Below, piece after piece: positions 1-64,000 of a DNA stretch of 64,000 nt (position 1 is its first letter; each line of letters starts with the position of its first letter). The position numbers and the translations under genes were made by a program. This DNA comes from Bryobacteraceae bacterium (GTDB lineage: Bacteria > Acidobacteriota > Terriglobia > Bryobacterales > Bryobacteraceae): positions 248,001-312,000 of the forward strand of contig JANWVO010000052.1 of the NCBI GenBank assembly GCA_025056865.1, in the 5' to 3' direction. Under the pieces are notes generated by a model. It did not search any database and had not been told where the DNA came from. It worked only from the letters and a program-made list of their open reading frames with translations.

Positions 1-122
1 TCGGCGGCGGCGAATTCATCCACTCCACCACCAACACGCGCCCGGTGCTCCAGATCAGCCGGCTGGACGAAGAGCCTTGGAACCGGCTGCTCGTTGCCTG
101 CCGCCGATGGAGGCGTCCATGA
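1..122 (+). CDS. NlpC/P60 family peptidase, C-terminal end (partial)
   Basis: Only the last 39 codons are inside the window (frame beginning at base 3, stop TGA at 120-122). The peptide contains GGGEFIHSTTNTRPVLQISR and then LDEEPWNRLLVACRRW. This resembles the C-terminal strand of NlpC/P60 endopeptidases, where a 'FIHS' strand is followed by a 'SLDDPYW.RR...ARR' tail. The stop overlaps the ATG of the next gene in an ATGA. In Bacillus the P60 enzyme YkfC (gamma-D-Glu-L-diamino acid endopeptidase) is encoded beside the dipeptide epimerase YkfB, and the same pairing is seen here. The catalytic Cys and His lie outside the window, so the family call rests on the tail and the neighbour. Confidence 0.55.
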   Translation, partial: GGGEFIHSTTNTRPVLQISRLDEEPWNRLLVACRRWRRP

Positions 123-1213
123 ATCGCAGAACATTTCTCTCCGCTCCTGTTCTGGCCGCGCCGCTCGCCGCGCAGGCGCCTGCCGGCGCGCCGCGGCTCG
201 AAACGCGCATCCGCCGCCTGCGCCTGCGCCACACCTGGACCACGGTGATGTCCTCGAGCGAGTACCGCGACACCTTCTTCGTCGAGTATTCGCGCGATGG
301 CATCACCGGCATCGGCGAGGGAGCGCCAATCATCCGCTACAAGGAGAGCGCCGAAAGCTGCCGCGCCGCGGTCGACTCGATCCGCCCGTGGCTGCTCGGC
401 CAGAATCCCGAAGCCTTCGTCCCGCTGATGGACGGCGTCTTCCGGCGCATCGAAGGGAACTTCGCCGCCAAAGCCGCTCTCGATATCGCCCTGCTCGACT
501 GGAACGCGCAGAAGCTCGGCGTGCCCCTGTGGCGCTGGTTCGGGCTCGACCGCAACCACGCCCCGCTCACCACCTTCTCCATCGGCATCGACAGGGCGGA
601 GGTGATCCGCCAGAAGGTGCGCGAAGCCGCCGATTTCCCCGTGCTCAAGATCAAGGTGGGGCTGGACAACGACGAGGAAGTCATCGCCGCCGTACGCTCC
701 GTCACCGACAAGCCGTTGCGCGTCGACGCCAACGAAGGCTTCCGATCGAAAGAAGAAGCCGTGCAGAAGATCCTCTGGCTGGAGAAGCAGGGCGTCGAAT
801 TCATCGAGCAGCCCCTGCCCGCCGCAAACCTCGAGGACATGAACTGGATCCGCAAGCGCATCCACATCCCCGTCTTCGCCGACGAAGCCTGCCTCCATCC
901 GGCGGACGTCCCGCGCCTGGCGCCCTACTTCGACGGCGTGAACGTGAAGGTGGACAAGTGCGGCGGGCTGCTAGAGGCAAAGCGCATGATCGAAATGGCG
1001 CGCTCGCTCGGGCTGAAGGTCATGCTCGGCTGCATGGTGTCGAGTTCGGTGGCCATCACCGCCGCCGCGCATCTGTCCCCGCTGGTCGATTACGCCGACC
1101 TCGACGGCCACCTCCTCATCGCCAACGATCCCTACGAGGGCGTGCTCGTCGAGAAGGGCCGCCTGATCCTGCCGGACCGTCCCGGGCTCGGGCTGCGCCC
1201 CCGCGCCGCCTGA
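119..1213 (+). CDS. Dipeptide epimerase (L-Ala-D/L-Glu epimerase type), exported
   Basis: Enolase-superfamily enzyme of 364 residues that likely epimerises L-Ala-D-Glu or related dipeptides released from murein. Visible motifs are the KxK acid/base pair (LKIKVG), metal ligands in RVDANEG, FIEQPL and FADEA, the second lysine in VNVKVDKCGG, and a late DLDG. This DxD signature binds the dipeptide amino group in the epimerase subgroup. The ATG at 119 was chosen over upstream TTG and ATG codons because GGAGG sits five bases before it and the resulting N-terminus (MNRRTFLSAPVLAAPLAAQ) is a Tat/Sec-like export signal. It overlaps the preceding P60 gene by four bases, which suggests coupled translation and murein-peptide recycling. 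Export would be unusual for YkfB-type enzymes, which are usually cytoplasmic. Confidence 0.82.
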   Translation: MNRRTFLSAPVLAAPLAAQAPAGAPRLETRIRRLRLRHTWTTVMSSSEYRDTFFVEYSRDGITGIGEGAPIIRYKESAESCRAAVDSIRPWLLGQNPEAFVPLMDGVFRRIEGNFAAKAALDIALLDWNAQKLGVPLWRWFGLDRNHAPLTTFSIGIDRAEVIRQKVREAADFPVLKIKVGLDNDEEVIAAVRSVTDKPLRVDANEGFRSKEEAVQKILWLEKQGVEFIEQPLPAANLEDMNWIRKRIHIPVFADEACLHPADVPRLAPYFDGVNVKVDKCGGLLEAKRMIEMARSLGLKVMLGCMVSSSVAITAAAHLSPLVDYADLDGHLLIANDPYEGVLVEKGRLILPDRPGLGLRPRAA

Positions 1214-1488
1214 CCACCGCCTTCGAAGCCCCGGCTGCCCCGGCTTCTGCCAGAGGCAGCCCTTCAGGCTTCGCCGCCTTCCGCCTTCCTGCCCATCAGG
1301 CGCCGCGCGCCGCACATCGCTGCCTGTGCCTCGCCTTTCCGCAAGGGCTGCCTGCCCCGCATTCCGGGTTCTTGCCGCGCCTGCGCGAGCCTTCCCCGCC
1401 CGCCGGGGTCCGTTGGCGCACTCCGCTCCTCCTCTTCCCCCTTGCGCCCGCCGGCTGCTAGGATCGGGTCGATACGGAAAATCCGGCC

Positions 1489-1923
1489 ATGAAGGAACAG
1501 AACTACTCCGATCACGCCCGCATCGTCCCTGGCTACCACTACGTGCTGCTGCCGGTGCTGCTGCTCACCTGCATCGGCTCCCTGGTCAATCTCTGGAAGT
1601 CGCTCGGCGATCATCAGCGGCTCTACAGCGCTTCGCTGATCGTGGTCCTTTCCTTCTGCTCGTTTTTCATCGCCGGCTACGCGCGCATCTTCGCGCTGAA
1701 GGCGCAGGACCGCGCCATCCGCGCCGAGGAGAACTTCCGGCACTACCTGCTCGCCGGAAGGCCGCTCGATGCGCGCCTCACCGTGCCGCAGATCGTCGCG
1801 CTGCGCTTCGCCTCCGACATGGAATTCGTCGAGTTGGCCCGCCGCGCCGCCGAGGAGAACATGGATCCGGACGCCATCAAGCGCGCCATCCAGCAGTGGC
1901 GCGCCGATCACTACCGCGTGTGA
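1489..1923 (+). CDS. DUF6526-like small membrane protein
   Basis: A 144-residue protein with two predicted membrane helices near residues 17-37 and 48-68, followed by a charged cytoplasmic tail (AQDRAIRAEENFRHYLL onward). The layout and the tail sequence resemble the uncharacterised DUF6526 family found in Acidobacteria and Bacteroidetes. No catalytic motif is visible and the function is unknown. It stands alone: 275 bases separate it from the epimerase, and the next gene is convergent. The start is the only ATG before the first helix. Confidence 0.7.
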   Translation: MKEQNYSDHARIVPGYHYVLLPVLLLTCIGSLVNLWKSLGDHQRLYSASLIVVLSFCSFFIAGYARIFALKAQDRAIRAEENFRHYLLAGRPLDARLTVPQIVALRFASDMEFVELARRAAEENMDPDAIKRAIQQWRADHYRV

Positions 1924-1948
1924 CCCGCTCGCCGCCCCGCGCGCGGCC

Positions 1949-3226
1949 TCAGGCGGAAGTCACCGGCTGATGCTTCTTTACCCAGTCGGGGTCGAAGTCC
2001 ACGCCGAAGCCTGGCCCCGTCGGCACCTTGATCCTGCCGCGGACCACTTTCAGCGGCGATGTCCGGCACTCGAACCGGACATGCGTCTGGTAGCCCTTGA
2101 ACTCGTGGTGCTCGCCGGCGTTCGGCACCGCCGACACCAGGTGAATGTTGTAAACGTAGCCCAGCCCGCCGCCCGACATGTGCGGAATGAACTGCCTGCC
2201 GCACGCCGCCGCCATCCGCGCCACCTTCATCGACCGGATCATGCCGCCAAAGTAGTAGTTGTCCGGCTGCACGATATCCAGCCCGTCATGGGCCAGCAGC
2301 CACCGGAAGCCGTAAAACGAATAGTCCTGTTCCCCGTTGGCCACGGGAATGGCCAGCGCCTCGGTCACCTGCCGGATCTCCTCCAGGTGGTCGAACATCA
2401 CCGGCTCTTCGAAATAACGGTACTTGTACTGTTCCAGCAGGCGGCCCACGCGGATCGCCTCCGGAACGGAGTAATAGCCGTTGGCGTCGGCGTAAAGGGC
2501 GAATCCGTCGCCGAAGGTCTTCCGGATCAGCGGAACAATCTTCTCGGTCCGCCCCGGCGGGCCGGACGCGTTCATGTCCGTGGTCATGAACATCAGCCCG
2601 CCCACCTTGATCTTCAGCGCCTGCGCGTCGTATTTCGCCACTTCGTTCCGGATCAGCTCCAACGATTCTTCTACCGGTTTTTCCCGCCATTCGGTGGCGA
2701 TATAAACGCCCACTTCCGGGTGATGAATCTCGCCCAGGAGTTCCCCCACGGGCTTCCCGGCGATCCGGCCCAGCATGTCGAGGATGGCGAATTCAATGGT
2801 CGCCAGCGGAATGCCCAGCGAAATTCCGCTGAACCGGTAGTTGAAATCGTAGACGAAAACCCGGTCGAGGATGCGGTCCAGCTCCCGCGCGTCCTTGCCC
2901 AGGAAGAAAGGCCGCAGCCGGCGCAGGAAGATGGGATACAGGTTGCGCATCTCGGCGTGCGCCACCGACATCCCCTCGGCGCCGTCGCGCGAGCGCACGC
3001 GGCACAGGAAACTGCCGTCCAGCCGCAGCAGCTCCACCGACTCGAGGATCACCGGAGACGGAAACAGGTGCTTCTTCAGCACCGGCTGCCCGAGGATCTC
3101 ATCGAGTCTCGCGAAACGTTCCTGAACCCCCGCGGGCAGCCGCCCCGCAGCCTTCCGCTGCTCTGCGGCCGCGCACGCGCCCGCGCCCGCGGCCGCCATC
3201 ATCGCGCGCCGGCTGATCCGCATCAT
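1949..3226 (-). CDS. Mandelate racemase/muconate lactonizing family enzyme, Tat-exported
   Basis: A 425-residue enolase-superfamily protein. The capping domain is followed by a barrel carrying the KxK lysines (ALKIKVGG), metal-binding acids in [14 protein letters not shown] and NGEQD, and a late His in FIPHMSGGG. The Lys/His pair is typical of the mandelate-racemase subgroup, which includes sugar-acid dehydratases, so a dehydratase acting on a hexonate-like acid is plausible; the substrate cannot be read from the sequence. The N-terminus ([20 protein letters not shown]) has a Tat-like SRR motif. The start is supported by GGAAGG five bases upstream. It is in the same direction as the esterase gene upstream (94-bp gap), so they may be co-transcribed for plant-sugar use. 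Confidence 0.8.
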
Positions 3227-3320
3227 GGCACCTTCCGTCCGGCTTCCGCCTGCTGCAAGGCCGGAACCGTTCCGAGCCTATCACGCAGCGGCCCCGCCGG
3301 CGCCCCGGTCCGCTGCCCTC

Positions 3321-4505
3321 CTACCGGAACAGCAGCGGGGCGAACTCCCGCAGGCAGCGCCGCCACGTGAGCCACTCATGCGCCGTGCGCGGCGACACGT
3401 AATAGACGTTGCGGATGCCCGCCTTGGTCAGCATCTCGCTGAACTCCTTCGTCCGGGGGCCTTCCTCGCTGCCGATGCCCAGAAACAGCACCTTCACCTT
3501 CCGGTTGAACTCCTCCGGGTTGGCGAAAACGCCCTTGTGCGCTGTCTTGAGGTCGAAGCCCGGCCGCCAGCCGGTGCTGCCGCTGAAGCCGCCGATGTAG
3601 GCGAAGCGGTCCAGGTTCTCCAGCGCCGTAAGGAACGTCTGCATGCCGCCCATCGACAGCCCCGCCATCGCGCGGTGCTCCCTGTCCGGCAGCACCCGCC
3701 ATGACGCTTCCACCATCGGAATCAGGTCCTTGAGCATCATCTCGGTGAACGTCGCTCCGGTGAACGAGCCCAGCCCAGGCCGCTGCGCTGCGCCCTGCGG
3801 CTGCGGCCACAGCCACCGGGCGTGGAAGATGGAGCCGTCCTCGCCGGGCTTCACGGCGTTCAGGTTCTCCATCACGATGATCATCGGCCGCGCCTTCTTC
3901 TCCGCGATCAGATTGTCCATGATCACGTCCACGCGGCCCTGCTTGTGCCACCCTTCCTCGTTTTCCCCCCAGCCGTGCAGCAGGTAAAGCACCGGATATT
4001 TCGCCTTCGGATTCCGGTCATAATCCGGCGGCGTGTAGACATAGGCGCGGCGCCATTTCTGCGTCACCGAGGAAAAATACCACCGCTGCCGGATCTCTCC
4101 CCGCGGCACGTTCCTGTGCTGATAAAATTCCTCGTCCGGCGCCGGAATCTCGATGGCGCTGTTGTCAAATCCGGACCCGAAAAACGTCCGCGTTGCCGGA
4201 TCCGCCACGATCGAGCCGTCGATCTGAAGCGTGTAGTAGTGGAACCCTTCGGCCTGCGGCGGCGAAGTGGCATACCACCATCCGTCTTCGGCCTTCTTCA
4301 TCTCGATGCCCTTCCCGAGCCGGACCACCACCTTGCTGGCCTCGGGCGCCCACACCCGGAATGTGACGCCGCCATCCTTGTGCACGCACGGATAGGCCGC
4401 CCCCGGAATGTTGTAGGCGCTCGGCGTGCATTCCTGCGAAGGTTGCCCCCACGCTGCCGTGCATGCCAGCAGCGCGATCGTTCCCACATGGCATCTGGAT
4501 CTCAT
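3321..4505 (-). CDS. Secreted CE1-type esterase with N-terminal CBM48-like domain
   Basis: A 394-residue protein. A signal peptide (MRSRCHVGTIALLACTAAWG) precedes an E-set/CBM48-like domain with VTFRVWAPEASKVVV, then an alpha/beta-hydrolase esterase domain containing YPVLYLLHGWGENEEGW, the nucleophile elbow GLSMGGMQTF and the catalytic His in RTAHEWLTWRR. This architecture matches feruloyl/acetyl-xylan esterases that remove acyl groups from plant polysaccharides. The ATG at 4505 was preferred over the longer open frame because it begins the signal peptide and has an AGGAGA site upstream. A LacI-type palindrome lies at 4660-4676 in the divergent promoter region. Confidence 0.82.
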   Translation of the reverse strand: MRSRCHVGTIALLACTAAWGQPSQECTPSAYNIPGAAYPCVHKDGGVTFRVWAPEASKVVVRLGKGIEMKKAEDGWWYATSPPQAEGFHYYTLQIDGSIVADPATRTFFGSGFDNSAIEIPAPDEEFYQHRNVPRGEIRQRWYFSSVTQKWRRAYVYTPPDYDRNPKAKYPVLYLLHGWGENEEGWHKQGRVDVIMDNLIAEKKARPMIIVMENLNAVKPGEDGSIFHARWLWPQPQGAAQRPGLGSFTGATFTEMMLKDLIPMVEASWRVLPDREHRAMAGLSMGGMQTFLTALENLDRFAYIGGFSGSTGWRPGFDLKTAHKGVFANPEEFNRKVKVLFLGIGSEEGPRTKEFSEMLTKAGIRNVYYVSPRTAHEWLTWRRCLREFAPLLFR

Positions 4506-4659
4506 CAGCTCTGTTTCTCCTCTCTTGGCGGACGGACCTTGCCCGCGCGCGGCCCGGCCGGATCCCGATACCGGCAAGCGCAGACCGTCCGCCCGGGCGA
4601 CGGATGAATGCGGATGCAGACATCTGGTTGCCGCGCATTCTATCACCACGCGCCGCTTT

Positions 4660-4676
4660 TTGGTAAGCGCTTCCAA
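4660..4676. promoter_or_regulatory. LacI-family operator-like palindrome
   Basis: TTGGTAAGCGCTTCCAA is a near-perfect inverted repeat centred on a CG step, the form recognised by LacI/GalR-family repressors. It lies 155 bases upstream of the esterase start and 52 bases upstream of the divergent GGCT gene. Control of the esterase is the more likely role. No LacI-type gene is present in the window. Confidence 0.5.
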
Positions 4677-4728
4677 CTGCCACCGCCCGGCCGCCCCTGT
4701 CCTGCGTCATCCTGTACGCAAGACCCCC

Positions 4729-5097
4729 ATGCCCGCCACCGAATGCCTCTTCGTCTACGGCACGCTCCAGCGCGGCTGCCCCAATCCGTGGTCGCGCCGG
4801 CTCTGGTCGCACGCCGTGTTCCTCGGCAGGGCCCGCCTCCTGGGACGCCTCTACGACCTCGGTCCCTACCCGGCATTCGTCGAGGAAGGCGGCGGATGGG
4901 TCCACGGCGACCTGGCAGGCATCGCCGATGCGCGCATCCTCCACGAACTCGACTCCTACGAAGGCGCGCAGTACGAGCGCGTCCTCCGCCGCGTCCTGCT
5001 TGAAGACGGCGCCCACCGTGACGCCTGGGTCTACGTCTTCCGCGCTCCGCTCGCCGGCGCGCGCCTCATTCCAGACGGCCGCTGGCCGGTAAAATAG
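4729..5097 (+). CDS. Gamma-glutamylcyclotransferase family (AIG2-like) protein
   Basis: A 122-residue protein with the family's N-terminal signature VYGTLQRG (residues 9-16) and the ELDSYEG segment, whose Glu78 corresponds to the usual catalytic acid. Members release 5-oxoproline from gamma-glutamyl amines or peptides. The exact substrate is unknown. The ATG at 4729 starts the conserved domain almost at once, so longer upstream extensions are rejected. It ends five bases before the M19 dipeptidase start, which suggests a two-gene operon in peptide metabolism. Confidence 0.75.
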   Translation: MPATECLFVYGTLQRGCPNPWSRRLWSHAVFLGRARLLGRLYDLGPYPAFVEEGGGWVHGDLAGIADARILHELDSYEGAQYERVLRRVLLEDGAHRDAWVYVFRAPLAGARLIPDGRWPVK

Positions 5098-5102
5098 CAC
5101 CC

Positions 5103-6203
5103 ATGCGGCGACTGCTCCTGCTGGGCCTCTGCCTGCTGCCTCTGACGGCGCAAAAGAAGTGGTCGGACGAAGAGGTGATGGCCGTGCACCGCTCGGCGCT
5201 TCTCATCGACGGCCACAACGACGTCACCAGCCGCACCGTGCGCGGCTGGGACATCGCCTCCGAAAAGGACGCGCGCCACACCAGCATTGGCAAGCTCCGC
5301 GCCGGCGGGACCGGCGCGCAGTTCTTCGCCGCCTATGTCAGCGTCAACTTCATCGACTCGGGCGGCTCGGCACGCCGCGCCCTCGAGATGATCGACACCA
5401 TCCGCCACGACATCGTCGCCCGCCATCCGGACCACTTCGTCCTCGCCACCACCGCCGCCGAAATCGAAGCCGCCCGGCGCGCCGGCAGAATCGCCGCTCT
5501 CATCGGCATCGAAGGCGGCCATGCCATCGAGAACGAGCCGCGCCTGCTGCGCGCCTTCTACGACCTCGGCGTCCGCTACATGACGCTCACCCACACGCGC
5601 AACCTCGATTGGGCGGGTTCGTCGGCGGAGAAAGAAGAGCGCGGCCTGAACGGGCTCGGCCGCCGCATCATCGCCGAAATGAACCGCCTCGGCATGATGG
5701 TCGACGTCGCCCACGTCTCCGACCGCACCTTCTGGGACGTCCTCGAGGCCAGCCGCGCCCCTGTCTTCAGCTCGCACAGCTCCGCCCGCGCCCTCTCCAA
5801 CATCCCCCGCAACCTCAGCGACGACCAGATCCGCGCCATCGCGAAGAAGGGCGGACTTATCATGATCAACCTCGGCTGCGAGTTCATCAGCCAGCGCTCG
5901 GCCGACACCTCCCCGTGGATCAACCCCTCGCTGCCGAAAAACGCCCGCTGCGAGCAGGCCACCCTCGAGGAAGTCGTGGCCCACTTCGAGCACATCCGCC
6001 GCATCGCCGGCGTCGACTTCATCGGACTCGGGAGCGACTTCGACGGCGTCAGTTGCACCCCGAAAGGCCTCGAGGACGTCTCGAAATGGCCCAACCTGAC
6101 GCGGGCGCTGCTTGAGCGCGGCTTCTCGCCCGACGACATCCGCAAGATCTACGGCGGCAACTTCCTCCGCTTCATGCGTGCCGTCGAGCAGGCGGCCCGC
6201 TGA
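5103..6203 (+). CDS. Membrane dipeptidase, peptidase family M19 (renal dipeptidase-like)
   Basis: A 366-residue zinc dipeptidase. The metal-site residues are visible: H38 and D40 in IDGHND, E137 in IGIEGGHAIE, H204 in VDVAHVSD and H225 in VFSSHSS. A short hydrophobic leader (MRRLLLLGLCLLPLTAQ) points to export. The family hydrolyses dipeptides, including those with a D-residue at the C-terminal position. The gene follows the GGCT-like gene after five bases, and both could process glutamyl or murein-derived peptides. Length is normal for the family. Confidence 0.9.
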   Translation: MRRLLLLGLCLLPLTAQKKWSDEEVMAVHRSALLIDGHNDVTSRTVRGWDIASEKDARHTSIGKLRAGGTGAQFFAAYVSVNFIDSGGSARRALEMIDTIRHDIVARHPDHFVLATTAAEIEAARRAGRIAALIGIEGGHAIENEPRLLRAFYDLGVRYMTLTHTRNLDWAGSSAEKEERGLNGLGRRIIAEMNRLGMMVDVAHVSDRTFWDVLEASRAPVFSSHSSARALSNIPRNLSDDQIRAIAKKGGLIMINLGCEFISQRSADTSPWINPSLPKNARCEQATLEEVVAHFEHIRRIAGVDFIGLGSDFDGVSCTPKGLEDVSKWPNLTRALLERGFSPDDIRKIYGGNFLRFMRAVEQAAR

Positions 6204-6477
6204 GCCGCAACCCGCACCGGCTCGGCCCCTTCCGCGGCCGGACCTTCGTGTCACCCTTCAGTGACGCGCGATCTCTGCGCGGTTTCCCGCCCGACCACTG
6301 AATTCATTTTTTGCCCATTTATCAATCACTTGGAGCCTTTCTTCCGATCCGCCCCGCCCGCCGGCTGTGGAGATCCCCAACAGGATATCTAGGTCTGATA
6401 TTATAGAAACGAGATGGCGCCCGCAAAGCTTCCTCCTCCTCCCGCGGACGCCGCATCATACCAAGCGAGCACTTATC
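6204..6477 (+). promoter_or_regulatory. Leader and probable promoter region of the propionate-pathway cluster
   Basis: This 274-bp gap precedes the 5S subunit gene and is locally AT-richer than its surroundings. TATTAT at 6399-6404 is a -10-like hexamer, but no clear -35 is found at the usual distance, so the promoter assignment is tentative. A small hairpin (GTCAC-loop-GTGAC near 6250) may mark the end of the dipeptidase transcript. No riboswitch-like element was recognised here. Confidence 0.3.
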
Positions 6478-7980
6478 ATGAATACCCGACACGTTGACGT
6501 CACCGAACTCGTCCTGCGCGACGGCCACCAGTCGCTGATGGCCACGCGCATGGCGCTCGAGGACATGCTCCCGGCGTGCGAGGACATCGACAAGGCCGGC
6601 TATTGGTCCGTGGAATGCTGGGGCGGCGCGACCTTCGACGCCTGCATCCGCTTCCTCAACGAGGACCCTTGGGAACGGCTGCGCGCCTTCCGCAAGGCGA
6701 TGCCCAACTCGCGCCTCCAGATGCTGCTGCGCGGCCAGAACCTGCTCGGCTACCGCCACTACGAGGACACCGTCGTCGACCGCTTCGTCGAGAAGGCGGC
6801 CGAAAACGGCATGGACGTCTTCCGCGTCTTCGATGCGCTGAACGACATCCGCAACCTCCGCCGCGCCATCCAGGCGGTCAAGCGCACCGGCAAGCACGCG
6901 CAGGGCACCATCTGCTACACCATCAGCCCGCTGCACACCATCACCGGCTACGTGGAGCTCGCCGAGCAGTTGCTCGACCTCGGCTGCGACTCGCTCTGCA
7001 TCAAGGATATGGCGGCGCTGCTCAAGCCCGCCCCCGCCTACGAGCTCGTCCGCGCCATCAAGGAAACCTGCGGCGAGGACGTCCGCGTGCACGTCCACGT
7101 CCACGCCACCACCGGCGTCACCATGGTCTCGCTGATGAAGGCCATCGAGGCGGGCGCCGACTGCGTCGACACCTCCATCAGCTCCCTTTCGCTCGGGCCC
7201 GGCCACAACCCCACCGAAAGCCTCGTCGAGATGCTGGAAGGGACGCCTTACTCCACTTCCCTCGACAAGAAACGGCTGCTGAATATCAAGCGCCACTTCG
7301 ACAAAATCCGGCCCCGTTACCAGGAATTCCTGTCGAATATCACCGGCGTGGACACCGAAATCTTCGAGTCCCAGATCCCCGGCGGCATGATCTCCAACAT
7401 GGAGAGCCAGCTCCGCCAGCAGGGCGCCGCCCACCGCATCCACGAGGTCCTCGAAGAGGTCCCACGGGTCCGCAAGGACGCCGGCTACCCGCCGCTTGTC
7501 ACCCCCACCAGCCAGATCGTCGGCACCCAGGCGGTCTTCAACGTCATGATGGGCCGCTACAAGGTCCTCACCGGCGAGTTCGCTGACCTGATGCTCGGCT
7601 ACTACGGCGCCACCATCGGCCAGCGCGACCCCGAGCTCATCCAGCTCGCCTCGAAACAGGCCAAGAAGCAGCCCATCACCTGCCGGCCCGCCGATCTGCT
7701 CAAGCCCGAGTGGGAAGAGCTGCGCTCGGCCGCCATCGCCTGCAAAGGCTGCAACGGCACCGACGAAGATGTGCTCACCTACGCCATGTTCCCGCAGGTG
7801 GCGCCGAAGTTCTTCGCCACCCGCCACGAGGGCCCGAAGAACCTCGGCAGGGATCCCGAAGCCGCGCGCCCCGCGGCCGCGCCGGCCGCCGATGGCAAGG
7901 GCCCGGTGATGGGCAAAGTGGTCTACGAAGTCACCGTCGGCGACAGGACCCACAAGGTCACCGTCGCGCCCGCGCAGTAA
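6478..7980 (+). CDS. Methylmalonyl-CoA carboxyltransferase 5S subunit
   Basis: A 500-residue protein that takes the carboxyl group from oxaloacetate and puts it on the biotin of the 1.3S carrier, releasing pyruvate. It matches the Propionibacterium 5S subunit closely: LRDGHQS with metal-ligand Asp15; CIKDMAALL, where Lys176 is the residue carbamylated in the family; HVHVHATTG with ligands His207 and His209; and SSLSLGPGHNPTESL. Pyruvate carboxylase and oxaloacetate decarboxylase alpha share this fold, but the lack of a fused biotin domain and the following 12S and 1.3S genes favour transcarboxylase. The ATG at 6478 begins the conserved sequence; the 37-residue upstream extension is not family-like. 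Confidence 0.88.
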   Translation: MNTRHVDVTELVLRDGHQSLMATRMALEDMLPACEDIDKAGYWSVECWGGATFDACIRFLNEDPWERLRAFRKAMPNSRLQMLLRGQNLLGYRHYEDTVVDRFVEKAAENGMDVFRVFDALNDIRNLRRAIQAVKRTGKHAQGTICYTISPLHTITGYVELAEQLLDLGCDSLCIKDMAALLKPAPAYELVRAIKETCGEDVRVHVHVHATTGVTMVSLMKAIEAGADCVDTSISSLSLGPGHNPTESLVEMLEGTPYSTSLDKKRLLNIKRHFDKIRPRYQEFLSNITGVDTEIFESQIPGGMISNMESQLRQQGAAHRIHEVLEEVPRVRKDAGYPPLVTPTSQIVGTQAVFNVMMGRYKVLTGEFADLMLGYYGATIGQRDPELIQLASKQAKKQPITCRPADLLKPEWEELRSAAIACKGCNGTDEDVLTYAMFPQVAPKFFATRHEGPKNLGRDPEAARPAAAPAADGKGPVMGKVVYEVTVGDRTHKVTVAPAQ

Positions 7981-8060
7981 CCGGTTTTTTTCTTCCGTGA
8001 GCCCGCAGGGGTGCACGGCGTCTGTTAATCTTGAATTTAAGAGTCAAAGGTATCATTCCT

Positions 8061-9614
8061 ATGTCGATCCTTTCCATGGAGCAGCTCATCGAACAGCTCC
8101 GCAAGAAGCGCCAGAAGATCTACGAGGGCGGCGGCCCGGACAAGCTGGAAAAGCACCGCGCCTCCGGCAAGCTCACCGCGCGCGAGCGCATCGAGGCGCT
8201 CGTCGATCCCGGCTCCTTCATGGAGACCGGCGCCTTCGCCCAGCACCGCGCCACGCTGTTCGGCATGGCCGGCAAGGAGGTCCCCGCAGACGGCGTGGTC
8301 ACCGGCTCGGCCGCCATCGGCGGCCGCCTCGTCCACATCGCCAGCCAGGACTTCACCGTGTTGGGCGGCTCGGCCGGCGAGCTTCACTCCAACAAGGTGG
8401 CCGACACGATGCTGCAATCGCTGAAGACCGGCTCGCCCTTCATCTTCATCAACGACTCGGGCGGCGCCCGCGTCCAGGAGGGCATCGATTCGCTCTCCGG
8501 CTACGGCCGCGTCTTCTACACCAACGTCATGCTCAGCGGCGTCGTGCCCCAGATCTCCCTCATCTGCGGCCCCTGCGCCGGCGGCGCCGCCTACTCGCCT
8601 GCGCTCACCGACTTCATCATCCAGACCCGCAAGGCCCACATGTTCATCACCGGGCCCAACGTCATCAGGCAGGTGACCGGCGAGGACGTCACCATGGAGG
8701 AGCTCGGCGGCCCCGACGCCCACATGGTCCGCTCCGGCGTCATCCACTTCATCGCCGAAGACGACCGCCAGGCCATCCTCATCTGCCAGAAGCTGCTCAG
8801 CTTCCTGCCCTCGAACAACCTCGAGGACCCGCCCGAGCTGCCCGGCAACTACCACTGCGACCCCGATCCGTCGCTCAATGAAATCGTCCCCGTGGACGGC
8901 AAGAAGGGCTACGACGTGCGCGAGGTGATCCTGCGCGTCGTCGACAACGCGGACTTCCTCGAAGTGCAGGCAGGCCACGCTCCCAACCTCGTCATCGGCT
9001 TCGCCCGCATCTACGGCCGCACGGTCGGCATCGTCGCCAACCAGCCCTGCGTGCAGGCCGGCGTGCTCGACATCGATGCCAGCTCCAAGGGCGCCCGCTT
9101 CGTCCGCTTCTGCAACGCCTTCAACATCCCGTTGGTCACCTTTGTCGACGTGCCCGGCTTCCTGCCCGGCGTCGCCCAGGAGCACGGCGGCATCATCCGC
9201 CACGGGGCCAAGATGCTGTTCGCCTACTCGGCGGCCACCGTCCCCAAGGTGACCGTCGTGCTGCGCAAGGCTTACGGCGGCGCCTACCTCGCCATGTGCG
9301 CCAGGGACCTCGGCGCGGACCGCGTCTACGCCTGGCCCACGGCGGAAATCGCCGTCATGGGCGCCGAAGGCGCGGCGGAAATCGTCTTCAAAAAGGAAAT
9401 CTCCGAGGCGGAAGACAAGGCGAAAAAGCGCCAGGAAATGATCGAAAAGTACCGCGAGGTTTTTGCCAACCCTTACGTCGCCGCCGGCCGCCGTCTGGTC
9501 GACGACATCATCGAGCCTGCCGAAACCCGCAAGTACATCGCGCAGTCGCTCGAGTATCTCCACACCAAGCGCGAACTCCGGCCGGGCAAGAAGCACGGCC
9601 TCATCCCGCTGTAA
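8061..9614 (+). CDS. Methylmalonyl-CoA carboxyltransferase 12S subunit / acyl-CoA carboxylase beta subunit
   Basis: A 517-residue biotin-dependent carboxyltransferase that moves the carboxyl group from carboxybiotin to propionyl-CoA to give (S)-methylmalonyl-CoA. Two crotonase-like halves carry the oxyanion-hole motifs SGGARVQEG and CGPCAGGAAYSPALTDF in the first half, and VPGFLPGVAQEHGG with YGGAYLAM in the second. By sequence alone it could be PccB or MmdA; the neighbouring 5S gene and the missing biotin carboxylase decide for transcarboxylase. The ATG at 8061 has an AAAGG site about ten bases upstream. An 80-bp spacer separates it from the 5S gene. Confidence 0.88.
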   Translation: MSILSMEQLIEQLRKKRQKIYEGGGPDKLEKHRASGKLTARERIEALVDPGSFMETGAFAQHRATLFGMAGKEVPADGVVTGSAAIGGRLVHIASQDFTVLGGSAGELHSNKVADTMLQSLKTGSPFIFINDSGGARVQEGIDSLSGYGRVFYTNVMLSGVVPQISLICGPCAGGAAYSPALTDFIIQTRKAHMFITGPNVIRQVTGEDVTMEELGGPDAHMVRSGVIHFIAEDDRQAILICQKLLSFLPSNNLEDPPELPGNYHCDPDPSLNEIVPVDGKKGYDVREVILRVVDNADFLEVQAGHAPNLVIGFARIYGRTVGIVANQPCVQAGVLDIDASSKGARFVRFCNAFNIPLVTFVDVPGFLPGVAQEHGGIIRHGAKMLFAYSAATVPKVTVVLRKAYGGAYLAMCARDLGADRVYAWPTAEIAVMGAEGAAEIVFKKEISEAEDKAKKRQEMIEKYREVFANPYVAAGRRLVDDIIEPAETRKYIAQSLEYLHTKRELRPGKKHGLIPL

Positions 9615-9624
9615 GGAGGACGCC

Positions 9625-9966
9625 ATGAGCCAGGTCACCTTGCAGAGCCTGAGCGAAGAGGTCGCCGCCCTGCGGCAGCATCTGGCGGCGCTGGCCGAAA
9701 AGCTGGCGCAGCTCGAGGCCGCGGCCGCGGCGGCCCCCACCCATGCGGTGGAGGTCCCCGCCGCCGAGCCGCAGCCTGAGCCGGAGGAAATCTCCGAAGA
9801 GACGCTGGCGGCCATCTCCGCGGCCATCGCCGCCTACCTGGGCAAGCGGCCGCACATCCGCGCCATCCGGCTCGTCAGCTCGCCCGCATGGGCGCAGCAG
9901 GGGCGCGTCTCCATCCAGGCCTCGCACCGCGTGGCGCCGCAGCACCATCAGCACCGGGTGCGCTGA
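9625..9966 (+). CDS. Small transcarboxylase/decarboxylase accessory subunit (MmdE/OadG C-terminal type)
   Basis: A 113-residue protein in three parts: an N-terminal helix with heptad-like Leu/Ala (LSEEVAALRQHLAALAEKLA), an Ala/Pro/Glu linker, and a conserved C-terminal piece (ETLAAISAAIAAYLGKRP onward to AWAQQGRVSIQASHRV). The last piece resembles the short epsilon/delta subunits of methylmalonyl-CoA decarboxylases, which hold the complex together. Unlike OadG and MmdD it has no membrane helix, so it probably scaffolds a soluble complex. It has an AGGAGG site five bases before its ATG and sits between the 12S and 1.3S genes, as a small gene does in Propionibacterium. Confidence 0.65.
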   Translation: MSQVTLQSLSEEVAALRQHLAALAEKLAQLEAAAAAAPTHAVEVPAAEPQPEPEEISEETLAAISAAIAAYLGKRPHIRAIRLVSSPAWAQQGRVSIQASHRVAPQHHQHRVR

Positions 9967-9986
9967 AGGAAAGGAGTTTTTCTGCC

Positions 9987-10376
9987 GTGAAACTGAAGAT
10001 CACCATCGACAACAAGACCTACGAAGTGGATGTGGAGGCCTTCGAGCCAGAGCCGCCCAGGCCCCAGCTTCCCCCCAGCTACATGATCCAGCCCGGCGCC
10101 GCCCGCGTTCCCGCCGCGCCCGCCCCGGCGGCCCCGCCCACGGGCGGCGAGGCGGTCGACGAGGACAAGGTCTGCCGCAGCCCCATCAACGGCATCGTCG
10201 TCAAGGTCCTCGCCCAGCCCGGCCAGCAGATCCAGCCGGGAGACACGCTGCTGGTGCTCGAGGCCATGAAAATGGAAACCAACATCACCGCGCCCATCGC
10301 CGGAAAGGTGGCCAAAGTGAACGTCAACGCCGGCGATTCGGTCCAGTCCGGCGCGGTGCTCGTCGAATTCGAGTGA
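9987..10376 (+). CDS. Biotin carboxyl carrier protein (1.3S subunit)
   Basis: A 129-residue carrier. An N-terminal segment (KLKITIDNKTYEVDVEAF) is typical of the 1.3S/OadA-type carriers; a Pro/Ala-rich flexible linker follows, then a C-terminal biotinyl domain. The biotin-accepting lysine lies in the classic LEAMKMETNI motif. It shuttles CO2 between the 5S and 12S subunits. The start is GTG at 9987, preceded by AAGGAG; the ATG further upstream would add a non-homologous segment overlapping the previous gene. No biotin ligase gene is in the window. Confidence 0.92.
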   Translation: MKLKITIDNKTYEVDVEAFEPEPPRPQLPPSYMIQPGAARVPAAPAPAAPPTGGEAVDEDKVCRSPINGIVVKVLAQPGQQIQPGDTLLVLEAMKMETNITAPIAGKVAKVNVNAGDSVQSGAVLVEFE

Positions 10377-10395
10377 AAATCGAGGAGGAATTTCT

Positions 10396-10845
10396 GTGAT
10401 CGAGGAGTTGCAATCCGCCGGTTTTGAACTGGTCGACCACGTCGCCATCGCCGTGCCGCAGGGCCAGCTCGACGCGCAGGTCGAAAAATACCGCGCGCTC
10501 GGATTCACCGAAATCCACCGGGAAGAGGTCCACGGCCGGCACATGGTCCGCGAGGTGCTGCTGCGCGTCGGCAGCAGCCAGAACCTCATCCAGTTGCTCG
10601 AGCCGCTCTCGCCCGAATCCCCGGTCGCAAAACAGATCGAGAAGAACGGCGGCCGCGGCGGCTTCGCGCACCTCGCCTTCCGCGTCCGCGACATCCACGC
10701 CGCCTACCGCTACATGAAGGAAAAGGGCTTCAACCTGACGCAGGAGCCCGGACCCGGCTCCCGCGGAACGATGATTTTCTTCGTCCACCCGAAGGATTTC
10801 TCCTACCTTATCGAAGTCGTCCAGGAGGGCGCGCCCCATGCCTGA
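10396..10845 (+). CDS. mce: Methylmalonyl-CoA epimerase
   Basis: A 149-residue vicinal-oxygen-chelate protein that converts (S)-methylmalonyl-CoA, the transcarboxylase product, into the (R)-form used by the mutase. The metal-site residues are in the expected places: His15 (VDHVAIAV), Gln66 (NLIQLLEP), His92 (FAHLAFRV) and Glu140 (YLIEVVQ). The start is GTG at 10396 with GAGGAGG upstream. Its 3' end overlaps the mutase small-subunit gene by eight bases, so translation is probably coupled. Confidence 0.93.
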   Translation: MIEELQSAGFELVDHVAIAVPQGQLDAQVEKYRALGFTEIHREEVHGRHMVREVLLRVGSSQNLIQLLEPLSPESPVAKQIEKNGGRGGFAHLAFRVRDIHAAYRYMKEKGFNLTQEPGPGSRGTMIFFVHPKDFSYLIEVVQEGAPHA

Positions 10846-12193
10846 CGCCGCCAACTGCCATCAACAGGAGCTGCGGCTCCTGCCGGATTTCCCGCCTGTC
10901 TCCACCGATGAATGGGAGGCGGCGATCCTGGCGGACCTGAAGGGCGCCGACTACGAGAAAAGGCTCGTCTGGAAGTCGCCCGAAGGCATCGCCATCCGTC
11001 CCTATTACCGCCGCGAACACCTGCCGGGCCTCGCCTACCGGCACTGCGTGGCCCGCTCGTGGGAGATCGCCGAAGGCCCCATCCCTTCCGGCGTCATCAA
11101 CGGAGCCGCGCATCACGAAAACGGCGCCACCGCCGTGCAGGAGCTGGCCTTCACGCTCGCCGAGGCTTCTGACCGGCTCGCCGAAGGCCGCCCCGTGGGT
11201 GGCCTCGCCTTCGGCATCGGGTCCATCTACTTCATGGAGATCGCCAAGCTCCGCGCCGCCCGCCTGCTCTACGCGCGCGTCGCCGAGGCCTACGGCGGCA
11301 ATCCCGAAACCCGCATCCACGCCGTCACCGCGCTGGCCAACAAGAGCATCTACGACCCCTGGACCAACCTCCTCCGCTCCACCACCGAGGCGTTGTCCGC
11401 TGTCCTCGGCGGAGCCGACTCGCTCCATGTGCAGGCCGCCGGCTATCCGGCGCGGCTCGCTCGCAACATCCAGCTCATCCTCAAGGAAGAAGCGCACCTC
11501 GACCGCGTGGCCGATCCGGCGGGCGGCTCGTGGTTCATCGAGTCGCTCACCGCCAGCCTCGCCGCCGAAGCGTGGAAGCTCTTCCAGCAGGTCGAATCCT
11601 TGGGCGGATACGCGAAGGCACGCGCCTTTGTTGACTCCTCCATCGCCGCCGCGCGCGAAGCGAAAGAAAAGGAATTCGCGTCGCGCCGCCGCGTCATGGT
11701 CGGCGTCAACAACTACCCCGACCTCGGCGAGCGCAGGCTCGAGCAGGCCGGCTCGCTCGAAGGAGCCGGGTGGCGCCTCGCCCGGCCCATCGAAAAGATC
11801 CGCCTGCGCACCGAGCGCTACGCCCGCCGTACCGGCAGGACCCCGAAGGTCCTGCTGCTCAAGCGCGGCGACCTCAAAATGAAAATGGCCCGCGCGCAGT
11901 TCTGCCTGAACTTCTTCGGCTGCGCGGGCTTCGAAATCGAAGAGGCGGACTCGCTCGAAGGCCGGCAGGCCGATCTCATCGTGCTCTGCTCTTCCGACCC
12001 CGAATACCTCGACTTCGCCCGCGATGTCTGCCCGAAGGTGAACGTCCCGGTCATCGTCGCCGGCAACCCGAAGGACCAGATCGAGGCGCTGCGCGAGGCG
12101 GGCGTGGCCGGCTTCGTTCACATCCTGTCCAACATCGTCGACACGCTCGAAGAATGGCAGCGCCGTCTTGGCATCGACGGCAGGGAGGATTGA
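10838..12193 (+). CDS. mutA: Methylmalonyl-CoA mutase small (beta) subunit, shortened form
   Basis: A 451-residue non-catalytic partner of the mutase large subunit. It retains the TIM-barrel second half (ALANKSIYDPWTNLLRSTTE, VADPAGGSWFIESLT) and a C-terminal Rossmann domain. That domain lacks the DxHxxG cobalamin motif, as usual for beta subunits. Classical MutA proteins are about 620-640 residues. Here the sequence passes quickly from the N-terminal arm (AIRPYYRREHLPGL) to the late barrel, so roughly a quarter of the protein is missing with no frameshift. It overlaps mce by eight bases and lies six bases before mutB. Confidence 0.85.
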   Translation: MPDAANCHQQELRLLPDFPPVSTDEWEAAILADLKGADYEKRLVWKSPEGIAIRPYYRREHLPGLAYRHCVARSWEIAEGPIPSGVINGAAHHENGATAVQELAFTLAEASDRLAEGRPVGGLAFGIGSIYFMEIAKLRAARLLYARVAEAYGGNPETRIHAVTALANKSIYDPWTNLLRSTTEALSAVLGGADSLHVQAAGYPARLARNIQLILKEEAHLDRVADPAGGSWFIESLTASLAAEAWKLFQQVESLGGYAKARAFVDSSIAAAREAKEKEFASRRRVMVGVNNYPDLGERRLEQAGSLEGAGWRLARPIEKIRLRTERYARRTGRTPKVLLLKRGDLKMKMARAQFCLNFFGCAGFEIEEADSLEGRQADLIVLCSSDPEYLDFARDVCPKVNVPVIVAGNPKDQIEALREAGVAGFVHILSNIVDTLEEWQRRLGIDGRED

Positions 12194-12199
12194 CACGCC

Positions 12200-14323
<2,124 letters not shown>

Positions 14324-14388
14324 GCCGCCGCGTACCGCGCCTTTGGCACACTGTTCTTTGAAGCATTGGGAGCGGGACTGCCTGACGC

Positions 14389-15423
14389 ATGGATCACACA
14401 GGCACCAATCACGCTGACACTGCGGCGCCGCGGCGCAGGCGGCTCCCGCTCCAGGCCTACGTCGATGGCATCCTCTCGGGCGACCGCATCATCCTCGCCC
14501 GCGCCATCACCGTCATCGAGTCCGGTCACCCGGCCGACGCCGACCTCGCCATGGAAATCCTCGAGGCCGTCCTGCCCCACACGGGCAACTCACGCCGCGT
14601 CGGCATCACCGGCGTTCCCGGCGCCGGCAAGTCCACCCTCATCGATGCCCTCGGCATGCATCTGGTCGATCAGCGCGACGAAAAAACCGCCGTGCTGTCC
14701 ATCGACCCCTCCAGCCCCGTCTCCGGCGGCTCCATCCTCGGCGACAAGACGCGCATGGAGCGGCTCTCGCAGCATCCGCGGGCTTTCATCCGCCCCTCGC
14801 CCTCCCGCGGCCACCTCGGCGGCGTCGCGCGCCGCACCCGCGAAACCATGCTGCTGTGCGAAGCGGCGGGCTTCCGCAACATCCTTGTGGAAACGGTCGG
14901 CGTCGGCCAGTCGGAAACGGCGGTGCGCTCGATGACCGATTTCTTCCTGCTCGTGCTTGTGCCCGGCGCCGGCGACGAGTTGCAGGGCATCAAGCGCGGC
15001 ATCATGGAGATGGTGGACGCGATCGCCATCAACAAGGCCGACGGCGACAACCGGGCGCGCGCTGAGCGCGCCCGCGCCGAATACGCTTCCGCCCTCCACC
15101 TCTTTCCCCCCGCGCCCGGCGGCTGGACGCCGCGCGTGCTCACCTGTTCGGCGCTCACCGGCGAGCACGTGGCCGACATCTGGGAGCTCGTGCTCGAACA
15201 CCGCGCGCTGATGAAGGCCAACGGGCGCTTCCTCGAACGCCGCCGCGAGCAGGCCCTCGAGTGGATGAACGAGCTCGTCCGCGACGGCCTTCTGGAAATG
15301 TTCGAACGGGACCCGCGCGTCGCCGCCCGCCTGCCCCGCCTCCGCGAGGAGGTCCGCCGCGGCCACATCAGCAGTTTCGCGGCCGCCCGTCAACTTCTCA
15401 GCCTTTTCGAGACGAAGGAGTAA
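14389..15423 (+). CDS. meaB: MeaB/ArgK-type G-protein chaperone of methylmalonyl-CoA mutase
   Basis: A 344-residue SIMIBI GTPase that protects and reloads the mutase with adenosylcobalamin. Motifs are the Walker A GVPGAGKST (75-83), SIDPSSPVSGGSILGDKTRM with the switch region, ETVGVGQSE, and a NKAD base-recognition motif (INKADGD). The C-terminal helical arm is the family's dimerisation arm. It begins 65 bases after mutB in the same direction, the usual genetic partner position. Confidence 0.93.
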   Translation: MDHTGTNHADTAAPRRRRLPLQAYVDGILSGDRIILARAITVIESGHPADADLAMEILEAVLPHTGNSRRVGITGVPGAGKSTLIDALGMHLVDQRDEKTAVLSIDPSSPVSGGSILGDKTRMERLSQHPRAFIRPSPSRGHLGGVARRTRETMLLCEAAGFRNILVETVGVGQSETAVRSMTDFFLLVLVPGAGDELQGIKRGIMEMVDAIAINKADGDNRARAERARAEYASALHLFPPAPGGWTPRVLTCSALTGEHVADIWELVLEHRALMKANGRFLERRREQALEWMNELVRDGLLEMFERDPRVAARLPRLREEVRRGHISSFAAARQLLSLFETKE

Positions 15424-15429
15424 TCTTCC

Positions 15430-16932
15430 ATGCCCTCATTTCCGTTTCCCATCCTCACCGCGGAAGAAGCCGCCGAGATGATTCCCCACGGCGCCACCAT
15501 CGGCTTCAGCGGATTCACGCCTGCCGGAGCCGCCAAGGCCATCCCGCGCGCGCTGGCCGAAAAGGCGCGCCGCGAGCACGCCGCAGGCCGCCCCTTCAAG
15601 GTCGGCGTGCTCACCGGCGCCTCCACCGGCCCCAGCCTCGACGGGGCTCTCGCCGAGGCCGAAGCCATCAGCTTCCGCACCCCCTACATGTCCAACGCCA
15701 CGCTGCGCAAGCAGATCAACACCGGCCAGGTGCGGTTCGTCGACATGCACCTGTCCCTGCTGCCGCAGTTCGTCCGCTACGGCTATCTCGGCCCCATCCA
15801 TTTCGCCGTGGTCGAGGCCGCGGATCTCACCCCCGGCGGCGGCGTCGTGCTCACCACCTCGGTCGGCGCTTCCAACACCTACCTGCGCCTTGCGGAAAAA
15901 GTCCTCATCGAGCTCAACTCGAAACATCCGCCCGCGCTGCTCGGCATGCATGACATCTTCGAGCCGGCCGATCCGCCCACCCGCCAGGAGATCCCCATCT
16001 ACCACCCCGGAGACCGCATCGGCTCGCCCATCTGCGTCGTTGATCCAAGAAAGATCGCCGGCGTCGTGCTCACCGATCTCGAGGACGAAAGCTCGCCCTT
16101 CGAGCCGCCCACCGACGTCACCGAAAAAATCGGCCAGAATGTCGCCGAATTCCTCGTCGCCGAAATGCGTGCCGGCCGCATTCCAAGAACGTTCCTTCCG
16201 TTGCAGTCCGGCGTCGGCAACATTGCCAATGCCGTGCTCGGCGCGCTCGGCCGCCATCCCGAGGTGCCGGACTTCGTCATGTACACGGAGGTCCTCCAGG
16301 ACTCGGTCATCCCGCTGCTCGAAAGCGGCCGCTGCCAGTTCGCTTCCACCTGCTCGCTGACGCTCTCGCCGGAAGCCATGCGGCACGTCACGTCGAACCT
16401 CGATTTCTTCCGCCAGAAAATCCTGATGCGCCCGCAGGAGATTACCAACCACCCCGAGATCGTCCGCCGGCTCGGCATCATCAGCATGAACACCGCCATC
16501 GAGGTCGACCTCACCGGCAACGTCAACTCCACCCACGTCATGGGCAAGACGATGATGAACGGCATCGGCGGCTCGGGCGACTTCACCCGCAACGCGTACC
16601 TGTCCATCTTCTCCTGCCCCTCGACGGCCAAGGGCGGAAAGATCTCCACCATCGTCCCGCTCTGCTCCCACATGGACCACAGCGAGCACTCCGTGCAGGT
16701 GGTCGCCACCGAATATGGCGTCGCCGACCTGCGCGGGCGCGACCCGCATGAGCGCGCCCGCCTCATCATCGACCACTGCGCCCACCCCGACTACCGCGAG
16801 CAGCTCCGCGACTATCTCCGGATGACCAAGGAGGGCCACGAGCCGCTCTCGCTCTCGCTCGGCCTCGCCATGCACCGCGCCTTCCTGCGCCACGGCGACA
16901 TGCGCAACATCAACTGGGAAGAATACCGCTGA
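15430..16932 (+). CDS. Acetyl-CoA hydrolase/transferase family CoA-transferase (succinyl-CoA:acetate/propionate type)
   Basis: A 500-residue class I CoA-transferase. The catalytic glutamate is Glu287 in MYTEVLQDSV, which forms the glutamyl-CoA thioester, and NGIGGSGDF forms the oxyanion-hole loop. FSGFTPAG near the N-terminus is typical of the AarC/SucC-like branch. It starts six bases after meaB, so it belongs to the cluster. The position suggests it moves CoA between succinyl-CoA and propionate (or acetate), closing the Wood-Werkman cycle without ATP use. The exact acid partner cannot be read from sequence. Confidence 0.88.
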   Translation: MPSFPFPILTAEEAAEMIPHGATIGFSGFTPAGAAKAIPRALAEKARREHAAGRPFKVGVLTGASTGPSLDGALAEAEAISFRTPYMSNATLRKQINTGQVRFVDMHLSLLPQFVRYGYLGPIHFAVVEAADLTPGGGVVLTTSVGASNTYLRLAEKVLIELNSKHPPALLGMHDIFEPADPPTRQEIPIYHPGDRIGSPICVVDPRKIAGVVLTDLEDESSPFEPPTDVTEKIGQNVAEFLVAEMRAGRIPRTFLPLQSGVGNIANAVLGALGRHPEVPDFVMYTEVLQDSVIPLLESGRCQFASTCSLTLSPEAMRHVTSNLDFFRQKILMRPQEITNHPEIVRRLGIISMNTAIEVDLTGNVNSTHVMGKTMMNGIGGSGDFTRNAYLSIFSCPSTAKGGKISTIVPLCSHMDHSEHSVQVVATEYGVADLRGRDPHERARLIIDHCAHPDYREQLRDYLRMTKEGHEPLSLSLGLAMHRAFLRHGDMRNINWEEYR

Positions 16933-16943
16933 ACTTGCCTTCC

Positions 16944-16999
16944 GGCGGGCGGCCCCGTGCCGCCCGCCGCGACAGAGGCAGCCCCGCACGGGGGCTGCC
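16944..16999 (+). terminator. Tandem hairpins after the CoA-transferase gene
   Basis: Two perfect hairpins follow the stop. GGCGGGCGGC (16944-16953) pairs with 16959-16968, ten base pairs with a five-base loop. GGCAGCCCC (16977-16985) pairs with 16991-16999, nine base pairs. No T-run follows, so they may act as pause/termination or 3'-end stabilising structures for the long cluster transcript. Confidence 0.6.
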
Positions 17000-17309
17000 C
17001 TGCGCCTTCACGCAGGCAGAGACACCGGTGAGGCGCCCGCCCCCGCCGCCGCGTCCACAACGGATTCAGGCAAATCCGCCGGGCGGCGCGGCCTGCCGGA
17101 TCGTCCCTGGCCTGCTTCCTCCCCCGCGGATCCCTCGCCGCAACCACAGGCGGACGCGAGGCTGCAACCACGCCGGGCCCCTCCGCCAGCAATCCGACCG
17201 GGCACCTCCGGTACTGCATGGTCCTTCTGGTATTTTCCGGCTTGACATGGATCGCGAAAAAAACCGGACTTGGGCATACACCTTCAAGAAGGAGGAGGAG
17301 AATCAACAA
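17000..17309 (+). promoter_or_regulatory. Gene-free leader upstream of the PEP-CTERM gene
   Basis: No open frame with family-like sequence is seen here. A perfect -35-type TTGACA occurs at 17242-17247, but no good -10 stands 16-18 bases later. A strong GGAGGAGGAG ribosome site (17291-17300) precedes the ATG at 17310. Confidence 0.3.
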
Positions 17310-18116
17310 ATGAAGACACGCTACCTGCGGGTCTCTGTCTTGGTGTTCCTCTCTGCGCTTTCTGCCGTCCAGGCTGCACCAGTCATCTTCAACCTTGCCC
17401 CGAACCAGATCAGTACATTCTCGTCAGTGGTCACGGCCACGGGTGCCAGCCTGATTACGGTGCCCGTGACTATGGGGAATGCCGTGTTCAATTACACGGA
17501 TCAGAATGGCAATCCCGCTACCGTTTCGGTTTACAGTCTTGCCTCGAATACTTTGCGCCCCTCTGACGTGCCCGGCTACACCTACGGACCCACTACCATG
17601 TCTGGTGCCGCGTGGAGGATCAGCCCTTACTCGTCGGCAGGGGATCCGATCCCCGGGTTCGGCTCGGGCATCGAATTCCGCTTCAGTTCGCCAGTCAATG
17701 CCTTCGCCATCGAAATCGGCGACTGGGCCACATGCTGCATGGACAATACGCGGCCCCTCAGCGTTCGGACAACCTACGGAGTCCCCTCCGAGGGAAGCGG
17801 GCTGTGGATCAGTTTCGACGGAGGTGCATGGACCTTGCCGGCGAATGCACTCTCTGCTCTCGACAATCCGGGGTACGCAAGTGGCCTCGGTTTTGTAAAT
17901 ATTATCGGGGCCATCGACTCCTCCAATACCTTCTCCAGCGTGCGTCTCTTCGGGGACGGCTTCGGGGAGTATCTGGTGGCTGGCGGTTCCCTGCGCTTCG
18001 CAACAGTCCCCATCGGCTCCGTTGGGGGAGGAGTCATCCCGGAGCCTTCCACCGGACTGCTGGCAGGGGCCGGCCTGCTCCTGGTTGGATACCTTCTGCG
18101 CCGTCGGGTCGCTTGA
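17310..18116 (+). CDS. PEP-CTERM sorting-domain protein
   Basis: A 268-residue exported protein. It has a signal peptide (MKTRYLRVSVLVFLSALSAV), a beta-rich body with low similarity to anything I recognise, and a C-terminal PEP-CTERM tail. The tail has a VIPEPSTG motif, a hydrophobic stretch (LLAGAGLLLVGYLL) and an RRR end. Such tails are cut and processed by exosortase in bacteria that make exopolysaccharide; no exosortase gene lies in the window. GGAGGAGGAG precedes the start. It stands alone between strong hairpins, so it is a single-gene transcript. Confidence 0.88.
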   Translation: MKTRYLRVSVLVFLSALSAVQAAPVIFNLAPNQISTFSSVVTATGASLITVPVTMGNAVFNYTDQNGNPATVSVYSLASNTLRPSDVPGYTYGPTTMSGAAWRISPYSSAGDPIPGFGSGIEFRFSSPVNAFAIEIGDWATCCMDNTRPLSVRTTYGVPSEGSGLWISFDGGAWTLPANALSALDNPGYASGLGFVNIIGAIDSSNTFSSVRLFGDGFGEYLVAGGSLRFATVPIGSVGGGVIPEPSTGLLAGAGLLLVGYLLRRRVA

Positions 18117-18130
18117 GGCGCCCCCTCGGC

Positions 18131-18161
18131 TGACCTCCGCTCCCTTAGGGAGCGGAGGTCA
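18131..18161 (+). terminator. Strong 14-bp hairpin after the PEP-CTERM gene
   Basis: TGACCTCCGCTCCC (18131-18144) pairs perfectly with 18148-18161 around a TTA loop. It begins 14 bases after the stop codon. There is no T-tract, but the stem is long and GC-rich. Confidence 0.7.
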
Positions 18162-18755
18162 GGCGCAGTCCCGTCGACGGTGGCAAGGCAGTTCCTGCCA
18201 CGGTTTGCGGCGGCACGTCGAGGCTTTCGGGTGCACGCCTCGCCGGTCTGCTCCCGAAAGCTTCTCTTCAAAGCGGCGGGCCTCCCCATACCGTCACCGC
18301 CTGACGCCCCACGCGTCGACACCCGGCCGTCCCGTCCGTGCCACCTCGCAAGCTCGCCAGGGCGGGCCGTGTCAGCGGAACATTCCCCAGCGGCGAGGAG
18401 AACCTCTGCGCCCGCACTGCTCGGACTCGCCCCGGATCGTGGCTCAGGAATCGGCATCCGGCGGGCGGCAGTTCCGGCTCTCCCGCCCACGTCGATGCCG
18501 CCTTCGGGATCCCGCCCCGGCGCCCATCCCCCAAAGCCGGCTCTCTCGCGCGGCAACTCTCGCCGTGCAGTCCCCTGCACTCTGCCTGCCGGGCCTTCGA
18601 AGGGCCATCCTGATGCGCGCTTCCGGGCCCGATCCCGGACGCCTGCCCTCCGGCGGGAACGGACCGGCGCAGACCCCCCAGAACAGAAATACGACAGAAT
18701 GTTTCCGTCCGCCCAAGCCGTCCGAGGGCCTTTCCGGGATGCCCGGAGTCCCGGT
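18162..18755. other. Gene-free GC-rich stretch
   Basis: About 600 bases with no open frame that looks like protein: every frame reads as Arg/Pro/Ala/Ser-rich sequence without recognisable domains or ribosome sites. No tRNA, repeat array or known RNA motif was seen. It may be decayed coding DNA or an unrecognised RNA. Confidence 0.5.
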
Positions 18756-19790
18756 TCAGGGCTGATAGCGCACGCGTTCGCGGCGGAACGTCCCGTCAGG
18801 AAACTCCAGCCGCATCTCTACTTCCACCACCGCGGATTCCGTGGCGTGAAACAGGCTCCCGCGGCGGACCGCCTCGCTGTCGAGGGCGGCTTCGTGCGCC
18901 TGTCCGGAGTCTTCGATCCGCAGCGCGACGCGGCTGGCCTGCGCAAGCGCCGCCTCGTCCAGGCGCCAGCGCACCAGGAATCCACCGCCCTCCCGTTCCA
19001 CCGACAGGGAAGCCGTCGTCAGCGGCGCCAGCGTTCGGGCAGAAACTGAATCCTCCCGTTGGCGGTACTGCACGTAGAGATAGGATCCCGAGCCGAGGAT
19101 CGCGCCCAGAAGCAGCAGCGCGATCCACCTGCCCTTGTGGCTGGCAGGATCCCCGCTTGCCGCTGCATTGCCGCCAGCAGAAAAGCCGGGGTCCCGCAGC
19201 GCCTCCGCCGCCGTGCCACCCGCATCTCCGGCTTTCCGCCGCAGATCCGCGGTGGGGACAACGCGCCATTGCGGCTCCAGCGGGGAGGCCCCGCGGTGCA
19301 CGGTGACCTCGGCGGCGCCTCTGGCATCGATCTCGAGCAGAAGGAAGAGGTCGCGGGCCCGGAAAAAGCGCTGATGGAGGCTGATCTCGTCGTCTCGCAG
19401 CACCGCGCCCGAATGCGGATGGGAAACGAACCAGCCCACGATCTGGTCTCCCGCCGAACCCGTGCGCGCGGGCAGATGGGAGAGAAACTCCTTCAGCCCA
19501 GCCACTTCGTCTTTCGACAGAAGAAACGACGGGCCGCGCTGATGCTGGCAGGGAATCGGATGCCAGGCGCGGAGCCGGTAGGTGCCGCCGGAGGCCTCCC
19601 CGAGCAGCGCGCCCCCCATCCCCAGCGGCACCGGGCCGCGGGCTGCCAGCGCGCACTCGCGCCGGATCGACTCCTGCAGCGCTTCCGGGCAGACGATGCG
19701 GCAGTCTTCTCCCGCTGCCTCCCACGTCACGAGCCTGTCGGAGGTGTCGAACCGCACCAGGCGAAGCGGCGATCCAGAAGCCATGGGCAT
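18756..19790 (-). CDS. Degenerate MPN/JAB-domain protein with a membrane helix
   Basis: A 344-residue protein of unknown role. The N-terminal half resembles an MPN (JAB1) domain: GMGGALLGE, then GWFVSHPHSG followed by an acidic segment (LRDDEISLHQRFF). True JAMM metalloproteases have HSHP here; the first His is Val, so the site is probably inactive. One membrane helix follows (ALLLLGAILGSGSYLYV, about residues 220-245), then an Ig/FN3-like beta domain with WRLDEAALAQASRVALRIED. The start is uncertain: ATG at 19790 or 19784, both without a clear ribosome site; the upstream reading is implausible. It is divergent from the permease pair. Confidence 0.6.
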   Translation of the reverse strand: MPMASGSPLRLVRFDTSDRLVTWEAAGEDCRIVCPEALQESIRRECALAARGPVPLGMGGALLGEASGGTYRLRAWHPIPCQHQRGPSFLLSKDEVAGLKEFLSHLPARTGSAGDQIVGWFVSHPHSGAVLRDDEISLHQRFFRARDLFLLLEIDARGAAEVTVHRGASPLEPQWRVVPTADLRRKAGDAGGTAAEALRDPGFSAGGNAAASGDPASHKGRWIALLLLGAILGSGSYLYVQYRQREDSVSARTLAPLTTASLSVEREGGGFLVRWRLDEAALAQASRVALRIEDSGQAHEAALDSEAVRRGSLFHATESAVVEVEMRLEFPDGTFRRERVRYQP

Positions 19791-19887
19791 GGGCGGGCGG
19801 CCAGCGCCGCACCGAGTATCAGTGTATCGCCGCCTTTTGCATCCTTGCACCGTTCTCTGAATCCAAAGAAGCTGGAATCAGGCAGGC

Positions 19888-21135
19888 ATGCGATTCTGGT
19901 ACACCCTTCAGACAGCCGCAGGGCTCGCCTTCTCCAGCCTGCGCGCGCACAAGCTGCGGAGCTTCCTAACCCTGCTGGGGGTGATCATCGGCGTCGGCAG
20001 CGTGGTGCTCGTGGGCGCGGCCATCGAAGGCCTAGGAAACTATGCCGAGCAGACCACCTCGAAGGTGCTCGGCAGCGAGAGTTTCCAGATCGGCCAGCTC
20101 CTGCAAAGGGGCCGGCTTTCGCGGCGCGAGCGGATCGAGAGGCTGCGCTACAACAAGCCCGTCCGCGAAGAGGATTACCAATACCTGCGGCTGATGACCG
20201 GAGACCGCATCCTCTACAGCCCTTACCGCTTCCACGTGGAGGATCTGAAGCGGGACAACCGGACCCTGGAAGCCACCTCCATCATCGGCGTCTCCTCTGA
20301 GATGGCCGAGATCCGGGATTTCTCCCTGAGCGAAGGCCGCTTCTTCACCGCCCAGGAGGAGTGGAACAGGATTCCGGTGGCCATCATCGGTGAGGACGTC
20401 CGCCAGTTCTTCTTCCCCGACACTTCCCCGCTTGGCCAGTCGCTGCGGATCTCCGGGATGGATTTCCGCGTGATCGGCGTGCAGGAGAAGATTGGCAATG
20501 CCGGCGGCCAGTCACAGGACAATGTGGCCTTCATCCCGGCCACCGTGTTCACCCGGCTGTATGGCCCGGATCGCAGCATGGTCCTGTTCGCGCGCGCAAG
20601 GCCAGAGTCCGGCCTGACGCTCGAAGAGGCCCTCGACCTCGCGCGCGTGGCGCTGCGCAACCGCTACAAGACCCGTCCCGGTATGCCCGACAACTTCGAC
20701 ACCCTCACCCCCGACGCCATCCGCGAATTCATCGGCAGAATCCTCGGCATCATCACCGCCGCCGTCGTCCCCGTCACCGCCATTTCGCTGGTCGTTGGCG
20801 GCGTGGTCATCATGAACATTATGCTTGTCTCGGTCACGGAGCGCACGCGGGAAATCGGCATCCGCAAGTCCCTCGGCGCCAGGCAGCGCGACCTCCTTCT
20901 GCAATTCCTTCTCGAGGCGGTCTTCCTCGCCGCAACCGGCGGCGTGATCGGACTCCTGGGCGGGGCGGCTGTCGCGCGCGTCGGCAGCCTCATTGCCGGC
21001 GTCGACCTCCGCGTCACGCTGCCTTACATCCTTCTGGCCCTGTTCGTGTCGACCACCGTGGGCGTGCTCTCCGGACTCTATCCGGCGCGCAAGGCGGCGC
21101 GCATGGATCCGGTCGAGGCCCTCCGCGCGGAGTGA
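19888..21135 (+). CDS. MacB-type ABC transporter permease (FtsX/MacB_PCD family)
   Basis: A 415-residue permease with the MacB layout: one N-terminal membrane helix (LRSFLTLLGVIIGVGSVVLV), a large periplasmic domain, and three C-terminal helices beginning near VVPVTAISLVVGGVVIMNIM. The diagnostic segment VSVTERTREIGIRKSLGAR is intact. Such proteins transmit mechanical force from a cytoplasmic ATPase to the periplasm to export lipoproteins, peptides or drugs. No ATPase or membrane-fusion gene is adjacent. The next permease begins six bases after its stop, or overlaps it if a GTG is used. Confidence 0.88.
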   Translation: MRFWYTLQTAAGLAFSSLRAHKLRSFLTLLGVIIGVGSVVLVGAAIEGLGNYAEQTTSKVLGSESFQIGQLLQRGRLSRRERIERLRYNKPVREEDYQYLRLMTGDRILYSPYRFHVEDLKRDNRTLEATSIIGVSSEMAEIRDFSLSEGRFFTAQEEWNRIPVAIIGEDVRQFFFPDTSPLGQSLRISGMDFRVIGVQEKIGNAGGQSQDNVAFIPATVFTRLYGPDRSMVLFARARPESGLTLEEALDLARVALRNRYKTRPGMPDNFDTLTPDAIREFIGRILGIITAAVVPVTAISLVVGGVVIMNIMLVSVTERTREIGIRKSLGARQRDLLLQFLLEAVFLAATGGVIGLLGGAAVARVGSLIAGVDLRVTLPYILLALFVSTTVGVLSGLYPARKAARMDPVEALRAE

Positions 21136-21140
21136 CGGCG

Positions 21141-22394
21141 ATGCGCTTCCACGTCGAGCTTGGCGAGAACATCCGCATGGCGGTGGACGCCGTCTGGAGC
21201 CACCGTTTCCGCAGCGCCCTGACAATTCTGGGCATCGTCATCGGCATCTGCACCGTCGTCACCATCGGCAGCATCACCAGCGGGCTGCGGCAGGGCATCG
21301 TCACCTTCTTCGCCGAATTCGGGCCGGACAACATCTTCCTGAACCGCTTCGACCGGGATCCGAATTCGCCCGGATCGCCGAAGGAGCTGAAACGGAAACC
21401 GATTCTGCCCGAATATGCGGCCTATATCAGGGAAAATGTGCGGGCCGTGGAGGACGTCGCGCTCGAGCTTTTCATTTCTTCGGAAACGAGTGGATTTCTG
21501 ACCGCGAAGGTGCCGGGCTACGAAACCGACAACCTGATGCTGGTCGGCTTCAGCGCCAACGCCTTCACCATCCAGCCCCGCGAGCTGGCCGAAGGCCGCT
21601 TCTTCACCCCTCAGGAGGAAGCCCGGGCGGCGCGCGTCTGCGTCATCGGGCCGCAGATCCGGGAAGCGCTGTTCCCCGACGGCAACGCCCTCGGCCGCAC
21701 CATCTCGGTGGCAGGGGCCGAGTATACGGTGGTCGGCGTGTTCGCCAGCGCCAAAGGCGGATTCTTCGGCGAGAACCGGCAGGATATGCAGATCGTCATC
21801 CCGTATGAAACGGCGCGGCTGCGGTTCCCCACCGAGGACCGGCTCATCATCGTTTCCAGGGCCCGGCCAGGCATGCGGGAGGAAGCCTACGAGGAGATCC
21901 GGCAACTGTTGCGCCGGCTCCGCAAGACGCCCCCGGGCCTGCCGGACGATTTCGGGCTCTCGACCACCGATCAGATCATCCGGCGGCTCGACAGCATCCT
22001 CAGCATGGTCGTGCTTGCCTCCATCGTGCTGTCCAGCCTCGGCCTCATGGTCGGCGGCATCGGCGTCATGAACATCATGCTGGTCTCGGTGACCGAGAGG
22101 ACAAAGGAAATCGGCGTCCGCAAGGCTATCGGCGCCCGCAAGGTCGACATCATCGTGCAGTTCCTTACCGAGGCCGTGACGCTGACCGGAATCGGCGGCG
22201 TCATGGGCATCGCCGTCGCGTTCCTCGCCACCCTCGCCATCGGAAAACTCGTGCCTGCGCTGGCCGCCCCCGTCCCTCCATGGGCGCTCCTGCTCGGAAT
22301 GGCCACTTCGGTGACGGTGGGAATCTTCTTCGGCACCTGGCCCGCCATGAAGGCGGCGAATCTTGATCCTGTGGAAGCGCTTCGCTACGAATAG
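21141..22394 (+). CDS. MacB-type ABC transporter permease, second copy
   Basis: A 417-residue permease with the same architecture as its neighbour (N-terminal helix, MacB_PCD periplasmic domain, three C-terminal helices, VSVTERTKEIGVRKAIGAR). The two are related but clearly diverged, so they may form a heterodimer around one shared ATPase encoded elsewhere. The ATG at 21141 was chosen; a GTG at 21132 overlapping the previous stop is possible. Confidence 0.88.
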   Translation: MRFHVELGENIRMAVDAVWSHRFRSALTILGIVIGICTVVTIGSITSGLRQGIVTFFAEFGPDNIFLNRFDRDPNSPGSPKELKRKPILPEYAAYIRENVRAVEDVALELFISSETSGFLTAKVPGYETDNLMLVGFSANAFTIQPRELAEGRFFTPQEEARAARVCVIGPQIREALFPDGNALGRTISVAGAEYTVVGVFASAKGGFFGENRQDMQIVIPYETARLRFPTEDRLIIVSRARPGMREEAYEEIRQLLRRLRKTPPGLPDDFGLSTTDQIIRRLDSILSMVVLASIVLSSLGLMVGGIGVMNIMLVSVTERTKEIGVRKAIGARKVDIIVQFLTEAVTLTGIGGVMGIAVAFLATLAIGKLVPALAAPVPPWALLLGMATSVTVGIFFGTWPAMKAANLDPVEALRYE

Positions 22395-22400
22395 CGGCCC

Positions 22401-23045
22401 CTAATAGCCGAGTTCCCGCAGCTTTTCCACGGTCAGTTTTTCCGGCCGGCTCTCGATTCTTGACAGGAGCTTTTCCACATATTTGGCGAGAATATCTGTC
22501 TCGAGATTCACCCGCGCTCCAGGCCGCGCGGCGCGCAGCGTCGTGTTGCGCCACGTGTGCGGTATCACGGCCACGGCGAAAACGGGGCCGGCCACCCGGG
22601 CCACCGTGAGGCTGATCCCATCGACGGCTACCGAGCCCTTGTAGACCAGATAGCGCTCCAGTTCCGGCGGTGCTTCCACTTCCAGCCACCAGTCCCCGCC
22701 GCCGCGCTCTTCCAGCGACCGGATGACTCCCACGCCATCCACGTGGCCCTGCACGATGTGGCCGCCAAGGCGCCCCCCTGCCGTCAGGGCGCGCTCCAGA
22801 TTCACCAGCGTTCCCGCCCGCGCCTCGCCCAGCGTCGTCCGCTCCAGCGTCTCGCGCGACACATCGGCGGCGAAGCCGTCCTCGCGGATCTCGACCGCCG
22901 TCAGACAGGCGCCGCTCACGCTGACGCTGTCGCCTTCGCGCAGCTCGCGCGTGACGAGGGAAGCCGCAATGCGCAGGCGCGCGCCGCTGCCGCGGGGTTC
23001 GATGCCGGCAATCACGCCCGTCTCTTCGACGATGCCGGTGAACAT
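22401..23045 (-). CDS. ribE: Riboflavin synthase (alpha chain)
   Basis: A 214-residue enzyme that dismutates two 6,7-dimethyl-8-ribityllumazine molecules into riboflavin. It begins with the family signature MFTGIVEETG and consists of two lumazine-binding barrels; GDSVSVSGACLTA in the first and GSVAVDGISLTV in the second are the repeated ligand-binding segments. The ATG at 23045 is fixed by the signature; a longer open frame upstream is not real. It is convergent with the permease pair, with a six-base gap, and stands apart from other rib genes. Confidence 0.95.
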   Translation of the reverse strand: MFTGIVEETGVIAGIEPRGSGARLRIAASLVTRELREGDSVSVSGACLTAVEIREDGFAADVSRETLERTTLGEARAGTLVNLERALTAGGRLGGHIVQGHVDGVGVIRSLEERGGGDWWLEVEAPPELERYLVYKGSVAVDGISLTVARVAGPVFAVAVIPHTWRNTTLRAARPGARVNLETDILAKYVEKLLSRIESRPEKLTVEKLRELGY

Positions 23046-23121
23046 ACTTCCACGGTAGCCGATTCCCGCCCCTGCGGGCGGCGGACCCGGCGCGCCGGAC
23101 CCGAGTCCGTAGAATGAAGGC

Positions 23122-24396
23122 ATGGATCTGCCCCGTTGCGCCCTCCTCCGGCAGAATTTCCCGCGCCGCGCCCTTCCGGATCCGGCAGCGGCTGTGCGCG
23201 AAACCATGCAGCACGCGCCCGGGCTGGGTCATCTCCCGGCGGGGGCTTCCATCGCCGTCGGCGTGGGCAGCCGCGGCATCGCCAGCATCGACACGATCGT
23301 CCGGGCGCTCGTCGACAGCCTGAAGGCGCGCGGGTGGCGCCCGTTTCTCTTTCCGGCGATGGGCAGCCACGGCGCCGCCACGGCGAAAGGTCAGGCGGAG
23401 GTTCTGGCGAAATTCGGCCTCACCGAACAGCGCATGGGATGCCCGGTGCGCAGCTCCCTCTCCGTGGTTCCCCTCGGCAGGACCCCGGAGGGCATCGACG
23501 TGGTCGCAGACCGCCTCGCTTTCCGCGCCGACGCGGTCCTGCTGGTTTCCCGCGTCAAGTGGCACACCGACTTCGCCGGCCGCCTCGAAAGCGGTCTGTT
23601 CAAAATGATGGCCATCGGGCTGGGCAAGTACGCCGGTGCGCAAATCTATCACGCGCACGGCCACCGGTTGGGGCTGGAGACGGTCATCCGCTCGGTGGGC
23701 AGGCACGTGCTCGCGTCCGGCAAGGTCGCCGGCGGATTGGCCATTCTGGAAGACCCATGGCACGAGGTGGCGCACGTCGAGTTCGTCCCTGCCCCGACGA
23801 TGGAAAAGCGCGAAGAAGACCTTCTGGAACTCGTCAAGTCCTGGATGCCGCGGCTCCCCGTCGACGAGGTCGACCTCCTGCTCGTCGACGAAATCGGCAA
23901 GAACTGGTCCGGCTCCGGCATGGACCCGAAAATCATCAACCGCGACATCCACGGCAATGTGAACCCGTGGCCCTTCGCCCCCCGCGTCGGCAGAGTCATT
24001 GCGCGCGGACTCCACCCGCTCAGTTATGGCAACGCGATCGGCATCGGCATGGCGGACGCCGTGCTCGCACGGCTCGTCCGGGCCATGAAGCGGCGCCCCA
24101 CCTACGTCAACGGGCTCACTTCCGGAGCGCTCGCCTGCCTGAAGATCCCGGCGACGTTCCGTTCCGACCGGGAGTGCCTGAGCGCGCTCGCGCGCACCAC
24201 CGGAAAGATCCATGGACACGATCTGGGAATCGCCTGGATCCGGAATACGCAGGATTTGACGGTGCTGGCGCTTTCAGAAAACCTGCTCGGGCAGGCGCTC
24301 CGCCTTCCGCATGTAGAGCTCCTGTCCCCGCCGCGCCCCCTCGAATTCGATGGCTCCGGCCACCTCCTGGATTGGCTCCGGCTGCCGCCCACATAA
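23122..24396 (+). CDS. LarA-like (DUF2088) lactate-racemase-family protein
   Basis: A 424-residue protein whose N-terminal half matches the lactate racemase catalytic domain family: IAVGVGSRGIASIDTIVRAL, then PFLFPAMGSHGAATA and RVKWHTDF. LarA enzymes use a nickel-pincer nucleotide cofactor for 2-hydroxyacid racemisation or epimerisation. This one belongs to a divergent branch often annotated only as DUF2088. No LarB, LarC or LarE cofactor genes are nearby, so activity and substrate are uncertain. The ATG at 23122 is the only start before the conserved region. Confidence 0.72.
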   Translation: MDLPRCALLRQNFPRRALPDPAAAVRETMQHAPGLGHLPAGASIAVGVGSRGIASIDTIVRALVDSLKARGWRPFLFPAMGSHGAATAKGQAEVLAKFGLTEQRMGCPVRSSLSVVPLGRTPEGIDVVADRLAFRADAVLLVSRVKWHTDFAGRLESGLFKMMAIGLGKYAGAQIYHAHGHRLGLETVIRSVGRHVLASGKVAGGLAILEDPWHEVAHVEFVPAPTMEKREEDLLELVKSWMPRLPVDEVDLLLVDEIGKNWSGSGMDPKIINRDIHGNVNPWPFAPRVGRVIARGLHPLSYGNAIGIGMADAVLARLVRAMKRRPTYVNGLTSGALACLKIPATFRSDRECLSALARTTGKIHGHDLGIAWIRNTQDLTVLALSENLLGQALRLPHVELLSPPRPLEFDGSGHLLDWLRLPPT

Positions 24397-24400
24397 GACG

Positions 24401-24442
24401 AGGGCCGGCGCCCCCGCTGCGTGGCGGGACGCGGCCGGCCCT
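24401..24442. terminator. Bidirectional hairpin between convergent genes
   Basis: AGGGCCGGC (24401-24409) pairs with GCCGGCCCT (24434-24442), and an inner CCCGC/GCGGG stem extends the structure. It lies four bases after the LarA-like stop and 24 bases beyond the pilin stop, so it can end both transcripts. Confidence 0.65.
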
Positions 24443-24466
24443 GTGCCGAAAACTGGAACGAAACGG

Positions 24467-24664
24467 TTACTGCCCGTTGGCGCTGTTGACCAGAACGCCA
24501 GAGATCCGCTCGAAGATGCTCCGGATGCTGGTGACCACGCCAGGGATGACCGCGCCGGCTGCCACGGCGATGAAGCCAACCATCAGCGCGTACTCGATCA
24601 GATCCTGGCCGCGGGTGTCCTTCATGATCCGCAGCTTCCAAATCAGGCTGTTGAGCTTCTTCAT
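24467..24664 (-). CDS. Flp/Fap-type pilin
   Basis: A 65-residue class III prepilin: a basic leader (MKKLNSLIWKLRIMKDTRG), the prepilin peptidase site G|QDLIEYALM and a hydrophobic core (VGFIAVAAGAVIPGVV). Flp pilins are assembled by Tad machinery into adhesive pili. No tad, cpa or prepilin-peptidase gene is present in the window, so this is an isolated pilin gene. Start chosen at 24664, where the basic leader begins, with a GGAGA-rich site upstream; an ATG 33 bases further up is less likely. Confidence 0.88.
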   Translation of the reverse strand: MKKLNSLIWKLRIMKDTRGQDLIEYALMVGFIAVAAGAVIPGVVTSIRSIFERISGVLVNSANGQ

Positions 24665-24822
24665 GTCTTCTCTCTTTCTCCTCTCCCGAATTCGCAACTG
24701 GTGTTCGTTGCTAGATCAAGCGTAACGGTACTCCGGTTCTACTCAAATCCGACAGAAACCTTAGTCGCCGGGCCGGAAATCGCTCACACGCTGGCCGCTA
24801 ATGCCTGAGCAGCGGCCCGCCG

Positions 24823-26325
24823 ATGGAATGGATGGTGGACACAAAGCGTGGAGCGTGGATTGTCGTCGCCGCCACCCTCCTGTTGGCGGCGGCTCTGGCC
24901 CCTTTCCTGGAAGCGCCCTCGCTCTCCGACGAAGTCTTCTCCCTTGAGGCCGCCGCAAAGCCCTGGCCCGAAATGTGGCAATTCCTCCGCCAGGATGTTC
25001 ATCCTCCTTTGTATTACCTACTGCTCAAAGCCTGGCTCCGGCTTGCCGGTCCGGGCCTGGCCGCGCTTCGGGCCTTCTCGCTGCTCTGGGCCTGCGTGGC
25101 TGCGGCTCTGGCGGGTCTGGTCTTGCGGCAGCCCGCGCAGGGCAGCGGCTGGGCATCCTGGTTCTTCGCCGCCAACGGCGTCGTGCTGATGATGGCGGGC
25201 TACGGCCGCATGTACACCCTGCTCGCCGTCTGGTGCCTCCTGGCCTGGATTGGATCCGCACGCTGGCTGCGCGGGGAAGGAAGCGCGTGGGCGTGGGTCG
25301 CCGCTGCATCCGTCGCCGCAGGGCTTTGCACTCAGCATTTCTTCTGGCTCTTTCTCGCCGGCCTGGCGGCGTGGGCGGTTTTCGTGCATCGCCGGACAGC
25401 GGTGCGGCTAGCCGCTCCGTGGGCGGCCGGCATCATGGCCTGGGCCTTGCTCTGGGGCAGAACCGCATGGGAGCAGGTCACCAACCGCCCGAACCATCTC
25501 GCCTGGGTGCCCCCGGTCGATTTCGGCTCCTGGGCGCTGATCTGCGCCACCCATGTCGTCTTCGTGGCCGCCGCCCTGCCCGTGGCGCTCGCCGCCATGG
25601 GGTGGGTGCGGCGGCGCCCTGTTTCATGGCCCTCCGAAGCCCGCGCAGCCGCCGTGGCCGCCTTTCTCACGCTGGCCTTGCCGGGGCTGATTTCCATCTG
25701 GAAGCCGGTGCTCAATCCGCGCTTCACCATCATTGCCGCCCCCTTCTTTGCCGTGGCGCTCGCCCCTCTCGGCAGGGCCACCGCCGGCGTTCTGCCCGCC
25801 ACGGCGCTCGCCTTCGCCGGCATCTGGCTGTGGTGGGCGCAGGCTGGCCAGAAATGCACCAGTGCCGAAGCCGCCCGTCAGCTTGCCATGCGGGCGTCCG
25901 CGCAGGACACCGTCCTGTTCTGCCGGATGACACGCAAGCCGATCGAATACCACTGGCCTACGCCGCAGCCGCAGAGGCGGTCCTTCCCCGCCGAAATCGA
26001 CGCACACCCGGGTTACGAGGGAAGGCAGCCCGAAGCGGAGCTCAGACGGGAAGCCCGTCAGCTCGCCCATTCCCTCACGGGCCGCCTCTTTGTCGTGGCC
26101 GACAGCAGCAGGCTTCCGTCCCGGATCCTGCTCACGGCCCTGCAGGAGGCGGGTTGGCGGCCTCGCGGCGCCATCCTCGCCTGTGCCGTCGCAGGGAAGC
26201 ACTACTTCGACCGCCTGCTTGTCTTCGAAGCCCCGCCTACGAGGGCAGGATCCCCATCCGCCGCGCCACCCGCGCCAGGATCTCCACCGCCCGGTCCAGA
26301 TGTTCGCGCGTATGCGCCGCGGTAA
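24823..26325 (+). CDS. GT39-type integral membrane glycosyltransferase
   Basis: A 500-residue polytopic membrane protein resembling ArnT/PMT-type transferases, which use lipid-linked sugars. Supporting features are an acidic first loop after helix 1 (LSDEVFSLEAAAKPW), then VHPPLYYLLLKAWL, the characteristic HPPLYY motif, and about ten hydrophobic segments. A soluble C-terminal part follows. The last about 30 residues are Pro/Ser/Ala-rich and run 89 bases into the convergent KBL gene, suggesting loss of an earlier stop; the conserved part ends near FDRLLVFEAP. The acceptor is unknown. Confidence 0.75.
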   Translation: MEWMVDTKRGAWIVVAATLLLAAALAPFLEAPSLSDEVFSLEAAAKPWPEMWQFLRQDVHPPLYYLLLKAWLRLAGPGLAALRAFSLLWACVAAALAGLVLRQPAQGSGWASWFFAANGVVLMMAGYGRMYTLLAVWCLLAWIGSARWLRGEGSAWAWVAAASVAAGLCTQHFFWLFLAGLAAWAVFVHRRTAVRLAAPWAAGIMAWALLWGRTAWEQVTNRPNHLAWVPPVDFGSWALICATHVVFVAAALPVALAAMGWVRRRPVSWPSEARAAAVAAFLTLALPGLISIWKPVLNPRFTIIAAPFFAVALAPLGRATAGVLPATALAFAGIWLWWAQAGQKCTSAEAARQLAMRASAQDTVLFCRMTRKPIEYHWPTPQPQRRSFPAEIDAHPGYEGRQPEAELRREARQLAHSLTGRLFVVADSSRLPSRILLTALQEAGWRPRGAILACAVAGKHYFDRLLVFEAPPTRAGSPSAAPPAPGSPPPGPDVRAYAPR

Positions 26326-27430
26326 CGATGGTCCGCACGCGCGCCTTGCCGCGGGGCACCGTCGGATAGCCGATCCCCGTCGCCCACAGGCCCTCTTCGA
26401 ACAGCTCGGCCGAGAACCGGTGGGCCGTGGCCGCCTCGCCCACCATGATTGGAGTGATCGGCGTCTCGCTGCCGCCCGTATCGAAGCCCCGGTCGCGCAG
26501 CGCCGCCTTGAAATACCGCGTGTTCTCCCACAGCCTCTCGATGCGCTCGGGCTCCTGCTCCAGCAGCTCGAAGGCCGCCATGCAGGCCGCCGTGACCGCA
26601 GGCGGATGCGACGTCGAGAACAGGAAGGGCCGCGCGCGGTGATAAAGATACTCGATCAGGTCGCGGCTGCCGCACACGTAGCCGCCCAGCACGCCAATCG
26701 CCTTCGACAGCGTCCCCACCTGGATCTGCACCCGGCCATGCACGCCGAAATGGTCCACCGTGCCCCGGCCGTTGCGGCCCAGCACGCCCGAGGCGTGCGC
26801 GTCGTCCACCATCATGATCGCCCCGTATTTTTCCGCGATCTCCACAAGTTGCGGCAGCGGCCCGATGTCGCCGTCCATCGAGAACACGCCATCGGTGATC
26901 AGCAGCTTGCGCCCGGCCTCATTTTTCAGCCCTTCCAGAATCTCCTCCGCGTGCGCCGCATCGCGGTGGCGGAAAATGTGGATCTTCGCCTTCGACAACC
27001 GGCAGCCGTCGATGATGGAGGCGTGGTTCAGCTCGTCGCTGATGATGTGGTCCTCAGGCCCCAGAATGGCGCTCACCGTGCCGGCATTGGCGGCGAAGCC
27101 GCTCTGGAAGACGACGCAGGCTTCCGTGTTCTTGAACGCGGCGATGCGGCGCTCGAGCTCCATGTGGATCGCCATCGTGCCCGTGATCGTGCGCACGGCG
27201 CCCGTGCCCGCGCCCAGCTCCTGCACGGCGCGGATGGCGGCTTCCTTCAGCTTCGGATGATTGGCGAGGCCCAGGTAGTTGTTCGAGGCCAGGTTGATCA
27301 CCTCGCGCCCGTCGGCGCGGCACACGGGCTCGCAGGCGCTCTGAAGCTCTCTCAGCCGGTAGTAGGTTCCCGCAGCGCGCATCTCCTCGAGCTGCGCGGT
27401 CAGGTAGGCAAGGGGATTCGGATGCGACAT
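26237..27430 (-). CDS. Glycine C-acetyltransferase (KBL) / 8-amino-7-oxononanoate synthase family
   Basis: A 397-residue PLP-dependent alpha-oxoamine synthase. The PLP lysine is in VGTLSKAIGVLGGY; other family motifs are LASNNYLGLANHPKLKEAA, GSRDLIEYLYHRARPFLFST and MVDDAHASGVLG. KBL condenses glycine and acetyl-CoA (threonine catabolism), whereas AONS uses pimeloyl-thioester and alanine in biotin synthesis. The sequence looks closer to KBL, but the two cannot be separated with certainty by eye. No threonine dehydrogenase or biotin gene is adjacent. The start has GGAGA upstream; PqaA is divergent after a 44-bp gap. Confidence 0.85.
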   Translation of the reverse strand: MSHPNPLAYLTAQLEEMRAAGTYYRLRELQSACEPVCRADGREVINLASNNYLGLANHPKLKEAAIRAVQELGAGTGAVRTITGTMAIHMELERRIAAFKNTEACVVFQSGFAANAGTVSAILGPEDHIISDELNHASIIDGCRLSKAKIHIFRHRDAAHAEEILEGLKNEAGRKLLITDGVFSMDGDIGPLPQLVEIAEKYGAIMMVDDAHASGVLGRNGRGTVDHFGVHGRVQIQVGTLSKAIGVLGGYVCGSRDLIEYLYHRARPFLFSTSHPPAVTAACMAAFELLEQEPERIERLWENTRYFKAALRDRGFDTGGSETPITPIMVGEAATAHRFSAELFEEGLWATGIGYPTVPRGKARVRTIVTAAHTREHLDRAVEILARVARRMGILPS

Positions 27431-27474
27431 GGCTCTCCGGCACCCAGTATATCGGTTATCATGTGCATATCTCC

Positions 27475-28878
27475 ATGAAACGGCTTTTCGTATTCTTCGC
27501 TGCCCTCTGCTTTTCTGCTTCCGCCCAGACGAAAACCGAAACGCCGCTGGATCGCTACGTGCATGCGCCCGATCCGGCCTTCCGGTGGAGCCTCGTGCGC
27601 ACCATCCCCGGCGAGGGCATCACCACCTTCGTCCTCGAAATGGTCTCGCAGAACTGGCTCACGCCGCAGGAGGTCGACCGCACCGAGTGGCGGCACTCTC
27701 TCACCGTCGTCCGGCCTGACAGGCCCGAGAGCGATGCGGCGCTGCTGCTGATCGGCGGCGGGCGCAATGGCGGTGCTCCGCCGAAGGAAGCCGATCCGAT
27801 CGCGACCATCATCGCCAGGCGCACCCGCACGGTGACCGCCGAACTGCGCCAGGTGCCCAACCAGCCGCTCAGCTTCTTCGGCGAGACGCGGGAGCGCACC
27901 GAAGACGCCATCATCGCCTACACCTGGAAGCGGTTCCTCGAAACGGGCGACGAGCGCTGGCCGGCGCGGCTGCCCATGACGAAAGCTGCCGTGCGGGCCA
28001 TGGACGCGGTGGAGCAGTTCCTCGCCTCGGACGCCGGAGGCGGCGTGAAGGTCTCCCGGTGGGTGGTCACTGGCGGGTCCAAGCGGGGCTGGACGACGTG
28101 GACCACGGCCGCCGTCGACCGCCGCGTCATCGCCATCATCCCCGCGGTGATCGACCTGCTGAACCTCGAAAAGTCGTTCGTGCACCACTGGCGCGTCTAC
28201 GGCTTCTGGGCGCCGGCCGTGAGCGACTACGTCGAGCACGGCGTGATGGACTGGATGGGGACGCCCGAATTCGCCCGCCTGATGCGCATCGTCGAGCCAT
28301 ACAGCTATCTCGACCGGCTCACGATGCCGAAATTCATCGTGAATTCGGCCGGCGATCAGTTTTTTGTCCCGGATTCCTGGCAGTTTTATTTTGACGACCT
28401 CCGCGGCGAAAAATACCTCCGTTATGTGCCCAATACGGACCACAGCGTGACGCGGCGCTCCGACGCGGCGGAAAGCATCGCGGCCTTCTACGAATCGGTG
28501 GTAAAGGGCTGGAAGCGGCCGGAATTCCGCTGGCGGATCTCCGCCGACGGCACCATCACGGTGGAGTGCACGGACCGGCCCTCGGCCGTGCGGCTCTGGA
28601 CGGCGACGAACCCGGCGGCGCGGGATTTCCGTCTGGAGCAGATCGGGCCGGCGTGGAAGAGCACGGAGCTGCAACCGCAAAAGCCGGGCGTTTACGTGGC
28701 GGCAGTACCGAAACCCGAAAAAGGATTCACTGCCGGATTTGTCGAACTCACGTTTCCGACGCCCGGCGGCTCTCAGTGGAAATTCACGACAGGCGTCAAA
28801 GTCGTGCCCGACGTTTACCCCTTCCCTGCCCCGGAACGCAGGAAGGGGGCGGAGACCGCCGCGCCCACAGGCCGGTGA
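27475..28878 (+). CDS. PhoPQ-activated pathogenicity-related (PqaA-type) secreted protein
   Basis: A 467-residue exported alpha/beta-hydrolase-like protein. A signal peptide (MKRLFVFFAALCFSASAQ) leads into the PqaA domain with WSLVRTIPGEG, LLLIGGGRNGG and a nucleophile-like VTGGSKRGWTTW, then NSAGDQFFVPDSW and YVPNTDHSV, giving a Ser/Asp/His set. A C-terminal beta domain follows. The family is named after a Salmonella PhoP-regulated gene, but its substrate is unknown. ATG 27475 was chosen as it starts the signal peptide; a GTG at 27463 is possible. It is divergent from the KBL gene. Confidence 0.85.
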   Translation: MKRLFVFFAALCFSASAQTKTETPLDRYVHAPDPAFRWSLVRTIPGEGITTFVLEMVSQNWLTPQEVDRTEWRHSLTVVRPDRPESDAALLLIGGGRNGGAPPKEADPIATIIARRTRTVTAELRQVPNQPLSFFGETRERTEDAIIAYTWKRFLETGDERWPARLPMTKAAVRAMDAVEQFLASDAGGGVKVSRWVVTGGSKRGWTTWTTAAVDRRVIAIIPAVIDLLNLEKSFVHHWRVYGFWAPAVSDYVEHGVMDWMGTPEFARLMRIVEPYSYLDRLTMPKFIVNSAGDQFFVPDSWQFYFDDLRGEKYLRYVPNTDHSVTRRSDAAESIAAFYESVVKGWKRPEFRWRISADGTITVECTDRPSAVRLWTATNPAARDFRLEQIGPAWKSTELQPQKPGVYVAAVPKPEKGFTAGFVELTFPTPGGSQWKFTTGVKVVPDVYPFPAPERRKGAETAAPTGR

Positions 28879-29111
28879 GCGCCGCGGCCCGGCGCGCGTC
28901 CGCAGGGCCCCGTACGGCCCGGGCCGTTGCGCCACCCCCGGCCGCTCCGTCCCTCTCCGCCCGGCTGTGCTTCCTCCGCGGACGGCAACCGTCGCTTCGG
29001 GAAGCTCTCCGGAACCCGCCGCCGCCCTGCGGGCGACTCACCCCGGCGCGCACGAGCGCAGGATTCCGCTGCGAAGCCTCCTCCCCGGCACGCGCCCGGA
29101 GCCAGGCGGGC

Positions 29112-29804
29112 CTATTCCGCCGGCTGGCGCGTCTCCGGAGCGGCGCGGTTCAGCAGCCCTTGCCGGGCCAGCCTCCGCTGCCGCCGAAGCTCGCGCCGGC
29201 GTTCCCGCTCCAGCCGCAGCAGCTCAATCCGGCGCCGCTCCTTGACGCTCTCATCGATCCTGTGCCAGAAGTCGCGCGCGTAGCCTGCCGCGGAGACCAG
29301 CCCGAACAGCATGGCCCCCCAGAGAGCCGCCGTGGCCGCCGGATGCACCCGGGGGAAGTCCGCTGCCACCAGCGTGAGCGCGATGGCGGCAACCTGCGCC
29401 ACCATCTTGGACTTGCCCAGTTCGCTTGCCTCGATGGTGAAGCCTTCGGCCGCCGCGATGCTGCGCAGTCCGGACACGGCGAACTCGCGCCCGATGATCA
29501 GCACGGCCATCCAGGCGGGCACCAGGTGAATCTGCACCAGCGCGATCAGCGCCGCCGACACAAGCAGCTTGTCCGCCACAGGATCCAGCAGCATGCCCAC
29601 CGTCGTGATCTGGTTCCAGCGCCGCGCCAGATAGCCGTCCAGCAGATCCGTGCCGGCGGCAGACAGGAAGATGACCAGCGCCGCCATCTGGTTGCTGATC
29701 TTCCAGCCCGCGATCTCGATGGCAGACTTCTCCTGCACGAGCACGGCCACCAGCAGCGGCACGAAAAAGATCCGCAACAGTGTCAGCGCATTTGGCAGAT
29801 TCAT
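29112..29804 (-). CDS. pgsA: CDP-diacylglycerol--glycerol-3-phosphate 3-phosphatidyltransferase
   Basis: A 230-residue membrane enzyme that makes phosphatidylglycerol phosphate from CDP-diacylglycerol. The CDP-alcohol phosphotransferase motif is complete: DLLDGYLARRWNQITTVG and then LLDPVADK (pattern DxxDGxxARx8GxxxDxxxD). Several membrane helices are visible. The C-terminal about 40 residues are an Arg-rich basic extension (ERRRIELLRLERERRRELRR) not required in the family. The 136-bp region between it and hflX carries DnaA-box-like sequences. Confidence 0.93.
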   Translation of the reverse strand: MNLPNALTLLRIFFVPLLVAVLVQEKSAIEIAGWKISNQMAALVIFLSAAGTDLLDGYLARRWNQITTVGMLLDPVADKLLVSAALIALVQIHLVPAWMAVLIIGREFAVSGLRSIAAAEGFTIEASELGKSKMVAQVAAIALTLVAADFPRVHPAATAALWGAMLFGLVSAAGYARDFWHRIDESVKERRRIELLRLERERRRELRRQRRLARQGLLNRAAPETRQPAE

Positions 29805-29808
29805 GCCC

Positions 29809-29941
29809 TGTGGACAAGATAAAACAATCAGCCGTCAATTCCTAGCTGAAGCCCCGAAGCCCTGACGCCGCAGCCGGTTCCGCCCAGCCGCCCACAGGCG
29901 CGCACCGCTTATCCACAGCGATTTCCACAGCCTGTGGAAAT
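29809..29941. promoter_or_regulatory. DnaA-box-like cluster and palindrome between pgsA and hflX
   Basis: TTATCCACA at 29909-29917 is a perfect consensus DnaA box. TGTGGACAA at 29809-29817 is a one-mismatch box in the other orientation. ATTTCCACAGCCTGTGGAAA plus T (29921-29941) is a perfect 10+1+10 palindrome built from two weaker boxes, and it abuts the hflX stop. It may be a DnaA-binding site or simply a terminator hairpin for hflX. Confidence 0.4.
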
Positions 29942-31230
29942 CAGACGCGGTAGGGTGCCACGCGCGGCAGCAGCGAAGCAGGAATCTCGGCCACCAGCTC
30001 GCAGCGATCTTCCAGGTATTGCTCGTCGAGCACCCTGCCGTACTCGTGCACGAGATGGACGGCGCCCATTTCGGCCAGCGGCACGCGCAGCCGGACTTCC
30101 GAGATCGGATCCTCGGGAAGATGGCGGTCGATCGTCTCGAGCAGTTCCGGGATCCCCGCCCCGGTGGCAGCCGAGATGACAATGGCGGGCGCCCCGCCGC
30201 TTTCGCCAGACAGCCGCCGCGAAAGCGACTCGGCATCCACCCCGGCGCGCTGGAGCAGGTCCGCCTTGTTCAGCGCCAGGATCTGCGGCTTGTCCAGCGC
30301 GCCAATCTCGCCAAGCACCTGCCGCACGTGCAGGCAGTACTCGGCCGCTGCCGGAGCCGAGGCGTCCACCACATGCAGCAGCAGCGACGCCTCGGTTACC
30401 TCCTCCAGCGTGGCCCGGAACGCTTCCACAAGCGTCGTCGGCAACTGACGGATGAAGCCCACCGTGTCCGAAAGCAGCACGCGCCGGTTCGAAGGCAGCA
30501 CGAGCTGGCGCACCGTCGGGTCCAGCGTCGCGAACATCCGTGCGTCCGCCAGCACCGAGCTGTGGCACAGGCGGTTGAACAGCGTGCTCTTGCCCGCGTT
30601 CGTGTAGCCGACCAGCGCCACGGTGGCCAGCGGCACCGCCTGCCGCAGACGCCGCTGCGTCGAGCGGGCTCTCCGCACGGCTTCCAGGTCTTTCTGGATG
30701 CGCTTGATCCGCGCACGAATCCGGCGGCGGTCGGTTTCCAGCTTCGTCTCGCCCGGCCCGCGCGTGCCGATCCCGCCGCCCAGGCGGCTCATCGCCGCGC
30801 CCCTCCCGGTCAGCCGCGGCAGCAGGTAGTGCAACTGCGCCAGTTCCACCTGAAGCTGGCCCTCCCGCGTGCGGGCGCGGCGGGCGAAGATGTCCAGAAT
30901 GAGCTGCGTGCGGTCGAGCACCTTCACGCCAAGCCGGTTCTCGAGGTTCCGCTGCGTGGTGCCCGTCAGCTCGTGATCGAAGATGACCAGATCCGCCTCG
31001 AGGGATTCTGCCAGCGCCCGGATTTCCTCGGTCTTGCCTGCCCCGATCAGCGTCGCCGGATCCAGCGAGGCCCGCGTCTGAAGGATCTTCTCCACCACCA
31101 CCGCTCCGGCGCTCTCGGCCAGGGCCGCCAGCTCCTCCAGCGATTCCGTTGTCGAAGGCCCCTCCCCCCTGCCGCGCGGCGTTTCCACCGCGACCAGGAT
31201 CGCGCGCTCAGGACCGGATTGCGGACTCAG
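29941..31230 (-). CDS. hflX: GTPase HflX
   Basis: A 429-residue ribosome-associated GTPase that splits or rescues stalled ribosomes. G motifs are [20 protein letters not shown] and LNKADLL; the N-terminal HflX domain includes [20 protein letters not shown]. The usual annotated start, GTG at 31188, would remove the conserved [14 protein letters not shown] strand. The frame extends upstream without a stop to CTG at 31230, which overlaps the hfq stop (CTGA) and has AGGAGG (31246-31241) ten bases before it. I therefore place the start at this CTG. It directly follows hfq, the classic hfq-hflX order. Confidence 0.88.
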
Positions 31231-31577
31231 CGGTGTTCAACCTCCTGCGTTTCGGCTGGCGCGGACGGGGCGGGCGCCGCGGCGGCGCCGTGCGCCGCCG
31301 GAGCCGGAGAGCTCGAGTGGGAGGGCCGGGTGATGACCACCGTGGAGATCGCGTGCTTGAAGATCAGTTGTTCCTGGTTGTTGGTCTCCAGCACCACCGA
31401 GTACTTGTCAAAGCTCTTGATGCGGCCGGAGAGCTTCACGCCGCTCATCAGGTAAATTGTCAGCAGGATTTTTTCTTTTCTTGCATTATTCAGGAAAGCT
31501 TCCTGAATGTTTTGCGCCTGCTTTTCCGGCGAAGGACGCTTGGGCGCCATCGGGGCTTTTCTTGCGTCGTCCATCAT
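31227..31577 (-). CDS. hfq: RNA chaperone Hfq
   Basis: A 116-residue Sm-like protein that pairs small RNAs with mRNAs. The Sm1 motif ([20 protein letters not shown]), YSVVLE and the Sm2 FKHAIST (YKHA in most species) are visible. A Pro/Ala/Ser-rich C-terminal tail of about 35 residues follows and is probably disordered. ATG at 31577 is preferred (AAGGAGG about 12 bases upstream); 31574 and 31550 are alternatives. The stop overlaps the likely CTG start of hflX. It is divergent from the CDF transporter. Confidence 0.93.
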
Positions 31578-31808
31578 GATCTGATGGCCCCTCCTTCCGA
31601 AAACAAAGGCTTTGGGAACGTGCGAAATCCGCGGCACGCCTGCCATGCCGGCGCCCTCGCCGCTCTCGGGGCAGGGGGGCCTCCGGCCGCCCGGGCTGCC
31701 GTGCCGGCTCGAGCCGCCATCTGCGGCCGGGCTGCCTTGAGTGTAATCCGAAACGCAGCAGGCGGGCAAGGGATTGCAGCGCGGCGGGTTTCCCGCTCCG
31801 TGCGGCCG

Positions 31809-32726
31809 GTGCGCTACATTCAGGAAGGAGTGTTGAAGGCGGAAGCGCAGGGTGCCCGGATTGCTGTCTGGAGCATGGCCATCAGCGGCACGCTCGCCGT
31901 CGCCAAGCTGATCATCGGCTGGCTGGCCGGATCAGCCTCGGTCATGGCCGACGGGGTGGAGAGCGCCGGCGACGTGCTCGCATCGGGCATCGTGCTGCTG
32001 GGCTTGACCGTGGCGGCGCGCCCGCCCGACAAGAACCACCCGTACGGCCATGGCCGCTTCGAAACCCTCACCGGCCTCGTCACCGGACTCGGCCTCGCCG
32101 CCGTGGGCGCGGGCATCATCTGGAAGTCGCTCCAGGACGTCGGCCTCCGCCATGCGCCGCCGGCGGTGTGGGCGACGTGGCCCGTCGCAGCCTCGGTTCT
32201 GCTGAAGTCGGCTCTGTCGGCCGTGAAGCTGCGCGTCGGCCGCCGCATCCGCAGTTCGGCCCTCGTTGCCGATGCCTGGAACGATTCCGTCGACATCCTG
32301 TCCGGCACGATGGCGCTCGTCGCCGTGGGCCTGACGATCTACGATCCCGAACGGTTCCTGGCCGCAGACCATTACGGCGGCGCCGCCATCGGCTGCATCG
32401 TCATCATCCTCGGGCTGCGCGTCGTCCACGAAACCTCGCTCACCCTCATGGACACCATGCCCAGCGAGGAGATGATGGCCAGCATCCGCGCGGCGGCCAT
32501 GAAGGTTCCAGGCGCGCTCGACGTCGAGAAGTGTTACGCACGCAAGACCGGGCTTCGCTACCATGTCGATCTCCACCTCGAGGTCGACCCGGAGCTTACC
32601 GTCCGCCGCAGCCACGCCATCGCCGAGGAGGTGCGCAACCGCGTCAAGAGCGAGCTGTCCTGGGTCGAAGACGTGCTCGTCCACGTCGAGCCTTACGGAG
32701 AAAGGGCGTTCCATGGAGAATCCTGA
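31809..32726 (+). CDS. Cation diffusion facilitator transporter
   Basis: A 305-residue metal/proton antiporter with six expected helices and a C-terminal ferredoxin-like cytoplasmic domain ([19 protein letters not shown]). The [10 protein letters not shown] loop is typical. The transport-site motifs are unusual: helix 2 reads ADGVESAGD where most members have a His at the Glu position, and helix 5 reads ADAWNDSVD where the usual His is Asn. Metal preference is therefore not assigned. The start is GTG at 31809 without an obvious ribosome site; GTG 31830 is an alternative. Its end overlaps polX by 14 bases. Confidence 0.83.
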
Positions 32727-34413
32727 AATTGCCCGGATGCTGGCCGAAACGGCCGACCTGATGGAAATCGCCGGCGAGGACCCGTTCCGCATCCGCAGCT
32801 ACCGCAACGCCGCCGCGGCCATCGAAAACCACCCGGAGCGCATCGTCGACATCCTCCGCGACCCCTCCCGCGACGTGACCGCCATCCCGGGCATCGGCAA
32901 GGGGCTGGCGGCGGCGCTGCGCGAAATCGCCGAACGCGGCAGCTTCGCCCGGCGCGACGAGATGCTGGCGAAGTATCCGCCGACGGCGCTGGAGTTGCTC
33001 CGGATTCCCGGCGTCGGTCCGAAGACGGTGCGGGCCCTGTGGGAGCATTTCCGCGTCAGCACCATCGAGGACCTCGCCCGCCTCTGCGAGGAGCACCGCA
33101 TCCGCGAGCTGCGCGGCATGGGAGCCAGGACCGAGCAGAAGATCCTCGAAGGCATCGCCCACTACCGGCAGGTGGCTGGCCGCTTCCTGCTGAACCATGC
33201 CGCCGCCGTCGCGGCCGAACTCGCCCCGCTGGTCAACGGCACGCCGGCGGGCAGCCTCCGCCGCGGCAAGGAAACCGTCGGCGATCTGGACATCCTCAGC
33301 ACCGACCCTGGCGCCATCGGACGCTTCCTCGCTCATCCTTCCGTGCATGAGGTGCTGGCGCACGGCGAGACGAAAGCCAGCGCCCGCTTCGGCGCCGAAG
33401 GCCTTCAGGTGGACGTGCGCGTCATCCCGCCGGAGAGCTTCGGCGCGGCGCTCCAGTATTTCACCGGCAGCAGGCAGCACAACGTCGCCCTCCGCCAGCG
33501 CGCCCTCAAGATGGGCTTCACGCTGAACGAATACGGCCTGTTCACCGTGGAAGGGCAGCGCCGGGTGGCCGGCGACACCGAGGAAGGCGTCTACGAGGCG
33601 CTCGGCCTCGCCTGGATCCCCCCGGAGCTGCGCGAGAACCACGGCGAAATCGAAGCCGCCGAGCGCCGCGCCCTGCCAGCCCTCATCGAGGAGCGCGACA
33701 TCCGCGGCGACCTCCACATGCACACCCGCGAAAGCGACGGCCGCGCCACGCTCGAAGAGATGGCTGAGGCCGCGCGCCAGCGCGGCTACGCCTACATCGC
33801 CATCACCGACCACTCCAAAGCGCTGGCCATGGCCAACGGGCTGGACGAAAAGCGCGCCGTCGCCTTCGCCGCCGAGGTGCGCCGCTTCAACGCCTCCGGC
33901 CGCGGCATCGAGGTCCTCTCCGGACTTGAATGCGACATCCTCCGCGACGGGCGCCTCGATCTGGCTGAAGACGCGCTGCTCGAGCTGGACTTTGTCGTCG
34001 CCAGCGTCCACTCCTACATGAATCTCGAGCCCGCCGAAATGACCGCGCGGCTGTTGCGCGCCCTGGAAAGCCCCGCGGTCAAGGCGCTCGGCCACCCCAC
34101 CGGGCGCGTGCTGCTGCACCGCGACGCCTACGCCTACGAATTTGAAACCGTGGCGAAGGAAGCGGCGCGGCGCGGCGTGTGGCTCGAGATCAATGCCAGC
34201 CCCGAACGTCTGGACCTGCATGCCGCGCTCATCCGCCGCGCCCGCGAGCTCGGCTGCCGGTTCGTCATCTCCACCGACGCGCACCACCCGAAGCATCTCG
34301 CCAACATGCGCTACGGCGTACAGATGGCGCGCCGCGGCTGGCTGACGGCGTCCGACGTCGTCAATACGATGGAACCCGGCGCCCTCCGCGCCGCCCTCCG
34401 GAGACAGGCCTGA
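32713..34413 (+). CDS. polX: PolX-type family X DNA polymerase with C-terminal PHP domain
   Basis: A 566-residue gap-filling repair enzyme. Its order is the N-terminal helical 8-kDa domain, helix-hairpin-helix motifs ([19 protein letters not shown]), the nucleotidyltransferase site [16 protein letters not shown] with the third acid in VDVRVIP, and a PHP domain ([36 protein letters not shown]) giving 3'-5' exonuclease and AP-endonuclease activities in characterised homologues. ATG at 32713 begins the conserved region. It overlaps the CDF gene upstream and the Nudix gene downstream by a single base (TGATG). Confidence 0.93.
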
Positions 34414-34961
34414 TGCCCATGAAACTGATCGCAAGCCAGGAGCTGCTCGTCACCCCCATCTTCCGCGTCACCATGGACCACGCCGTCGATCCCGGCGGCT
34501 TCGAGATCCGCCGCGCCATCGTCCGCCATCGCGGCAGCGCGGTGATGATGGCGCGCGACGCCCGCGGTCGCATCCTGCTCGTGCGCCAGTACCGCCTGCC
34601 CGCGCGCGCCTATCTCTGGGAGCTGCCCGCCGGACGCATCGACGAGGGCGAGACCCCTCTGCGCGCCGCCCGCCGCGAGCTCCGCGAGGAGACCGGCTGC
34701 TCGGCCAGGAAATGGACGCGCCTCCTCGACTTCTTCCCGAGCCCCGGCTACGTCGAGGAGAAAATGACCCTCTTCCTCGCGGAAGAGCTCAGCCACGGCG
34801 AGGCGCAGCCGATGGAAGACGAGCGCATCGAAACCGGCTGGTTCTCGCTGAAGCAGATGGAGGAGATGATCGCCCGCGGCCATATCCGCGATGCCAAGAC
34901 CATCATCGGATGGGCGCTGCTCCGCTGCCGGCTGCGTCAGCCGGGCAGGCGCGCCAGGTAG
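34413..34961 (+). CDS. Nudix hydrolase, ADP-ribose pyrophosphatase type
   Basis: A 182-residue Nudix enzyme. The Nudix box is complete ([20 protein letters not shown] followed by TG), and [16 protein letters not shown] upstream plus a Pro-containing loop ([11 protein letters not shown]) are typical of ADP-ribose/NDP-sugar pyrophosphatases. It would clear ADP-ribose or sugar nucleotides. The ATG overlaps the polX stop. Its 3' end overlaps the convergent rdgB gene by 25 bases. Confidence 0.9.
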
Positions 34962-35530
34962 CCGAAAAGCTGCCGCAGCGCCGCGCCGCGGTGCGAGACC
35001 AGCATCTTGGTCTTCGCATCCAGTTCGGCGAAGGTCTTGCCGAGGGGCGGGTAGTAGAACAGCGGATCGTATCCGAACCCCTGCGTGCCGCGCGGCGCCT
35101 CCAGCACCACGCCTTCCGCCTCGCCGCGGAAGGTGGCGATCAGTTCCCCTTCGCGCGCCAGCGCGATCACGCAGACAAAGCGCGCGTGCCGGTCGCGCGC
35201 CCCGGCCAGCTTCTCGAGCAGCAGCCGGTTGTTCGCCTCGTCGGTTCCTTCCGGAGAGAAGCGGGCCGATCGGACTCCCGGCGCGCCGTCCAGCGCGTCC
35301 ACGGCCAGCCCGGAGTCGTCCGCGAAGAGAAATCCGCTGCAATATGCCGAATAATGCAGCGCCTTTTTCGCCGCATTGGCTTCGAAAGTCTCCCCGTCTT
35401 CTTCGCAAACCGGCAGGTTCCTGATTCCGTCGAGGGGGAGAATTTCGATTTCCGGATGCCCGAGCGCAGCCGCCGCCATGCGGAATTCCGCCAGCTTTCC
35501 CGGGTTCCCGGTGGCGCACCGGACCGTCAT
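34937..35530 (-). CDS. rdgB: Non-canonical purine NTP pyrophosphatase (RdgB/HAM1)
   Basis: A 197-residue enzyme that removes ITP, dITP and XTP from the nucleotide pool. Signature segments are [42 protein letters not shown] and the late [10 protein letters not shown]. The start overlaps the rph stop in an ATGA, so translation is coupled. The rph-rdgB order is common in bacteria. Confidence 0.95.
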
Positions 35531-36246
35531 TTCGCGCCGATCGCCTCCCGCTGGACCGCGAACAGCTCCCCGATGCCCTTCCTCGCCAGCGCGATCATCT
35601 CCGCAAGCCGCGCGTCGCCGAACGCCGTCTTCTCCGCCGTCGCCTGAAGCTCGATGAACTCTCCTTCCGACGTCATCACCACGTTCATGTCAACCTCGGC
35701 CTGCGAGTCCTCCTCGTAGCAGAGGTCGAGGCGCGCCTCGCCCTCGATGATCCCGACGCTGGCCGCCGCCGCCAGGCATCGCAGCGGATCGCGCGGAAAC
35801 ACGCCGAAGGGAGCCATCTTCTGGAACGCCAGCGCCATCGCCACGCAGCCGCCGGTCACCGAGGCCGTGCGCGTGCCGCCGTCGGCCTGGAGCACGTCGC
35901 AGTCGATGATGACGGTGCGCTCGCCAAGCGCCTCCATGTCGACGATCGCGCGCAGCGAGCGGCCGATCAGCCGCTGGATCTCCTGCGTCCGCCCGCTCGG
36001 CCGGCCCTTGTTGATCTCCCGCGGCGTGCGCTGCGCGGTGGCCCGCGGCAGCATGGAATATTCCGCCGTCACCCAGCCGCGCCCCAGGTTCCGCATCCAC
36101 GAGGGCACGCCCTCCTCGATCGTCGCCGTACAGAGCACGCGCGTGTGGCCAATCTCGATCAGGCAGCTCCCTTCGGCGGTCAGCAGATAATGCGGCTGGA
36201 TGCGCACGGCGCGCAATTGGTCAGGAAGGCGGTTGTCAGGACGCAT
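35527..36246 (-). CDS. rph: Ribonuclease PH
   Basis: A 239-residue phosphorolytic 3'-5' exonuclease that trims tRNA 3' ends. Family segments include LCTATIEEGVPSWM, GRGWVTAEYSMLPRAT, GRTQEIQRLIGRSLRAIVD and CDVLQADGGTRTASVTGG, where the phosphate-binding Arg residues lie. Length matches the family. It overlaps rdgB by four bases. Confidence 0.96.
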   Translation of the reverse strand: MRPDNRLPDQLRAVRIQPHYLLTAEGSCLIEIGHTRVLCTATIEEGVPSWMRNLGRGWVTAEYSMLPRATAQRTPREINKGRPSGRTQEIQRLIGRSLRAIVDMEALGERTVIIDCDVLQADGGTRTASVTGGCVAMALAFQKMAPFGVFPRDPLRCLAAAASVGIIEGEARLDLCYEEDSQAEVDMNVVMTSEGEFIELQATAEKTAFGDARLAEMIALARKGIGELFAVQREAIGAK

Positions 36247-36258
36247 GGAAAGCAGGCC

Positions 36259-36411
36259 TCAGGCGGGCTTCGCCGAGTAAATGAACGCGTAATACAGCAG
36301 GAGCGCCAGCAGCAGGAAGGCGCTCACCAGCAGGATGAGGCAGCCGACGGCACCGGGATTCTTCGGCCCTTTGGCCGGCTTCTTCCCGCGCGCCGGCTTG
36401 ATTTTCGCCAT
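36259..36411 (-). CDS. Small single-helix membrane protein (50 residues)
   Basis: A 50-residue open frame with a Lys/Pro-rich N-terminus (MAKIKPARGKKPAKGPKN) and one hydrophobic helix (VGCLILLVSAFLLLALLLYY). GGGAG stands eight bases before the ATG. It lies 12 bases upstream of rph on the same strand and 69 bases downstream of efp. The pattern is typical of a real small membrane protein, not chance, but I do not recognise the family. A basic cytoplasmic N-terminus before one helix suggests N-in topology. Confidence 0.65.
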   Translation of the reverse strand: MAKIKPARGKKPAKGPKNPGAVGCLILLVSAFLLLALLLYYAFIYSAKPA

Positions 36412-36480
36412 TCGGATCTCCCATCCGGAGCAGCCCGGGCGGCGTCGCAGCCTCCCGCGCCGCCGGCTTTCCTCCGGGAA

Positions 36481-37047
36481 CTACGCCGTCGTCACGCGCT
36501 CCTGGTAAGTCCCTTCGGAGGTGTTGACCCGGATCACGTCGCCTTCGTTGACGAACTGCGGCACGGTCACCACCAGCCCGGTCTCCAGCTTGGCCGGCTT
36601 GCCCACGTTGGACACCGTGGCGCCCTTCAGCCCGGGCTCCGTCTCGACGACTTTCAGATCCACCGTCGGCGGCAGCTCCACGCTGATCGGCTTGCCTTCG
36701 TAGAACTCCACGTGCACCTTGAGATTGGGAACAAGGTACTGGACGCCCTCGCCGAGCTCGTCCTTCGTCAGATGGATCTGCTCGAACGTCTCGGTGTTCA
36801 TGAAGTAGTAATACTCGCCGTCGTCGTACATGTACTCCATCTCGACTTCTTCGAGGACGGCCTTCTCAACACGGTCTTCCGAGGCGAAGCGGTGCTCGAT
36901 CATCGCGCCGGTCCGCAGGTTGCGCATCTTGGCCTGGACAAAGCCCCGGAGGTTGCCCGGCGTGCGGTGGAACGTGGAAAACACCGAGTGCAGTTCGCCG
37001 TTGAACTTGATCACCATCCCCGGGCGCAGTTGGGTCGCCTGGATCAT
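36481..37047 (-). CDS. efp: Elongation factor P with Asn at the loop tip
   Basis: A 188-residue, three-domain factor that relieves ribosome stalling at polyproline. [19 protein letters not shown] opens domain I, and the C-terminal [17 protein letters not shown] is the OB-fold signature. The loop that reaches the peptidyl-transferase centre reads [16 protein letters not shown]: Asn32 stands where E. coli has the lysylated Lys34 and Pseudomonas the rhamnosylated Arg32. Neither EpmA/B nor EarP chemistry would fit it. ATG at 37047 is fixed by the family N-terminus. Confidence 0.93.
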
Positions 37048-37141
37048 GCAGGGTAAAGCTCCTCTTTGTAGGGTGGAAAATACCAGTGTAGCGAAAATGG
37101 CGCCGCGTTGCCCCAGCCTCGCATCCAAGGGAAAGAGAGCC

Positions 37142-37783
37142 ATGAAGTCCGCCGTCCTGCTCTGCCTGCTGGCCTTGCTTCCGGCTGCCGGCCAGGAGCC
37201 ACAGCCACAGCCGGAGCCGAAAGAATCTGCCGCGAAGGACTGGGGGCGCTACTTCCGCACCGTGGAGCGCGAAGGGTACCGGCCGCCCACGGCTGCCGAG
37301 CGGTGGAACATCTATTGGCGCTCGACCTACGCCTCGCCGGGCACCTTCTTCCGCGCCGCCGGCCCGGCCCTCGGCGACCACATGAACGACCGTCCCGAAG
37401 TCTGGCCCCAGGGCATGGACGGCTACTCGCGCCGCTTCGCCAACCGCTTCGCGCGCTTCGCCCTCCAGGACTCCCTCAGCCACGCCTCCGCCGCCGCCCT
37501 CGGCTACGAGGTCCGCTACGTCCGCTGCGGATGCAGCGGCGTCATGCGCCGCTTCGGCCATGCCATGCTGTGGAACTTCCTCACGCTCGACCGCAACGGC
37601 CGCACCGTCCTCAACACGCCCCGCATCGGAGCCGCCTTCGCCGCCGAATTCATCGGCAACGCATGGATGCCCGCCGGCTACCGCACCCGCGATGAGGCTT
37701 TCCGCGGAGTCGGCATCCAGCTCGGCGTCGGCGCGCTGTTCAACACCATCCGCGAATTCGCGCCGCGCCGCAGGCAGCCCTAG
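37142..37783 (+). CDS. Exported hypothetical protein
   Basis: A 213-residue protein with a signal peptide ([18 protein letters not shown]), a Pro/Gln/Glu spacer ([10 protein letters not shown]) and a conserved-looking body rich in aromatic residues and Arg ([20 protein letters not shown]). A Gly-rich hydrophobic C-terminus ([20 protein letters not shown]) could be membrane-associated. Two close cysteines occur in [11 protein letters not shown] do not recognise a characterised family; similar unannotated proteins are known from Acidobacteria. It is divergent from efp, with a 94-bp gap. Confidence 0.65.
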
Positions 37784-37803
37784 CCCGGCGCCTGCCGCCG
37801 CCC

Positions 37804-38235
37804 TCACTCCCTCACACGCACCTCCACCGGGATCCCCTCGCGCACGCTCTGCGTCACCACGCAGAAATCCTCAAACAGCTCCAGGCACCGCCCCGCCTTC
37901 TCACGCTCGCCCGGCGCGAAATGCGGATCGATCTCCACCTCGACGCCCGCAATCCGCAGCCGTCCGCGCTCGTTGCGGCCCAGCTTTACACGCACGCGCG
38001 TCTCCATCGCCCCCGTCTCCACGCGCGCCTTCCGCAGGCAGAACAGCAGGCTCGCCGTCAGGCAGTTGCCGACCGCCGCCGCCAGCAGGCGCGACGCGTT
38101 CGGAGCCGCGTCCCGGCCCAGCGGCTCGGGCTCGTCCATGCGCAGCGGCGCGTATTGCTCCTTGTCGAAGCGCACCTCGAACTCGAAATTCTCGAGCTGC
38201 TTCATCGAAATCGTGAATTCATGAACAATCTCCAT
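37804..38235 (-). CDS. OsmC family protein
   Basis: A 143-residue thiol peroxidase-like protein. The two family cysteines are present: Cys58 in AVGNCLTASLLFCLRKARV and Cys125 in LFEDFCVVTQSVREGIPV. OsmC/Ohr proteins reduce organic hydroperoxides; the AsnCys context and the late CVVTQSV match the OsmC-like branch. AGGAGG stands five bases before the ATG, fixing the start within a much longer open frame. It is divergent from the acyltransferase gene. Confidence 0.87.
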   Translation of the reverse strand: MEIVHEFTISMKQLENFEFEVRFDKEQYAPLRMDEPEPLGRDAAPNASRLLAAAVGNCLTASLLFCLRKARVETGAMETRVRVKLGRNERGRLRIAGVEVEIDPHFAPGEREKAGRCLELFEDFCVVTQSVREGIPVEVRVRE

Positions 38236-38349
38236 CCCTGCCTCCTCGCTCGTTCCGTTCCGTCTCTGCCAGCATACCCCGCGGCGGCTGTCAGGAAACG
38301 GCAACGCAGCCTTCACGCTGCTGTGAAATCCGCGGCAGATACTGGGCGC

Positions 38350-40143
38350 GTGAATCCGGCCCAGATCCTCCGAAATCTGCCTCCGCCGCTCGCCCCGCTC
38401 CGTCAATTTCATGAGAACAACCGGCGGCGCACCCGCGCGCTGGCCGAAAGAATCCTGTTCCGGGATCTTTCCAGGCTCATGGATCACGCGGCCCAATCCA
38501 GCCGCGGCAACCTGTTTGAGAGCTTTCTCGAGGCGCTCGGCGTCGTCCTCGACGCTGCAGGATCGGAGTGCGAGAGGATTCCGGACACGGGAGCGCTCGT
38601 CGTCGCCGCCAACCATCCCACCGGCCTTCTGGATGGAGCCGTGGCTGCCGCCCTCTGCCTGCGGCGCCGCGCCGACGTCCGCATTCTGATCAACCACCTG
38701 CTGCCCGTTCACGAGGCCCTCGAGCCTTACCTCATCCGCGTGGATCCCTACGGCCGCAGAGAGTCGGCCGCCGCCAACCGGATTCCCCTGCGGCGCGCTG
38801 TCGGCTGGCTGCGCCGCGGCGGCTGCCTCGTCGTCTTCCCTGCGGGCGAAGTCTCGCGCCTGGACTGGAAACACTGGGGCGTCGCCGACCCGGAGTGGAG
38901 CCCGTCGGTGGCGCGCCTCATCCGCCTCGGCCGCGCCGATGCCCTGCCTCTCTACATCCGCGCCTCCAACAGCCCCGCCTTCCACCTGCTCGGAGCCGTG
39001 CATCCGCGGCTGAAGACGCTGCGGCTCCCGGCCGAGCTGCTCAACAAGCGCGGCGCCCGCGTCGAGGTCCGGGTGGGCATGCCGGTCCCTTTCTCCCGGC
39101 TCGCGGCCCTCGACGACCGCAGCATGGCCGCACACCTCCAGGCCCGCAACATTCTGCTCGGAAAATGTTCTTTGCGCCCCGCCCCCGCTCCTCCCTGCCC
39201 GGCCCCGGCCGCTCCGGCGGTCTGCACGCCGCCGGATGCCCTCGACCGCGCGCTCGCGCAGGACTGCCTCGTCGAAACCCGTGATTGGGCCGTCACCCGC
39301 TTCCGCGGAGCCGAAGACCCCGCCCTCATGGAGATCATCGGCCGCCTCCGCGAAGCCGCCTTCCGCGAAGCCGGCGAAGGCACCGGCAGCGACCTCGACA
39401 TCGACGCCTTCGATCCCCACTACGACCAGCTCGTCCTCTGGAATCTCGCTGACCGCGCCCCCGCCGGCGGCTACCGCATCTGCGCCACCGCCGACGTCCT
39501 CCCGCGCCTCGGCCCGCAGGGGCTGTACACCTCCACCCTGTTCCGCTTCCATCCGGACTTCTTCCGCCGGCTCGGCCCCGCCGCCGAACTCGGCCGCTCC
39601 TTCATCGCGCCCTGCTATCAGAAGCTCTATATGCCGCTGCTGCTGCTCTGGCAGGCCATCGGCGTGTGGATCCGCCGCCGCCCCGAATGCCGGCGCCTGT
39701 TCGGCCCCGTCAGCATCAGCGCCTCCTACCAGGATGTCTCCCGCCTCCTGCTGTCCACGGCGATGCTCGAAACCGCCCGCCATCCCGAATTGGCTCCGCT
39801 CGTCAAGCCCCGCCGCCCGCTGCGCCACCGCGAAGCGCGCGCCATCCGCAACGAGTGGCGCCGGCTCCGCCTCCTCCATCCCGAGCAGATCTCCGAGCTG
39901 ATCGCCGCGCTGGAACCCGACGGCAAAGGAATGCCCGTGCTTCTCCGTCAGTATCTGCGGCTCGGCGGGCGCGTGCTCGCCTTCAATGTCGATCCCCACT
40001 TCTCCAACGCGCTCGACGCCCTCATCGTCGTCGACCTGCTCGAAACGGACCGCCCCCTTCTGGACCGCTACCTCGGCAGGGAAGGCGCGGAGCAGTTCCT
40101 CGCCTTCCACCGCGCGGCCGCGCCTGTGCGGCGCGCCGGCTGA
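38350..40143 (+). CDS. Two-domain acyltransferase, OlsF-like (PlsC-type plus GNAT/hemolysin-type)
   Basis: A 597-residue fusion. The N-terminal half is a lysophospholipid-acyltransferase domain with AANHPTGLLDG (the His...Asp catalytic motif) and VVFPAGEVSRL. The C-terminal half (from about residue 290) is an OlsB/hemolysin-like N-acyltransferase domain with a FREAGEGTGSDLDIDAFDPHYDQL segment and GPVSISASYQD. In the bifunctional enzyme OlsF these two activities make ornithine lipids from ornithine in two steps. A glycine- or other amino-acid lipid product is also possible. The start is GTG at 38350; no strong ribosome site is seen, so it could be a little downstream. Confidence 0.72.
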   Translation: MNPAQILRNLPPPLAPLRQFHENNRRRTRALAERILFRDLSRLMDHAAQSSRGNLFESFLEALGVVLDAAGSECERIPDTGALVVAANHPTGLLDGAVAAALCLRRRADVRILINHLLPVHEALEPYLIRVDPYGRRESAAANRIPLRRAVGWLRRGGCLVVFPAGEVSRLDWKHWGVADPEWSPSVARLIRLGRADALPLYIRASNSPAFHLLGAVHPRLKTLRLPAELLNKRGARVEVRVGMPVPFSRLAALDDRSMAAHLQARNILLGKCSLRPAPAPPCPAPAAPAVCTPPDALDRALAQDCLVETRDWAVTRFRGAEDPALMEIIGRLREAAFREAGEGTGSDLDIDAFDPHYDQLVLWNLADRAPAGGYRICATADVLPRLGPQGLYTSTLFRFHPDFFRRLGPAAELGRSFIAPCYQKLYMPLLLLWQAIGVWIRRRPECRRLFGPVSISASYQDVSRLLLSTAMLETARHPELAPLVKPRRPLRHREARAIRNEWRRLRLLHPEQISELIAALEPDGKGMPVLLRQYLRLGGRVLAFNVDPHFSNALDALIVVDLLETDRPLLDRYLGREGAEQFLAFHRAAAPVRRAG

Positions 40144-40155
40144 ACCGCGGACGTC

Positions 40156-41109
40156 TCAGCGCGCTACCGCCAGCCCGCGCCGCCCGGAAACGGCCGCTCG
40201 CCGCACGCTCCGCAGGTGCAGCGAGGGCGGAACACCGAAGTAGCGCTTGTACTCGCGGCTGAATTGGCTCGCGCTCTGATAGCCCACCGCATACGCGGCG
40301 CTCGACGCATCCAGTCCTTCCGACAGCATCTTCTGCCGCGCCGCCTGAAGCCGGAGCTGCTTGACGTATTGCAGCGGGCTCATCGCCGTGAGCTCGCGGA
40401 AATGGTGATGGAAGGTGGAAACGCCCATCGCCGCCATGCGGGCCAGTTCTTCCACGCGAACCGGCTTCTCGTAATTGCGCCGCAGCCATTCGATCACCCG
40501 CCCGATCCGCTGTCCGTACGTGCCCATCGTCGCAATCTCGCGCAGCCGCGCTCCGGCGGGCGTCTGGAGGATGCGGTAAAGGATCTCTCGTTGCAGCAGC
40601 CCGGCGAGGAACGGAATCTCGGCCGGCTTCTCCAGCAGCCGCAACAGGCGGCAGCAGGCATCCAGCAGCTCCTCCGTCGCCTCCCCCACGGCCATCGCAT
40701 CGGCATCCGGCGCGGCGGCGGGCGCGGGGATCTCGCCCTGCGCCAGCAGCTCCCGAACTACCGGAATCTCCAGCCGCAGCAGCATGCACAGGTACGGCCT
40801 CTCGGGGCTTGCCTCCACCACCCGGCTCAGCACGGGCATGTCGAGCGAAGTGATCAGGAAGTGCGATTCATCGTAGTAGAGCCTTCTGCCGGGGAGCTCC
40901 AGCTCCTTGCGCCCCTGCGCCACCAGCGCCAGGCTCGGCTCGTAGCAGGCGGGCGTCGGCGCCGTCGGCTGCGTGCGGCGCACCAGCAGAAGGCCCGGCA
41001 CGGCGGTTGTCACTCTCTCCCCGCCGCTGGCGAAAAAGGCAATCTGGCGCGCCAGCTCCCGGCGCAGCGGTTCGATCCTCGTGCCGCGGACAGACCCGGC
41101 GTCCTTCAT
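40156..41109 (-). CDS. AraC-family transcriptional regulator
   Basis: A 317-residue regulator with an N-terminal AraC_N (cupin-like) domain (PACYEPSLALVAQGRKELEL, YDESHFLITSLDMPV) and a C-terminal double helix-turn-helix (ARMAAMGVSTFHHHFRELTA then GYQSASQFSREYKRYFG). This class includes YqhC, which activates a neighbouring aldo-keto reductase in response to aldehydes. Here too an aldo-keto reductase is divergent, 199 bases away, so it is the probable target. Start chosen at 41109 with GGGAG seven bases upstream. Confidence 0.9.
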   Translation of the reverse strand: MKDAGSVRGTRIEPLRRELARQIAFFASGGERVTTAVPGLLLVRRTQPTAPTPACYEPSLALVAQGRKELELPGRRLYYDESHFLITSLDMPVLSRVVEASPERPYLCMLLRLEIPVVRELLAQGEIPAPAAAPDADAMAVGEATEELLDACCRLLRLLEKPAEIPFLAGLLQREILYRILQTPAGARLREIATMGTYGQRIGRVIEWLRRNYEKPVRVEELARMAAMGVSTFHHHFRELTAMSPLQYVKQLRLQAARQKMLSEGLDASSAAYAVGYQSASQFSREYKRYFGVPPSLHLRSVRRAAVSGRRGLAVAR

Positions 41110-41308
41110 CTCCGTTCTCCCGCTTCCAGCATAATCTTCCGTCGCGGGAAACATGTCCTTTCACGCCACAGATCGGCAGAATCAGGCATGAACCCGGCAG
41201 GATCTGGCGACCACCCCCGGCTGCACTGGCCGTAGTGTGAAGGACAGAGGCAGCGCCGCGCCCTCCTCCTGGCGGACCGCGGAAAAGGCGCTGCCCGCGG
41301 AGGTCCAG

Positions 41309-42244
41309 ATGGAGCGCAGAAGTTTCCTCTACGGAGCGTTGGCAGCAGCCCACGCCACGGCAACAGCGGACGCGCTGACGCCGGAGCCTGCCGCCATCCC
41401 CCTGGTCGAGTTCGGAAAATCGGGCGTCCGCGTCCAGCCCATCGCCCAGGGCGGAGCGCGCATGGATCTGCACCCCGATGTCGCCACCGCCGCGGCGCAC
41501 GTCCGCAGAATGTACGAGCTCGGCGTGCGCTTCTTCGATTGCGCCCGCTCCTATTGGGGCGGGCGCGCCGAGGAGGCCTACGGCATCGGGCTGGAAGGAG
41601 TCCGCAGGAACGTCTTCCTCACCAGCAAGACCATGGCGCGCACCGCCGCCGAGGCGCGCAGAGACCTCGAAACCTCGCTGCGGCTGCTGAAGACCGACTA
41701 CCTCGATCTCTGGCAGATCCACGACGTGCGCGACCAGAACGACATCGGGCGCATCCTCGCCCCCGGCGGCGCGCTCGAGGCGCTGGAAGCCGCAAAGAAG
41801 GAAGGCAAGTGCCGCCTCATCGGCTTCACCGGCCACTTCGACCCCGCCGCCCACGCCGCGCTCCTGAAGGCCTACGGCGGCTGGGATTCGGTCATGATGC
41901 CGCTGCACGCCGCCGACCACGCCTGGCTCAGCTTCGAGCAGATCGCTCTTCCCGTGGCGGTCCAGCAGGGCGTCGCCGTCCAGGCCATCAAGGTCTTCGG
42001 CAAGGCGAACCTGCTCCGCGCGCTGAATCCGGTCGAATGCCTCCGCTATGTGCTCAGCCTGCCGGGCGTCCATGTCGCCATCTGCGGGGCAGGCACCGAG
42101 GGCCAGATGCTGGACAACATCCGGACCGTGCAGAACCTCCGCCGCATGACCCCCGAAGAGCTCGCCGGCGTCCGCCAGCGCGCCACCCGCGGCCTCGGCG
42201 TCGCCACCGGCCCGGCGCTCGAATACTGGAAAAAGCCGGCCTGA
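41309..42244 (+). CDS. Aldo/keto reductase, Tat-like leader
   Basis: A 311-residue NAD(P)H-dependent oxidoreductase. The catalytic tetrad is visible: Asp and Tyr in RFFDCARSYWGGRAEEAYG, Lys in FLTSKTMAR and His in DLWQIHDVRD. A twin-arginine leader (MERRSFLYGALAAAHATATA) suggests export, which is frequent for AKRs in Acidobacteria but unusual elsewhere. GGAGG stands before the ATG at 41309. The divergent AraC regulator likely controls it. Confidence 0.86.
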   Translation: MERRSFLYGALAAAHATATADALTPEPAAIPLVEFGKSGVRVQPIAQGGARMDLHPDVATAAAHVRRMYELGVRFFDCARSYWGGRAEEAYGIGLEGVRRNVFLTSKTMARTAAEARRDLETSLRLLKTDYLDLWQIHDVRDQNDIGRILAPGGALEALEAAKKEGKCRLIGFTGHFDPAAHAALLKAYGGWDSVMMPLHAADHAWLSFEQIALPVAVQQGVAVQAIKVFGKANLLRALNPVECLRYVLSLPGVHVAICGAGTEGQMLDNIRTVQNLRRMTPEELAGVRQRATRGLGVATGPALEYWKKPA

Positions 42245-42327
42245 AAGGCTTTGCTGCGAAGACGAATTCCACGCCAGATTTTCGCAGAAAAGAAAACAAT
42301 CCGGAATCATGGCGGGAGAAATTCCGC

Positions 42328-42795
42328 ATGAAAAGAGTTTGGATCGGCCTGATTCTGGCAGCTTTCGCCGCGCAGGACGGAGCCTCCGCGCAGGAGAGGA
42401 AGTGGCTGCCGGCGGGGACGCCCGCCGAAGCCGGACAGGAGCTCCTCCGCCTCTCCCGCGACAGGTGGCTCTGGATGGCAGAACGCCGGATGGACGCGCT
42501 CGAGTCGCTGTTCCACGAGGAGGCCTTCTTCGTCCACGTGGGAGCCGCGATGACCCGCAGCCAGGAGCCCGGCGTCATCCGCGGCGGGGGCATCCAGTAC
42601 CGTCAGGCCGACCTCCAGGAAGCGGCCGCCCGCATCCTCGGCCGCACGGGCATCGTCCTGAACCGCATCCGGCTCACCGCGGTCGTGGGCGGCAACGAGG
42701 GGGTCAACCCGTTCATGGTGACCGAAGTCTCCGTGCGCCAGGGCAACGCCTGGAAGCTGGCCGTGCTGTCCTTCACCCGGCTGATGGGCGAATAG
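42328..42795 (+). CDS. Exported SnoaL/DUF4440-like (NTF2 fold) protein
   Basis: A 155-residue protein with a signal peptide (MKRVWIGLILAAFAAQDGASA) followed by an NTF2-like domain: LLRLSRDRWLWMAERRMDAL, LFHEEAFFVHVG and an end strand NAWKLAVLSFTRLM. Such domains form a cone-shaped pocket and act as binding proteins or small enzymes; the ligand is unknown. It follows the aldo-keto reductase after 83 bases in the same direction and may be co-expressed. Confidence 0.7.
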   Translation: MKRVWIGLILAAFAAQDGASAQERKWLPAGTPAEAGQELLRLSRDRWLWMAERRMDALESLFHEEAFFVHVGAAMTRSQEPGVIRGGGIQYRQADLQEAAARILGRTGIVLNRIRLTAVVGGNEGVNPFMVTEVSVRQGNAWKLAVLSFTRLMGE

Positions 42796-42930
42796 GGCGC
42801 GCCGCGCCGAGGCGGCGATGGAGGTTCCGTGGACACGGCCTGATGGAGCTCTGTGCGCGTGGGCCGCGCCGCCAGGCGCTGGCGCTTGCCGCTGTTTTCG
42901 CGTAGATTATGGGACGGAAAGGAGCGCGTC

Positions 42931-43509
42931 ATGGCGAAAAAAATCCTGATGCTCGTCGGCGATTACGTCGAAGATTACGAGGCAATGGTTCCCTTCCAGG
43001 CCCTGCAAATGCTGGGTTACACCGTGCACGCCGTCTGTCCGGGGAAAAAGCTCGGCGAGAAAGTCCGCACGGCGGTGCATGACTTTGAAGGCGACCAGAC
43101 GTATTCGGAAAAGCGCGGCCACGATTTCACCCTCAACCAGGGCTTCGACGTGATCCTGCCCTCGGAGTACGACGCGTTGCTGATCCCCGGCGGACGCGCG
43201 CCCGAATATCTCCGCCTCAATGCGCGCGTGCTCGACATCGTCCGCCACTTCTTCGATGCGAACAAGCCCGTCGCCGCCATCTGCCACGGGGCGCAACTGC
43301 TGGCCGCCGCCGGCGTCCTGAAGGGCCGCCGGCTCACCGCCTACCCCGCGGTCGGCCCGGAGGTGACCGCCTCCGGCGGCGCTTATGTGGAGGTTCCCAT
43401 GACGGAGGCGGTGACGGACGGCAACCTCGTCACCGCGCCCGCATGGCCGGCCCATCCGGCATGGCTCGCCCAGTTCATCCGCCTGTTGGGGGCCAGCGTC
43501 TCCCTCTGA
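42931..43509 (+). CDS. DJ-1/PfpI family protein
   Basis: A 192-residue protein. The nucleophile elbow [14 protein letters not shown] carries the conserved Cys, and [12 protein letters not shown] holds the partner acid region. The family covers deglycases, glyoxalase III and stress chaperones; activity is not decided by sequence. GGAAAGGAG precedes the ATG at 42931. It is the last gene before the tRNA and is followed by a strong hairpin. Confidence 0.88.
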
Positions 43510-43533
43510 TCCTTTCTTCGTCGCCTGGCCGCC

Positions 43534-43569
43534 GGACCGGGCGGCAGCGCCCCGCGCGCCGTCCGGTCC
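43534..43569 (+). terminator. Hairpin after the DJ-1 gene
   Basis: GGACCGGGCGGC (43534-43545) pairs with GCCGTCCGGTCC (43558-43569), twelve base pairs with one G-T wobble, 24 bases after the stop. No T-tract follows. Confidence 0.5.
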
Positions 43570-43753
43570 GCCCATCCCCAATTCTTCCCTCGGCGCCGGC
43601 GGCGCCACCCCCTCCCGCTCCGGTCCTGCCTGATCGCTGTTGCCTCGCCGGATGCGCCTGCCGCCCGTCTCCTCCCGGTGGCCGCGGCTCGCTCCCTGCC
43701 GCAGGCCCTGCCCTGCCCCGCGGCTCCGCGCCTTCCCCGCGCGGAAGCGATTG

Positions 43754-43759
43754 TATGAT
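43754..43759 (+). promoter_or_regulatory. Possible -10 element of tRNA-Arg
   Basis: TATGAT lies 27 bases before the tRNA 5' end, a fitting distance for a short leader. No recognisable -35 is seen. Confidence 0.3.
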
Positions 43760-43786
43760 GGGAACAGAGCTGGCCTCTTCCTTTGC

Positions 43787-43863
43787 GGGACCGTAGCTCA
43801 GTTGGATAGAGCATCTGCCTTCTAAGCAGAGGGTCGCAGGTTCGAGTCCTGCCGGTCCTGCCA
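43787..43863 (+). tRNA. tRNA-Arg (anticodon TCT)
   Basis: A full cloverleaf of 77 bases with an encoded CCA. The acceptor stem GGGACCG pairs with CGGTCCT (first pair G-T); the D arm is in TAGCTCAGTTGGATAGAGC; the anticodon stem TCTGC/GCAGA closes the loop CTTCTAA, giving anticodon TCT for AGA codons; the T arm is GCAGGTTCGAGTCCTGC. AT-richer DNA and insertion-sequence remains begin just after CCA, so its 3' end may have served as an integration site. Confidence 0.96.
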
Positions 43864-44420
43864 TTTTAATTCAATCACTTACAGGGATAGATTGGGCTGG
43901 CAAGGGAGACTCCGAGGGAGACAGTTCCGGTGCCCCTTCACCCCCCGACGCAGGCTCAATCCGTCAGTCACCCTGCCGCCACAAGGCACTTCGGCATCCC
44001 GGCGCAGACAACGCAGTCAGCCGCTGCCTCCCACTGCCCAGCTCAGGCTTGCTGATGTTGCCTGGCAGCAGTCGGCCCGCCATACTGCAAACGCGCCAGA
44101 GATCATCAAGCAGACTTCGGCACGCGGCGTGGAAACGCTATGCCTATGCCAGCCCGCCGTCAGCCTTCAGCACGGGTTATCAGCAAAGCTTGCACCGTGG
44201 CCATCCGCAGCAGCCGCTTCGGGCCCGCCATCAGCTGCAAGGACTCGTGGGGCGACATGCTTTTCCATCACGTCCCGCCTCCCTTCTACATCTCTCAGCA
44301 GCATTGCCCGCTCGCGGAATCAAGGTGCCGAATACCGACTGCCAGATCAACATGATCCGGTGTTTCAGCGTCGTGCCGAAAGCGTCCCGGCAGAGACGCT
44401 TGCTGCGAGCAGTAAAGCGG
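43864..44420. other. Gene-poor junction after the tRNA
   Basis: No convincing gene is visible. The first 30 bases (ATTTTAATTCAATCACTTAC and following) are AT-rich and resemble the DNA beside tRNA-integrated elements. The rest gives only composition-driven open frames, and it leads into a truncated transposase whose N-terminal part is missing. Confidence 0.45.
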
Positions 44421-44916
44421 CATGAAGGAACCATCGTCGCCGAGCGGCCCAACCCGATGTGGGGCATCGATCCCACAGCGGCCTTCACGCTGCGGTACAA
44501 ACAGGTGGCCCTCTTTGCCAGGATCGACCATCCCTCGGCCTACTGCCTCGGCATCCATGTGGCCAGACGGGGCACGCGGTTCGAGGCGCTGGAACCGGTG
44601 CGCCAGGCGGTGCGCGAACAGTTCGGCGGCTTCTCCGAGGGCCTCGCTCTCGGCGTGAAGCTTCCTCATGACCACGGCTCCCAATTCATGATCGACGACT
44701 TTTAGCGCGAGATCCGCTTTCTCGGCTTGGAGTCTTCCCCCGTCTTCGTGCGCGGACCCGAAGGCCACGGATGCATTGAAAGCTTCTTCCTCACCCTCGA
44801 GGAGCAGTTCCTCTGGGTGCGCCACTTTGACACGCTTGAGGAACTGGCGGGAGCGCTCGAAGAATTCCGTCGGCTCTACAACCAGCAGTGGCTCATCGAA
44901 CGGCTCCACTTGCAAT
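44421..44916 (+). pseudogene. Older integrase-core (IS3-like) transposase, truncated and amber-mutated
   Basis: The frame encodes an rve integrase core: GTIVAERPNPMWGID with the first catalytic Asp, LPHDHGSQFMIDDF with the second, then RFLGLESSPVFVRGPEGHG and the catalytic Glu region CIESFFLTLEEQFLWV, and RLYNQQWLIERL near the end. A TAG at 44703-44705 interrupts it between DDF and REIRFLG, where homologues have Gln, so one C-to-T change explains it. The N-terminal helix-turn-helix part is absent. The 3' end was hit by the IS407-type element. Confidence 0.8.
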
Positions 44917-44968
44917 TGACCTGCCCCCGTTTCTTCTACCAGTCGTAACGAGAGGAGCCTCCGGCATC

Positions 44969-45890
44969 TTACCTCGTCAAGCTGCCCTCGCGGGCAGCGG
45001 GGATGGGGGTGTGGGGCAAGGGGATGGCGTTTGAATCCCCTTGGCCCCACATCAGCCCTGTAGAATCGCCGCGCGGCATCTGCCGTGCGGCAAACTCTTC
45101 CGGCGACAGATAGCCCAGCGAACTATGCGGTCTCTCGCTGTTGGATTCCTTCCTCCAGGATTCTATCTTCCCCTTCGCGTCGGCCAGCGTCAGAAACCAG
45201 TTCGCATTGAGGCACTCGTCCCGGAACCGCCCGTGGAAGCTCTCCCCGTGGCCGTTCTGCATCGGCCGGCCCGGCTCGATGAATACCAGCCGGATCTGCC
45301 GCTCCTCACACCAGACCAAGAAGTGGCGCGACGTAAACTCCGGCCCGTTGTCGCACCGGATGACCAGCGGCTTGCCACGCTCGGCGATCACCCGGCCCAG
45401 CACCCTCGTCACGCGTTGTGATCCAAGACAACTATCTCCCTCGATGGCCGGGCACTCGCGCGTGCAACTGTCCACGATCGTCAGCGCCCGGAAGCTCCTG
45501 CCCGTCGATGAGCGAGTCCGAGAAGAAGTCGATCGGCCATTCCGGGTTCGGCGTCGTGAGCATCGCCAGCGGCGGCGCGATTCGCTGGACCCGCTTGCGT
45601 TTCAGCCGCCGCACAGCCAGGTGCCCCTGACGGTACAGCCGGTAGACCCGCTTCGGATTCGCCAACCAGCCGCGGCGCGCCAGCAGCGCGCCCAGCCGCC
45701 GGTAGCCGTAGTGTGGCTTCTGCCGAGCCGACTCAATCATGGCTTGGCGCAGCCCGGCATTGCCGTCTGGCCGGGGTTCGTAGCGGCAGGAGGTGCGATT
45801 CAGTTCCAAGAGCTTGAAGACACGGCGCTCGCTCAGCCCATGCTTGGCCATCACGAGCGCCACATCGCGCCGTCGCTCTACAAGCTCCAT
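44969..45890 (-). pseudogene. IS407-type orfB (DDE transposase) with frameshift
   Basis: The N-terminal part (MELVERRRDVALVMAKHGLS, HYGYRRLGALLARRGW) and the catalytic core with Asp in PIDFFSDSLIDG, Asp in IRCDNGPEFTS and Glu in FRDECLN are all recognisable, but in two frames. One extra base near 45497 shifts the frame just after SLIDGQ; the other frame continues SFRALTIVDSCTRECPAIEG. All three catalytic residues survive. The C-terminal part ends HSSLGYLSPEEFAARQ and then a short variable tail. Confidence 0.85.
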
Positions 45891-46153
45891 CCGTTTTTTC
45901 GGATCACCGTCTGCAGCGCATCCTTGTCCAACGACAAATCGGCGACCAGCTGCTTCAATCGGGCGTTTTCCTATTTCAGATCGCGCAATCGCCGGGCTTC
46001 GTTCACTTCCAGCCCACCGTGCTTCGGCTTCCAGGCGTATAGGGTGGCCTCGCTGACTCCAAGCTCACGCGCCAATTCCTTCGCCTTCCGCCCCGCCTCC
46101 ATCTGCTTGACGGCGCCTATCACCTGCTCTTCCGTGTACCAGCTTTTCTTCAT
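45878..46153 (-). pseudogene. IS407-type orfA with amber codon
   Basis: The transposase DNA-binding subunit (MKKSWYTEEQVIGAVKQMEA, helix-turn-helix with ELGVSEATLYAWKPK). A TAG at 45973-45971 follows RLRDLK; the downstream frame (ENARLKQLVADLSLDKDALQ) is intact to a natural stop at 45880-45878, giving 91 codons when the amber is ignored. Related proteins have Gln or another sense residue there. The end overlaps orfB, as needed for programmed -1 frameshifting in this family. Confidence 0.85.
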
Positions 46154-46222
46154 CCCTGCCTGCTCTTTTCCTTCTCGGAGCTTTTCTAGTTTTACCTGCT
46201 AGAGCTTGCGGGGAGCAGGTCA

Positions 46223-46777
46223 CAATAGCCGCGGCATCATCTGGTCCTGCCTGCCCTCGAGGCTGCTGCATGACGATCGTCCCAAAATCTGTCCCGAAAA
46301 AATTGGGCGCAGTGCATCGCGACGATCCATGAACTCACGCAACCAATCTGAGAGACCGCAGATCCAGCACCTCGGACGTCCAGCGACTTCTCTAGTCTGC
46401 GGGGGTAAGTACGAGATATTGTCAAAAGCCTTCTGGCAGAAGACGTACCGGAACGGGCATCGGTACGGCTCTCACCCGCAACTGCGGACCGTTTCGACAG
46501 TCAAAGGTACACCGACTCGCTGCTTTTGGCTCGCCGGCAACAGAGTTCACGCGCACAGCACGGGCATCTCGAAGAGGGATGGTGATCTGCTGGGTTCAAT
46601 CCATCGCGCTGGGTCCGGGTGAGACACACGATTCACCTTTTCATCTGCGATTCAAACCCGACGCCCCCTGCATGCTTTCAAAATGGTGACATCACACGGC
46701 GTTGAAGATCGTTGGGACGACAGGAATCCGAGATGTAACCTCGAGCGAACACCGAGACTGCTTCCGCCGACGCGCAG
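46223..46777. other. Gene-poor region between the IS and cobQ
   Basis: About 550 bases of AT-richer DNA with no supported gene. A 138-codon open frame on the plus strand begins inside the IS end and has no family-like sequence. It is probably decayed mobile DNA, and it forms the 3' flank of the cobalamin operon. No clear terminator hairpin for cobQ was found. Confidence 0.45.
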
Positions 46778-48253
46778 TCAATCGTGGCAGGAGGCTTGGA
46801 TTGCGTCTTGCAGGTACAGATCCCGGAACAAAGGGGCATGGCGATCAAACCATGAGGCAAGACTCTCCGCTATCCGCTCAAATGGCGGGTCCGAACTGGG
46901 CTGGAGCCCGGTAACGCGGGTGAGAAACTCCGGGCAGCGCAGAGCGCCATGCAGATACGTGCCTATGAGCCGTTCTAAACGCACGCCCTCGGTTCGCCCG
47001 TCCTCCAGCGTGAACAGAGGAGGCAGTTGTTCTAAGAGAATTGTCTGGCCCATGTGTATCTCGTAACCCTCCACCCTGACGCCCTCGATCGTAATTGCAG
47101 ACCTGCGGCAAACCTGTTTCTCCGGATTCATAACGGTCACAGCCGGAACCAGCGCCAACCCGTGCACGCATGCAGGACGACCGTCCAAGCCATGAGGATC
47201 CTCGATTCTCTCGCCGAGCATCTGGAACCCGCCACAAACTCCGATAACGCGAGCGCCGGCGGCATACTGGGCCAGAATCCATCGATCCAGATCTTGCTCA
47301 CGAAGCCAGACGAGGTCGGCTATTGTGCTTTTCGAGCCAGGTAGGATCACGATGTCAAATTGGTGGTCTACAGGTCTGTCGATCCACACTGCTTCGCTGA
47401 TCAGTTCGAAGTCTGTCGAGTTAGAGATCCGCGGGAGCCTAACGATCGCGCAGCGAGCCTCCGGCGGCACTGAACCGGAGGGAGGCGGAACAGACAGGCT
47501 GTCTTCGGCTTCCAGCCGAATGGAGCTGTCATACGGGAAGACCCCCAGGCAGGGCAGTCCGGTGGCCTGTTCCAGGAACGCTCTGCCCTCCTCGAACAGA
47601 GACGGATCGCCGCGGAACCGATTGATTGCGATGGAGCGGACCATGGCTCTGTCTGGCGGCTCGAGCAAGTGGAGGGTGCCGAGGATCGAAGCGAAAACTC
47701 CGCCGCGTTCGATGTCCGCCACGATCAGGGTGGGAGCCCCAACCCGGCGCGCGAATCCGAAGTTCACAAGGTCGTACCGCGTAAGGTTGACTTCTGCCAC
47801 ACTGCCTGCACCCTCTATGACGATGAAGTCGAACCGGGTGGCCAGCTCTGCCCAGGCGCGCAGGACCTCTTCGAGCAGGATGTCGTGGTATTGGTAATAC
47901 TCGCGAGCCCTGACCGTCTTCCAGACTTTCCCCCGCACGACAACCTGGCACAAGGATTCGCCAGAGGGTTTCAGCAGGATCGGATTCATCGCCGTTTCCG
48001 GCTCCAGGCCGCACGCCCATGCCTGAACGACCTGCGCCCGGCCGATTTCCCCGCCATCGATGCTTGGGTAAGAATTGTTCGACATATTCTGCGCCTTGAA
48101 TGGCGCTACACGGAACCCGTGGCGCCTCAGCCATGCGCAGATGGCGGTGCAGAACCAGCTTTTCCCGACGTGAGAGGCAGTACCGCCGACGAAGATGCTC
48201 CCCGCAGGGGGGCGAACAAATCGTGCCGCGGATGCCGCCGAAAGGCGTTTCAT
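46778..48253 (-). CDS. cobQ: Cobyric acid synthase
   Basis: A 491-residue glutamine-dependent amidotransferase that amidates adenosylcobyrinic acid a,c-diamide to adenosylcobyric acid. The N-terminal synthetase has a P-loop-like GGTASHVGKSWF and FKAQNMSNNSY. The C-terminal class I GATase-like domain has the nucleophile Cys340 in GVCGGFQMLGE and the HMGQT and YLHG segments. It is the last gene of the riboswitch operon and overlaps the chelatase gene by four bases. Upstream a,c-diamide synthase (CobB/CbiA) is not in the window. Confidence 0.94.
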   Translation of the reverse strand: MKRLSAASAARFVRPPAGSIFVGGTASHVGKSWFCTAICAWLRRHGFRVAPFKAQNMSNNSYPSIDGGEIGRAQVVQAWACGLEPETAMNPILLKPSGESLCQVVVRGKVWKTVRAREYYQYHDILLEEVLRAWAELATRFDFIVIEGAGSVAEVNLTRYDLVNFGFARRVGAPTLIVADIERGGVFASILGTLHLLEPPDRAMVRSIAINRFRGDPSLFEEGRAFLEQATGLPCLGVFPYDSSIRLEAEDSLSVPPPSGSVPPEARCAIVRLPRISNSTDFELISEAVWIDRPVDHQFDIVILPGSKSTIADLVWLREQDLDRWILAQYAAGARVIGVCGGFQMLGERIEDPHGLDGRPACVHGLALVPAVTVMNPEKQVCRRSAITIEGVRVEGYEIHMGQTILLEQLPPLFTLEDGRTEGVRLERLIGTYLHGALRCPEFLTRVTGLQPSSDPPFERIAESLASWFDRHAPLFRDLYLQDAIQASCHD

Positions 48254-49947
48254 GGACGGCGGGCTCCTGCGCTTCGATGCCCGGGTAAATGAAGAAGCTT
48301 TTCCGTGGAGCAGTCCTCCAGTCGGATCATGGTCCCCCGCAAGGCTTCGGCAAGTTCAGCCAGCCGGGGTTCGCCTTCGGAAGAGCAGTCGATAATGAGC
48401 GCTGGGCATTCGAGTTTCGAGGCTTCCTGGAGAGCCTCCTGCCAAGGATCTGCGCCATGCAGCGCGACGTTCGCCTGCCCGTCGGTGAACAGAATCAGGC
48501 ACAGCCCGTCCTGCGGATATGAGCTGGCCAGGTGGAGTGCATGTGCAAGCGGCGTGCGCCCGCCGCACGGCACATATTCCAGATGCTGGCGCGCGAGTTC
48601 GGCATCCCTGCATGGGGGCAGCAAAATCCGGGCTTCTCCGCCCCGAAACGTGATCACGCTGACCTCGCAACCCTGCTGCGAGGATTGTTGCAGCAGGCCG
48701 ATGGCGAGCCCCTTGGCGGCGCTGATTCTGCGGCGGGCCGCGAGAGAGCCGCTGCAGTCGAGAACAAACAGAAAACAGCGGGCCTCAGGACGCAGCCTGC
48801 TGCGCACGACCAGGTGGTCTGCGTCCAGCCGCGGACTTGCCGTTGCGGCCGTGGCCTTGCGGATGCTGGCAAAGATGTCCATGGGGCCTGTAGGAAGTGC
48901 AGCCGATGGTGCCGCGCCAGAGGCAGCCGCCGAGCCGCCGGCATCCCGGCTCGCCCTGCCATCTCCGCCGCCCGGGGCGCGCACCTGCGGTGCGGCAACA
49001 GGGTCTGGCAGGAACACGCGTTCCTCCGGATTGGAGCCGCCGCGCCCCTCATCGCCACGCGGGAGGGCAGGCGGTGGAGGAGACGGTCTTTGGCGTGAGG
49101 CGGCGATGCGCTGCCGATGCAACAGGATCAACGGCGCCACGCGCTCAACGTCCTCAGGCGTAGCCTCTTCCCGCTGCTCCAGCGCCGCCAGAGCTCGGGC
49201 AGCCCGATGCATGGCCAGGTCGGCGCGAAGAGAGAGAACGCCATTAGCGGCAGCCGTTGCGGCGATATGGCGCGCTACGGCTTCCGGCACCCGGATGTTC
49301 CCAAGCCGCCCGCGTGAGCTCTGAACTTTTTGACGAAGGGCCGCTTCACTGGGAGCGAATCGGCCGCAGAAAACCGTGGGGCTTCCATCAAACTCCTCCC
49401 GCATTTTGACGATTTGCATACGCAATTCCGGATCAACCGGCGCGTGCACTTCGGCGGACAGAGCAAAGCGATCCAGCAACTGAGGCCTAAGGGTGCCTTC
49501 TTCAGGGTTCATCGTCCCCAGAAGGACGAACTGCGCCTCCGTGAGCATCGAGAAGCCGTCCCTCTCCAGCCGGTAAGCGCCAGTGGCAAGGACGTCGAGC
49601 AGAGCGTCGGTCATCGGGGCTGGCAGCAGGTTGACTTCGTCAATGAACAGGACGCCCCCGTGCGCGCTCTGCACAAGGCCCGGCTTCAGGCGCGCCTGAC
49701 CCGAGAAGGCGGCTTCCAAGTCAATTCCTCCGAGCAGGCGCTCTTCGGTCACTCCGACCGGCACTTCAACGAACGGCGCCTTGCCGGGCAGCAATTGCGC
49801 GAGCGCACGCGCAGCGGTCGACTTTCCTGAGCCCTTCTCGCCAAATATCAGCACGCCGAGCCGCCAATCGACGGCTGCCAACAGAAGAGCCAGCTTGAGC
49901 GGCTCCATTCCGACCAAAGCGGGAAAAGGATAAACGGATTGGCTCAT
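48250..49947 (-). CDS. Cobaltochelatase AAA+/vWA subunit (ChlI-ChlD fusion type)
   Basis: A 565-residue ATPase partner for CobN. The AAA+ module has Walker A GEKGSGKST (36-44), Walker B VLFIDEVNLL (99-108) and MNPEEGTLRPQLLDRF; a Pro/Gly/Ala-rich linker (about 286-356) follows; then a von Willebrand A domain with MIDAS motif LDCSGS (396-401) and LFTDGQ. Unlike many ChlD proteins the Walker motifs are intact, so one protein can supply both the I and D roles. Magnesium chelatase is unlikely because no chlorophyll gene is present and cobN is adjacent (four-base overlap). Confidence 0.88.
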   Translation of the reverse strand: MSQSVYPFPALVGMEPLKLALLLAAVDWRLGVLIFGEKGSGKSTAARALAQLLPGKAPFVEVPVGVTEERLLGGIDLEAAFSGQARLKPGLVQSAHGGVLFIDEVNLLPAPMTDALLDVLATGAYRLERDGFSMLTEAQFVLLGTMNPEEGTLRPQLLDRFALSAEVHAPVDPELRMQIVKMREEFDGSPTVFCGRFAPSEAALRQKVQSSRGRLGNIRVPEAVARHIAATAAANGVLSLRADLAMHRAARALAALEQREEATPEDVERVAPLILLHRQRIAASRQRPSPPPPALPRGDEGRGGSNPEERVFLPDPVAAPQVRAPGGGDGRASRDAGGSAAASGAAPSAALPTGPMDIFASIRKATAATASPRLDADHLVVRSRLRPEARCFLFVLDCSGSLAARRRISAAKGLAIGLLQQSSQQGCEVSVITFRGGEARILLPPCRDAELARQHLEYVPCGGRTPLAHALHLASSYPQDGLCLILFTDGQANVALHGADPWQEALQEASKLECPALIIDCSSEGEPRLAELAEALRGTMIRLEDCSTEKLLHLPGHRSAGARRP

Positions 49948-52900
49948 GCGCGCCCCCCGGTTTCGCTGGCAGCCTCCACCGCCGTTTCAGCCTGCCGGGC
50001 TGCATCTTGCAGCGCCTCCAGAAGCGAGGGATCCGGCGTCTGCCACAGTCCCCGCTCGGCAGCCTCTTGCAGCCGCCTGACAATCGATTCGAGCGCCCAC
50101 GGATTGGAATGCAGAAGGAACGCCTGCATGCCTTCATCCAGGGCGTAACGCTGGGCCAAGCCGGTCCAGACAAAGTCGGGAATGATTTCGGCAGTGGCGT
50201 CGAATCCGAAAATGTAGTCGACCGTCGCGGCCAATTCCTGAGCGCCTTTGAATCCATGACGCTGCATGGCAGCGAGCCATTTCGGGTTGACAACCCGTGT
50301 CCGGTACACCCGCAAAACCTCTTCGCGAAGATCACGCACGCGAACCGCCTCCGGCCGGGATGTGTCCCCAAACCAGGCTTTCGGCTTTTTGCCGGTCAGC
50401 GAGCGGATGGATGCCACCAGTCCGCCGTGGAACTGGAAATAGTCGTCCGAATCAAAGATGTCATGCTCCCGGTTGTCCTGATTGTGCAATGCCACCTGCA
50501 CCGTGCCCAGGCGCTGTTCAAGGAGCTCGCGGGCCTCAACGCCCTCCATGTCCCGTCCGTAAGCGTATCCTCCCCACTGGATGTAGATCTCGGCCAGGTC
50601 AGCGGCGTCTGACCAGTTCCCCGTCTCGATGGCAGAGAGCAGGCCGCAGCCGTAGGAGCCCGGCTTCGAGCCGAAGATGCGCGCTCTAGCTTGGCGTTCG
50701 GCCTCTTCGGCCGGCAGGTCCCGGCATTGGTCCAGAAACTCGAGCCTGTGTTTACGGGGGAAGTTGGCTTCGGGAGGCTCTTCGAGCGACATGGCCAGCT
50801 CCACGGCTTCGTCGAGAAGCGCAACGAGATGGGGAAAAGCGTCGCGAAAGAAGCCGGAGATGCGCATGACCACGTCAATGCGCGGGCGGCCGAGCTCATC
50901 CAACGGAACCGGCTCCAGACGCTCGATGGAGCGGGAAACGGGATGCCAGACCGGCCGGATGCCCAGCAGAGCCAGCACCTGGGCGGCATCATCGCCCTGG
51001 GTGCGCATTTGGGAGGTGCCCCAGAGCGTGATCGCCACGGTTTCGGGCCACTGGCCCTCTTCATTCCTGTAGCGATCGGCGACCTGGGCAGCGAGTTGCT
51101 TGCCCACCTCCCAGGCGACTGGGGAGGGCAGATTGCGCGGATCCACGGCGTAGAAATTCCGGCCCGTTGGCAGAAGCCAAGCGGCTCCGCGCGTCGGGGC
51201 TCCGGACGGGCCCGGCGGAACGAAGCCTCCATCCAGGCCCAGGAGAAGATGCTCGACTTCGTCCGTGCATTTCTCCAGCGAAGGCGCGATCTGGTCGCAG
51301 ACACGACGCATCGCCTGTTGCAAGGAATCGCTTCCGCCGCAGGGCAGTTGCTCTAAAATCCGCGGAATGGCGGACGGCGAGAAACCCTCGCGTTCAAGCG
51401 CTTCCAACAATTCCACCGATTTTTGTTCCGCCGCCTCCAACAGGTCGGCGTGGCTGAAGCACCGACGGCCGAAGAGAGAAACTTGCGCAGGCAGCCGCGT
51501 GCCCGGCTGGCGGCCCAGCTCAGCGTAGTCGTAGCCATGCATGCGGAGCAGCGAGCCGGGCAGGCTGGGAACCGGCCCGTTCGGCAGACGGGTCAGCGAA
51601 AGCAGCATCTCGGGCAGCGGAGGCATCTGACCGAGAATGTGCAGCCCGTCGCGGATCTGGGCCAGGCCCAGCTCGCAGAGATAGCCGTCCAGGTCCTGGA
51701 TCAGATGCGAAACTTCCATGCCGCTCATGCCCGCCAGCGTGGCGGGCACTCCATCTTCGGTCAACTGCTCGTCCCATTCATGCTTGTGGTCGCCGTGATC
51801 CTGCCGGAGGCGGGCCCGAAGGTCCAGATCCTGATCGAGTTCCGTTTGACGGATCAACTCCCAGATCCTTTTCTGGATGGCCGGAAGCTTGGCCGGATCG
51901 ATTGCCTCCAGCGCATAGTATTCGTTGACGAGCTGATTCAGTTCCGCCAGCGGGCCGTAGGTCTCCGCCCGTGTCATCGGCGGGGTCATGTGGTCCACAA
52001 TGACGGCGTGCGCGCGGCGCTTGGCCTGGCAACCCTCGCCCGGGTCATTGATGATGAATGGGTAGAAAAGCGGCAGCGAACCGAGCGCCAGCTCCGGAAA
52101 GCATCGCGAAGAGAGTCCGACCCCCTTGCCGGGAAGCCATTCCAGGGTTCCGTGCTTGCCGAGCTGAATGGCGGCGCAGGCGCCGAACCCGCCCTGTTCT
52201 GGGGGAGCTTCCAACCAGCGGTAGAACGCCAAGTAATGATGCGTTGGCGGCAGATCCGGCGTGTGGTAAATGGCGTCGGGATCGAGATTGTAGCCGCGCG
52301 GTGGTTGCAATGCCACGAGCACGTTGCCCAACTGAACTGCCGAGAACAAGTAGCTGCCGCCGCAGCGGTAGGGGCAATTGGGCTCCTCAAGCGGCGGACC
52401 CCATTGTTTTTCAATCCGCTGTCTCACGTTTTCGGGCAGTTTGCAGTACCAGTTCTGGTAGGCGGCTCCCGCCAGGCGGAACGGAGTCAGCTCGTCGAGC
52501 GGATGGGTCGCGTCATATGAGCCCCGCGCCAATACGAAGTGCATCAGTTCCACGGGATCTTCCGGCCACGGCTCGACCTGATACCCGCGGCTGCGCAGTG
52601 CGGCGAGAATGACAGCAAGGCTCGCGGGAGTGTCCAGACCGACCGCCTCGCCAGCCTTGACGGTCCGTGCCGACGAGCAATTGAGGATGATCGCAATGCG
52701 CTTCTGGTCGGCGGGCAGCGTTCGCAGCCGGACCATGGCTGCCGCCAGGGAGGCAACCTGCGAGCAACGGTCCTCGACAGGCTGATAAATCGGCGCCGGG
52801 ATCTCGGGGGACCGCTCCTTGAAAGAAATCGGCACGGTCGTGATGCGGCCGTCAAGCTCCGGCAGCGCCACGTGGATGGCGGTTTCCAGCGGCGAGAGGC

Positions 52901-54212
52901 CTGTTTTGGAGAGAGACCAGATCGATTCCGGCATGCTGGCCGGAATCGCCTGCAGCACGGGCGCTCCCAGTTCTTCGAACACAGATGGGAGGTCTGGCCG
53001 ATGCACGGCGCCGCGGTTGTGAGCGAAAGCCAGCGTGGAAATGATGATCTCCGCGCGGCCGGCGAGAAGCTCAAGCGCCGGGGGCAGTGTTTCCCGCGGT
53101 CCCGTCAAGCTTGACGTGTAGATGCAAAGCGGCGTAAAACCTTCCAGCTCGAGCGCCTCCGAGAGGGCGTCGATGAAGAAAGTGTTCCCGCTGAGCAGGT
53201 GTGCGCGGTAGAAGAGCACGGCGGCAGCCGGGCGCCCTGGAGTGGTCCTCTGCAGCCAGTCCTCAAGCGTGGGGTTTTCGACATCCGGCAAATAGATGCC
53301 CGTGTCGGGCGTGGCGACGGGGGGCAGCGCTCCAAATGCCGTGCCGAGCAGTTCATCCGAGCAAAGCTTGAACGCCTCTGCCACGTTCCCAGGTCCGCCG
53401 GCCAGAAGATAGGCGGAGAGCCTGTGCAACAGGGCTGCCGGCACGGTAGAATCGCGTTCCAGCCGTGCGTCGGGATCGCCCGGACCGCTCAGCAAAAGCA
53501 AATGACAGCGCCCGCGGCGCGCCTGTTCCTGCAGTCGATCCCAGCCGGGAATGCGCTCGGGCGCCCCGTGGAGCCGGGCAACGATTGCGGCGGCGCGCCC
53601 TGCCGGCCCCGCCAGCAGCGATTCCATGACGCGGTCCTCACGGATGGCTCCGAGCGAAAACCCATGGACTTCCAGGCCCGGCGGCAGCAGGCTGCGGGCG
53701 CGCTCGAGCGCCAGAAGATCGGTATCGGCATGCGTGAAAAAGGCGATCAGGGGTGATTCCGCAGGCCCGGTCTCCGCTGGCTCCGGTTCCGGATGCGGCC
53801 GTGCTTCCCAGTCGTAATACTGAAACAGGAAGGGAGCAAGGTCCGGAGGCGGCGGCAACACGCGGTCGGCGGCGAGCATTTGCTCGACGTAATCGAACAG
53901 CGATCTCACCTGCCATTCCGCAGCAAAAGAGTGGAACCAGAAGGAACGCCCGCCAAAGAGTAGGCAGACGACATTGGCCAGCGGGCAGGGACCGAGGCAT
54001 CCGGCTTTCGTCAGGTGCACGACGTTCCGCATCCTGCGCCGGAGCCATTCCTGCTTGTAGAGTTCGGCCGGAACGGCAGGGAAGCCGCGGTCCACCCTCC
54101 CGCAACAGCAGCCGTAGTGGCAGAACAGGATGTGGGCGCGCTTCTGGACCAGTTGAATCATGCGGCCGTCGCTGCGCGCCACCCTCTGGCGATACGGGCT
54201 CGTGTAGCTCAA
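49944..54212 (-). CDS. cobN: Cobaltochelatase CobN with N-terminal ferredoxin-like domain
   Basis: A 1422-residue protein. Residues 27-115 form a thioredoxin-like [2Fe-2S] domain with Cys31/35/36/37 and Cys72/76 (LTKAGCLGPCPLANVVC), similar to CbiW-type ferredoxins found in cobalamin operons. The rest is the CobN/BchH subunit that inserts Co2+ into hydrogenobyrinic acid diamide: ALQPPRGYNLDPDAIY, AAIQLGKHGTLEWLPGKG and WGTSQMRTQGDDAAQVLALL. The start is TTG at 54212 with GGAGG five bases before it, overlapping the permease stop (TTGA); an ATG at 54161 lacks such a site. The fused domain may carry electrons or hold iron-sulfur for metal reduction. Confidence 0.9.
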   Translation of the reverse strand: MSYTSPYRQRVARSDGRMIQLVQKRAHILFCHYGCCCGRVDRGFPAVPAELYKQEWLRRRMRNVVHLTKAGCLGPCPLANVVCLLFGGRSFWFHSFAAEWQVRSLFDYVEQMLAADRVLPPPPDLAPFLFQYYDWEARPHPEPEPAETGPAESPLIAFFTHADTDLLALERARSLLPPGLEVHGFSLGAIREDRVMESLLAGPAGRAAAIVARLHGAPERIPGWDRLQEQARRGRCHLLLLSGPGDPDARLERDSTVPAALLHRLSAYLLAGGPGNVAEAFKLCSDELLGTAFGALPPVATPDTGIYLPDVENPTLEDWLQRTTPGRPAAAVLFYRAHLLSGNTFFIDALSEALELEGFTPLCIYTSSLTGPRETLPPALELLAGRAEIIISTLAFAHNRGAVHRPDLPSVFEELGAPVLQAIPASMPESIWSLSKTGLSPLETAIHVALPELDGRITTVPISFKERSPEIPAPIYQPVEDRCSQVASLAAAMVRLRTLPADQKRIAIILNCSSARTVKAGEAVGLDTPASLAVILAALRSRGYQVEPWPEDPVELMHFVLARGSYDATHPLDELTPFRLAGAAYQNWYCKLPENVRQRIEKQWGPPLEEPNCPYRCGGSYLFSAVQLGNVLVALQPPRGYNLDPDAIYHTPDLPPTHHYLAFYRWLEAPPEQGGFGACAAIQLGKHGTLEWLPGKGVGLSSRCFPELALGSLPLFYPFIINDPGEGCQAKRRAHAVIVDHMTPPMTRAETYGPLAELNQLVNEYYALEAIDPAKLPAIQKRIWELIRQTELDQDLDLRARLRQDHGDHKHEWDEQLTEDGVPATLAGMSGMEVSHLIQDLDGYLCELGLAQIRDGLHILGQMPPLPEMLLSLTRLPNGPVPSLPGSLLRMHGYDYAELGRQPGTRLPAQVSLFGRRCFSHADLLEAAEQKSVELLEALEREGFSPSAIPRILEQLPCGGSDSLQQAMRRVCDQIAPSLEKCTDEVEHLLLGLDGGFVPPGPSGAPTRGAAWLLPTGRNFYAVDPRNLPSPVAWEVGKQLAAQVADRYRNEEGQWPETVAITLWGTSQMRTQGDDAAQVLALLGIRPVWHPVSRSIERLEPVPLDELGRPRIDVVMRISGFFRDAFPHLVALLDEAVELAMSLEEPPEANFPRKHRLEFLDQCRDLPAEEAERQARARIFGSKPGSYGCGLLSAIETGNWSDAADLAEIYIQWGGYAYGRDMEGVEARELLEQRLGTVQVALHNQDNREHDIFDSDDYFQFHGGLVASIRSLTGKKPKAWFGDTSRPEAVRVRDLREEVLRVYRTRVVNPKWLAAMQRHGFKGAQELAATVDYIFGFDATAEIIPDFVWTGLAQRYALDEGMQAFLLHSNPWALESIVRRLQEAAERGLWQTPDPSLLEALQDAARQAETAVEAASETGGRA

Positions 54213-55201
54213 AATCGCCTCCAGATCATCCAGATCAGATACGGGCCGCCGATGAAAGCCATGACGGCGCCCGTCGGCAGCTCAGCCGGCGCGGTGAGCG
54301 TGCGGGCCAGCGCATCGGCCAGCGCGAGCAGAAGCCCGCCGCCCAGAAAACTGCATGGCAGAAGAATGCGGTGATCGGCGCTCAGCAGGCCGCGCACAAG
54401 ATGCGGGACAATCAGGCCCACGAAACCGATGGGACCGGCCAGTGAGACGGCGGAAGCGGTCAGGACGGACCCGATGATGAAGCCTGTCAGAAGCACGCGG
54501 CGGGGGTTGGCGCCGCGGGTAGCAGCCCATTCCTCCCCCATCGCGATCAGGTTTAGATCTCGGGCCTGTTTGACCAGAACCGTGAGCCCTGCCCCGCCGA
54601 CGGCCGCCAGCGCTCCAACCGCCGCCGGTCGGACGGCGTCAATGGAACCGATCAGCCACTGCGTCACGGAGATGGAGCGATGCTCGCGAGCCGAGCCGAT
54701 GACAGCCAGCGTTGCTGCAGAAAAGACGGCGTTCAGCGAGATCCCTGCTAGCAGCATGCGGAGCGAGGACATGCGGCCGCCGCTGCGCCCCAGCCCCGCA
54801 ACCAGCGCCGTCACAGCGGCCGCCCCGGCAAGCGCTGCCAGCCAGCTCACTGGCAGGCCGGCCCAATAGTCGACTCCGGCTGCAGTGGCCAGCGCGACGG
54901 CAAAGGAGGCGCCGGAAGCGATTCCGAGCGTGTACGGCGTTGCAAGAGACTCGCGCAACAGGGCCTGGAGCACGGCGCCGGCAGTTCCAAGGCAGCCTCC
55001 CACAAGAAGAGCCAGCAGCGTTCTTGGAATCCTCAACTCCATAAAGATGAGCCGGTCCGGCTCGTATCCGGCCAGCGCCCGAATCGGATTGACCGGTGCG
55101 GAGCCGAACCACGGCAATGCCAGAGCGGCGAGCACGTACAATGCCGCCAGCGCGGCCACGGCCTTCTCCGGCTGCCGCCGGGGGCTCAATACGAGACCCA
55201 C
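54209..55201 (-). CDS. BtuC-type ABC transporter permease (second set)
   Basis: A 330-residue FecCD/BtuC-family permease with about ten helices. Typical segments are LRIPRTLLALLVGGCLGTAG, LATPYTLGIASGASF and LAGPIGFVGLIVPHLVRGLL. It would carry cobalamin or a corrinoid across the inner membrane with the ATPase and binding protein just upstream. The start is GTG at 55201, with GGAGG six bases upstream, overlapping the ATPase gene by 16 bases. Its stop overlaps the cobN start. Confidence 0.9.
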   Translation of the reverse strand: MGLVLSPRRQPEKAVAALAALYVLAALALPWFGSAPVNPIRALAGYEPDRLIFMELRIPRTLLALLVGGCLGTAGAVLQALLRESLATPYTLGIASGASFAVALATAAGVDYWAGLPVSWLAALAGAAAVTALVAGLGRSGGRMSSLRMLLAGISLNAVFSAATLAVIGSAREHRSISVTQWLIGSIDAVRPAAVGALAAVGGAGLTVLVKQARDLNLIAMGEEWAATRGANPRRVLLTGFIIGSVLTASAVSLAGPIGFVGLIVPHLVRGLLSADHRILLPCSFLGGGLLLALADALARTLTAPAELPTGAVMAFIGGPYLIWMIWRRF

Positions 55202-55953
55202 GCCTTTCCTCCGCAACCGAAGCTGATTTGCAACCGCGCACTCAGCCGGTTGAGCCAGGAAGCATCCGCCCAGGCCTGTTTGGCGGAAAGGTCCGCCGCG
55301 ATGCCTCCATCTTCGACGACGAGGAGCCGCGAACAGTACCGCAGGGCGAGGTTCAAATCGTGCATGACAACGATCACCAGCCGCCCGCGGTCGCACTCTT
55401 GGCGCAACAGCTCCATCAGATCCAGTTGGTGATCGATGTCCAGCGAGGCCGCTGGCTCGTCCAGCAGCATCGCGCGAGCACTTTGCGCCAGGCAGGAGGC
55501 GAGCAATGCGCGCTGCCGCTCCCCGCCGCTTAATGCCGAGATCCGGCGGTCCCGGAGAGGATCGAGGCCAAGCCTTGCCATGGCTTCCAGGCAGGCCTGC
55601 CTGTCGCATGCGGATTCAAACCATCCCTCGGCGCTCGCGTAGCGGCCCATCAACACAACCTGTTCTACCGTGAACCCAAGGCCACCGGGTGCAGTCTGCG
55701 GCAGATGAGAAATCCAGGCCGCACGCCGGCGGGCCGGCATGGCGCCGAGAGGACGTCCCGCTAGCAGCACTTCGCCCGACCGCGGCTCCAGCAGACCGGC
55801 CATCAAGTTCAGCAGCGTCGATTTCCCGCTTCCGTTGCGGCCCACAATTGCGATGAACTCTCCCTCTCCCGCGCGGACGTGAACGTCGGTCAACGCTGTT
55901 TTCGCACCATAGGAAAAGCACACGCCGCGCGCTTGCAGCAGGGGCTGGCTCAT
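55186..55953 (-). CDS. BtuD-type ABC transporter ATPase (second set)
   Basis: A 255-residue ATPase of the FecE/BtuD family. Walker A is GRNGSGKST, the signature is LSGGERQRALLA, Walker B is AMLLDEPAASLD and the switch His is in VVMHDLNLALRY. ATG at 55953 begins the ATPase fold; the longer open frame upstream belongs to the binding-protein gene on the same strand. It overlaps the binding-protein gene by four bases. Confidence 0.92.
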   Translation of the reverse strand: MSQPLLQARGVCFSYGAKTALTDVHVRAGEGEFIAIVGRNGSGKSTLLNLMAGLLEPRSGEVLLAGRPLGAMPARRRAAWISHLPQTAPGGLGFTVEQVVLMGRYASAEGWFESACDRQACLEAMARLGLDPLRDRRISALSGGERQRALLASCLAQSARAMLLDEPAASLDIDHQLDLMELLRQECDRGRLVIVVMHDLNLALRYCSRLLVVEDGGIAADLSAKQAWADASWLNRLSARLQISFGCGGKAWVSY

Positions 55954-56792
55954 CGCTTCCCTCTGTGGATCGCTTCCGAGATCCTGGCCAACGCCTGCGG
56001 CACCCGAGGGCCGGGCCGCACGAACAGCTCGTCCGAGAAAACAACGATTCTCCCTTCCCTCACTGCTTTGAGATCGGCGCGCTCCAGCCATGGGCGGAGC
56101 GCCGCCTGGCGATGGCGCTCCTCATCGCCATCTGCCGTCATCGTGCCGGAAGCATCGAGAATCAGATCCGGATTCCATGAAACCACCATTTCCAGCGAGA
56201 TGCGCGGATATCGGGGCCCTCCCGCCGGAATCAGATTTTCTGCGCCAGCGGCTTCGGCCAGCTCGCCCAGCCAGGACGCGGGGCCGGCGGCGATCAGTCC
56301 GCCGAGGGTTCCTGGCTGACGGGCGACGAGGATCAAGGTTTTCGGCCTCTGAGCCGGCGCCGACTGGCGGGCCGCTTCCAGTTGAGCGCGTATTTGTGCG
56401 ACAAGGCGGAGCGCGTTTTCACTGCGGCCTGTGGCCGCGCCGATCCGCGCAATCGATTCCATCACCTCGTGGAGCGAGTTCATTTCCACAACCAGCGACG
56501 GGAGCCGCATGGCCGCGAGCCGGTTGGCCAGGTCGCCCCGCTTTCCGTACAGGATCACCAGGTCGGGCCTCAACGCCGCGATTTTTTCCGGATCGGGCCT
56601 GCTGTAGGAGCCGATTTTCGGCAGTCGCCGGACCTGCTCCGGGAAATCGCAGTAGCTGGTGACGCCGACGACACTTCCACCGGCCCCGATGGCAAACAGG
56701 ATCTCGGTGATGCCTGGGGACGTGGAGATAATCCGCGAGGGCTGGCCGAAGCCAGCCCCCGCGCACAGAAACACCAGCAACAGGCGGCGCAT
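55950..56792 (-). CDS. BtuF-type cobalamin-binding protein (second set)
   Basis: A 280-residue periplasmic class III binding protein. A signal peptide (MRRLLLVFLCAGAGFG) precedes the TroA/BtuF fold with RIISTSPGITEILFAIGAG, VGVTSYCDFPEQ, KIGSYSRPDPEKIAALRPDL and ARQPGTLGGLIAAGPASWLG. The YCDFP motif is characteristic of BtuF-like corrinoid-binding proteins. It starts seven bases after the TonB receptor gene ends. Confidence 0.88.
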   Translation of the reverse strand: MRRLLLVFLCAGAGFGQPSRIISTSPGITEILFAIGAGGSVVGVTSYCDFPEQVRRLPKIGSYSRPDPEKIAALRPDLVILYGKRGDLANRLAAMRLPSLVVEMNSLHEVMESIARIGAATGRSENALRLVAQIRAQLEAARQSAPAQRPKTLILVARQPGTLGGLIAAGPASWLGELAEAAGAENLIPAGGPRYPRISLEMVVSWNPDLILDASGTMTADGDEERHRQAALRPWLERADLKAVREGRIVVFSDELFVRPGPRVPQALARISEAIHRGKR

Positions 56793-56799
56793 CGCCAGT

Positions 56800-59241
56800 T
56801 CAATTGCCGAGTTGTATTCCCGCGACCACATAGAGGCCAGGCGCCTGCCAGGCATTCTGATAGTAGGTCCGGTTGAGCGCATTCTCGATGCGCGTGAACA
56901 GCCGGGCGAACCGCTTCTCGGATTCCCAGATTCGGAATCCTGCAGTAAGATCTACCTTCGTGAAACCGGGGAAGCGGAACGCCCGAGAGCGGTTTACCGC
57001 GAAGTAGGAATTGAAGTGCTCGCCCTGCCGGTAGAGATCCAGATTGGTGTCCAGCCGCCGGCCCCAGCGTTTCAGGACGACCACCGAGCCGTAGTGGCGG
57101 GGCACCTGGAGAACACGCCAGAAGCCGCGCACCGTGATGTCGCGATCGAGATTCGCGTTGGTGTAAGTGTATGACCCCGTCAAAGTGAAGCTGCGGGCCG
57201 GCCGGACCTCGAAGCCAAACTCCGCTCCGCGGCTGATGCCTCCGCTGCCGTTGATATAGCCCATCGTGCGCAGGTAAGGATCCGTTTCCGGACGGATGGC
57301 GCCGCTGGAATCAAAGGCCGTGATGGATACGACGCGGATGTAGTACCAGGTGGCCGAGAGCCGCAGCCGGCTATTCCAGAAGTATTGATCGACGCCTGCG
57401 TCGACCGAATTATACCGGTCGGGCAGAAGCAGCGGGTCGCCATAGGGCGTGAACTGCACTACTCCTGTCACAGGATTGGCGCTGAAGCCGCCGCCGAAGC
57501 GCTCATAGAGCGAGGGAGCGCGATAGCTGTTGCCGCCGTGGACCCGCAGTTTCGTTCTCAGGCTGGGGATCAGGTAGGCCAGCGACAGGTCCCCTGTCAG
57601 CGCTTTCGGAGGAGCATCGATGGCCACGCGGTCATAGTTGTTGGCCGTTCCGCTCAATTGAAAACGGGGCCGGTCCAATTCGAACAACTGCCCTCTGCCG
57701 GAGGCATTGATGAGCAGACGGCGCTTCAAGAGCGCGGCCTGCGACGCAAAATACACCGCGGATGATCTTTGCGTGATTCTCGTCTGAGTGGCCACGCGGC
57801 GAGTGCCCGCAAGATTATTGTCCTGCCGGTCGAAATAGCGCTCCTGTTCCCACTCAAAGCCGCCCGAAAACTGCAACCATTGCAGTGGGACTGCATTGAC
57901 TCGCCCATCCGCCGTGTCAATGTCGCCCACGTAGTTGCCGTAGTTGACCGCTGCCGGCTGGCTTCCAATGCCGGCTGGTCCGTTTTCGAAAACTCGGGAA
58001 GTGTGCACGCGCTGGTAGCTCGCCTGGAAGTTCATCCGGGGGCCGGCCAAGTGGCGCAGGATCAGCGCAGTCGAAGAGAAGCGCGACGAGCGGCGGTTGT
58101 CCGGGTCATCGCGCCCTGGAAGCACTGTGATGCCGGCCAGATTCGGCGCCCCCCCCGCCAACAGCAACCGGACCTGATCCGGAGGCAGAATGCGGGCCGG
58201 GATGACGCCGTCGGCGGGGAAGTTCGCCGCCGGCAAGCCGGTCGTGCCCGGGCTGATGTTGAGCTGAACAAAATCATCCGACGCCCAGAGCCTGCCGCTG
58301 AGGCTCGTGCGGGAGCCGAGATCGGCACGGGCAAAAAACTGGCCGCCCGTGCTTCGATTGGCGTCGTTGCCGTCCACGCCCCGCGTGACGTTGAGATGGA
58401 GAAGGTTGGCTGAATAACGGAGCTGATTCTTGAGCAGGCCTCCTTCGAAGCCGCCGCGGCCCCGGAGGAAACCCAGGCCTCCGCCCTCGACAGACAGGTT
58501 CCCGCGCATCGGGGAACCCCCTTCGCTGGTGATGACATTGATGGCGCCGCCCACGGCGTTGGTCCCATAAAGAGAAGAGGCCGAGCCCCGCAAAAGCTCC
58601 ACACGTTCAGCGCCTACGAGATTCAGGGTTGAGACAAAAGAGGAGGCATCCCCCTGCGTGGTGGAAGCGTCGCGGAAACGGAGACCATCCACCAGCACTG
58701 CGGCCGCGTCAGGACGGACTCCACGGATGCGGATGGTTGTAAACTGCCCTGGCCCGCCGCCATTGTTCACAAGAACGCCGGGAAGGGGGCGAATCGCCTC
58801 GGCCAGAGAAAACTCGTCCCGAAGGTCCATTTCTTCCTTTGTCAGCAGGCTCGTCGCTTTGGCTATTTCGTCCGTCGTCTGCGGAGTGGCCGTAGCGGTC
58901 ACCATGACAGTCTGGCTCACACCCGCCACCTCCAGCCGCAGCTCGAGCTGGGCAGTCCGGCCAGCCTCCAGATTTAGAACTTCAACGCGGTCTCGGAACC
59001 CCTCAGCCGAAACCTCCAGATAGACGGTGCCTGCCGGAATCTGTTCGAACCGAAACCGCCCGCCGGAGTCGGCGGCAGTGCGGAAATCGCCGGTCGCGCC
59101 AAGTCGCGCAATACGAAGGCGGGCCCCAGCGATGGCGCGGCCTTGCGGATCCTGCACGGAACCAGTGACGCTGGCGGCCTGCTGCGCCTGGAGGCACGGG
59201 GTCAGGGCCAAGAGCAATAACAGGAAATGTGATTGTCTCAC
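56800..59241 (-). CDS. TonB-dependent outer-membrane receptor (BtuB-like) with CarboxypepD_reg domain
   Basis: An 813-residue outer-membrane transporter. A signal peptide (residues 1-20) is followed by a CarboxypepD_reg beta domain (ASVTGSVQDPQGRAIAGARL), a TonB box-like VMVTATATP, a plug (RIRGVRPDAAAVLVDGLRF, AERVELLRGSASSLYGTNAV) and a 22-strand-type barrel ending in an aromatic C-terminus region. Position inside a riboswitch-controlled cobalamin operon indicates corrinoid uptake. The start is GTG at 59241 with AGGAGG seven bases upstream, overlapping the ATPase stop by four bases. Confidence 0.9.
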   Translation of the reverse strand: MRQSHFLLLLLALTPCLQAQQAASVTGSVQDPQGRAIAGARLRIARLGATGDFRTAADSGGRFRFEQIPAGTVYLEVSAEGFRDRVEVLNLEAGRTAQLELRLEVAGVSQTVMVTATATPQTTDEIAKATSLLTKEEMDLRDEFSLAEAIRPLPGVLVNNGGGPGQFTTIRIRGVRPDAAAVLVDGLRFRDASTTQGDASSFVSTLNLVGAERVELLRGSASSLYGTNAVGGAINVITSEGGSPMRGNLSVEGGGLGFLRGRGGFEGGLLKNQLRYSANLLHLNVTRGVDGNDANRSTGGQFFARADLGSRTSLSGRLWASDDFVQLNISPGTTGLPAANFPADGVIPARILPPDQVRLLLAGGAPNLAGITVLPGRDDPDNRRSSRFSSTALILRHLAGPRMNFQASYQRVHTSRVFENGPAGIGSQPAAVNYGNYVGDIDTADGRVNAVPLQWLQFSGGFEWEQERYFDRQDNNLAGTRRVATQTRITQRSSAVYFASQAALLKRRLLINASGRGQLFELDRPRFQLSGTANNYDRVAIDAPPKALTGDLSLAYLIPSLRTKLRVHGGNSYRAPSLYERFGGGFSANPVTGVVQFTPYGDPLLLPDRYNSVDAGVDQYFWNSRLRLSATWYYIRVVSITAFDSSGAIRPETDPYLRTMGYINGSGGISRGAEFGFEVRPARSFTLTGSYTYTNANLDRDITVRGFWRVLQVPRHYGSVVVLKRWGRRLDTNLDLYRQGEHFNSYFAVNRSRAFRFPGFTKVDLTAGFRIWESEKRFARLFTRIENALNRTYYQNAWQAPGLYVVAGIQLGN

Positions 59242-60029
59242 AAAAATTCCTCCTCGAGCGAATGAAAAACCACATAGGGGGTACCGGAAGGCGAGCGGCC
59301 GGTCTCGGCGCGAACGCGGAACACTGGTCCCAGCAGGTCTGAAGCGACGGCTCGCTCGGCCGGGCCGTCGTGAACGCAACGGCCGCGGTCCAGCAGGACC
59401 AATCTGTCGCCATACCGGAGGGCGGCGCCTAAATCATGCGTCGCCACGACAACGCCGTGGCCCTCCGCGACCAGCCTGCGAACGAGCATGAAAATGCCGA
59501 GGCCGTGCCGCACGTCCAGACTTGCCGTAGGCTCATCCAGAAGCAGGAATTCGGGTTCGGCGGCGAGACCTCTGGCAATGGCGACGCGCTGCCTTTCGCC
59601 GCTCGACAAAGTGTTGACGAGCCGCCCAGTCAGATCCTTCAGGTCGCACAGGGCTTGGCTTCGCTCGACGGCCGCTATGTCGCGGGCGGAAGGCGGCGAC
59701 CACCGCGAGCGATGGGCGTAGCAACCCATCGAGACGGCTTCCTTGACAGTGATGGCGTAATCGAAGCGCGTTTCCTGGGGAACGAGCACGATCTTGCGGG
59801 CCAGCTCCCGGCGCGACATGCGGGATAAATCCTTGCCGTCAAAGCGCACCTGGCCCCTGTCGGGCCGCCACAAAGCGCACAAGACGCGCAGCAGCGTGCT
59901 CTTGCCGCTGCCGTTCGGGCCGACCAGCATATGGACGGCGCCCGGCTGGATCGTCAGGTTGATTTCCGACAGAATCTCGCGGCCGTTGCGCCGCAACGTC
60001 AGCCGGATTGCCTCGATCCCCCTGTTCAC
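59238..60029 (-). CDS. BtuD-type ABC transporter ATPase (first set)
   Basis: A 263-residue ATPase of the FecE family: Walker A GPNGSGKST, signature LSSGERQRVAIARGL, Walker B FLLLDEPTASLD, and ATHDLGAALRYGD with the switch His. The start is GTG at 60029, overlapping the permease stop by four bases, with a GGGAGG site close by. It is related to but distinct from the ATPase at 55186. Confidence 0.9.
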   Translation of the reverse strand: MNRGIEAIRLTLRRNGREILSEINLTIQPGAVHMLVGPNGSGKSTLLRVLCALWRPDRGQVRFDGKDLSRMSRRELARKIVLVPQETRFDYAITVKEAVSMGCYAHRSRWSPPSARDIAAVERSQALCDLKDLTGRLVNTLSSGERQRVAIARGLAAEPEFLLLDEPTASLDVRHGLGIFMLVRRLVAEGHGVVVATHDLGAALRYGDRLVLLDRGRCVHDGPAERAVASDLLGPVFRVRAETGRSPSGTPYVVFHSLEEEFL

Positions 60030-61075
60030 AGGCCTCCCTCCCGGCTGCGCCGCATGAGCAGCCACAGGAACAACGGCCCCCCAATCAGGGCCGTGACCAC
60101 GCCCAGACGGATTTCTACCGGAGGATGAATGGAGCGCGCTGCAAGGTCGCAGGCGAGCAGCAGGATCGCGCCCGCCAGAGCACTGGCTGGCAGCAGGATT
60201 CGGTGCAACGGGCCCAGCAGCAGCCGGGTTGCATGGGGCGCTACCAGCCCCACGAAACCGATCACTCCAGCCACCGCCACCGCCGACCCGGTCATCACCG
60301 CCGCTGCGCCGATGAGCAGGCGCTTCATGGCTTCCACCTCGACGCCCAACGAGGCTGCCACCTCCTCTCCCTGCTGCATCAGGTCGAGTTCAGTGGCGCA
60401 GAAACGGGCGACCACGAATCCGGCAGCCGCGAAAGGCAGGCTGAGCCAGACGTGGGTCCATGTGCGCGCCTCCAATCCGCCCATCGTCCAGAACACGATC
60501 TCGTGCGCGATCTGCCAGTTGTTGATCTGAAGCGAGAGGATCAGCCCCGCCGCCGCCGAGAGCAGCGAACTGACTGCGACGCCGGCCAGCAGAAGCGTCA
60601 TCATGGGCGTCACGCCTCCGCGCGTCGCCATGGCGTACACGGTGAGAAGGGCTCCCAGGGCTCCGATCATGCCAGCCGCCGGAAGCGCCACCGGATGCGC
60701 CGCGCTCCACCCGAGGGAGAAGGCCATCACCGCGCCCAGCACGGCGCCGGCGCTTGTTCCGGTCAGTCCCGGTTCCGCCAGCGGATTGCGGAACAGCGCC
60801 TGCAAAACGGCGCCTGCCACTGCCAGGGCAGCTCCCACGATGGCGCCTACGACCGCGCGCGGAACACGCAAGTTCCAAACGACGACGAAGTGCGCTTCCT
60901 TCAGCCCAGCGGCATCGATCACACCCTGCGGCAGCAGCTTGGCCGCGAGCACGCGAAGGACGGTTCCCGGCGCCATCCCGGCAGGTCCCGTCAGGACGGC
61001 CGCAACCATCAGCAGCGCCATGACGATCGGAGCTGCAGTGAAAAACACGATGCGTTTAACCGGCCGGCCGTCCAT
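60026..61075 (-). CDS. BtuC-type ABC transporter permease (first set)
   Basis: A 349-residue FecCD-family permease: NLRVPRAVVGAIVGAALAVA, LFRNPLAEPGLTGTSAGAV and VAGVIGFVGLVAPHATRLLL are the usual landmarks. About ten helices are predicted. ATG at 61075 was chosen; the gene overlaps the binding-protein gene by 20 bases, and the stop overlaps the ATPase start. It forms the first of two uptake systems in the operon. Confidence 0.9.
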   Translation of the reverse strand: MDGRPVKRIVFFTAAPIVMALLMVAAVLTGPAGMAPGTVLRVLAAKLLPQGVIDAAGLKEAHFVVVWNLRVPRAVVGAIVGAALAVAGAVLQALFRNPLAEPGLTGTSAGAVLGAVMAFSLGWSAAHPVALPAAGMIGALGALLTVYAMATRGGVTPMMTLLLAGVAVSSLLSAAAGLILSLQINNWQIAHEIVFWTMGGLEARTWTHVWLSLPFAAAGFVVARFCATELDLMQQGEEVAASLGVEVEAMKRLLIGAAAVMTGSAVAVAGVIGFVGLVAPHATRLLLGPLHRILLPASALAGAILLLACDLAARSIHPPVEIRLGVVTALIGGPLFLWLLMRRSREGGL

Positions 61076-62051
61076 ACAAACCCTCGCCAAGAACCTCAAT
61101 GAAAACGCGCACAAACGGAGACATTGAGAGGAATATCCGGTTTTCGAAGACGAGAATTCGCCCGCCGCGGGCTGCGCTGGTGGCGCCAATAGCCGGGTCC
61201 GAAAGGAGCGTCGCGGCGCGGTCTTTGAGCTTTCCCGGATCGGCGCCGCATACCAGCCAGTCCGGGTCCCAGATCAATATCTGCTCCGGCGTCACCGGGT
61301 CATAGCCTTTGAGGCCGCCTTCCGCAGCCACGTTTACTGCGCCGACAGTGGCGAGAATATCGTGAAACAGCGTCTCGCTGCCGTAACTGTAGCGACCGCC
61401 CAGGCCCAGCACCCGGGGAGCCGCGGCGCGGCTCGGCTTTCTTGCCCGGGCGCGGAGAATTGTTGCGCGCAAGAGCGCTGCTTCGCGCCGGGCCTCGGCA
61501 TCGTGCCCCGTCAGATGCCCGACAAGCTCAATGCCCCGCTCCACGTCGCCCAGCGTTTTGAACATGGTGAACATGCGGAAAATCGGCGTTCCTGTGCTTC
61601 GCACGGCTGCCGTGTAATCGGCTCTGGCGGAGCTGGAAACGAAAATCAAGTCGGGTGCGGCCATCAAGACGCGCTCGGGATCTGTGGCCACCACCGGCTG
61701 GAAGCGGCGAACCAGCGGCAGCACGTTGCTGATCCGCTCCTGCCAGGCGCTCTCGCTCACCCCGACCACTTTCTCGGGCGGAACGATCGAGTAGACATAT
61801 TCGTCGATCGACCAATACTGAGACACGACGCGCCGTACTGGCTGGGCCACCCTCACAACAAGTCCGTCCGCGTCGGTCGACAGGCGCGCGTCCCTGGTGC
61901 GGTCGAGCCGGTAAAGCGGCGGCTCCGTGTAGGCTCGCGTGGTCACCGCGACGGACAGCCCTGTGCGCTGAACCCCCAGAGACGCGAGCCCGGCTAACGC
62001 GGCCACGGAAGCCGCGAGCGCTGCCAAAGAACGCCAGAGGCGCCATTTCAT
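61056..62051 (-). CDS. Periplasmic/anchored ABC substrate-binding protein (first set)
   Basis: A 331-residue TroA-fold binding protein with an uncleaved or signal-type N-terminal helix (LAALAASVAALAGLASLG). Segments include YSIVPPEKVVGVSESAWQER, AAPDLIFVSSSARADY, GHLTGHDAEARREAALL and LGLGGRYSYGSETLFHD. The YCDFP motif of the second set is absent here, so this one may bind a different corrinoid or a metal-chelate complex. It overlaps the unknown gene upstream by four bases. Confidence 0.83.
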   Translation of the reverse strand: MKWRLWRSLAALAASVAALAGLASLGVQRTGLSVAVTTRAYTEPPLYRLDRTRDARLSTDADGLVVRVAQPVRRVVSQYWSIDEYVYSIVPPEKVVGVSESAWQERISNVLPLVRRFQPVVATDPERVLMAAPDLIFVSSSARADYTAAVRSTGTPIFRMFTMFKTLGDVERGIELVGHLTGHDAEARREAALLRATILRARARKPSRAAAPRVLGLGGRYSYGSETLFHDILATVGAVNVAAEGGLKGYDPVTPEQILIWDPDWLVCGADPGKLKDRAATLLSDPAIGATSAARGGRILVFENRIFLSMSPFVRVFIEVLGEGLYGRPAG

Positions 62052-62629
62052 TGCGGCCCCCGAGCCTGCAGTTCCGCCCATGGCGCTTCGGCTGCCTCGC
62101 GGAAGTCCCCCGGCATGGGCTCGTTCAGATAACGGCTGCGAAGGTCGTAATAAAGCCTCAGCCGGCTCCAGTCGGGTTGCTGCATGAGGCGCATTTCGTC
62201 AGACAGGTACGGATTGGGGAGAAAAATCGTGATCATTTGTTGGTCGAATCCATTCCAGAAACGCAGTCCCCAACTGCGGCCGCCCGCACACCCCCCGCCC
62301 CGTGTTTCAAAGAACGCCGCGCGCCGGATCGGCCGATTTTTCCGGAGCTCTTCACTCCGGCTTCCAAGATGCGGGCCGACACACAGGTGGAAATGCCATA
62401 CGCCGAAATCCACGGTCAGATAACCGTCGAGAAATCGCAGTTCCGGCTGCTTGTCACAGCGGATTTCAAAAACGGCGCCTTCCATTACCGGGCCGAAAAC
62501 GATGTGCCGCCAATGGATGGAGAAAATCTCCTCCAGCAGAGCCCGCAGCCTTTCTGGCGGAAGCCGGAATTCGCAATACCGGGTGGCGCTGCCATCCGGG
62601 CGCGATTCAACCCACCCGTTGGCGCTCAT
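62048..62629 (-). CDS. Conserved unknown protein of the cobalamin operon
   Basis: A 193-residue soluble protein without signal or membrane segments. It is rich in aromatics and His, for example HWRHIVFGPVMEGAVFEIRC, LTVDFGVWHFHLCVGPH and RSWGLRFWNGFDQQMITIF. The HFHLCVG and CGG-type segments could bind a metal, but no known motif is evident. Its location between an adenosyltransferase and two corrinoid uptake sets suggests a role in corrinoid handling. ATG at 62629 was chosen because of a GGGAAG site; ATGs at 62641 and 62656 are in frame. Confidence 0.65.
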   Translation of the reverse strand: MSANGWVESRPDGSATRYCEFRLPPERLRALLEEIFSIHWRHIVFGPVMEGAVFEIRCDKQPELRFLDGYLTVDFGVWHFHLCVGPHLGSRSEELRKNRPIRRAAFFETRGGGCAGGRSWGLRFWNGFDQQMITIFLPNPYLSDEMRLMQQPDWSRLRLYYDLRSRYLNEPMPGDFREAAEAPWAELQARGPQ

Positions 62630-62649
62630 ATCACTTCCCATCTCGCGCG

Positions 62650-63228
62650 TCACCATGCGCGGGACCATCGCGGCCCGGAAACCTGATTCAGCTCGCGCAG
62701 CGAGCTGTTTATGCCCGCCTCGGTTTCCAGCTTTCGTGCCAGCAGCCACAGCAGATCCGACAATCGGTTCACATACGCCAGAATGGTCTCCTGCACGGGC
62801 TCTCCGGAATCGCGAAGACGGACAATTTCCCGCTCGGCTCTGCGGCAGATCGTCCGGGCCAGATCGAGCGCCGCAGCCGCCGGGTGCCCTCCGGGTATCG
62901 CCCAGTCGGCAAGAACGCCGTCCACGCCCTCGATTTCGTGCACTTGCCGGGTAAGGCCGTCCACCATATCGGGAGTGATCGGAATTTGGGGCTTGCGGCT
63001 TTCCGGCGGGGTCGCTAGCGCCGATCCGACCCGGAACAGCTCCTGCTGGATCGCCCGCAACTGGCTCCGGACGGACTCGCCTTGGCAAAGTGCGCGCGCT
63101 AGGCCGATTGCCGAGTTCAGCTCGTCGATGGTGCCGTAACTTTCGACCCTTTGATGGCTTTTGGGGACGCGGATGCCCCCGGCTAGCGAAGTTTCACCGC
63201 CGTCGCCGCGCTTGGTTGCGATGCTCAC
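62650..63228 (-). CDS. PduO-type cob(I)alamin adenosyltransferase
   Basis: A 192-residue enzyme that transfers the adenosyl group of ATP to cob(I)alamin, making the coenzyme of methylmalonyl-CoA mutase. Family motifs are TKRGDGGETSLAGG (ATP loop), VESYGTIDELNSAIGLAR, ICRRAEREIVRL and YVNRLSDLLWLLAR. The start is GTG at 63228. It is the first gene after the cobalamin riboswitch. Confidence 0.94.
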   Translation of the reverse strand: MSIATKRGDGGETSLAGGIRVPKSHQRVESYGTIDELNSAIGLARALCQGESVRSQLRAIQQELFRVGSALATPPESRKPQIPITPDMVDGLTRQVHEIEGVDGVLADWAIPGGHPAAAALDLARTICRRAEREIVRLRDSGEPVQETILAYVNRLSDLLWLLARKLETEAGINSSLRELNQVSGPRWSRAW

Positions 63229-63348
63229 GGAATTCTGCCTCCTTCTTCGGGCAGACTTTCCGCGTGGACTCTGGAGGCGGTGCCAATAAGGCGAGCAGTA
63301 GGTGCTCCTGCATCCTTCCTGTGCTCCGCAGAAAGTCAGCCAACTTGC
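63229..63348 (-). promoter_or_regulatory. Riboswitch expression platform / leader
   Basis: The 120 bases between the riboswitch core and the first GTG contain GCAGGAGCACCTACTGCTC (63312-63294), which can fold into a small hairpin, and a AGGAGGCAGAATTCC ribosome site just before the start. Occlusion of this site would give translational control, but folding has not been computed. Confidence 0.4.
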
Positions 63349-63536
63349 CTCAGGTAGGTCTCCTGGCTCGAAGGCTGCAGCGGCCGAAGGCGGCTGCAGG
63401 CCCGTCCCCCTTCCCCGGCCCCTTCAGGCCGAGTGGTCATGGGACGAACCAACCTCTCTCACAGTGGCGGGACCGCGCCGGATTTTCACCGGACTTCCCT
63501 GTTATGACCCGAGTGGGTTCACCTGAGGACAGGTTG
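63349..63536 (-). ncRNA. Cobalamin riboswitch
   Basis: Read on the minus strand, the region has the conserved core in order: GGGAAGTCCGGTGAAAATCC (ending at 63481), the GCGGTCCCGCCACTGTGA box (about 63480-63460), a variable GC-rich peripheral hairpin, and the 3' box GAGCCAGGAGACCTACCTGA (about 63369-63350). These are the B12-box landmarks of adenosylcobalamin riboswitches. It lies about 120 bases before the adenosyltransferase start and would repress the whole uptake and assembly operon when cobalamin is plentiful. Confidence 0.93.
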
Positions 63537-63566
63537 AGTATAGCACGAACCGGATCAGGGCGACAA
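63537..63566 (-). promoter_or_regulatory. Candidate promoter of the cobalamin operon
   Basis: On the minus strand TTGTCG (63566-63561) and TATACT (63542-63537) are separated by 18 bases. Transcription would start about 7 bases downstream, exactly at the 5' edge of the riboswitch. It overlaps the end of the upstream CbiB gene. Confidence 0.5.
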
Positions 63567-64000
63567 GAGCGGTCTGTAGAGCCACACCCCCCCAATGGCG
63601 GCCAAGGCGGCCAGGAGACTGGCCACCGCGACGACCCTCTGCGCATTCCGTAAATCGCCGCCTTCGCCTGCCGGGGAATCGCCGACAGCGCCAATCCACA
63701 TGTCGTTGACGAGCCGCCCCTGCGCGAAAATCGGTCCCGCCAGCCGCCGGCCTATCGCACCTGCGACGGCAGCTTCGCTCCAGCCCGAGTTGGGTCCTGG
63801 AACCAGCCCATGATCCCGCAACGCGATGCCCAGGGCCTTGCGGGCGCTGCAGGAGGGCAGCAGCGCGGCCGCCGCGGCAACCAGCAGTGCAGAAAGCCTT
63901 GCCGGCACGTAGTTCATGGCGTCGTCCCAGCGGGCAGCACACCAGCCGAAATGTAGGTACCGCGGCGTCCGATAGCCGACCATCGAGTCCAGCGTGCTGG
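63555..64000 (-). CDS. Adenosylcobinamide-phosphate synthase CbiB/CobD, C-terminal part (partial)
   Basis: The frame is open to the window edge, so the N-terminus is outside. The 148 visible codons match the end of CbiB: TLDSMVGYRTPRYLHFGW, DDAMNYVPARLSALL, GPNSGWSEAAVAGAIG and a final membrane helix (VVAVASLLAALAAIGGVWLY). The enzyme attaches the aminopropanol arm to cobyric acid. It lies upstream of, and outside, the riboswitch transcript, showing that more cobalamin genes continue to the right. Confidence 0.9.
   Translation of the reverse strand, partial: STLDSMVGYRTPRYLHFGWCAARWDDAMNYVPARLSALLVAAAAALLPSCSARKALGIALRDHGLVPGPNSGWSEAAVAGAIGRRLAGPIFAQGRLVNDMWIGAVGDSPAGEGGDLRNAQRVVAVASLLAALAAIGGVWLYRPLLSP

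Follow-up and report, generated by a model that had tools for sequence, protein, structure and literature searches.

Does a riboswitch-controlled operon that joins corrinoid uptake to cobaltochelatase and cobyric acid synthase genes complete a corrin ring made at home, or does it work on corrinoids taken up from outside? The question is raised by a block of twelve genes, all on the minus strand, in the 64,000-nucleotide stretch of Bryobacteraceae DNA analysed here (the window). An earlier note had described this block as headed by a cobalamin riboswitch, and the element was recovered with the Rfam model RF00174, scoring 103.9 bits where the gathering threshold is 31.5; it is predicted to bind corrinoid and to control the genes. 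In the leader, a predicted hairpin would enclose the Shine-Dalgarno sequence and the GTG codon with which the first gene begins, an arrangement that would fit translational control. The promoter-like site is weak, because three sites of this pattern were found where 1.7 are expected by chance.

Features of the operon and of related genes, in window numbering
Feature	Position	Strand	Evidence or remark
Promoter-like site, 3' end of cbiB	63537..63566	-	TTGTCG-N18-TATACT, TG ahead of second hexamer
Cobalamin riboswitch aptamer RF00174	63336..63541	-	Rfam match and own-genome scan
Putative expression platform, hairpin with Shine-Dalgarno and GTG start of first gene	63220..63335	-	Predicted fold
PduO-type corrinoid adenosyltransferase	62650..63228	-	PF01923, 186.1 bits; TIGR00636 above cut-off
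DUF7676 protein, predicted ChuX/HutX/HemS-like fold	62048..62629	-	PF24724
BtuF1 periplasmic binding protein (name by context)	61056..62051	-	PF01497
BtuC1 FecCD-type permease	60026..61075	-	PF01032
BtuD1 ABC ATPase (name by context)	59238..60029	-	PF00005
TonB-dependent receptor, BtuB-like, carboxypeptidase-regulatory domain	56800..59241	-	PF07715, PF13620
BtuF2 periplasmic binding protein (name by context)	55950..56792	-	PF01497
BtuD2 ABC ATPase (name by context)	55186..55953	-	PF00005
BtuC2 FecCD-type permease (name by context)	54209..55201	-	PF01032
CobN cobaltochelatase large subunit, TTG start	49944..54212	-	TIGR02257
ChlI/D-type chelatase motor, AAA+ with Walker A, VWA with MIDAS	48250..49947	-	Domains and motifs
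CobQ cobyric acid synthase	46778..48253	-	NF001989, 518.3 bits (cut-off 273); TIGR00313, 422.4 bits (cut-off 309.9)
cbiB, 3' part	63555..64000	-	Gene runs on to ~64541, past the window
cbiZ	64526-65707		Upstream of cbiB, outside the window
Methylmalonyl-CoA mutase, B12-binding domain	12200-14323	+	801.6 bits
MeaB, after the mutase	14389-15423	+	Likely B12 consumer pair with the mutase

Remeasurement of the junctions bore out the earlier count, in which nine of eleven overlap by 4-20 bases and gaps of 7 and 20 bases separate the others. The overlap is 4 bases at DUF7676/BtuF1, BtuC1/BtuD1, BtuD1/TonB receptor, BtuF2/BtuD2, BtuC2/CobN, CobN/ChlI/D and ChlI/D/CobQ, 20 at BtuF1/BtuC1 and 16 (or 4) at BtuD2/BtuC2; the gaps lie between the TonB receptor and BtuF2 (7) and between the adenosyltransferase and DUF7676 (20, or an overlap of 4 or 7 if an upstream start is used). 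Only 27 of the 16,451 bases of the block fall outside a gene, and in each of the twelve reading frames GC3 is higher than GC. Tight packing with overlaps is ordinary in operons, and a single transcript with translational coupling is plausible. The earlier note had the block run from the riboswitch onward; however, cbiZ and cbiB lie directly upstream and end 13 bases before the aptamer, so that the gene block does not start at the riboswitch. Absent from that account were the DUF7676 gene, the end of cbiB with cbiZ before it, and the second complete ABC importer, whose genes run in the order F-D-C. Its pointer to a B12 consumer nearby led to the methylmalonyl-CoA mutase gene, with that of MeaB behind it, and it is plausible that the operon supplies this mutase with B12.

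Both importers contain the family domains PF01497, PF01032 and PF00005 (Pfam), and none of their six proteins exceeds any NCBIfam equivalog cut-off, Btu models included; the names BtuF, BtuC and BtuD rest on family and context, which also suggest the substrates. Below the cut-offs, the best NCBIfam match of BtuC1 is BtuC PRK09535 (269.9 bits, cut-off 461) and that of the TonB receptor is the B12 receptor model TIGR01779 (107.3 bits, cut-off 599.7). For the second importer, the best sub-threshold matches are the heme-binding IsdE (BtuF2), a heme ATPase model (BtuD2) and FhuB (BtuC2), and since these are heme or iron models its substrate is less certain. Despite these weak matches, heme uptake as the main function of the operon was rejected on the riboswitch and the corrinoid genes.

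The second gene of the block encodes a DUF7676 protein (187.2 bits to PF24724, gathering cut-off 27), a family of which neither the name nor a function appeared in the literature searched, most subscription papers lying outside that search. From 316 relatives we took the best 80; the alignment behind this search already contained B12-linked members, and the loci are not independent, because Methylocystis, Rokubacteria and others recur, and many are truncated by contig ends. Of these best 80, 54 have a same-strand B12 riboswitch upstream (52 with matches of at least 50 bits only) and one has an antisense riboswitch there. Where more than 8 kb of upstream sequence was present, a riboswitch was missing in 7 of 49 loci, or 8 without a weak match at L101. 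An Rfam re-test confirmed 9 of 11 loci with a model match, and none of nine re-tested loci without a match gained one. A TonB or BtuFCD label occurred within 8 kb on the same strand in 65 of the best 80 loci and was absent in 15. Each locus label is the best blastp match to a set of reference proteins drawn from the window, from annotated records and from E. coli K-12. Where labels overlapped, the weaker one was removed; this affected, among others, DUF7676 of L075 and BtuC2 of L074, both of which were seen in other comparisons. At L086 (named Chloracidobacterium), L029 and L030, DUF7676 stands without TonB/BtuFCD-type neighbours. On plasmids, of which 14 records were found, six of the eight loci read have an Rfam riboswitch. 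One cyanobacterial plasmid has DUF7676 in a riboswitch-less block that suggested a Zur/zincophore role; such a role for the family was dropped in view of the riboswitches at the six plasmid loci. By its riboswitches and its TonB/BtuFCD neighbours, DUF7676 is tied to B12.

Two AlphaFold models of DUF7676 proteins (pLDDT 92.7 and 93.6), built on largely the same aligned sequences, predict the fold of the ChuX/HutX/HemS heme chaperones. In fold searches, ChuX, HutX, HemS, PhuS, ChuS and relatives occupied the top 15 and 14 rows at Z from 10.4 to 5.2 and from 10.7 to 6.0, well above unrelated folds, which set in at 3.0 and 3.2, and Foldseek returned matches to the same fold for both models. Sequence identity in these rows was 8-17%, and the Pfam models ChuX_HutX and HemS were matched by none of 78 members at E up to 10, a search that listed ten Pfam families and in which 33 members matched LFE_1968-like (best 1.6e-4). 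Against PDB sequences, where a single-sequence search was also run, the DUF7676 profile gave only two chance-level matches. Owing to the low identity and the lack of a family-model match, a corrinoid-carrier function does not follow from the fold alone. Indeed, ChuS is titled heme oxygenase in the structure list, and DUF7676 could therefore be a corrinoid enzyme, for example in upper-ligand removal or reduction, rather than a carrier. This reading draws on residues invariant across the 78 sequences (E55, Y70, T72, H79, H81, C83 and N126, among others) and on cyanobacteria, where DUF7676 is fused, in seven full-length plasmid copies, to a thioredoxin-like 2Fe-2S stretch that scores slightly below the Pfam cut-off. 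Nevertheless, the list also contains proteins of this fold titled heme-binding or heme chaperones, no DUF7676 structure has been solved and no substrate is known; we consider an enzyme unlikely.

Turning to the synthesis genes, the organism's own genome (61 contigs, listed as 100% complete) was searched for the missing cob and cbi genes, a check that the earlier note had proposed, and both ends of the pathway proved absent within the sensitivity of the searches. No corrin-ring methyltransferase was detected in this genome, where only RsmI and the siroheme enzyme turned up; CbiC was absent and no clear CobB was found, the two GATase_3 matches being weak and partial (33.5 and 29.8 bits); and CobU, CobS and CobT were not found. 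As these searches found no ring-building genes, CobN-ChlID-CobQ does not terminate a pathway of the organism's own. The earlier note's picture of a riboswitch heading one tight block of uptake, adenosylation, cobaltochelatase and CobQ genes was supported, whereas its "late synthesis step", taken as the end of the organism's own pathway, did not. With CobU, CobS and CobT missing, no known enzymes could finish the reworked corrinoids, and the nucleotide-loop assembly genes expected of a cobinamide salvager (Shelton 2018) were not found in the genome. The genes might have gone unseen, through an assembly gap or because unrelated enzymes build the loop, in what would then be a normal cobinamide or cobyrinate salvager: the assembly is fragmented, and the MAG of L078 carries cobT-cobS-cobU on a separate contig, with only two tetrapyrrole methylases of unassigned type. 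We judge this rather improbable given the listed completeness and the joint absence of all three loop genes; moreover, the genomes from which L074, L075 and L076 come yielded no CobS either (no completeness is given for those of L074-L078), and CobN would be of no evident use even to a salvager.

As for the chelatase, CobN scored 1111.9 bits against TIGR02257, above the curated equivalog cut-off of 822.05, and fell in the tree within the clade of the CobN of ring-makers; a Mg-chelatase identity was rejected, the BchH model staying under its cut-off. With a ChlI/D partner whose Walker A and MIDAS motifs are intact, CobN would insert cobalt, and its substrate must be imported, or else is unknown. 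No paper on such a module in organisms without ring synthesis was found in the literature searched, which left out most subscription papers. CobN-ChlID might instead strip or swap the metal of imported corrinoids or of another tetrapyrrole. According to the accessible text of PMC12583661, HmuS, a CobN relative encoded in a heme-acquisition operon, is a heme de-chelatase; the CobN studied here is likewise encoded among uptake genes, with no ring pathway, and adjoins the importer with weak heme/iron matches. However, it is far closer to CobN than to HmuS among PDB sequences (7c6o, 991.5 bits, versus 293.5), the ATP-driven ChlI/D partner goes with metal insertion, and it is the genome's other CobN-like protein that is HmuS-like. 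An HmuS-type identity was rejected on these scores and the tree, and metal removal or exchange appears improbable.

The module also shows signs of maintenance. CobN retains 288 of the 305 columns invariant among eight ring-makers, which include Sinorhizobium, presumably a ring-maker, whose stretch read shows cobU, cobW, cobN and cobO only; 17 columns are changed, and among the 108 invariant positions that are polar it departs at 6 (for example, His to Gln at 683). Compared with L074 over 687 codons, CobN has dN 0.21 and dS 1.86 (dN/dS about 0.11), a constraint like that of the adenosyltransferase (dN 0.20, dS 1.67), these values being rough because dS is near saturation; by this comparison CobN is under purifying selection. 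Its neighbourhood is common to four Acidobacteriota MAGs from two families, with ChlID-CobQ present in two of the four loci; the remaining two stop within cobN, and the sequence covered at L074 and L078 does not extend to ChlID and CobQ. Alternatively, this could be an ordinary B12 uptake operon in which CobN-ChlID-CobQ and cbiZ-cbiB survive from an aerobic pathway since lost. Such an origin would suit the missing ring and loop genes, the ring-maker clade of CobN and its changed invariants, but is the least probable reading, since all reading frames and the Walker A and MIDAS motifs are intact, the neighbourhood recurs in two families and in the Luteitalea copies 301 of 305 and 296 of 300 invariants are preserved; a pathway relic was rejected on the dN/dS constraint and the retained invariants.

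Collectively, we favour, with a probability of roughly 0.57, a corrinoid-scavenging operon in which DUF7676 serves as carrier and CobN-ChlID-CobQ acts on imported corrinoids rather than ending a pathway of the organism's own. Low cellular B12 would turn the operon on through the riboswitch, and the TonB receptor and two BtuFCD-type importers, observed as families, would bring corrinoids into the cytoplasm. DUF7676, a single-domain and presumably cytoplasmic protein, may accept the incoming corrinoid as a B12 counterpart of HutX and hand it on to the product of the adjacent gene, the PduO adenosyltransferase, perhaps reducing the cobalt as well. On imported corrinoids that are incomplete or unsuitable, CobN-ChlID would put cobalt into metal-free corrin, CobQ would amidate side chains, and CbiZ-CbiB would take off and re-attach the aminopropanol arm. 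The order of the cobalamin pathway steps is established and natural metal-free corrinoids exist; import of cobalt-free corrins is what we infer here. A broader proposal, that the DUF7676 family comprises bacterial cytoplasmic corrinoid chaperones between BtuCD and the adenosyltransferase, with the heme-carrier fold of HutX/HemS put to use for B12, and that within this lineage it additionally supports a new nutritional type, which takes up unfinished, cobalt-free corrin for cobalt insertion by its own CobN-ChlID, we put forward tentatively, at somewhat less than even odds.

The cytoplasmic carriers of heme uptake operons have been studied, whereas to our knowledge bacterial B12 handling between BtuCD and the first enzyme has been little described; a widespread uncharacterised family in B12-riboswitch operons, with a predicted carrier fold, makes this trafficking question directly testable, for instance in the laboratory strain Anabaena PCC 7120. 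That CobN-ChlID-CobQ is maintained where no ring is made suggests a trade in corrins that are unfinished and possibly free of cobalt, which, if true, would add a class beside producers, precursor salvagers, cobinamide salvagers and non-producers. It also cautions against reading B12 production from the presence of CobN or CobQ.

Among known systems, the HutX/ChuX/HemS/PhuS proteins resemble DUF7676 in predicted fold, in lacking a hydrophobic N-terminus (as judged by sequence inspection) and in their TonB-ABC uptake operons, but DUF7676 operons have B12 riboswitches and corrinoid genes, and the sequences do not match ChuX_HutX or HemS. On Deinococcus deserti plasmid 2 (L013), a CobN of the same clade, above the CobN cut-off, also adjoins ChlI/D, but lies among ring genes, none of which was found in the genome studied here. 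Cobinamide salvagers and CbiZ remodelers, as far as the accessible text of PMC6461909 and PMC7733943 describes them, likewise combine uptake, adenosyltransferase, CbiZ and CbiB without ring synthesis; the present genome differs in lacking CobU, CobS and CobT while having CobN-ChlID-CobQ. The Shelton 2018 scheme, in the portion of PMC6461909 available, would probably place the organism, judged by its ring and loop genes, with the non-producers, where no provision is made for such a module. Similar in layout is the riboswitch operon alr4027-btuB2-alr4030-btuFCD of Anabaena sp. PCC 7120, induced by cobalt starvation, in which btuB2 and btuD serve cyanocobalamin uptake (PMC10878165, accessible text). 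Both operons have a cobalamin riboswitch, a TonB receptor and BtuFCD; in Anabaena the gene in the DUF7676 position, alr4030, lies between the receptor and BtuFCD and is described only as ferredoxin-like, and an adenosyltransferase, a second importer, CobN, ChlI/D and CobQ are not named in the available text (PMC10878165). By operon layout rather than by its sequence, alr4030 may be a DUF7676 protein, and on a Trichormus plasmid (L020) with the Anabaena-type layout DUF7676 is fused to a 2Fe-2S-like stretch.

The cobalamin riboswitch is followed by twelve genes on the minus strand, the last being cobQ, and the riboswitch-headed twelve-gene operon that an earlier note had described from the sequence alone was found to be real. 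With the best-supported starts, nine of the eleven junctions show overlaps of 4-20 bases, and gaps of 7 and 20 bases separate the genes at the other two, as that note had also stated; the gap of 20 vanishes if DUF7676, encoded by the second gene, starts at 62653 or 62656, and 27 of the operon's 16,451 bases lack coding cover. Such tight packing is ordinary in operons. A predicted hairpin would hold the Shine-Dalgarno sequence and GTG of the first gene, which is consistent with translational control but no proof of it. Because cbiZ and cbiB sit directly upstream, the corrinoid block comprises at least fourteen genes.

Features of the operon region and of other loci discussed in the text
Feature	Position	Strand	Remark
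Cobalamin riboswitch RF00174	window 63541-63336	minus	103.9 bits
Promoter-like site	window 63566-63537	minus	near chance: 3 found, 1.7 expected
cbiB	window, end at 63555, 13 bases before aptamer	minus	upstream of riboswitch
cbiZ	beyond the window's right end, overlaps cbiB start by 16 bases	minus	PF01955, 171.2 bits
cobQ	window, end at 46778	minus	last operon gene
Short mutase-like ORF	window 10838-12193	plus	249.9 bits
Methylmalonyl-CoA mutase	window 12200-14323		
Second cobalamin riboswitch	L027:9962-10186	minus	same genome, contig C6, 88.8 bits
TonB-receptor-like ORF	L027:7515-10175		same genome, contig C6
TonB receptor and HmuS-like protein	L026:10672-16868	plus	~2.3-8.5 kb past the window's right end
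Block with DUF7676-FeS gene	L022:4869-17339		Gloeocapsopsis dulcis plasmid
CobN island	L014:12997-31550		Spirosoma oryzicola plasmid

On sequence evidence, the operon chelatase is a genuine CobN. With 1111.9 bits it passed the 822.05-bit cut-off of the CobN equivalog model, whereas it stayed under that of the BchH model, and its best PDB match was a CobN, 7c6o (991.5 bits, against 293.5 for HmuS), which the available text of PMC12583661 gives as that of M. tuberculosis. In a tree of 34 rows, two of which (the Bryobacteraceae MAG loci L074 and L078) were filled under half, it fell within a well-supported clade of 16, separate from the HmuS-like group, that includes the CobN proteins of Granulicella tundricola, Deinococcus and CbiC-bearing genomes of the same class. 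The operon protein retains 288 of the 305 columns invariant among the CobN of eight ring-makers, one of them Sinorhizobium, which we take to be such an organism; two Luteitalea copies retain 301/305 and 296/300, and the other CobN-like protein of the own genome just 161/300. Six of its 108 polar or charged invariants are altered (K370T, H683Q, R1095S, D1144E, Y1280W, Y1321F), which could mean a changed specificity. Against L074, CobN gave dN 0.21 and dS 1.86 over 687 codons and the adenosyltransferase dN 0.20 and dS 1.67, both dS values being near saturation, and the operon CobN looks maintained. Beyond the window's right end, and divergently oriented to cbiZ, a TonB receptor precedes the second CobN-family protein, which is HmuS-like (PDB matches: HmuS 432.6 bits, CobN 417.8); the two may form a de-chelatase system for heme or corrinoids.

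A genome search for the missing cob/cbi genes, as the earlier note had suggested (window G000:C52:248001-312000; 4.18 Mb, 61 contigs, listed as 100% complete), found the pathway absent at both ends and present in the middle. The tetrapyrrole-methylase family has two members in the whole genome, typed as RsmI, which methylates rRNA, and the siroheme-pathway uroporphyrinogen-III methyltransferase, and the genome yielded no CbiC, CobS, CobU or CobT. Its sole strong CobB/CobQ-type amidotransferase domain is that of CobQ itself (148.2 bits), with two further weak, partial and untyped matches (33.5 and 29.8 bits). Present are the middle steps: CobN-ChlID, adenosyltransferase, CobQ, CbiB and CbiZ.

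The cassette recurs in relatives. In both L074 and L078 the riboswitch is followed by adenosyltransferase, DUF7676, importer, TonB receptor, second importer and CobN, with cbiZ-cbiB also upstream in L074; both loci stop inside cobN. The Luteitalea MAG loci L075 and L076 begin with riboswitch, TonB receptor, importer, adenosyltransferase and DUF7676, and continue with the second importer, CobN, ChlID and CobQ. These four genomes hold two or three untyped tetrapyrrole methylases each; searches of three of them yielded no CobS, and the fourth, that of L078, carries cobT-cobS-cobU on a different contig. Across the phylum sample, CbiC occurs in 6/297 genomes and PF02514 (CobN/Mg-chelatase H family) in 25/297, a count that takes in HmuS-like and probable phototroph chelatases. 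Separately, an island on the Spirosoma oryzicola plasmid has the composition CobB-CobN-ChlID-CobQ-CbiB-BluB-CobU-CobO-BtuDCF and bears three cobalamin riboswitches; the part of the plasmid that was read has no annotated ring genes.

None of the six operon transporter proteins reached the curated Btu cut-offs. The first importer's permease scored highest on BtuC and the second importer's top matches were IsdE, a heme ATPase and FhuB; each of these scores fell short of its cut-off, and the Btu names of both importers are given by context. The second riboswitch of the genome precedes the TonB-receptor-like ORF on contig C6, so that two receptors may respond to B12.

The DUF7676 gene product has no NCBIfam name, and the family name was not found in the literature searched. 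The family is rare in the phylum (8/297 genomes, seven above cut-off) and widespread outside it: 84,980 species genomes were scanned and yielded 316 relatives. Using a covariance model built from eleven riboswitches, we observed a riboswitch upstream on the DUF7676 strand in 54 of the best 80 of these 316 relatives (antisense upstream 1, same-strand downstream 2, antisense downstream 7), and in 42 of the 49 among them whose upstream sequence exceeds 8 kb. L101 and L106 (36.1 and 32.3 bits), both counted in the 54, did not attain the Rfam threshold, and the counts without them are 52/80 and 41/49. Rfam confirmed the riboswitch at nine loci (L074, L075, L076, L078, L077, L097, L110, L115, L127) and detected none at L087, at L099 or at the seven long-upstream loci lacking a covariance-model match. 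Of the same best 80, 65 have a TonB or BtuFCD label in the same orientation no more than 8 kb away; by Pfam, upstream neighbours included TonB receptor barrels (21/63) and TonB C-terminal domains (16/63), and downstream neighbours periplasmic binding proteins (17 of the 54 scanned, 60 having been found). Fourteen plasmid records held a relative, and six of the eight loci read from them have an Rfam riboswitch (Azospirillum, Diaphorobacter, Methylocella, Paracoccus, Rhodococcus, Trichormus), the Streptomyces and Gloeocapsopsis loci having none.

Several neighbourhoods depart from or extend this arrangement. On the Gloeocapsopsis dulcis plasmid, a DUF7676-FeS gene lies beside thrS, two genes for GTP-binding proteins, folE, hisI and cysS in a block with no cobalamin riboswitch, which we presume to resemble a zinc-starvation island. 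DUF7676 lacks labelled TonB or BtuFCD neighbours in L029 and L030 (probably Chloracidobacterium) and in L086 (Chloracidobacterium), the last also without a riboswitch. The Rokubacteria loci L097, L114 and L124 are salvage islands (CobU-CobT-BtuFCD-TonB-CbiZ-DUF7676-CobQ-CbiB) with two riboswitch matches each, a further case of CobQ in a salvage setting, and in Methylococcaceae and relatives (L077, L079, L080, L084, L085) an ORF of ~190-205 aa immediately precedes DUF7676, the 16/63 count of TonB C-terminal domains given above being for all such neighbours taken together.

Two AlphaFold models, one for the window protein (with 77 relatives) and one for a Terasakiella protein (with 37 relatives, for the most part shared with the first set), reached pLDDT 92.7 and 93.6 and pTM 0.89 and 0.88, respectively. 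Both predicted structures match a single fold group, comprising ChuX, HutX, HemS, PhuS, ChuS and the putative heme-binding 3fm2, together with 2hqv, 2ph0 and 3na2, whose titles state no function. The top match had Z 10.4 (rmsd 3.2, 130 aligned; first unrelated row 3.0) for the window model and Z 10.7 (rmsd 3.4, 131 aligned; first unrelated row 3.2) for the Terasakiella model, and Foldseek agreed for both. The Pfam models ChuX_HutX and HemS matched none of 78 DUF7676 members, and LFE_1968-like gave weak matches in 33 of the 78 (best 1.6e-4); going by the names, we guess that the Leptospirillum protein 3na2 represents LFE_1968-like. Among the invariant residues are E55, Y70, T72, H79, H81, C83 and N126. 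In the cyanobacterial copy L020, DUF7676 is joined in one protein with a 2Fe-2S thioredoxin-like segment that just misses the Pfam cut-off (22.3 bits against 24.8), and there are seven full-length copies on plasmids.

We propose that low B12 would open the riboswitch, whereupon the TonB receptor and two importers, recognised by family, would take up corrinoids. DUF7676, judging from fold and neighbourhood, would receive these in the cytoplasm and pass them to the adenosyltransferase, CobN-ChlID-CobQ and CbiZ-CbiB would complete or rework incomplete corrinoids, and the finished cofactor would go to the methylmalonyl-CoA mutase encoded in the window with MeaB. The short mutase-like ORF directly before the full mutase is possibly a small subunit. 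The weakest point of this mechanism is the pathway end. In a genome lacking CobU, CobS and CobT, the reworking of a corrinoid should halt at adenosylcobinamide phosphate. Completion would need enzymes not yet known; otherwise the cofactor would come from complete cobamides alone and the CobN module would serve some other purpose.

Our best explanation, with a probability of about 0.57, is a corrinoid-scavenging operon in which DUF7676 is a carrier and the CobN module acts on imported corrinoids. That DUF7676 is a corrinoid chaperone family in a lineage importing cobalt-free corrin and inserting cobalt via CobN-ChlID is a more tentative proposal, short of even odds. The former was lowered from 0.60, and the latter by a little, because ChlID-CobQ was seen in two of the four relatives, six polar CobN invariants are altered and the second importer's weak matches are to heme/iron models. 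The odds of the alternative that CobN-ChlID-CobQ is a relic of a lost pathway rose slightly, and those of an HmuS-like removal or exchange of metal by a still smaller step. The operon draws its interest from a protein of B12 operons that is widely shared and uncharacterised and whose predicted fold is that of heme carriers, and from an apparently maintained cobaltochelatase without a home-made substrate; both roles are proposed functions that can be tested.

Shelton et al. distinguish producers, tetrapyrrole-precursor salvagers, cobinamide salvagers and non-producers, and the available text mentions two genomes with pathways misfitting simple auxotrophy (PMC6461909). The defining features of the first three classes, as given there, are missing from the own genome, which would probably be filed under non-producers, a class that in the available text makes no provision for a module of the CobN-ChlID-CobQ type. 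In Anabaena sp. PCC 7120, the accessible part of PMC10878165 describes an alr4027-btuB2-alr4030-btuFCD operon preceded by a cobalamin riboswitch; cobalt starvation induces this operon, which supports the uptake of cyanocobalamin. The description of alr4030 given there is only that it is ferredoxin-like. Because the Trichormus plasmid shares this order and has DUF7676 in the alr4030 position, alr4030 is, judged from gene order, very probably a DUF7676-ferredoxin fusion.
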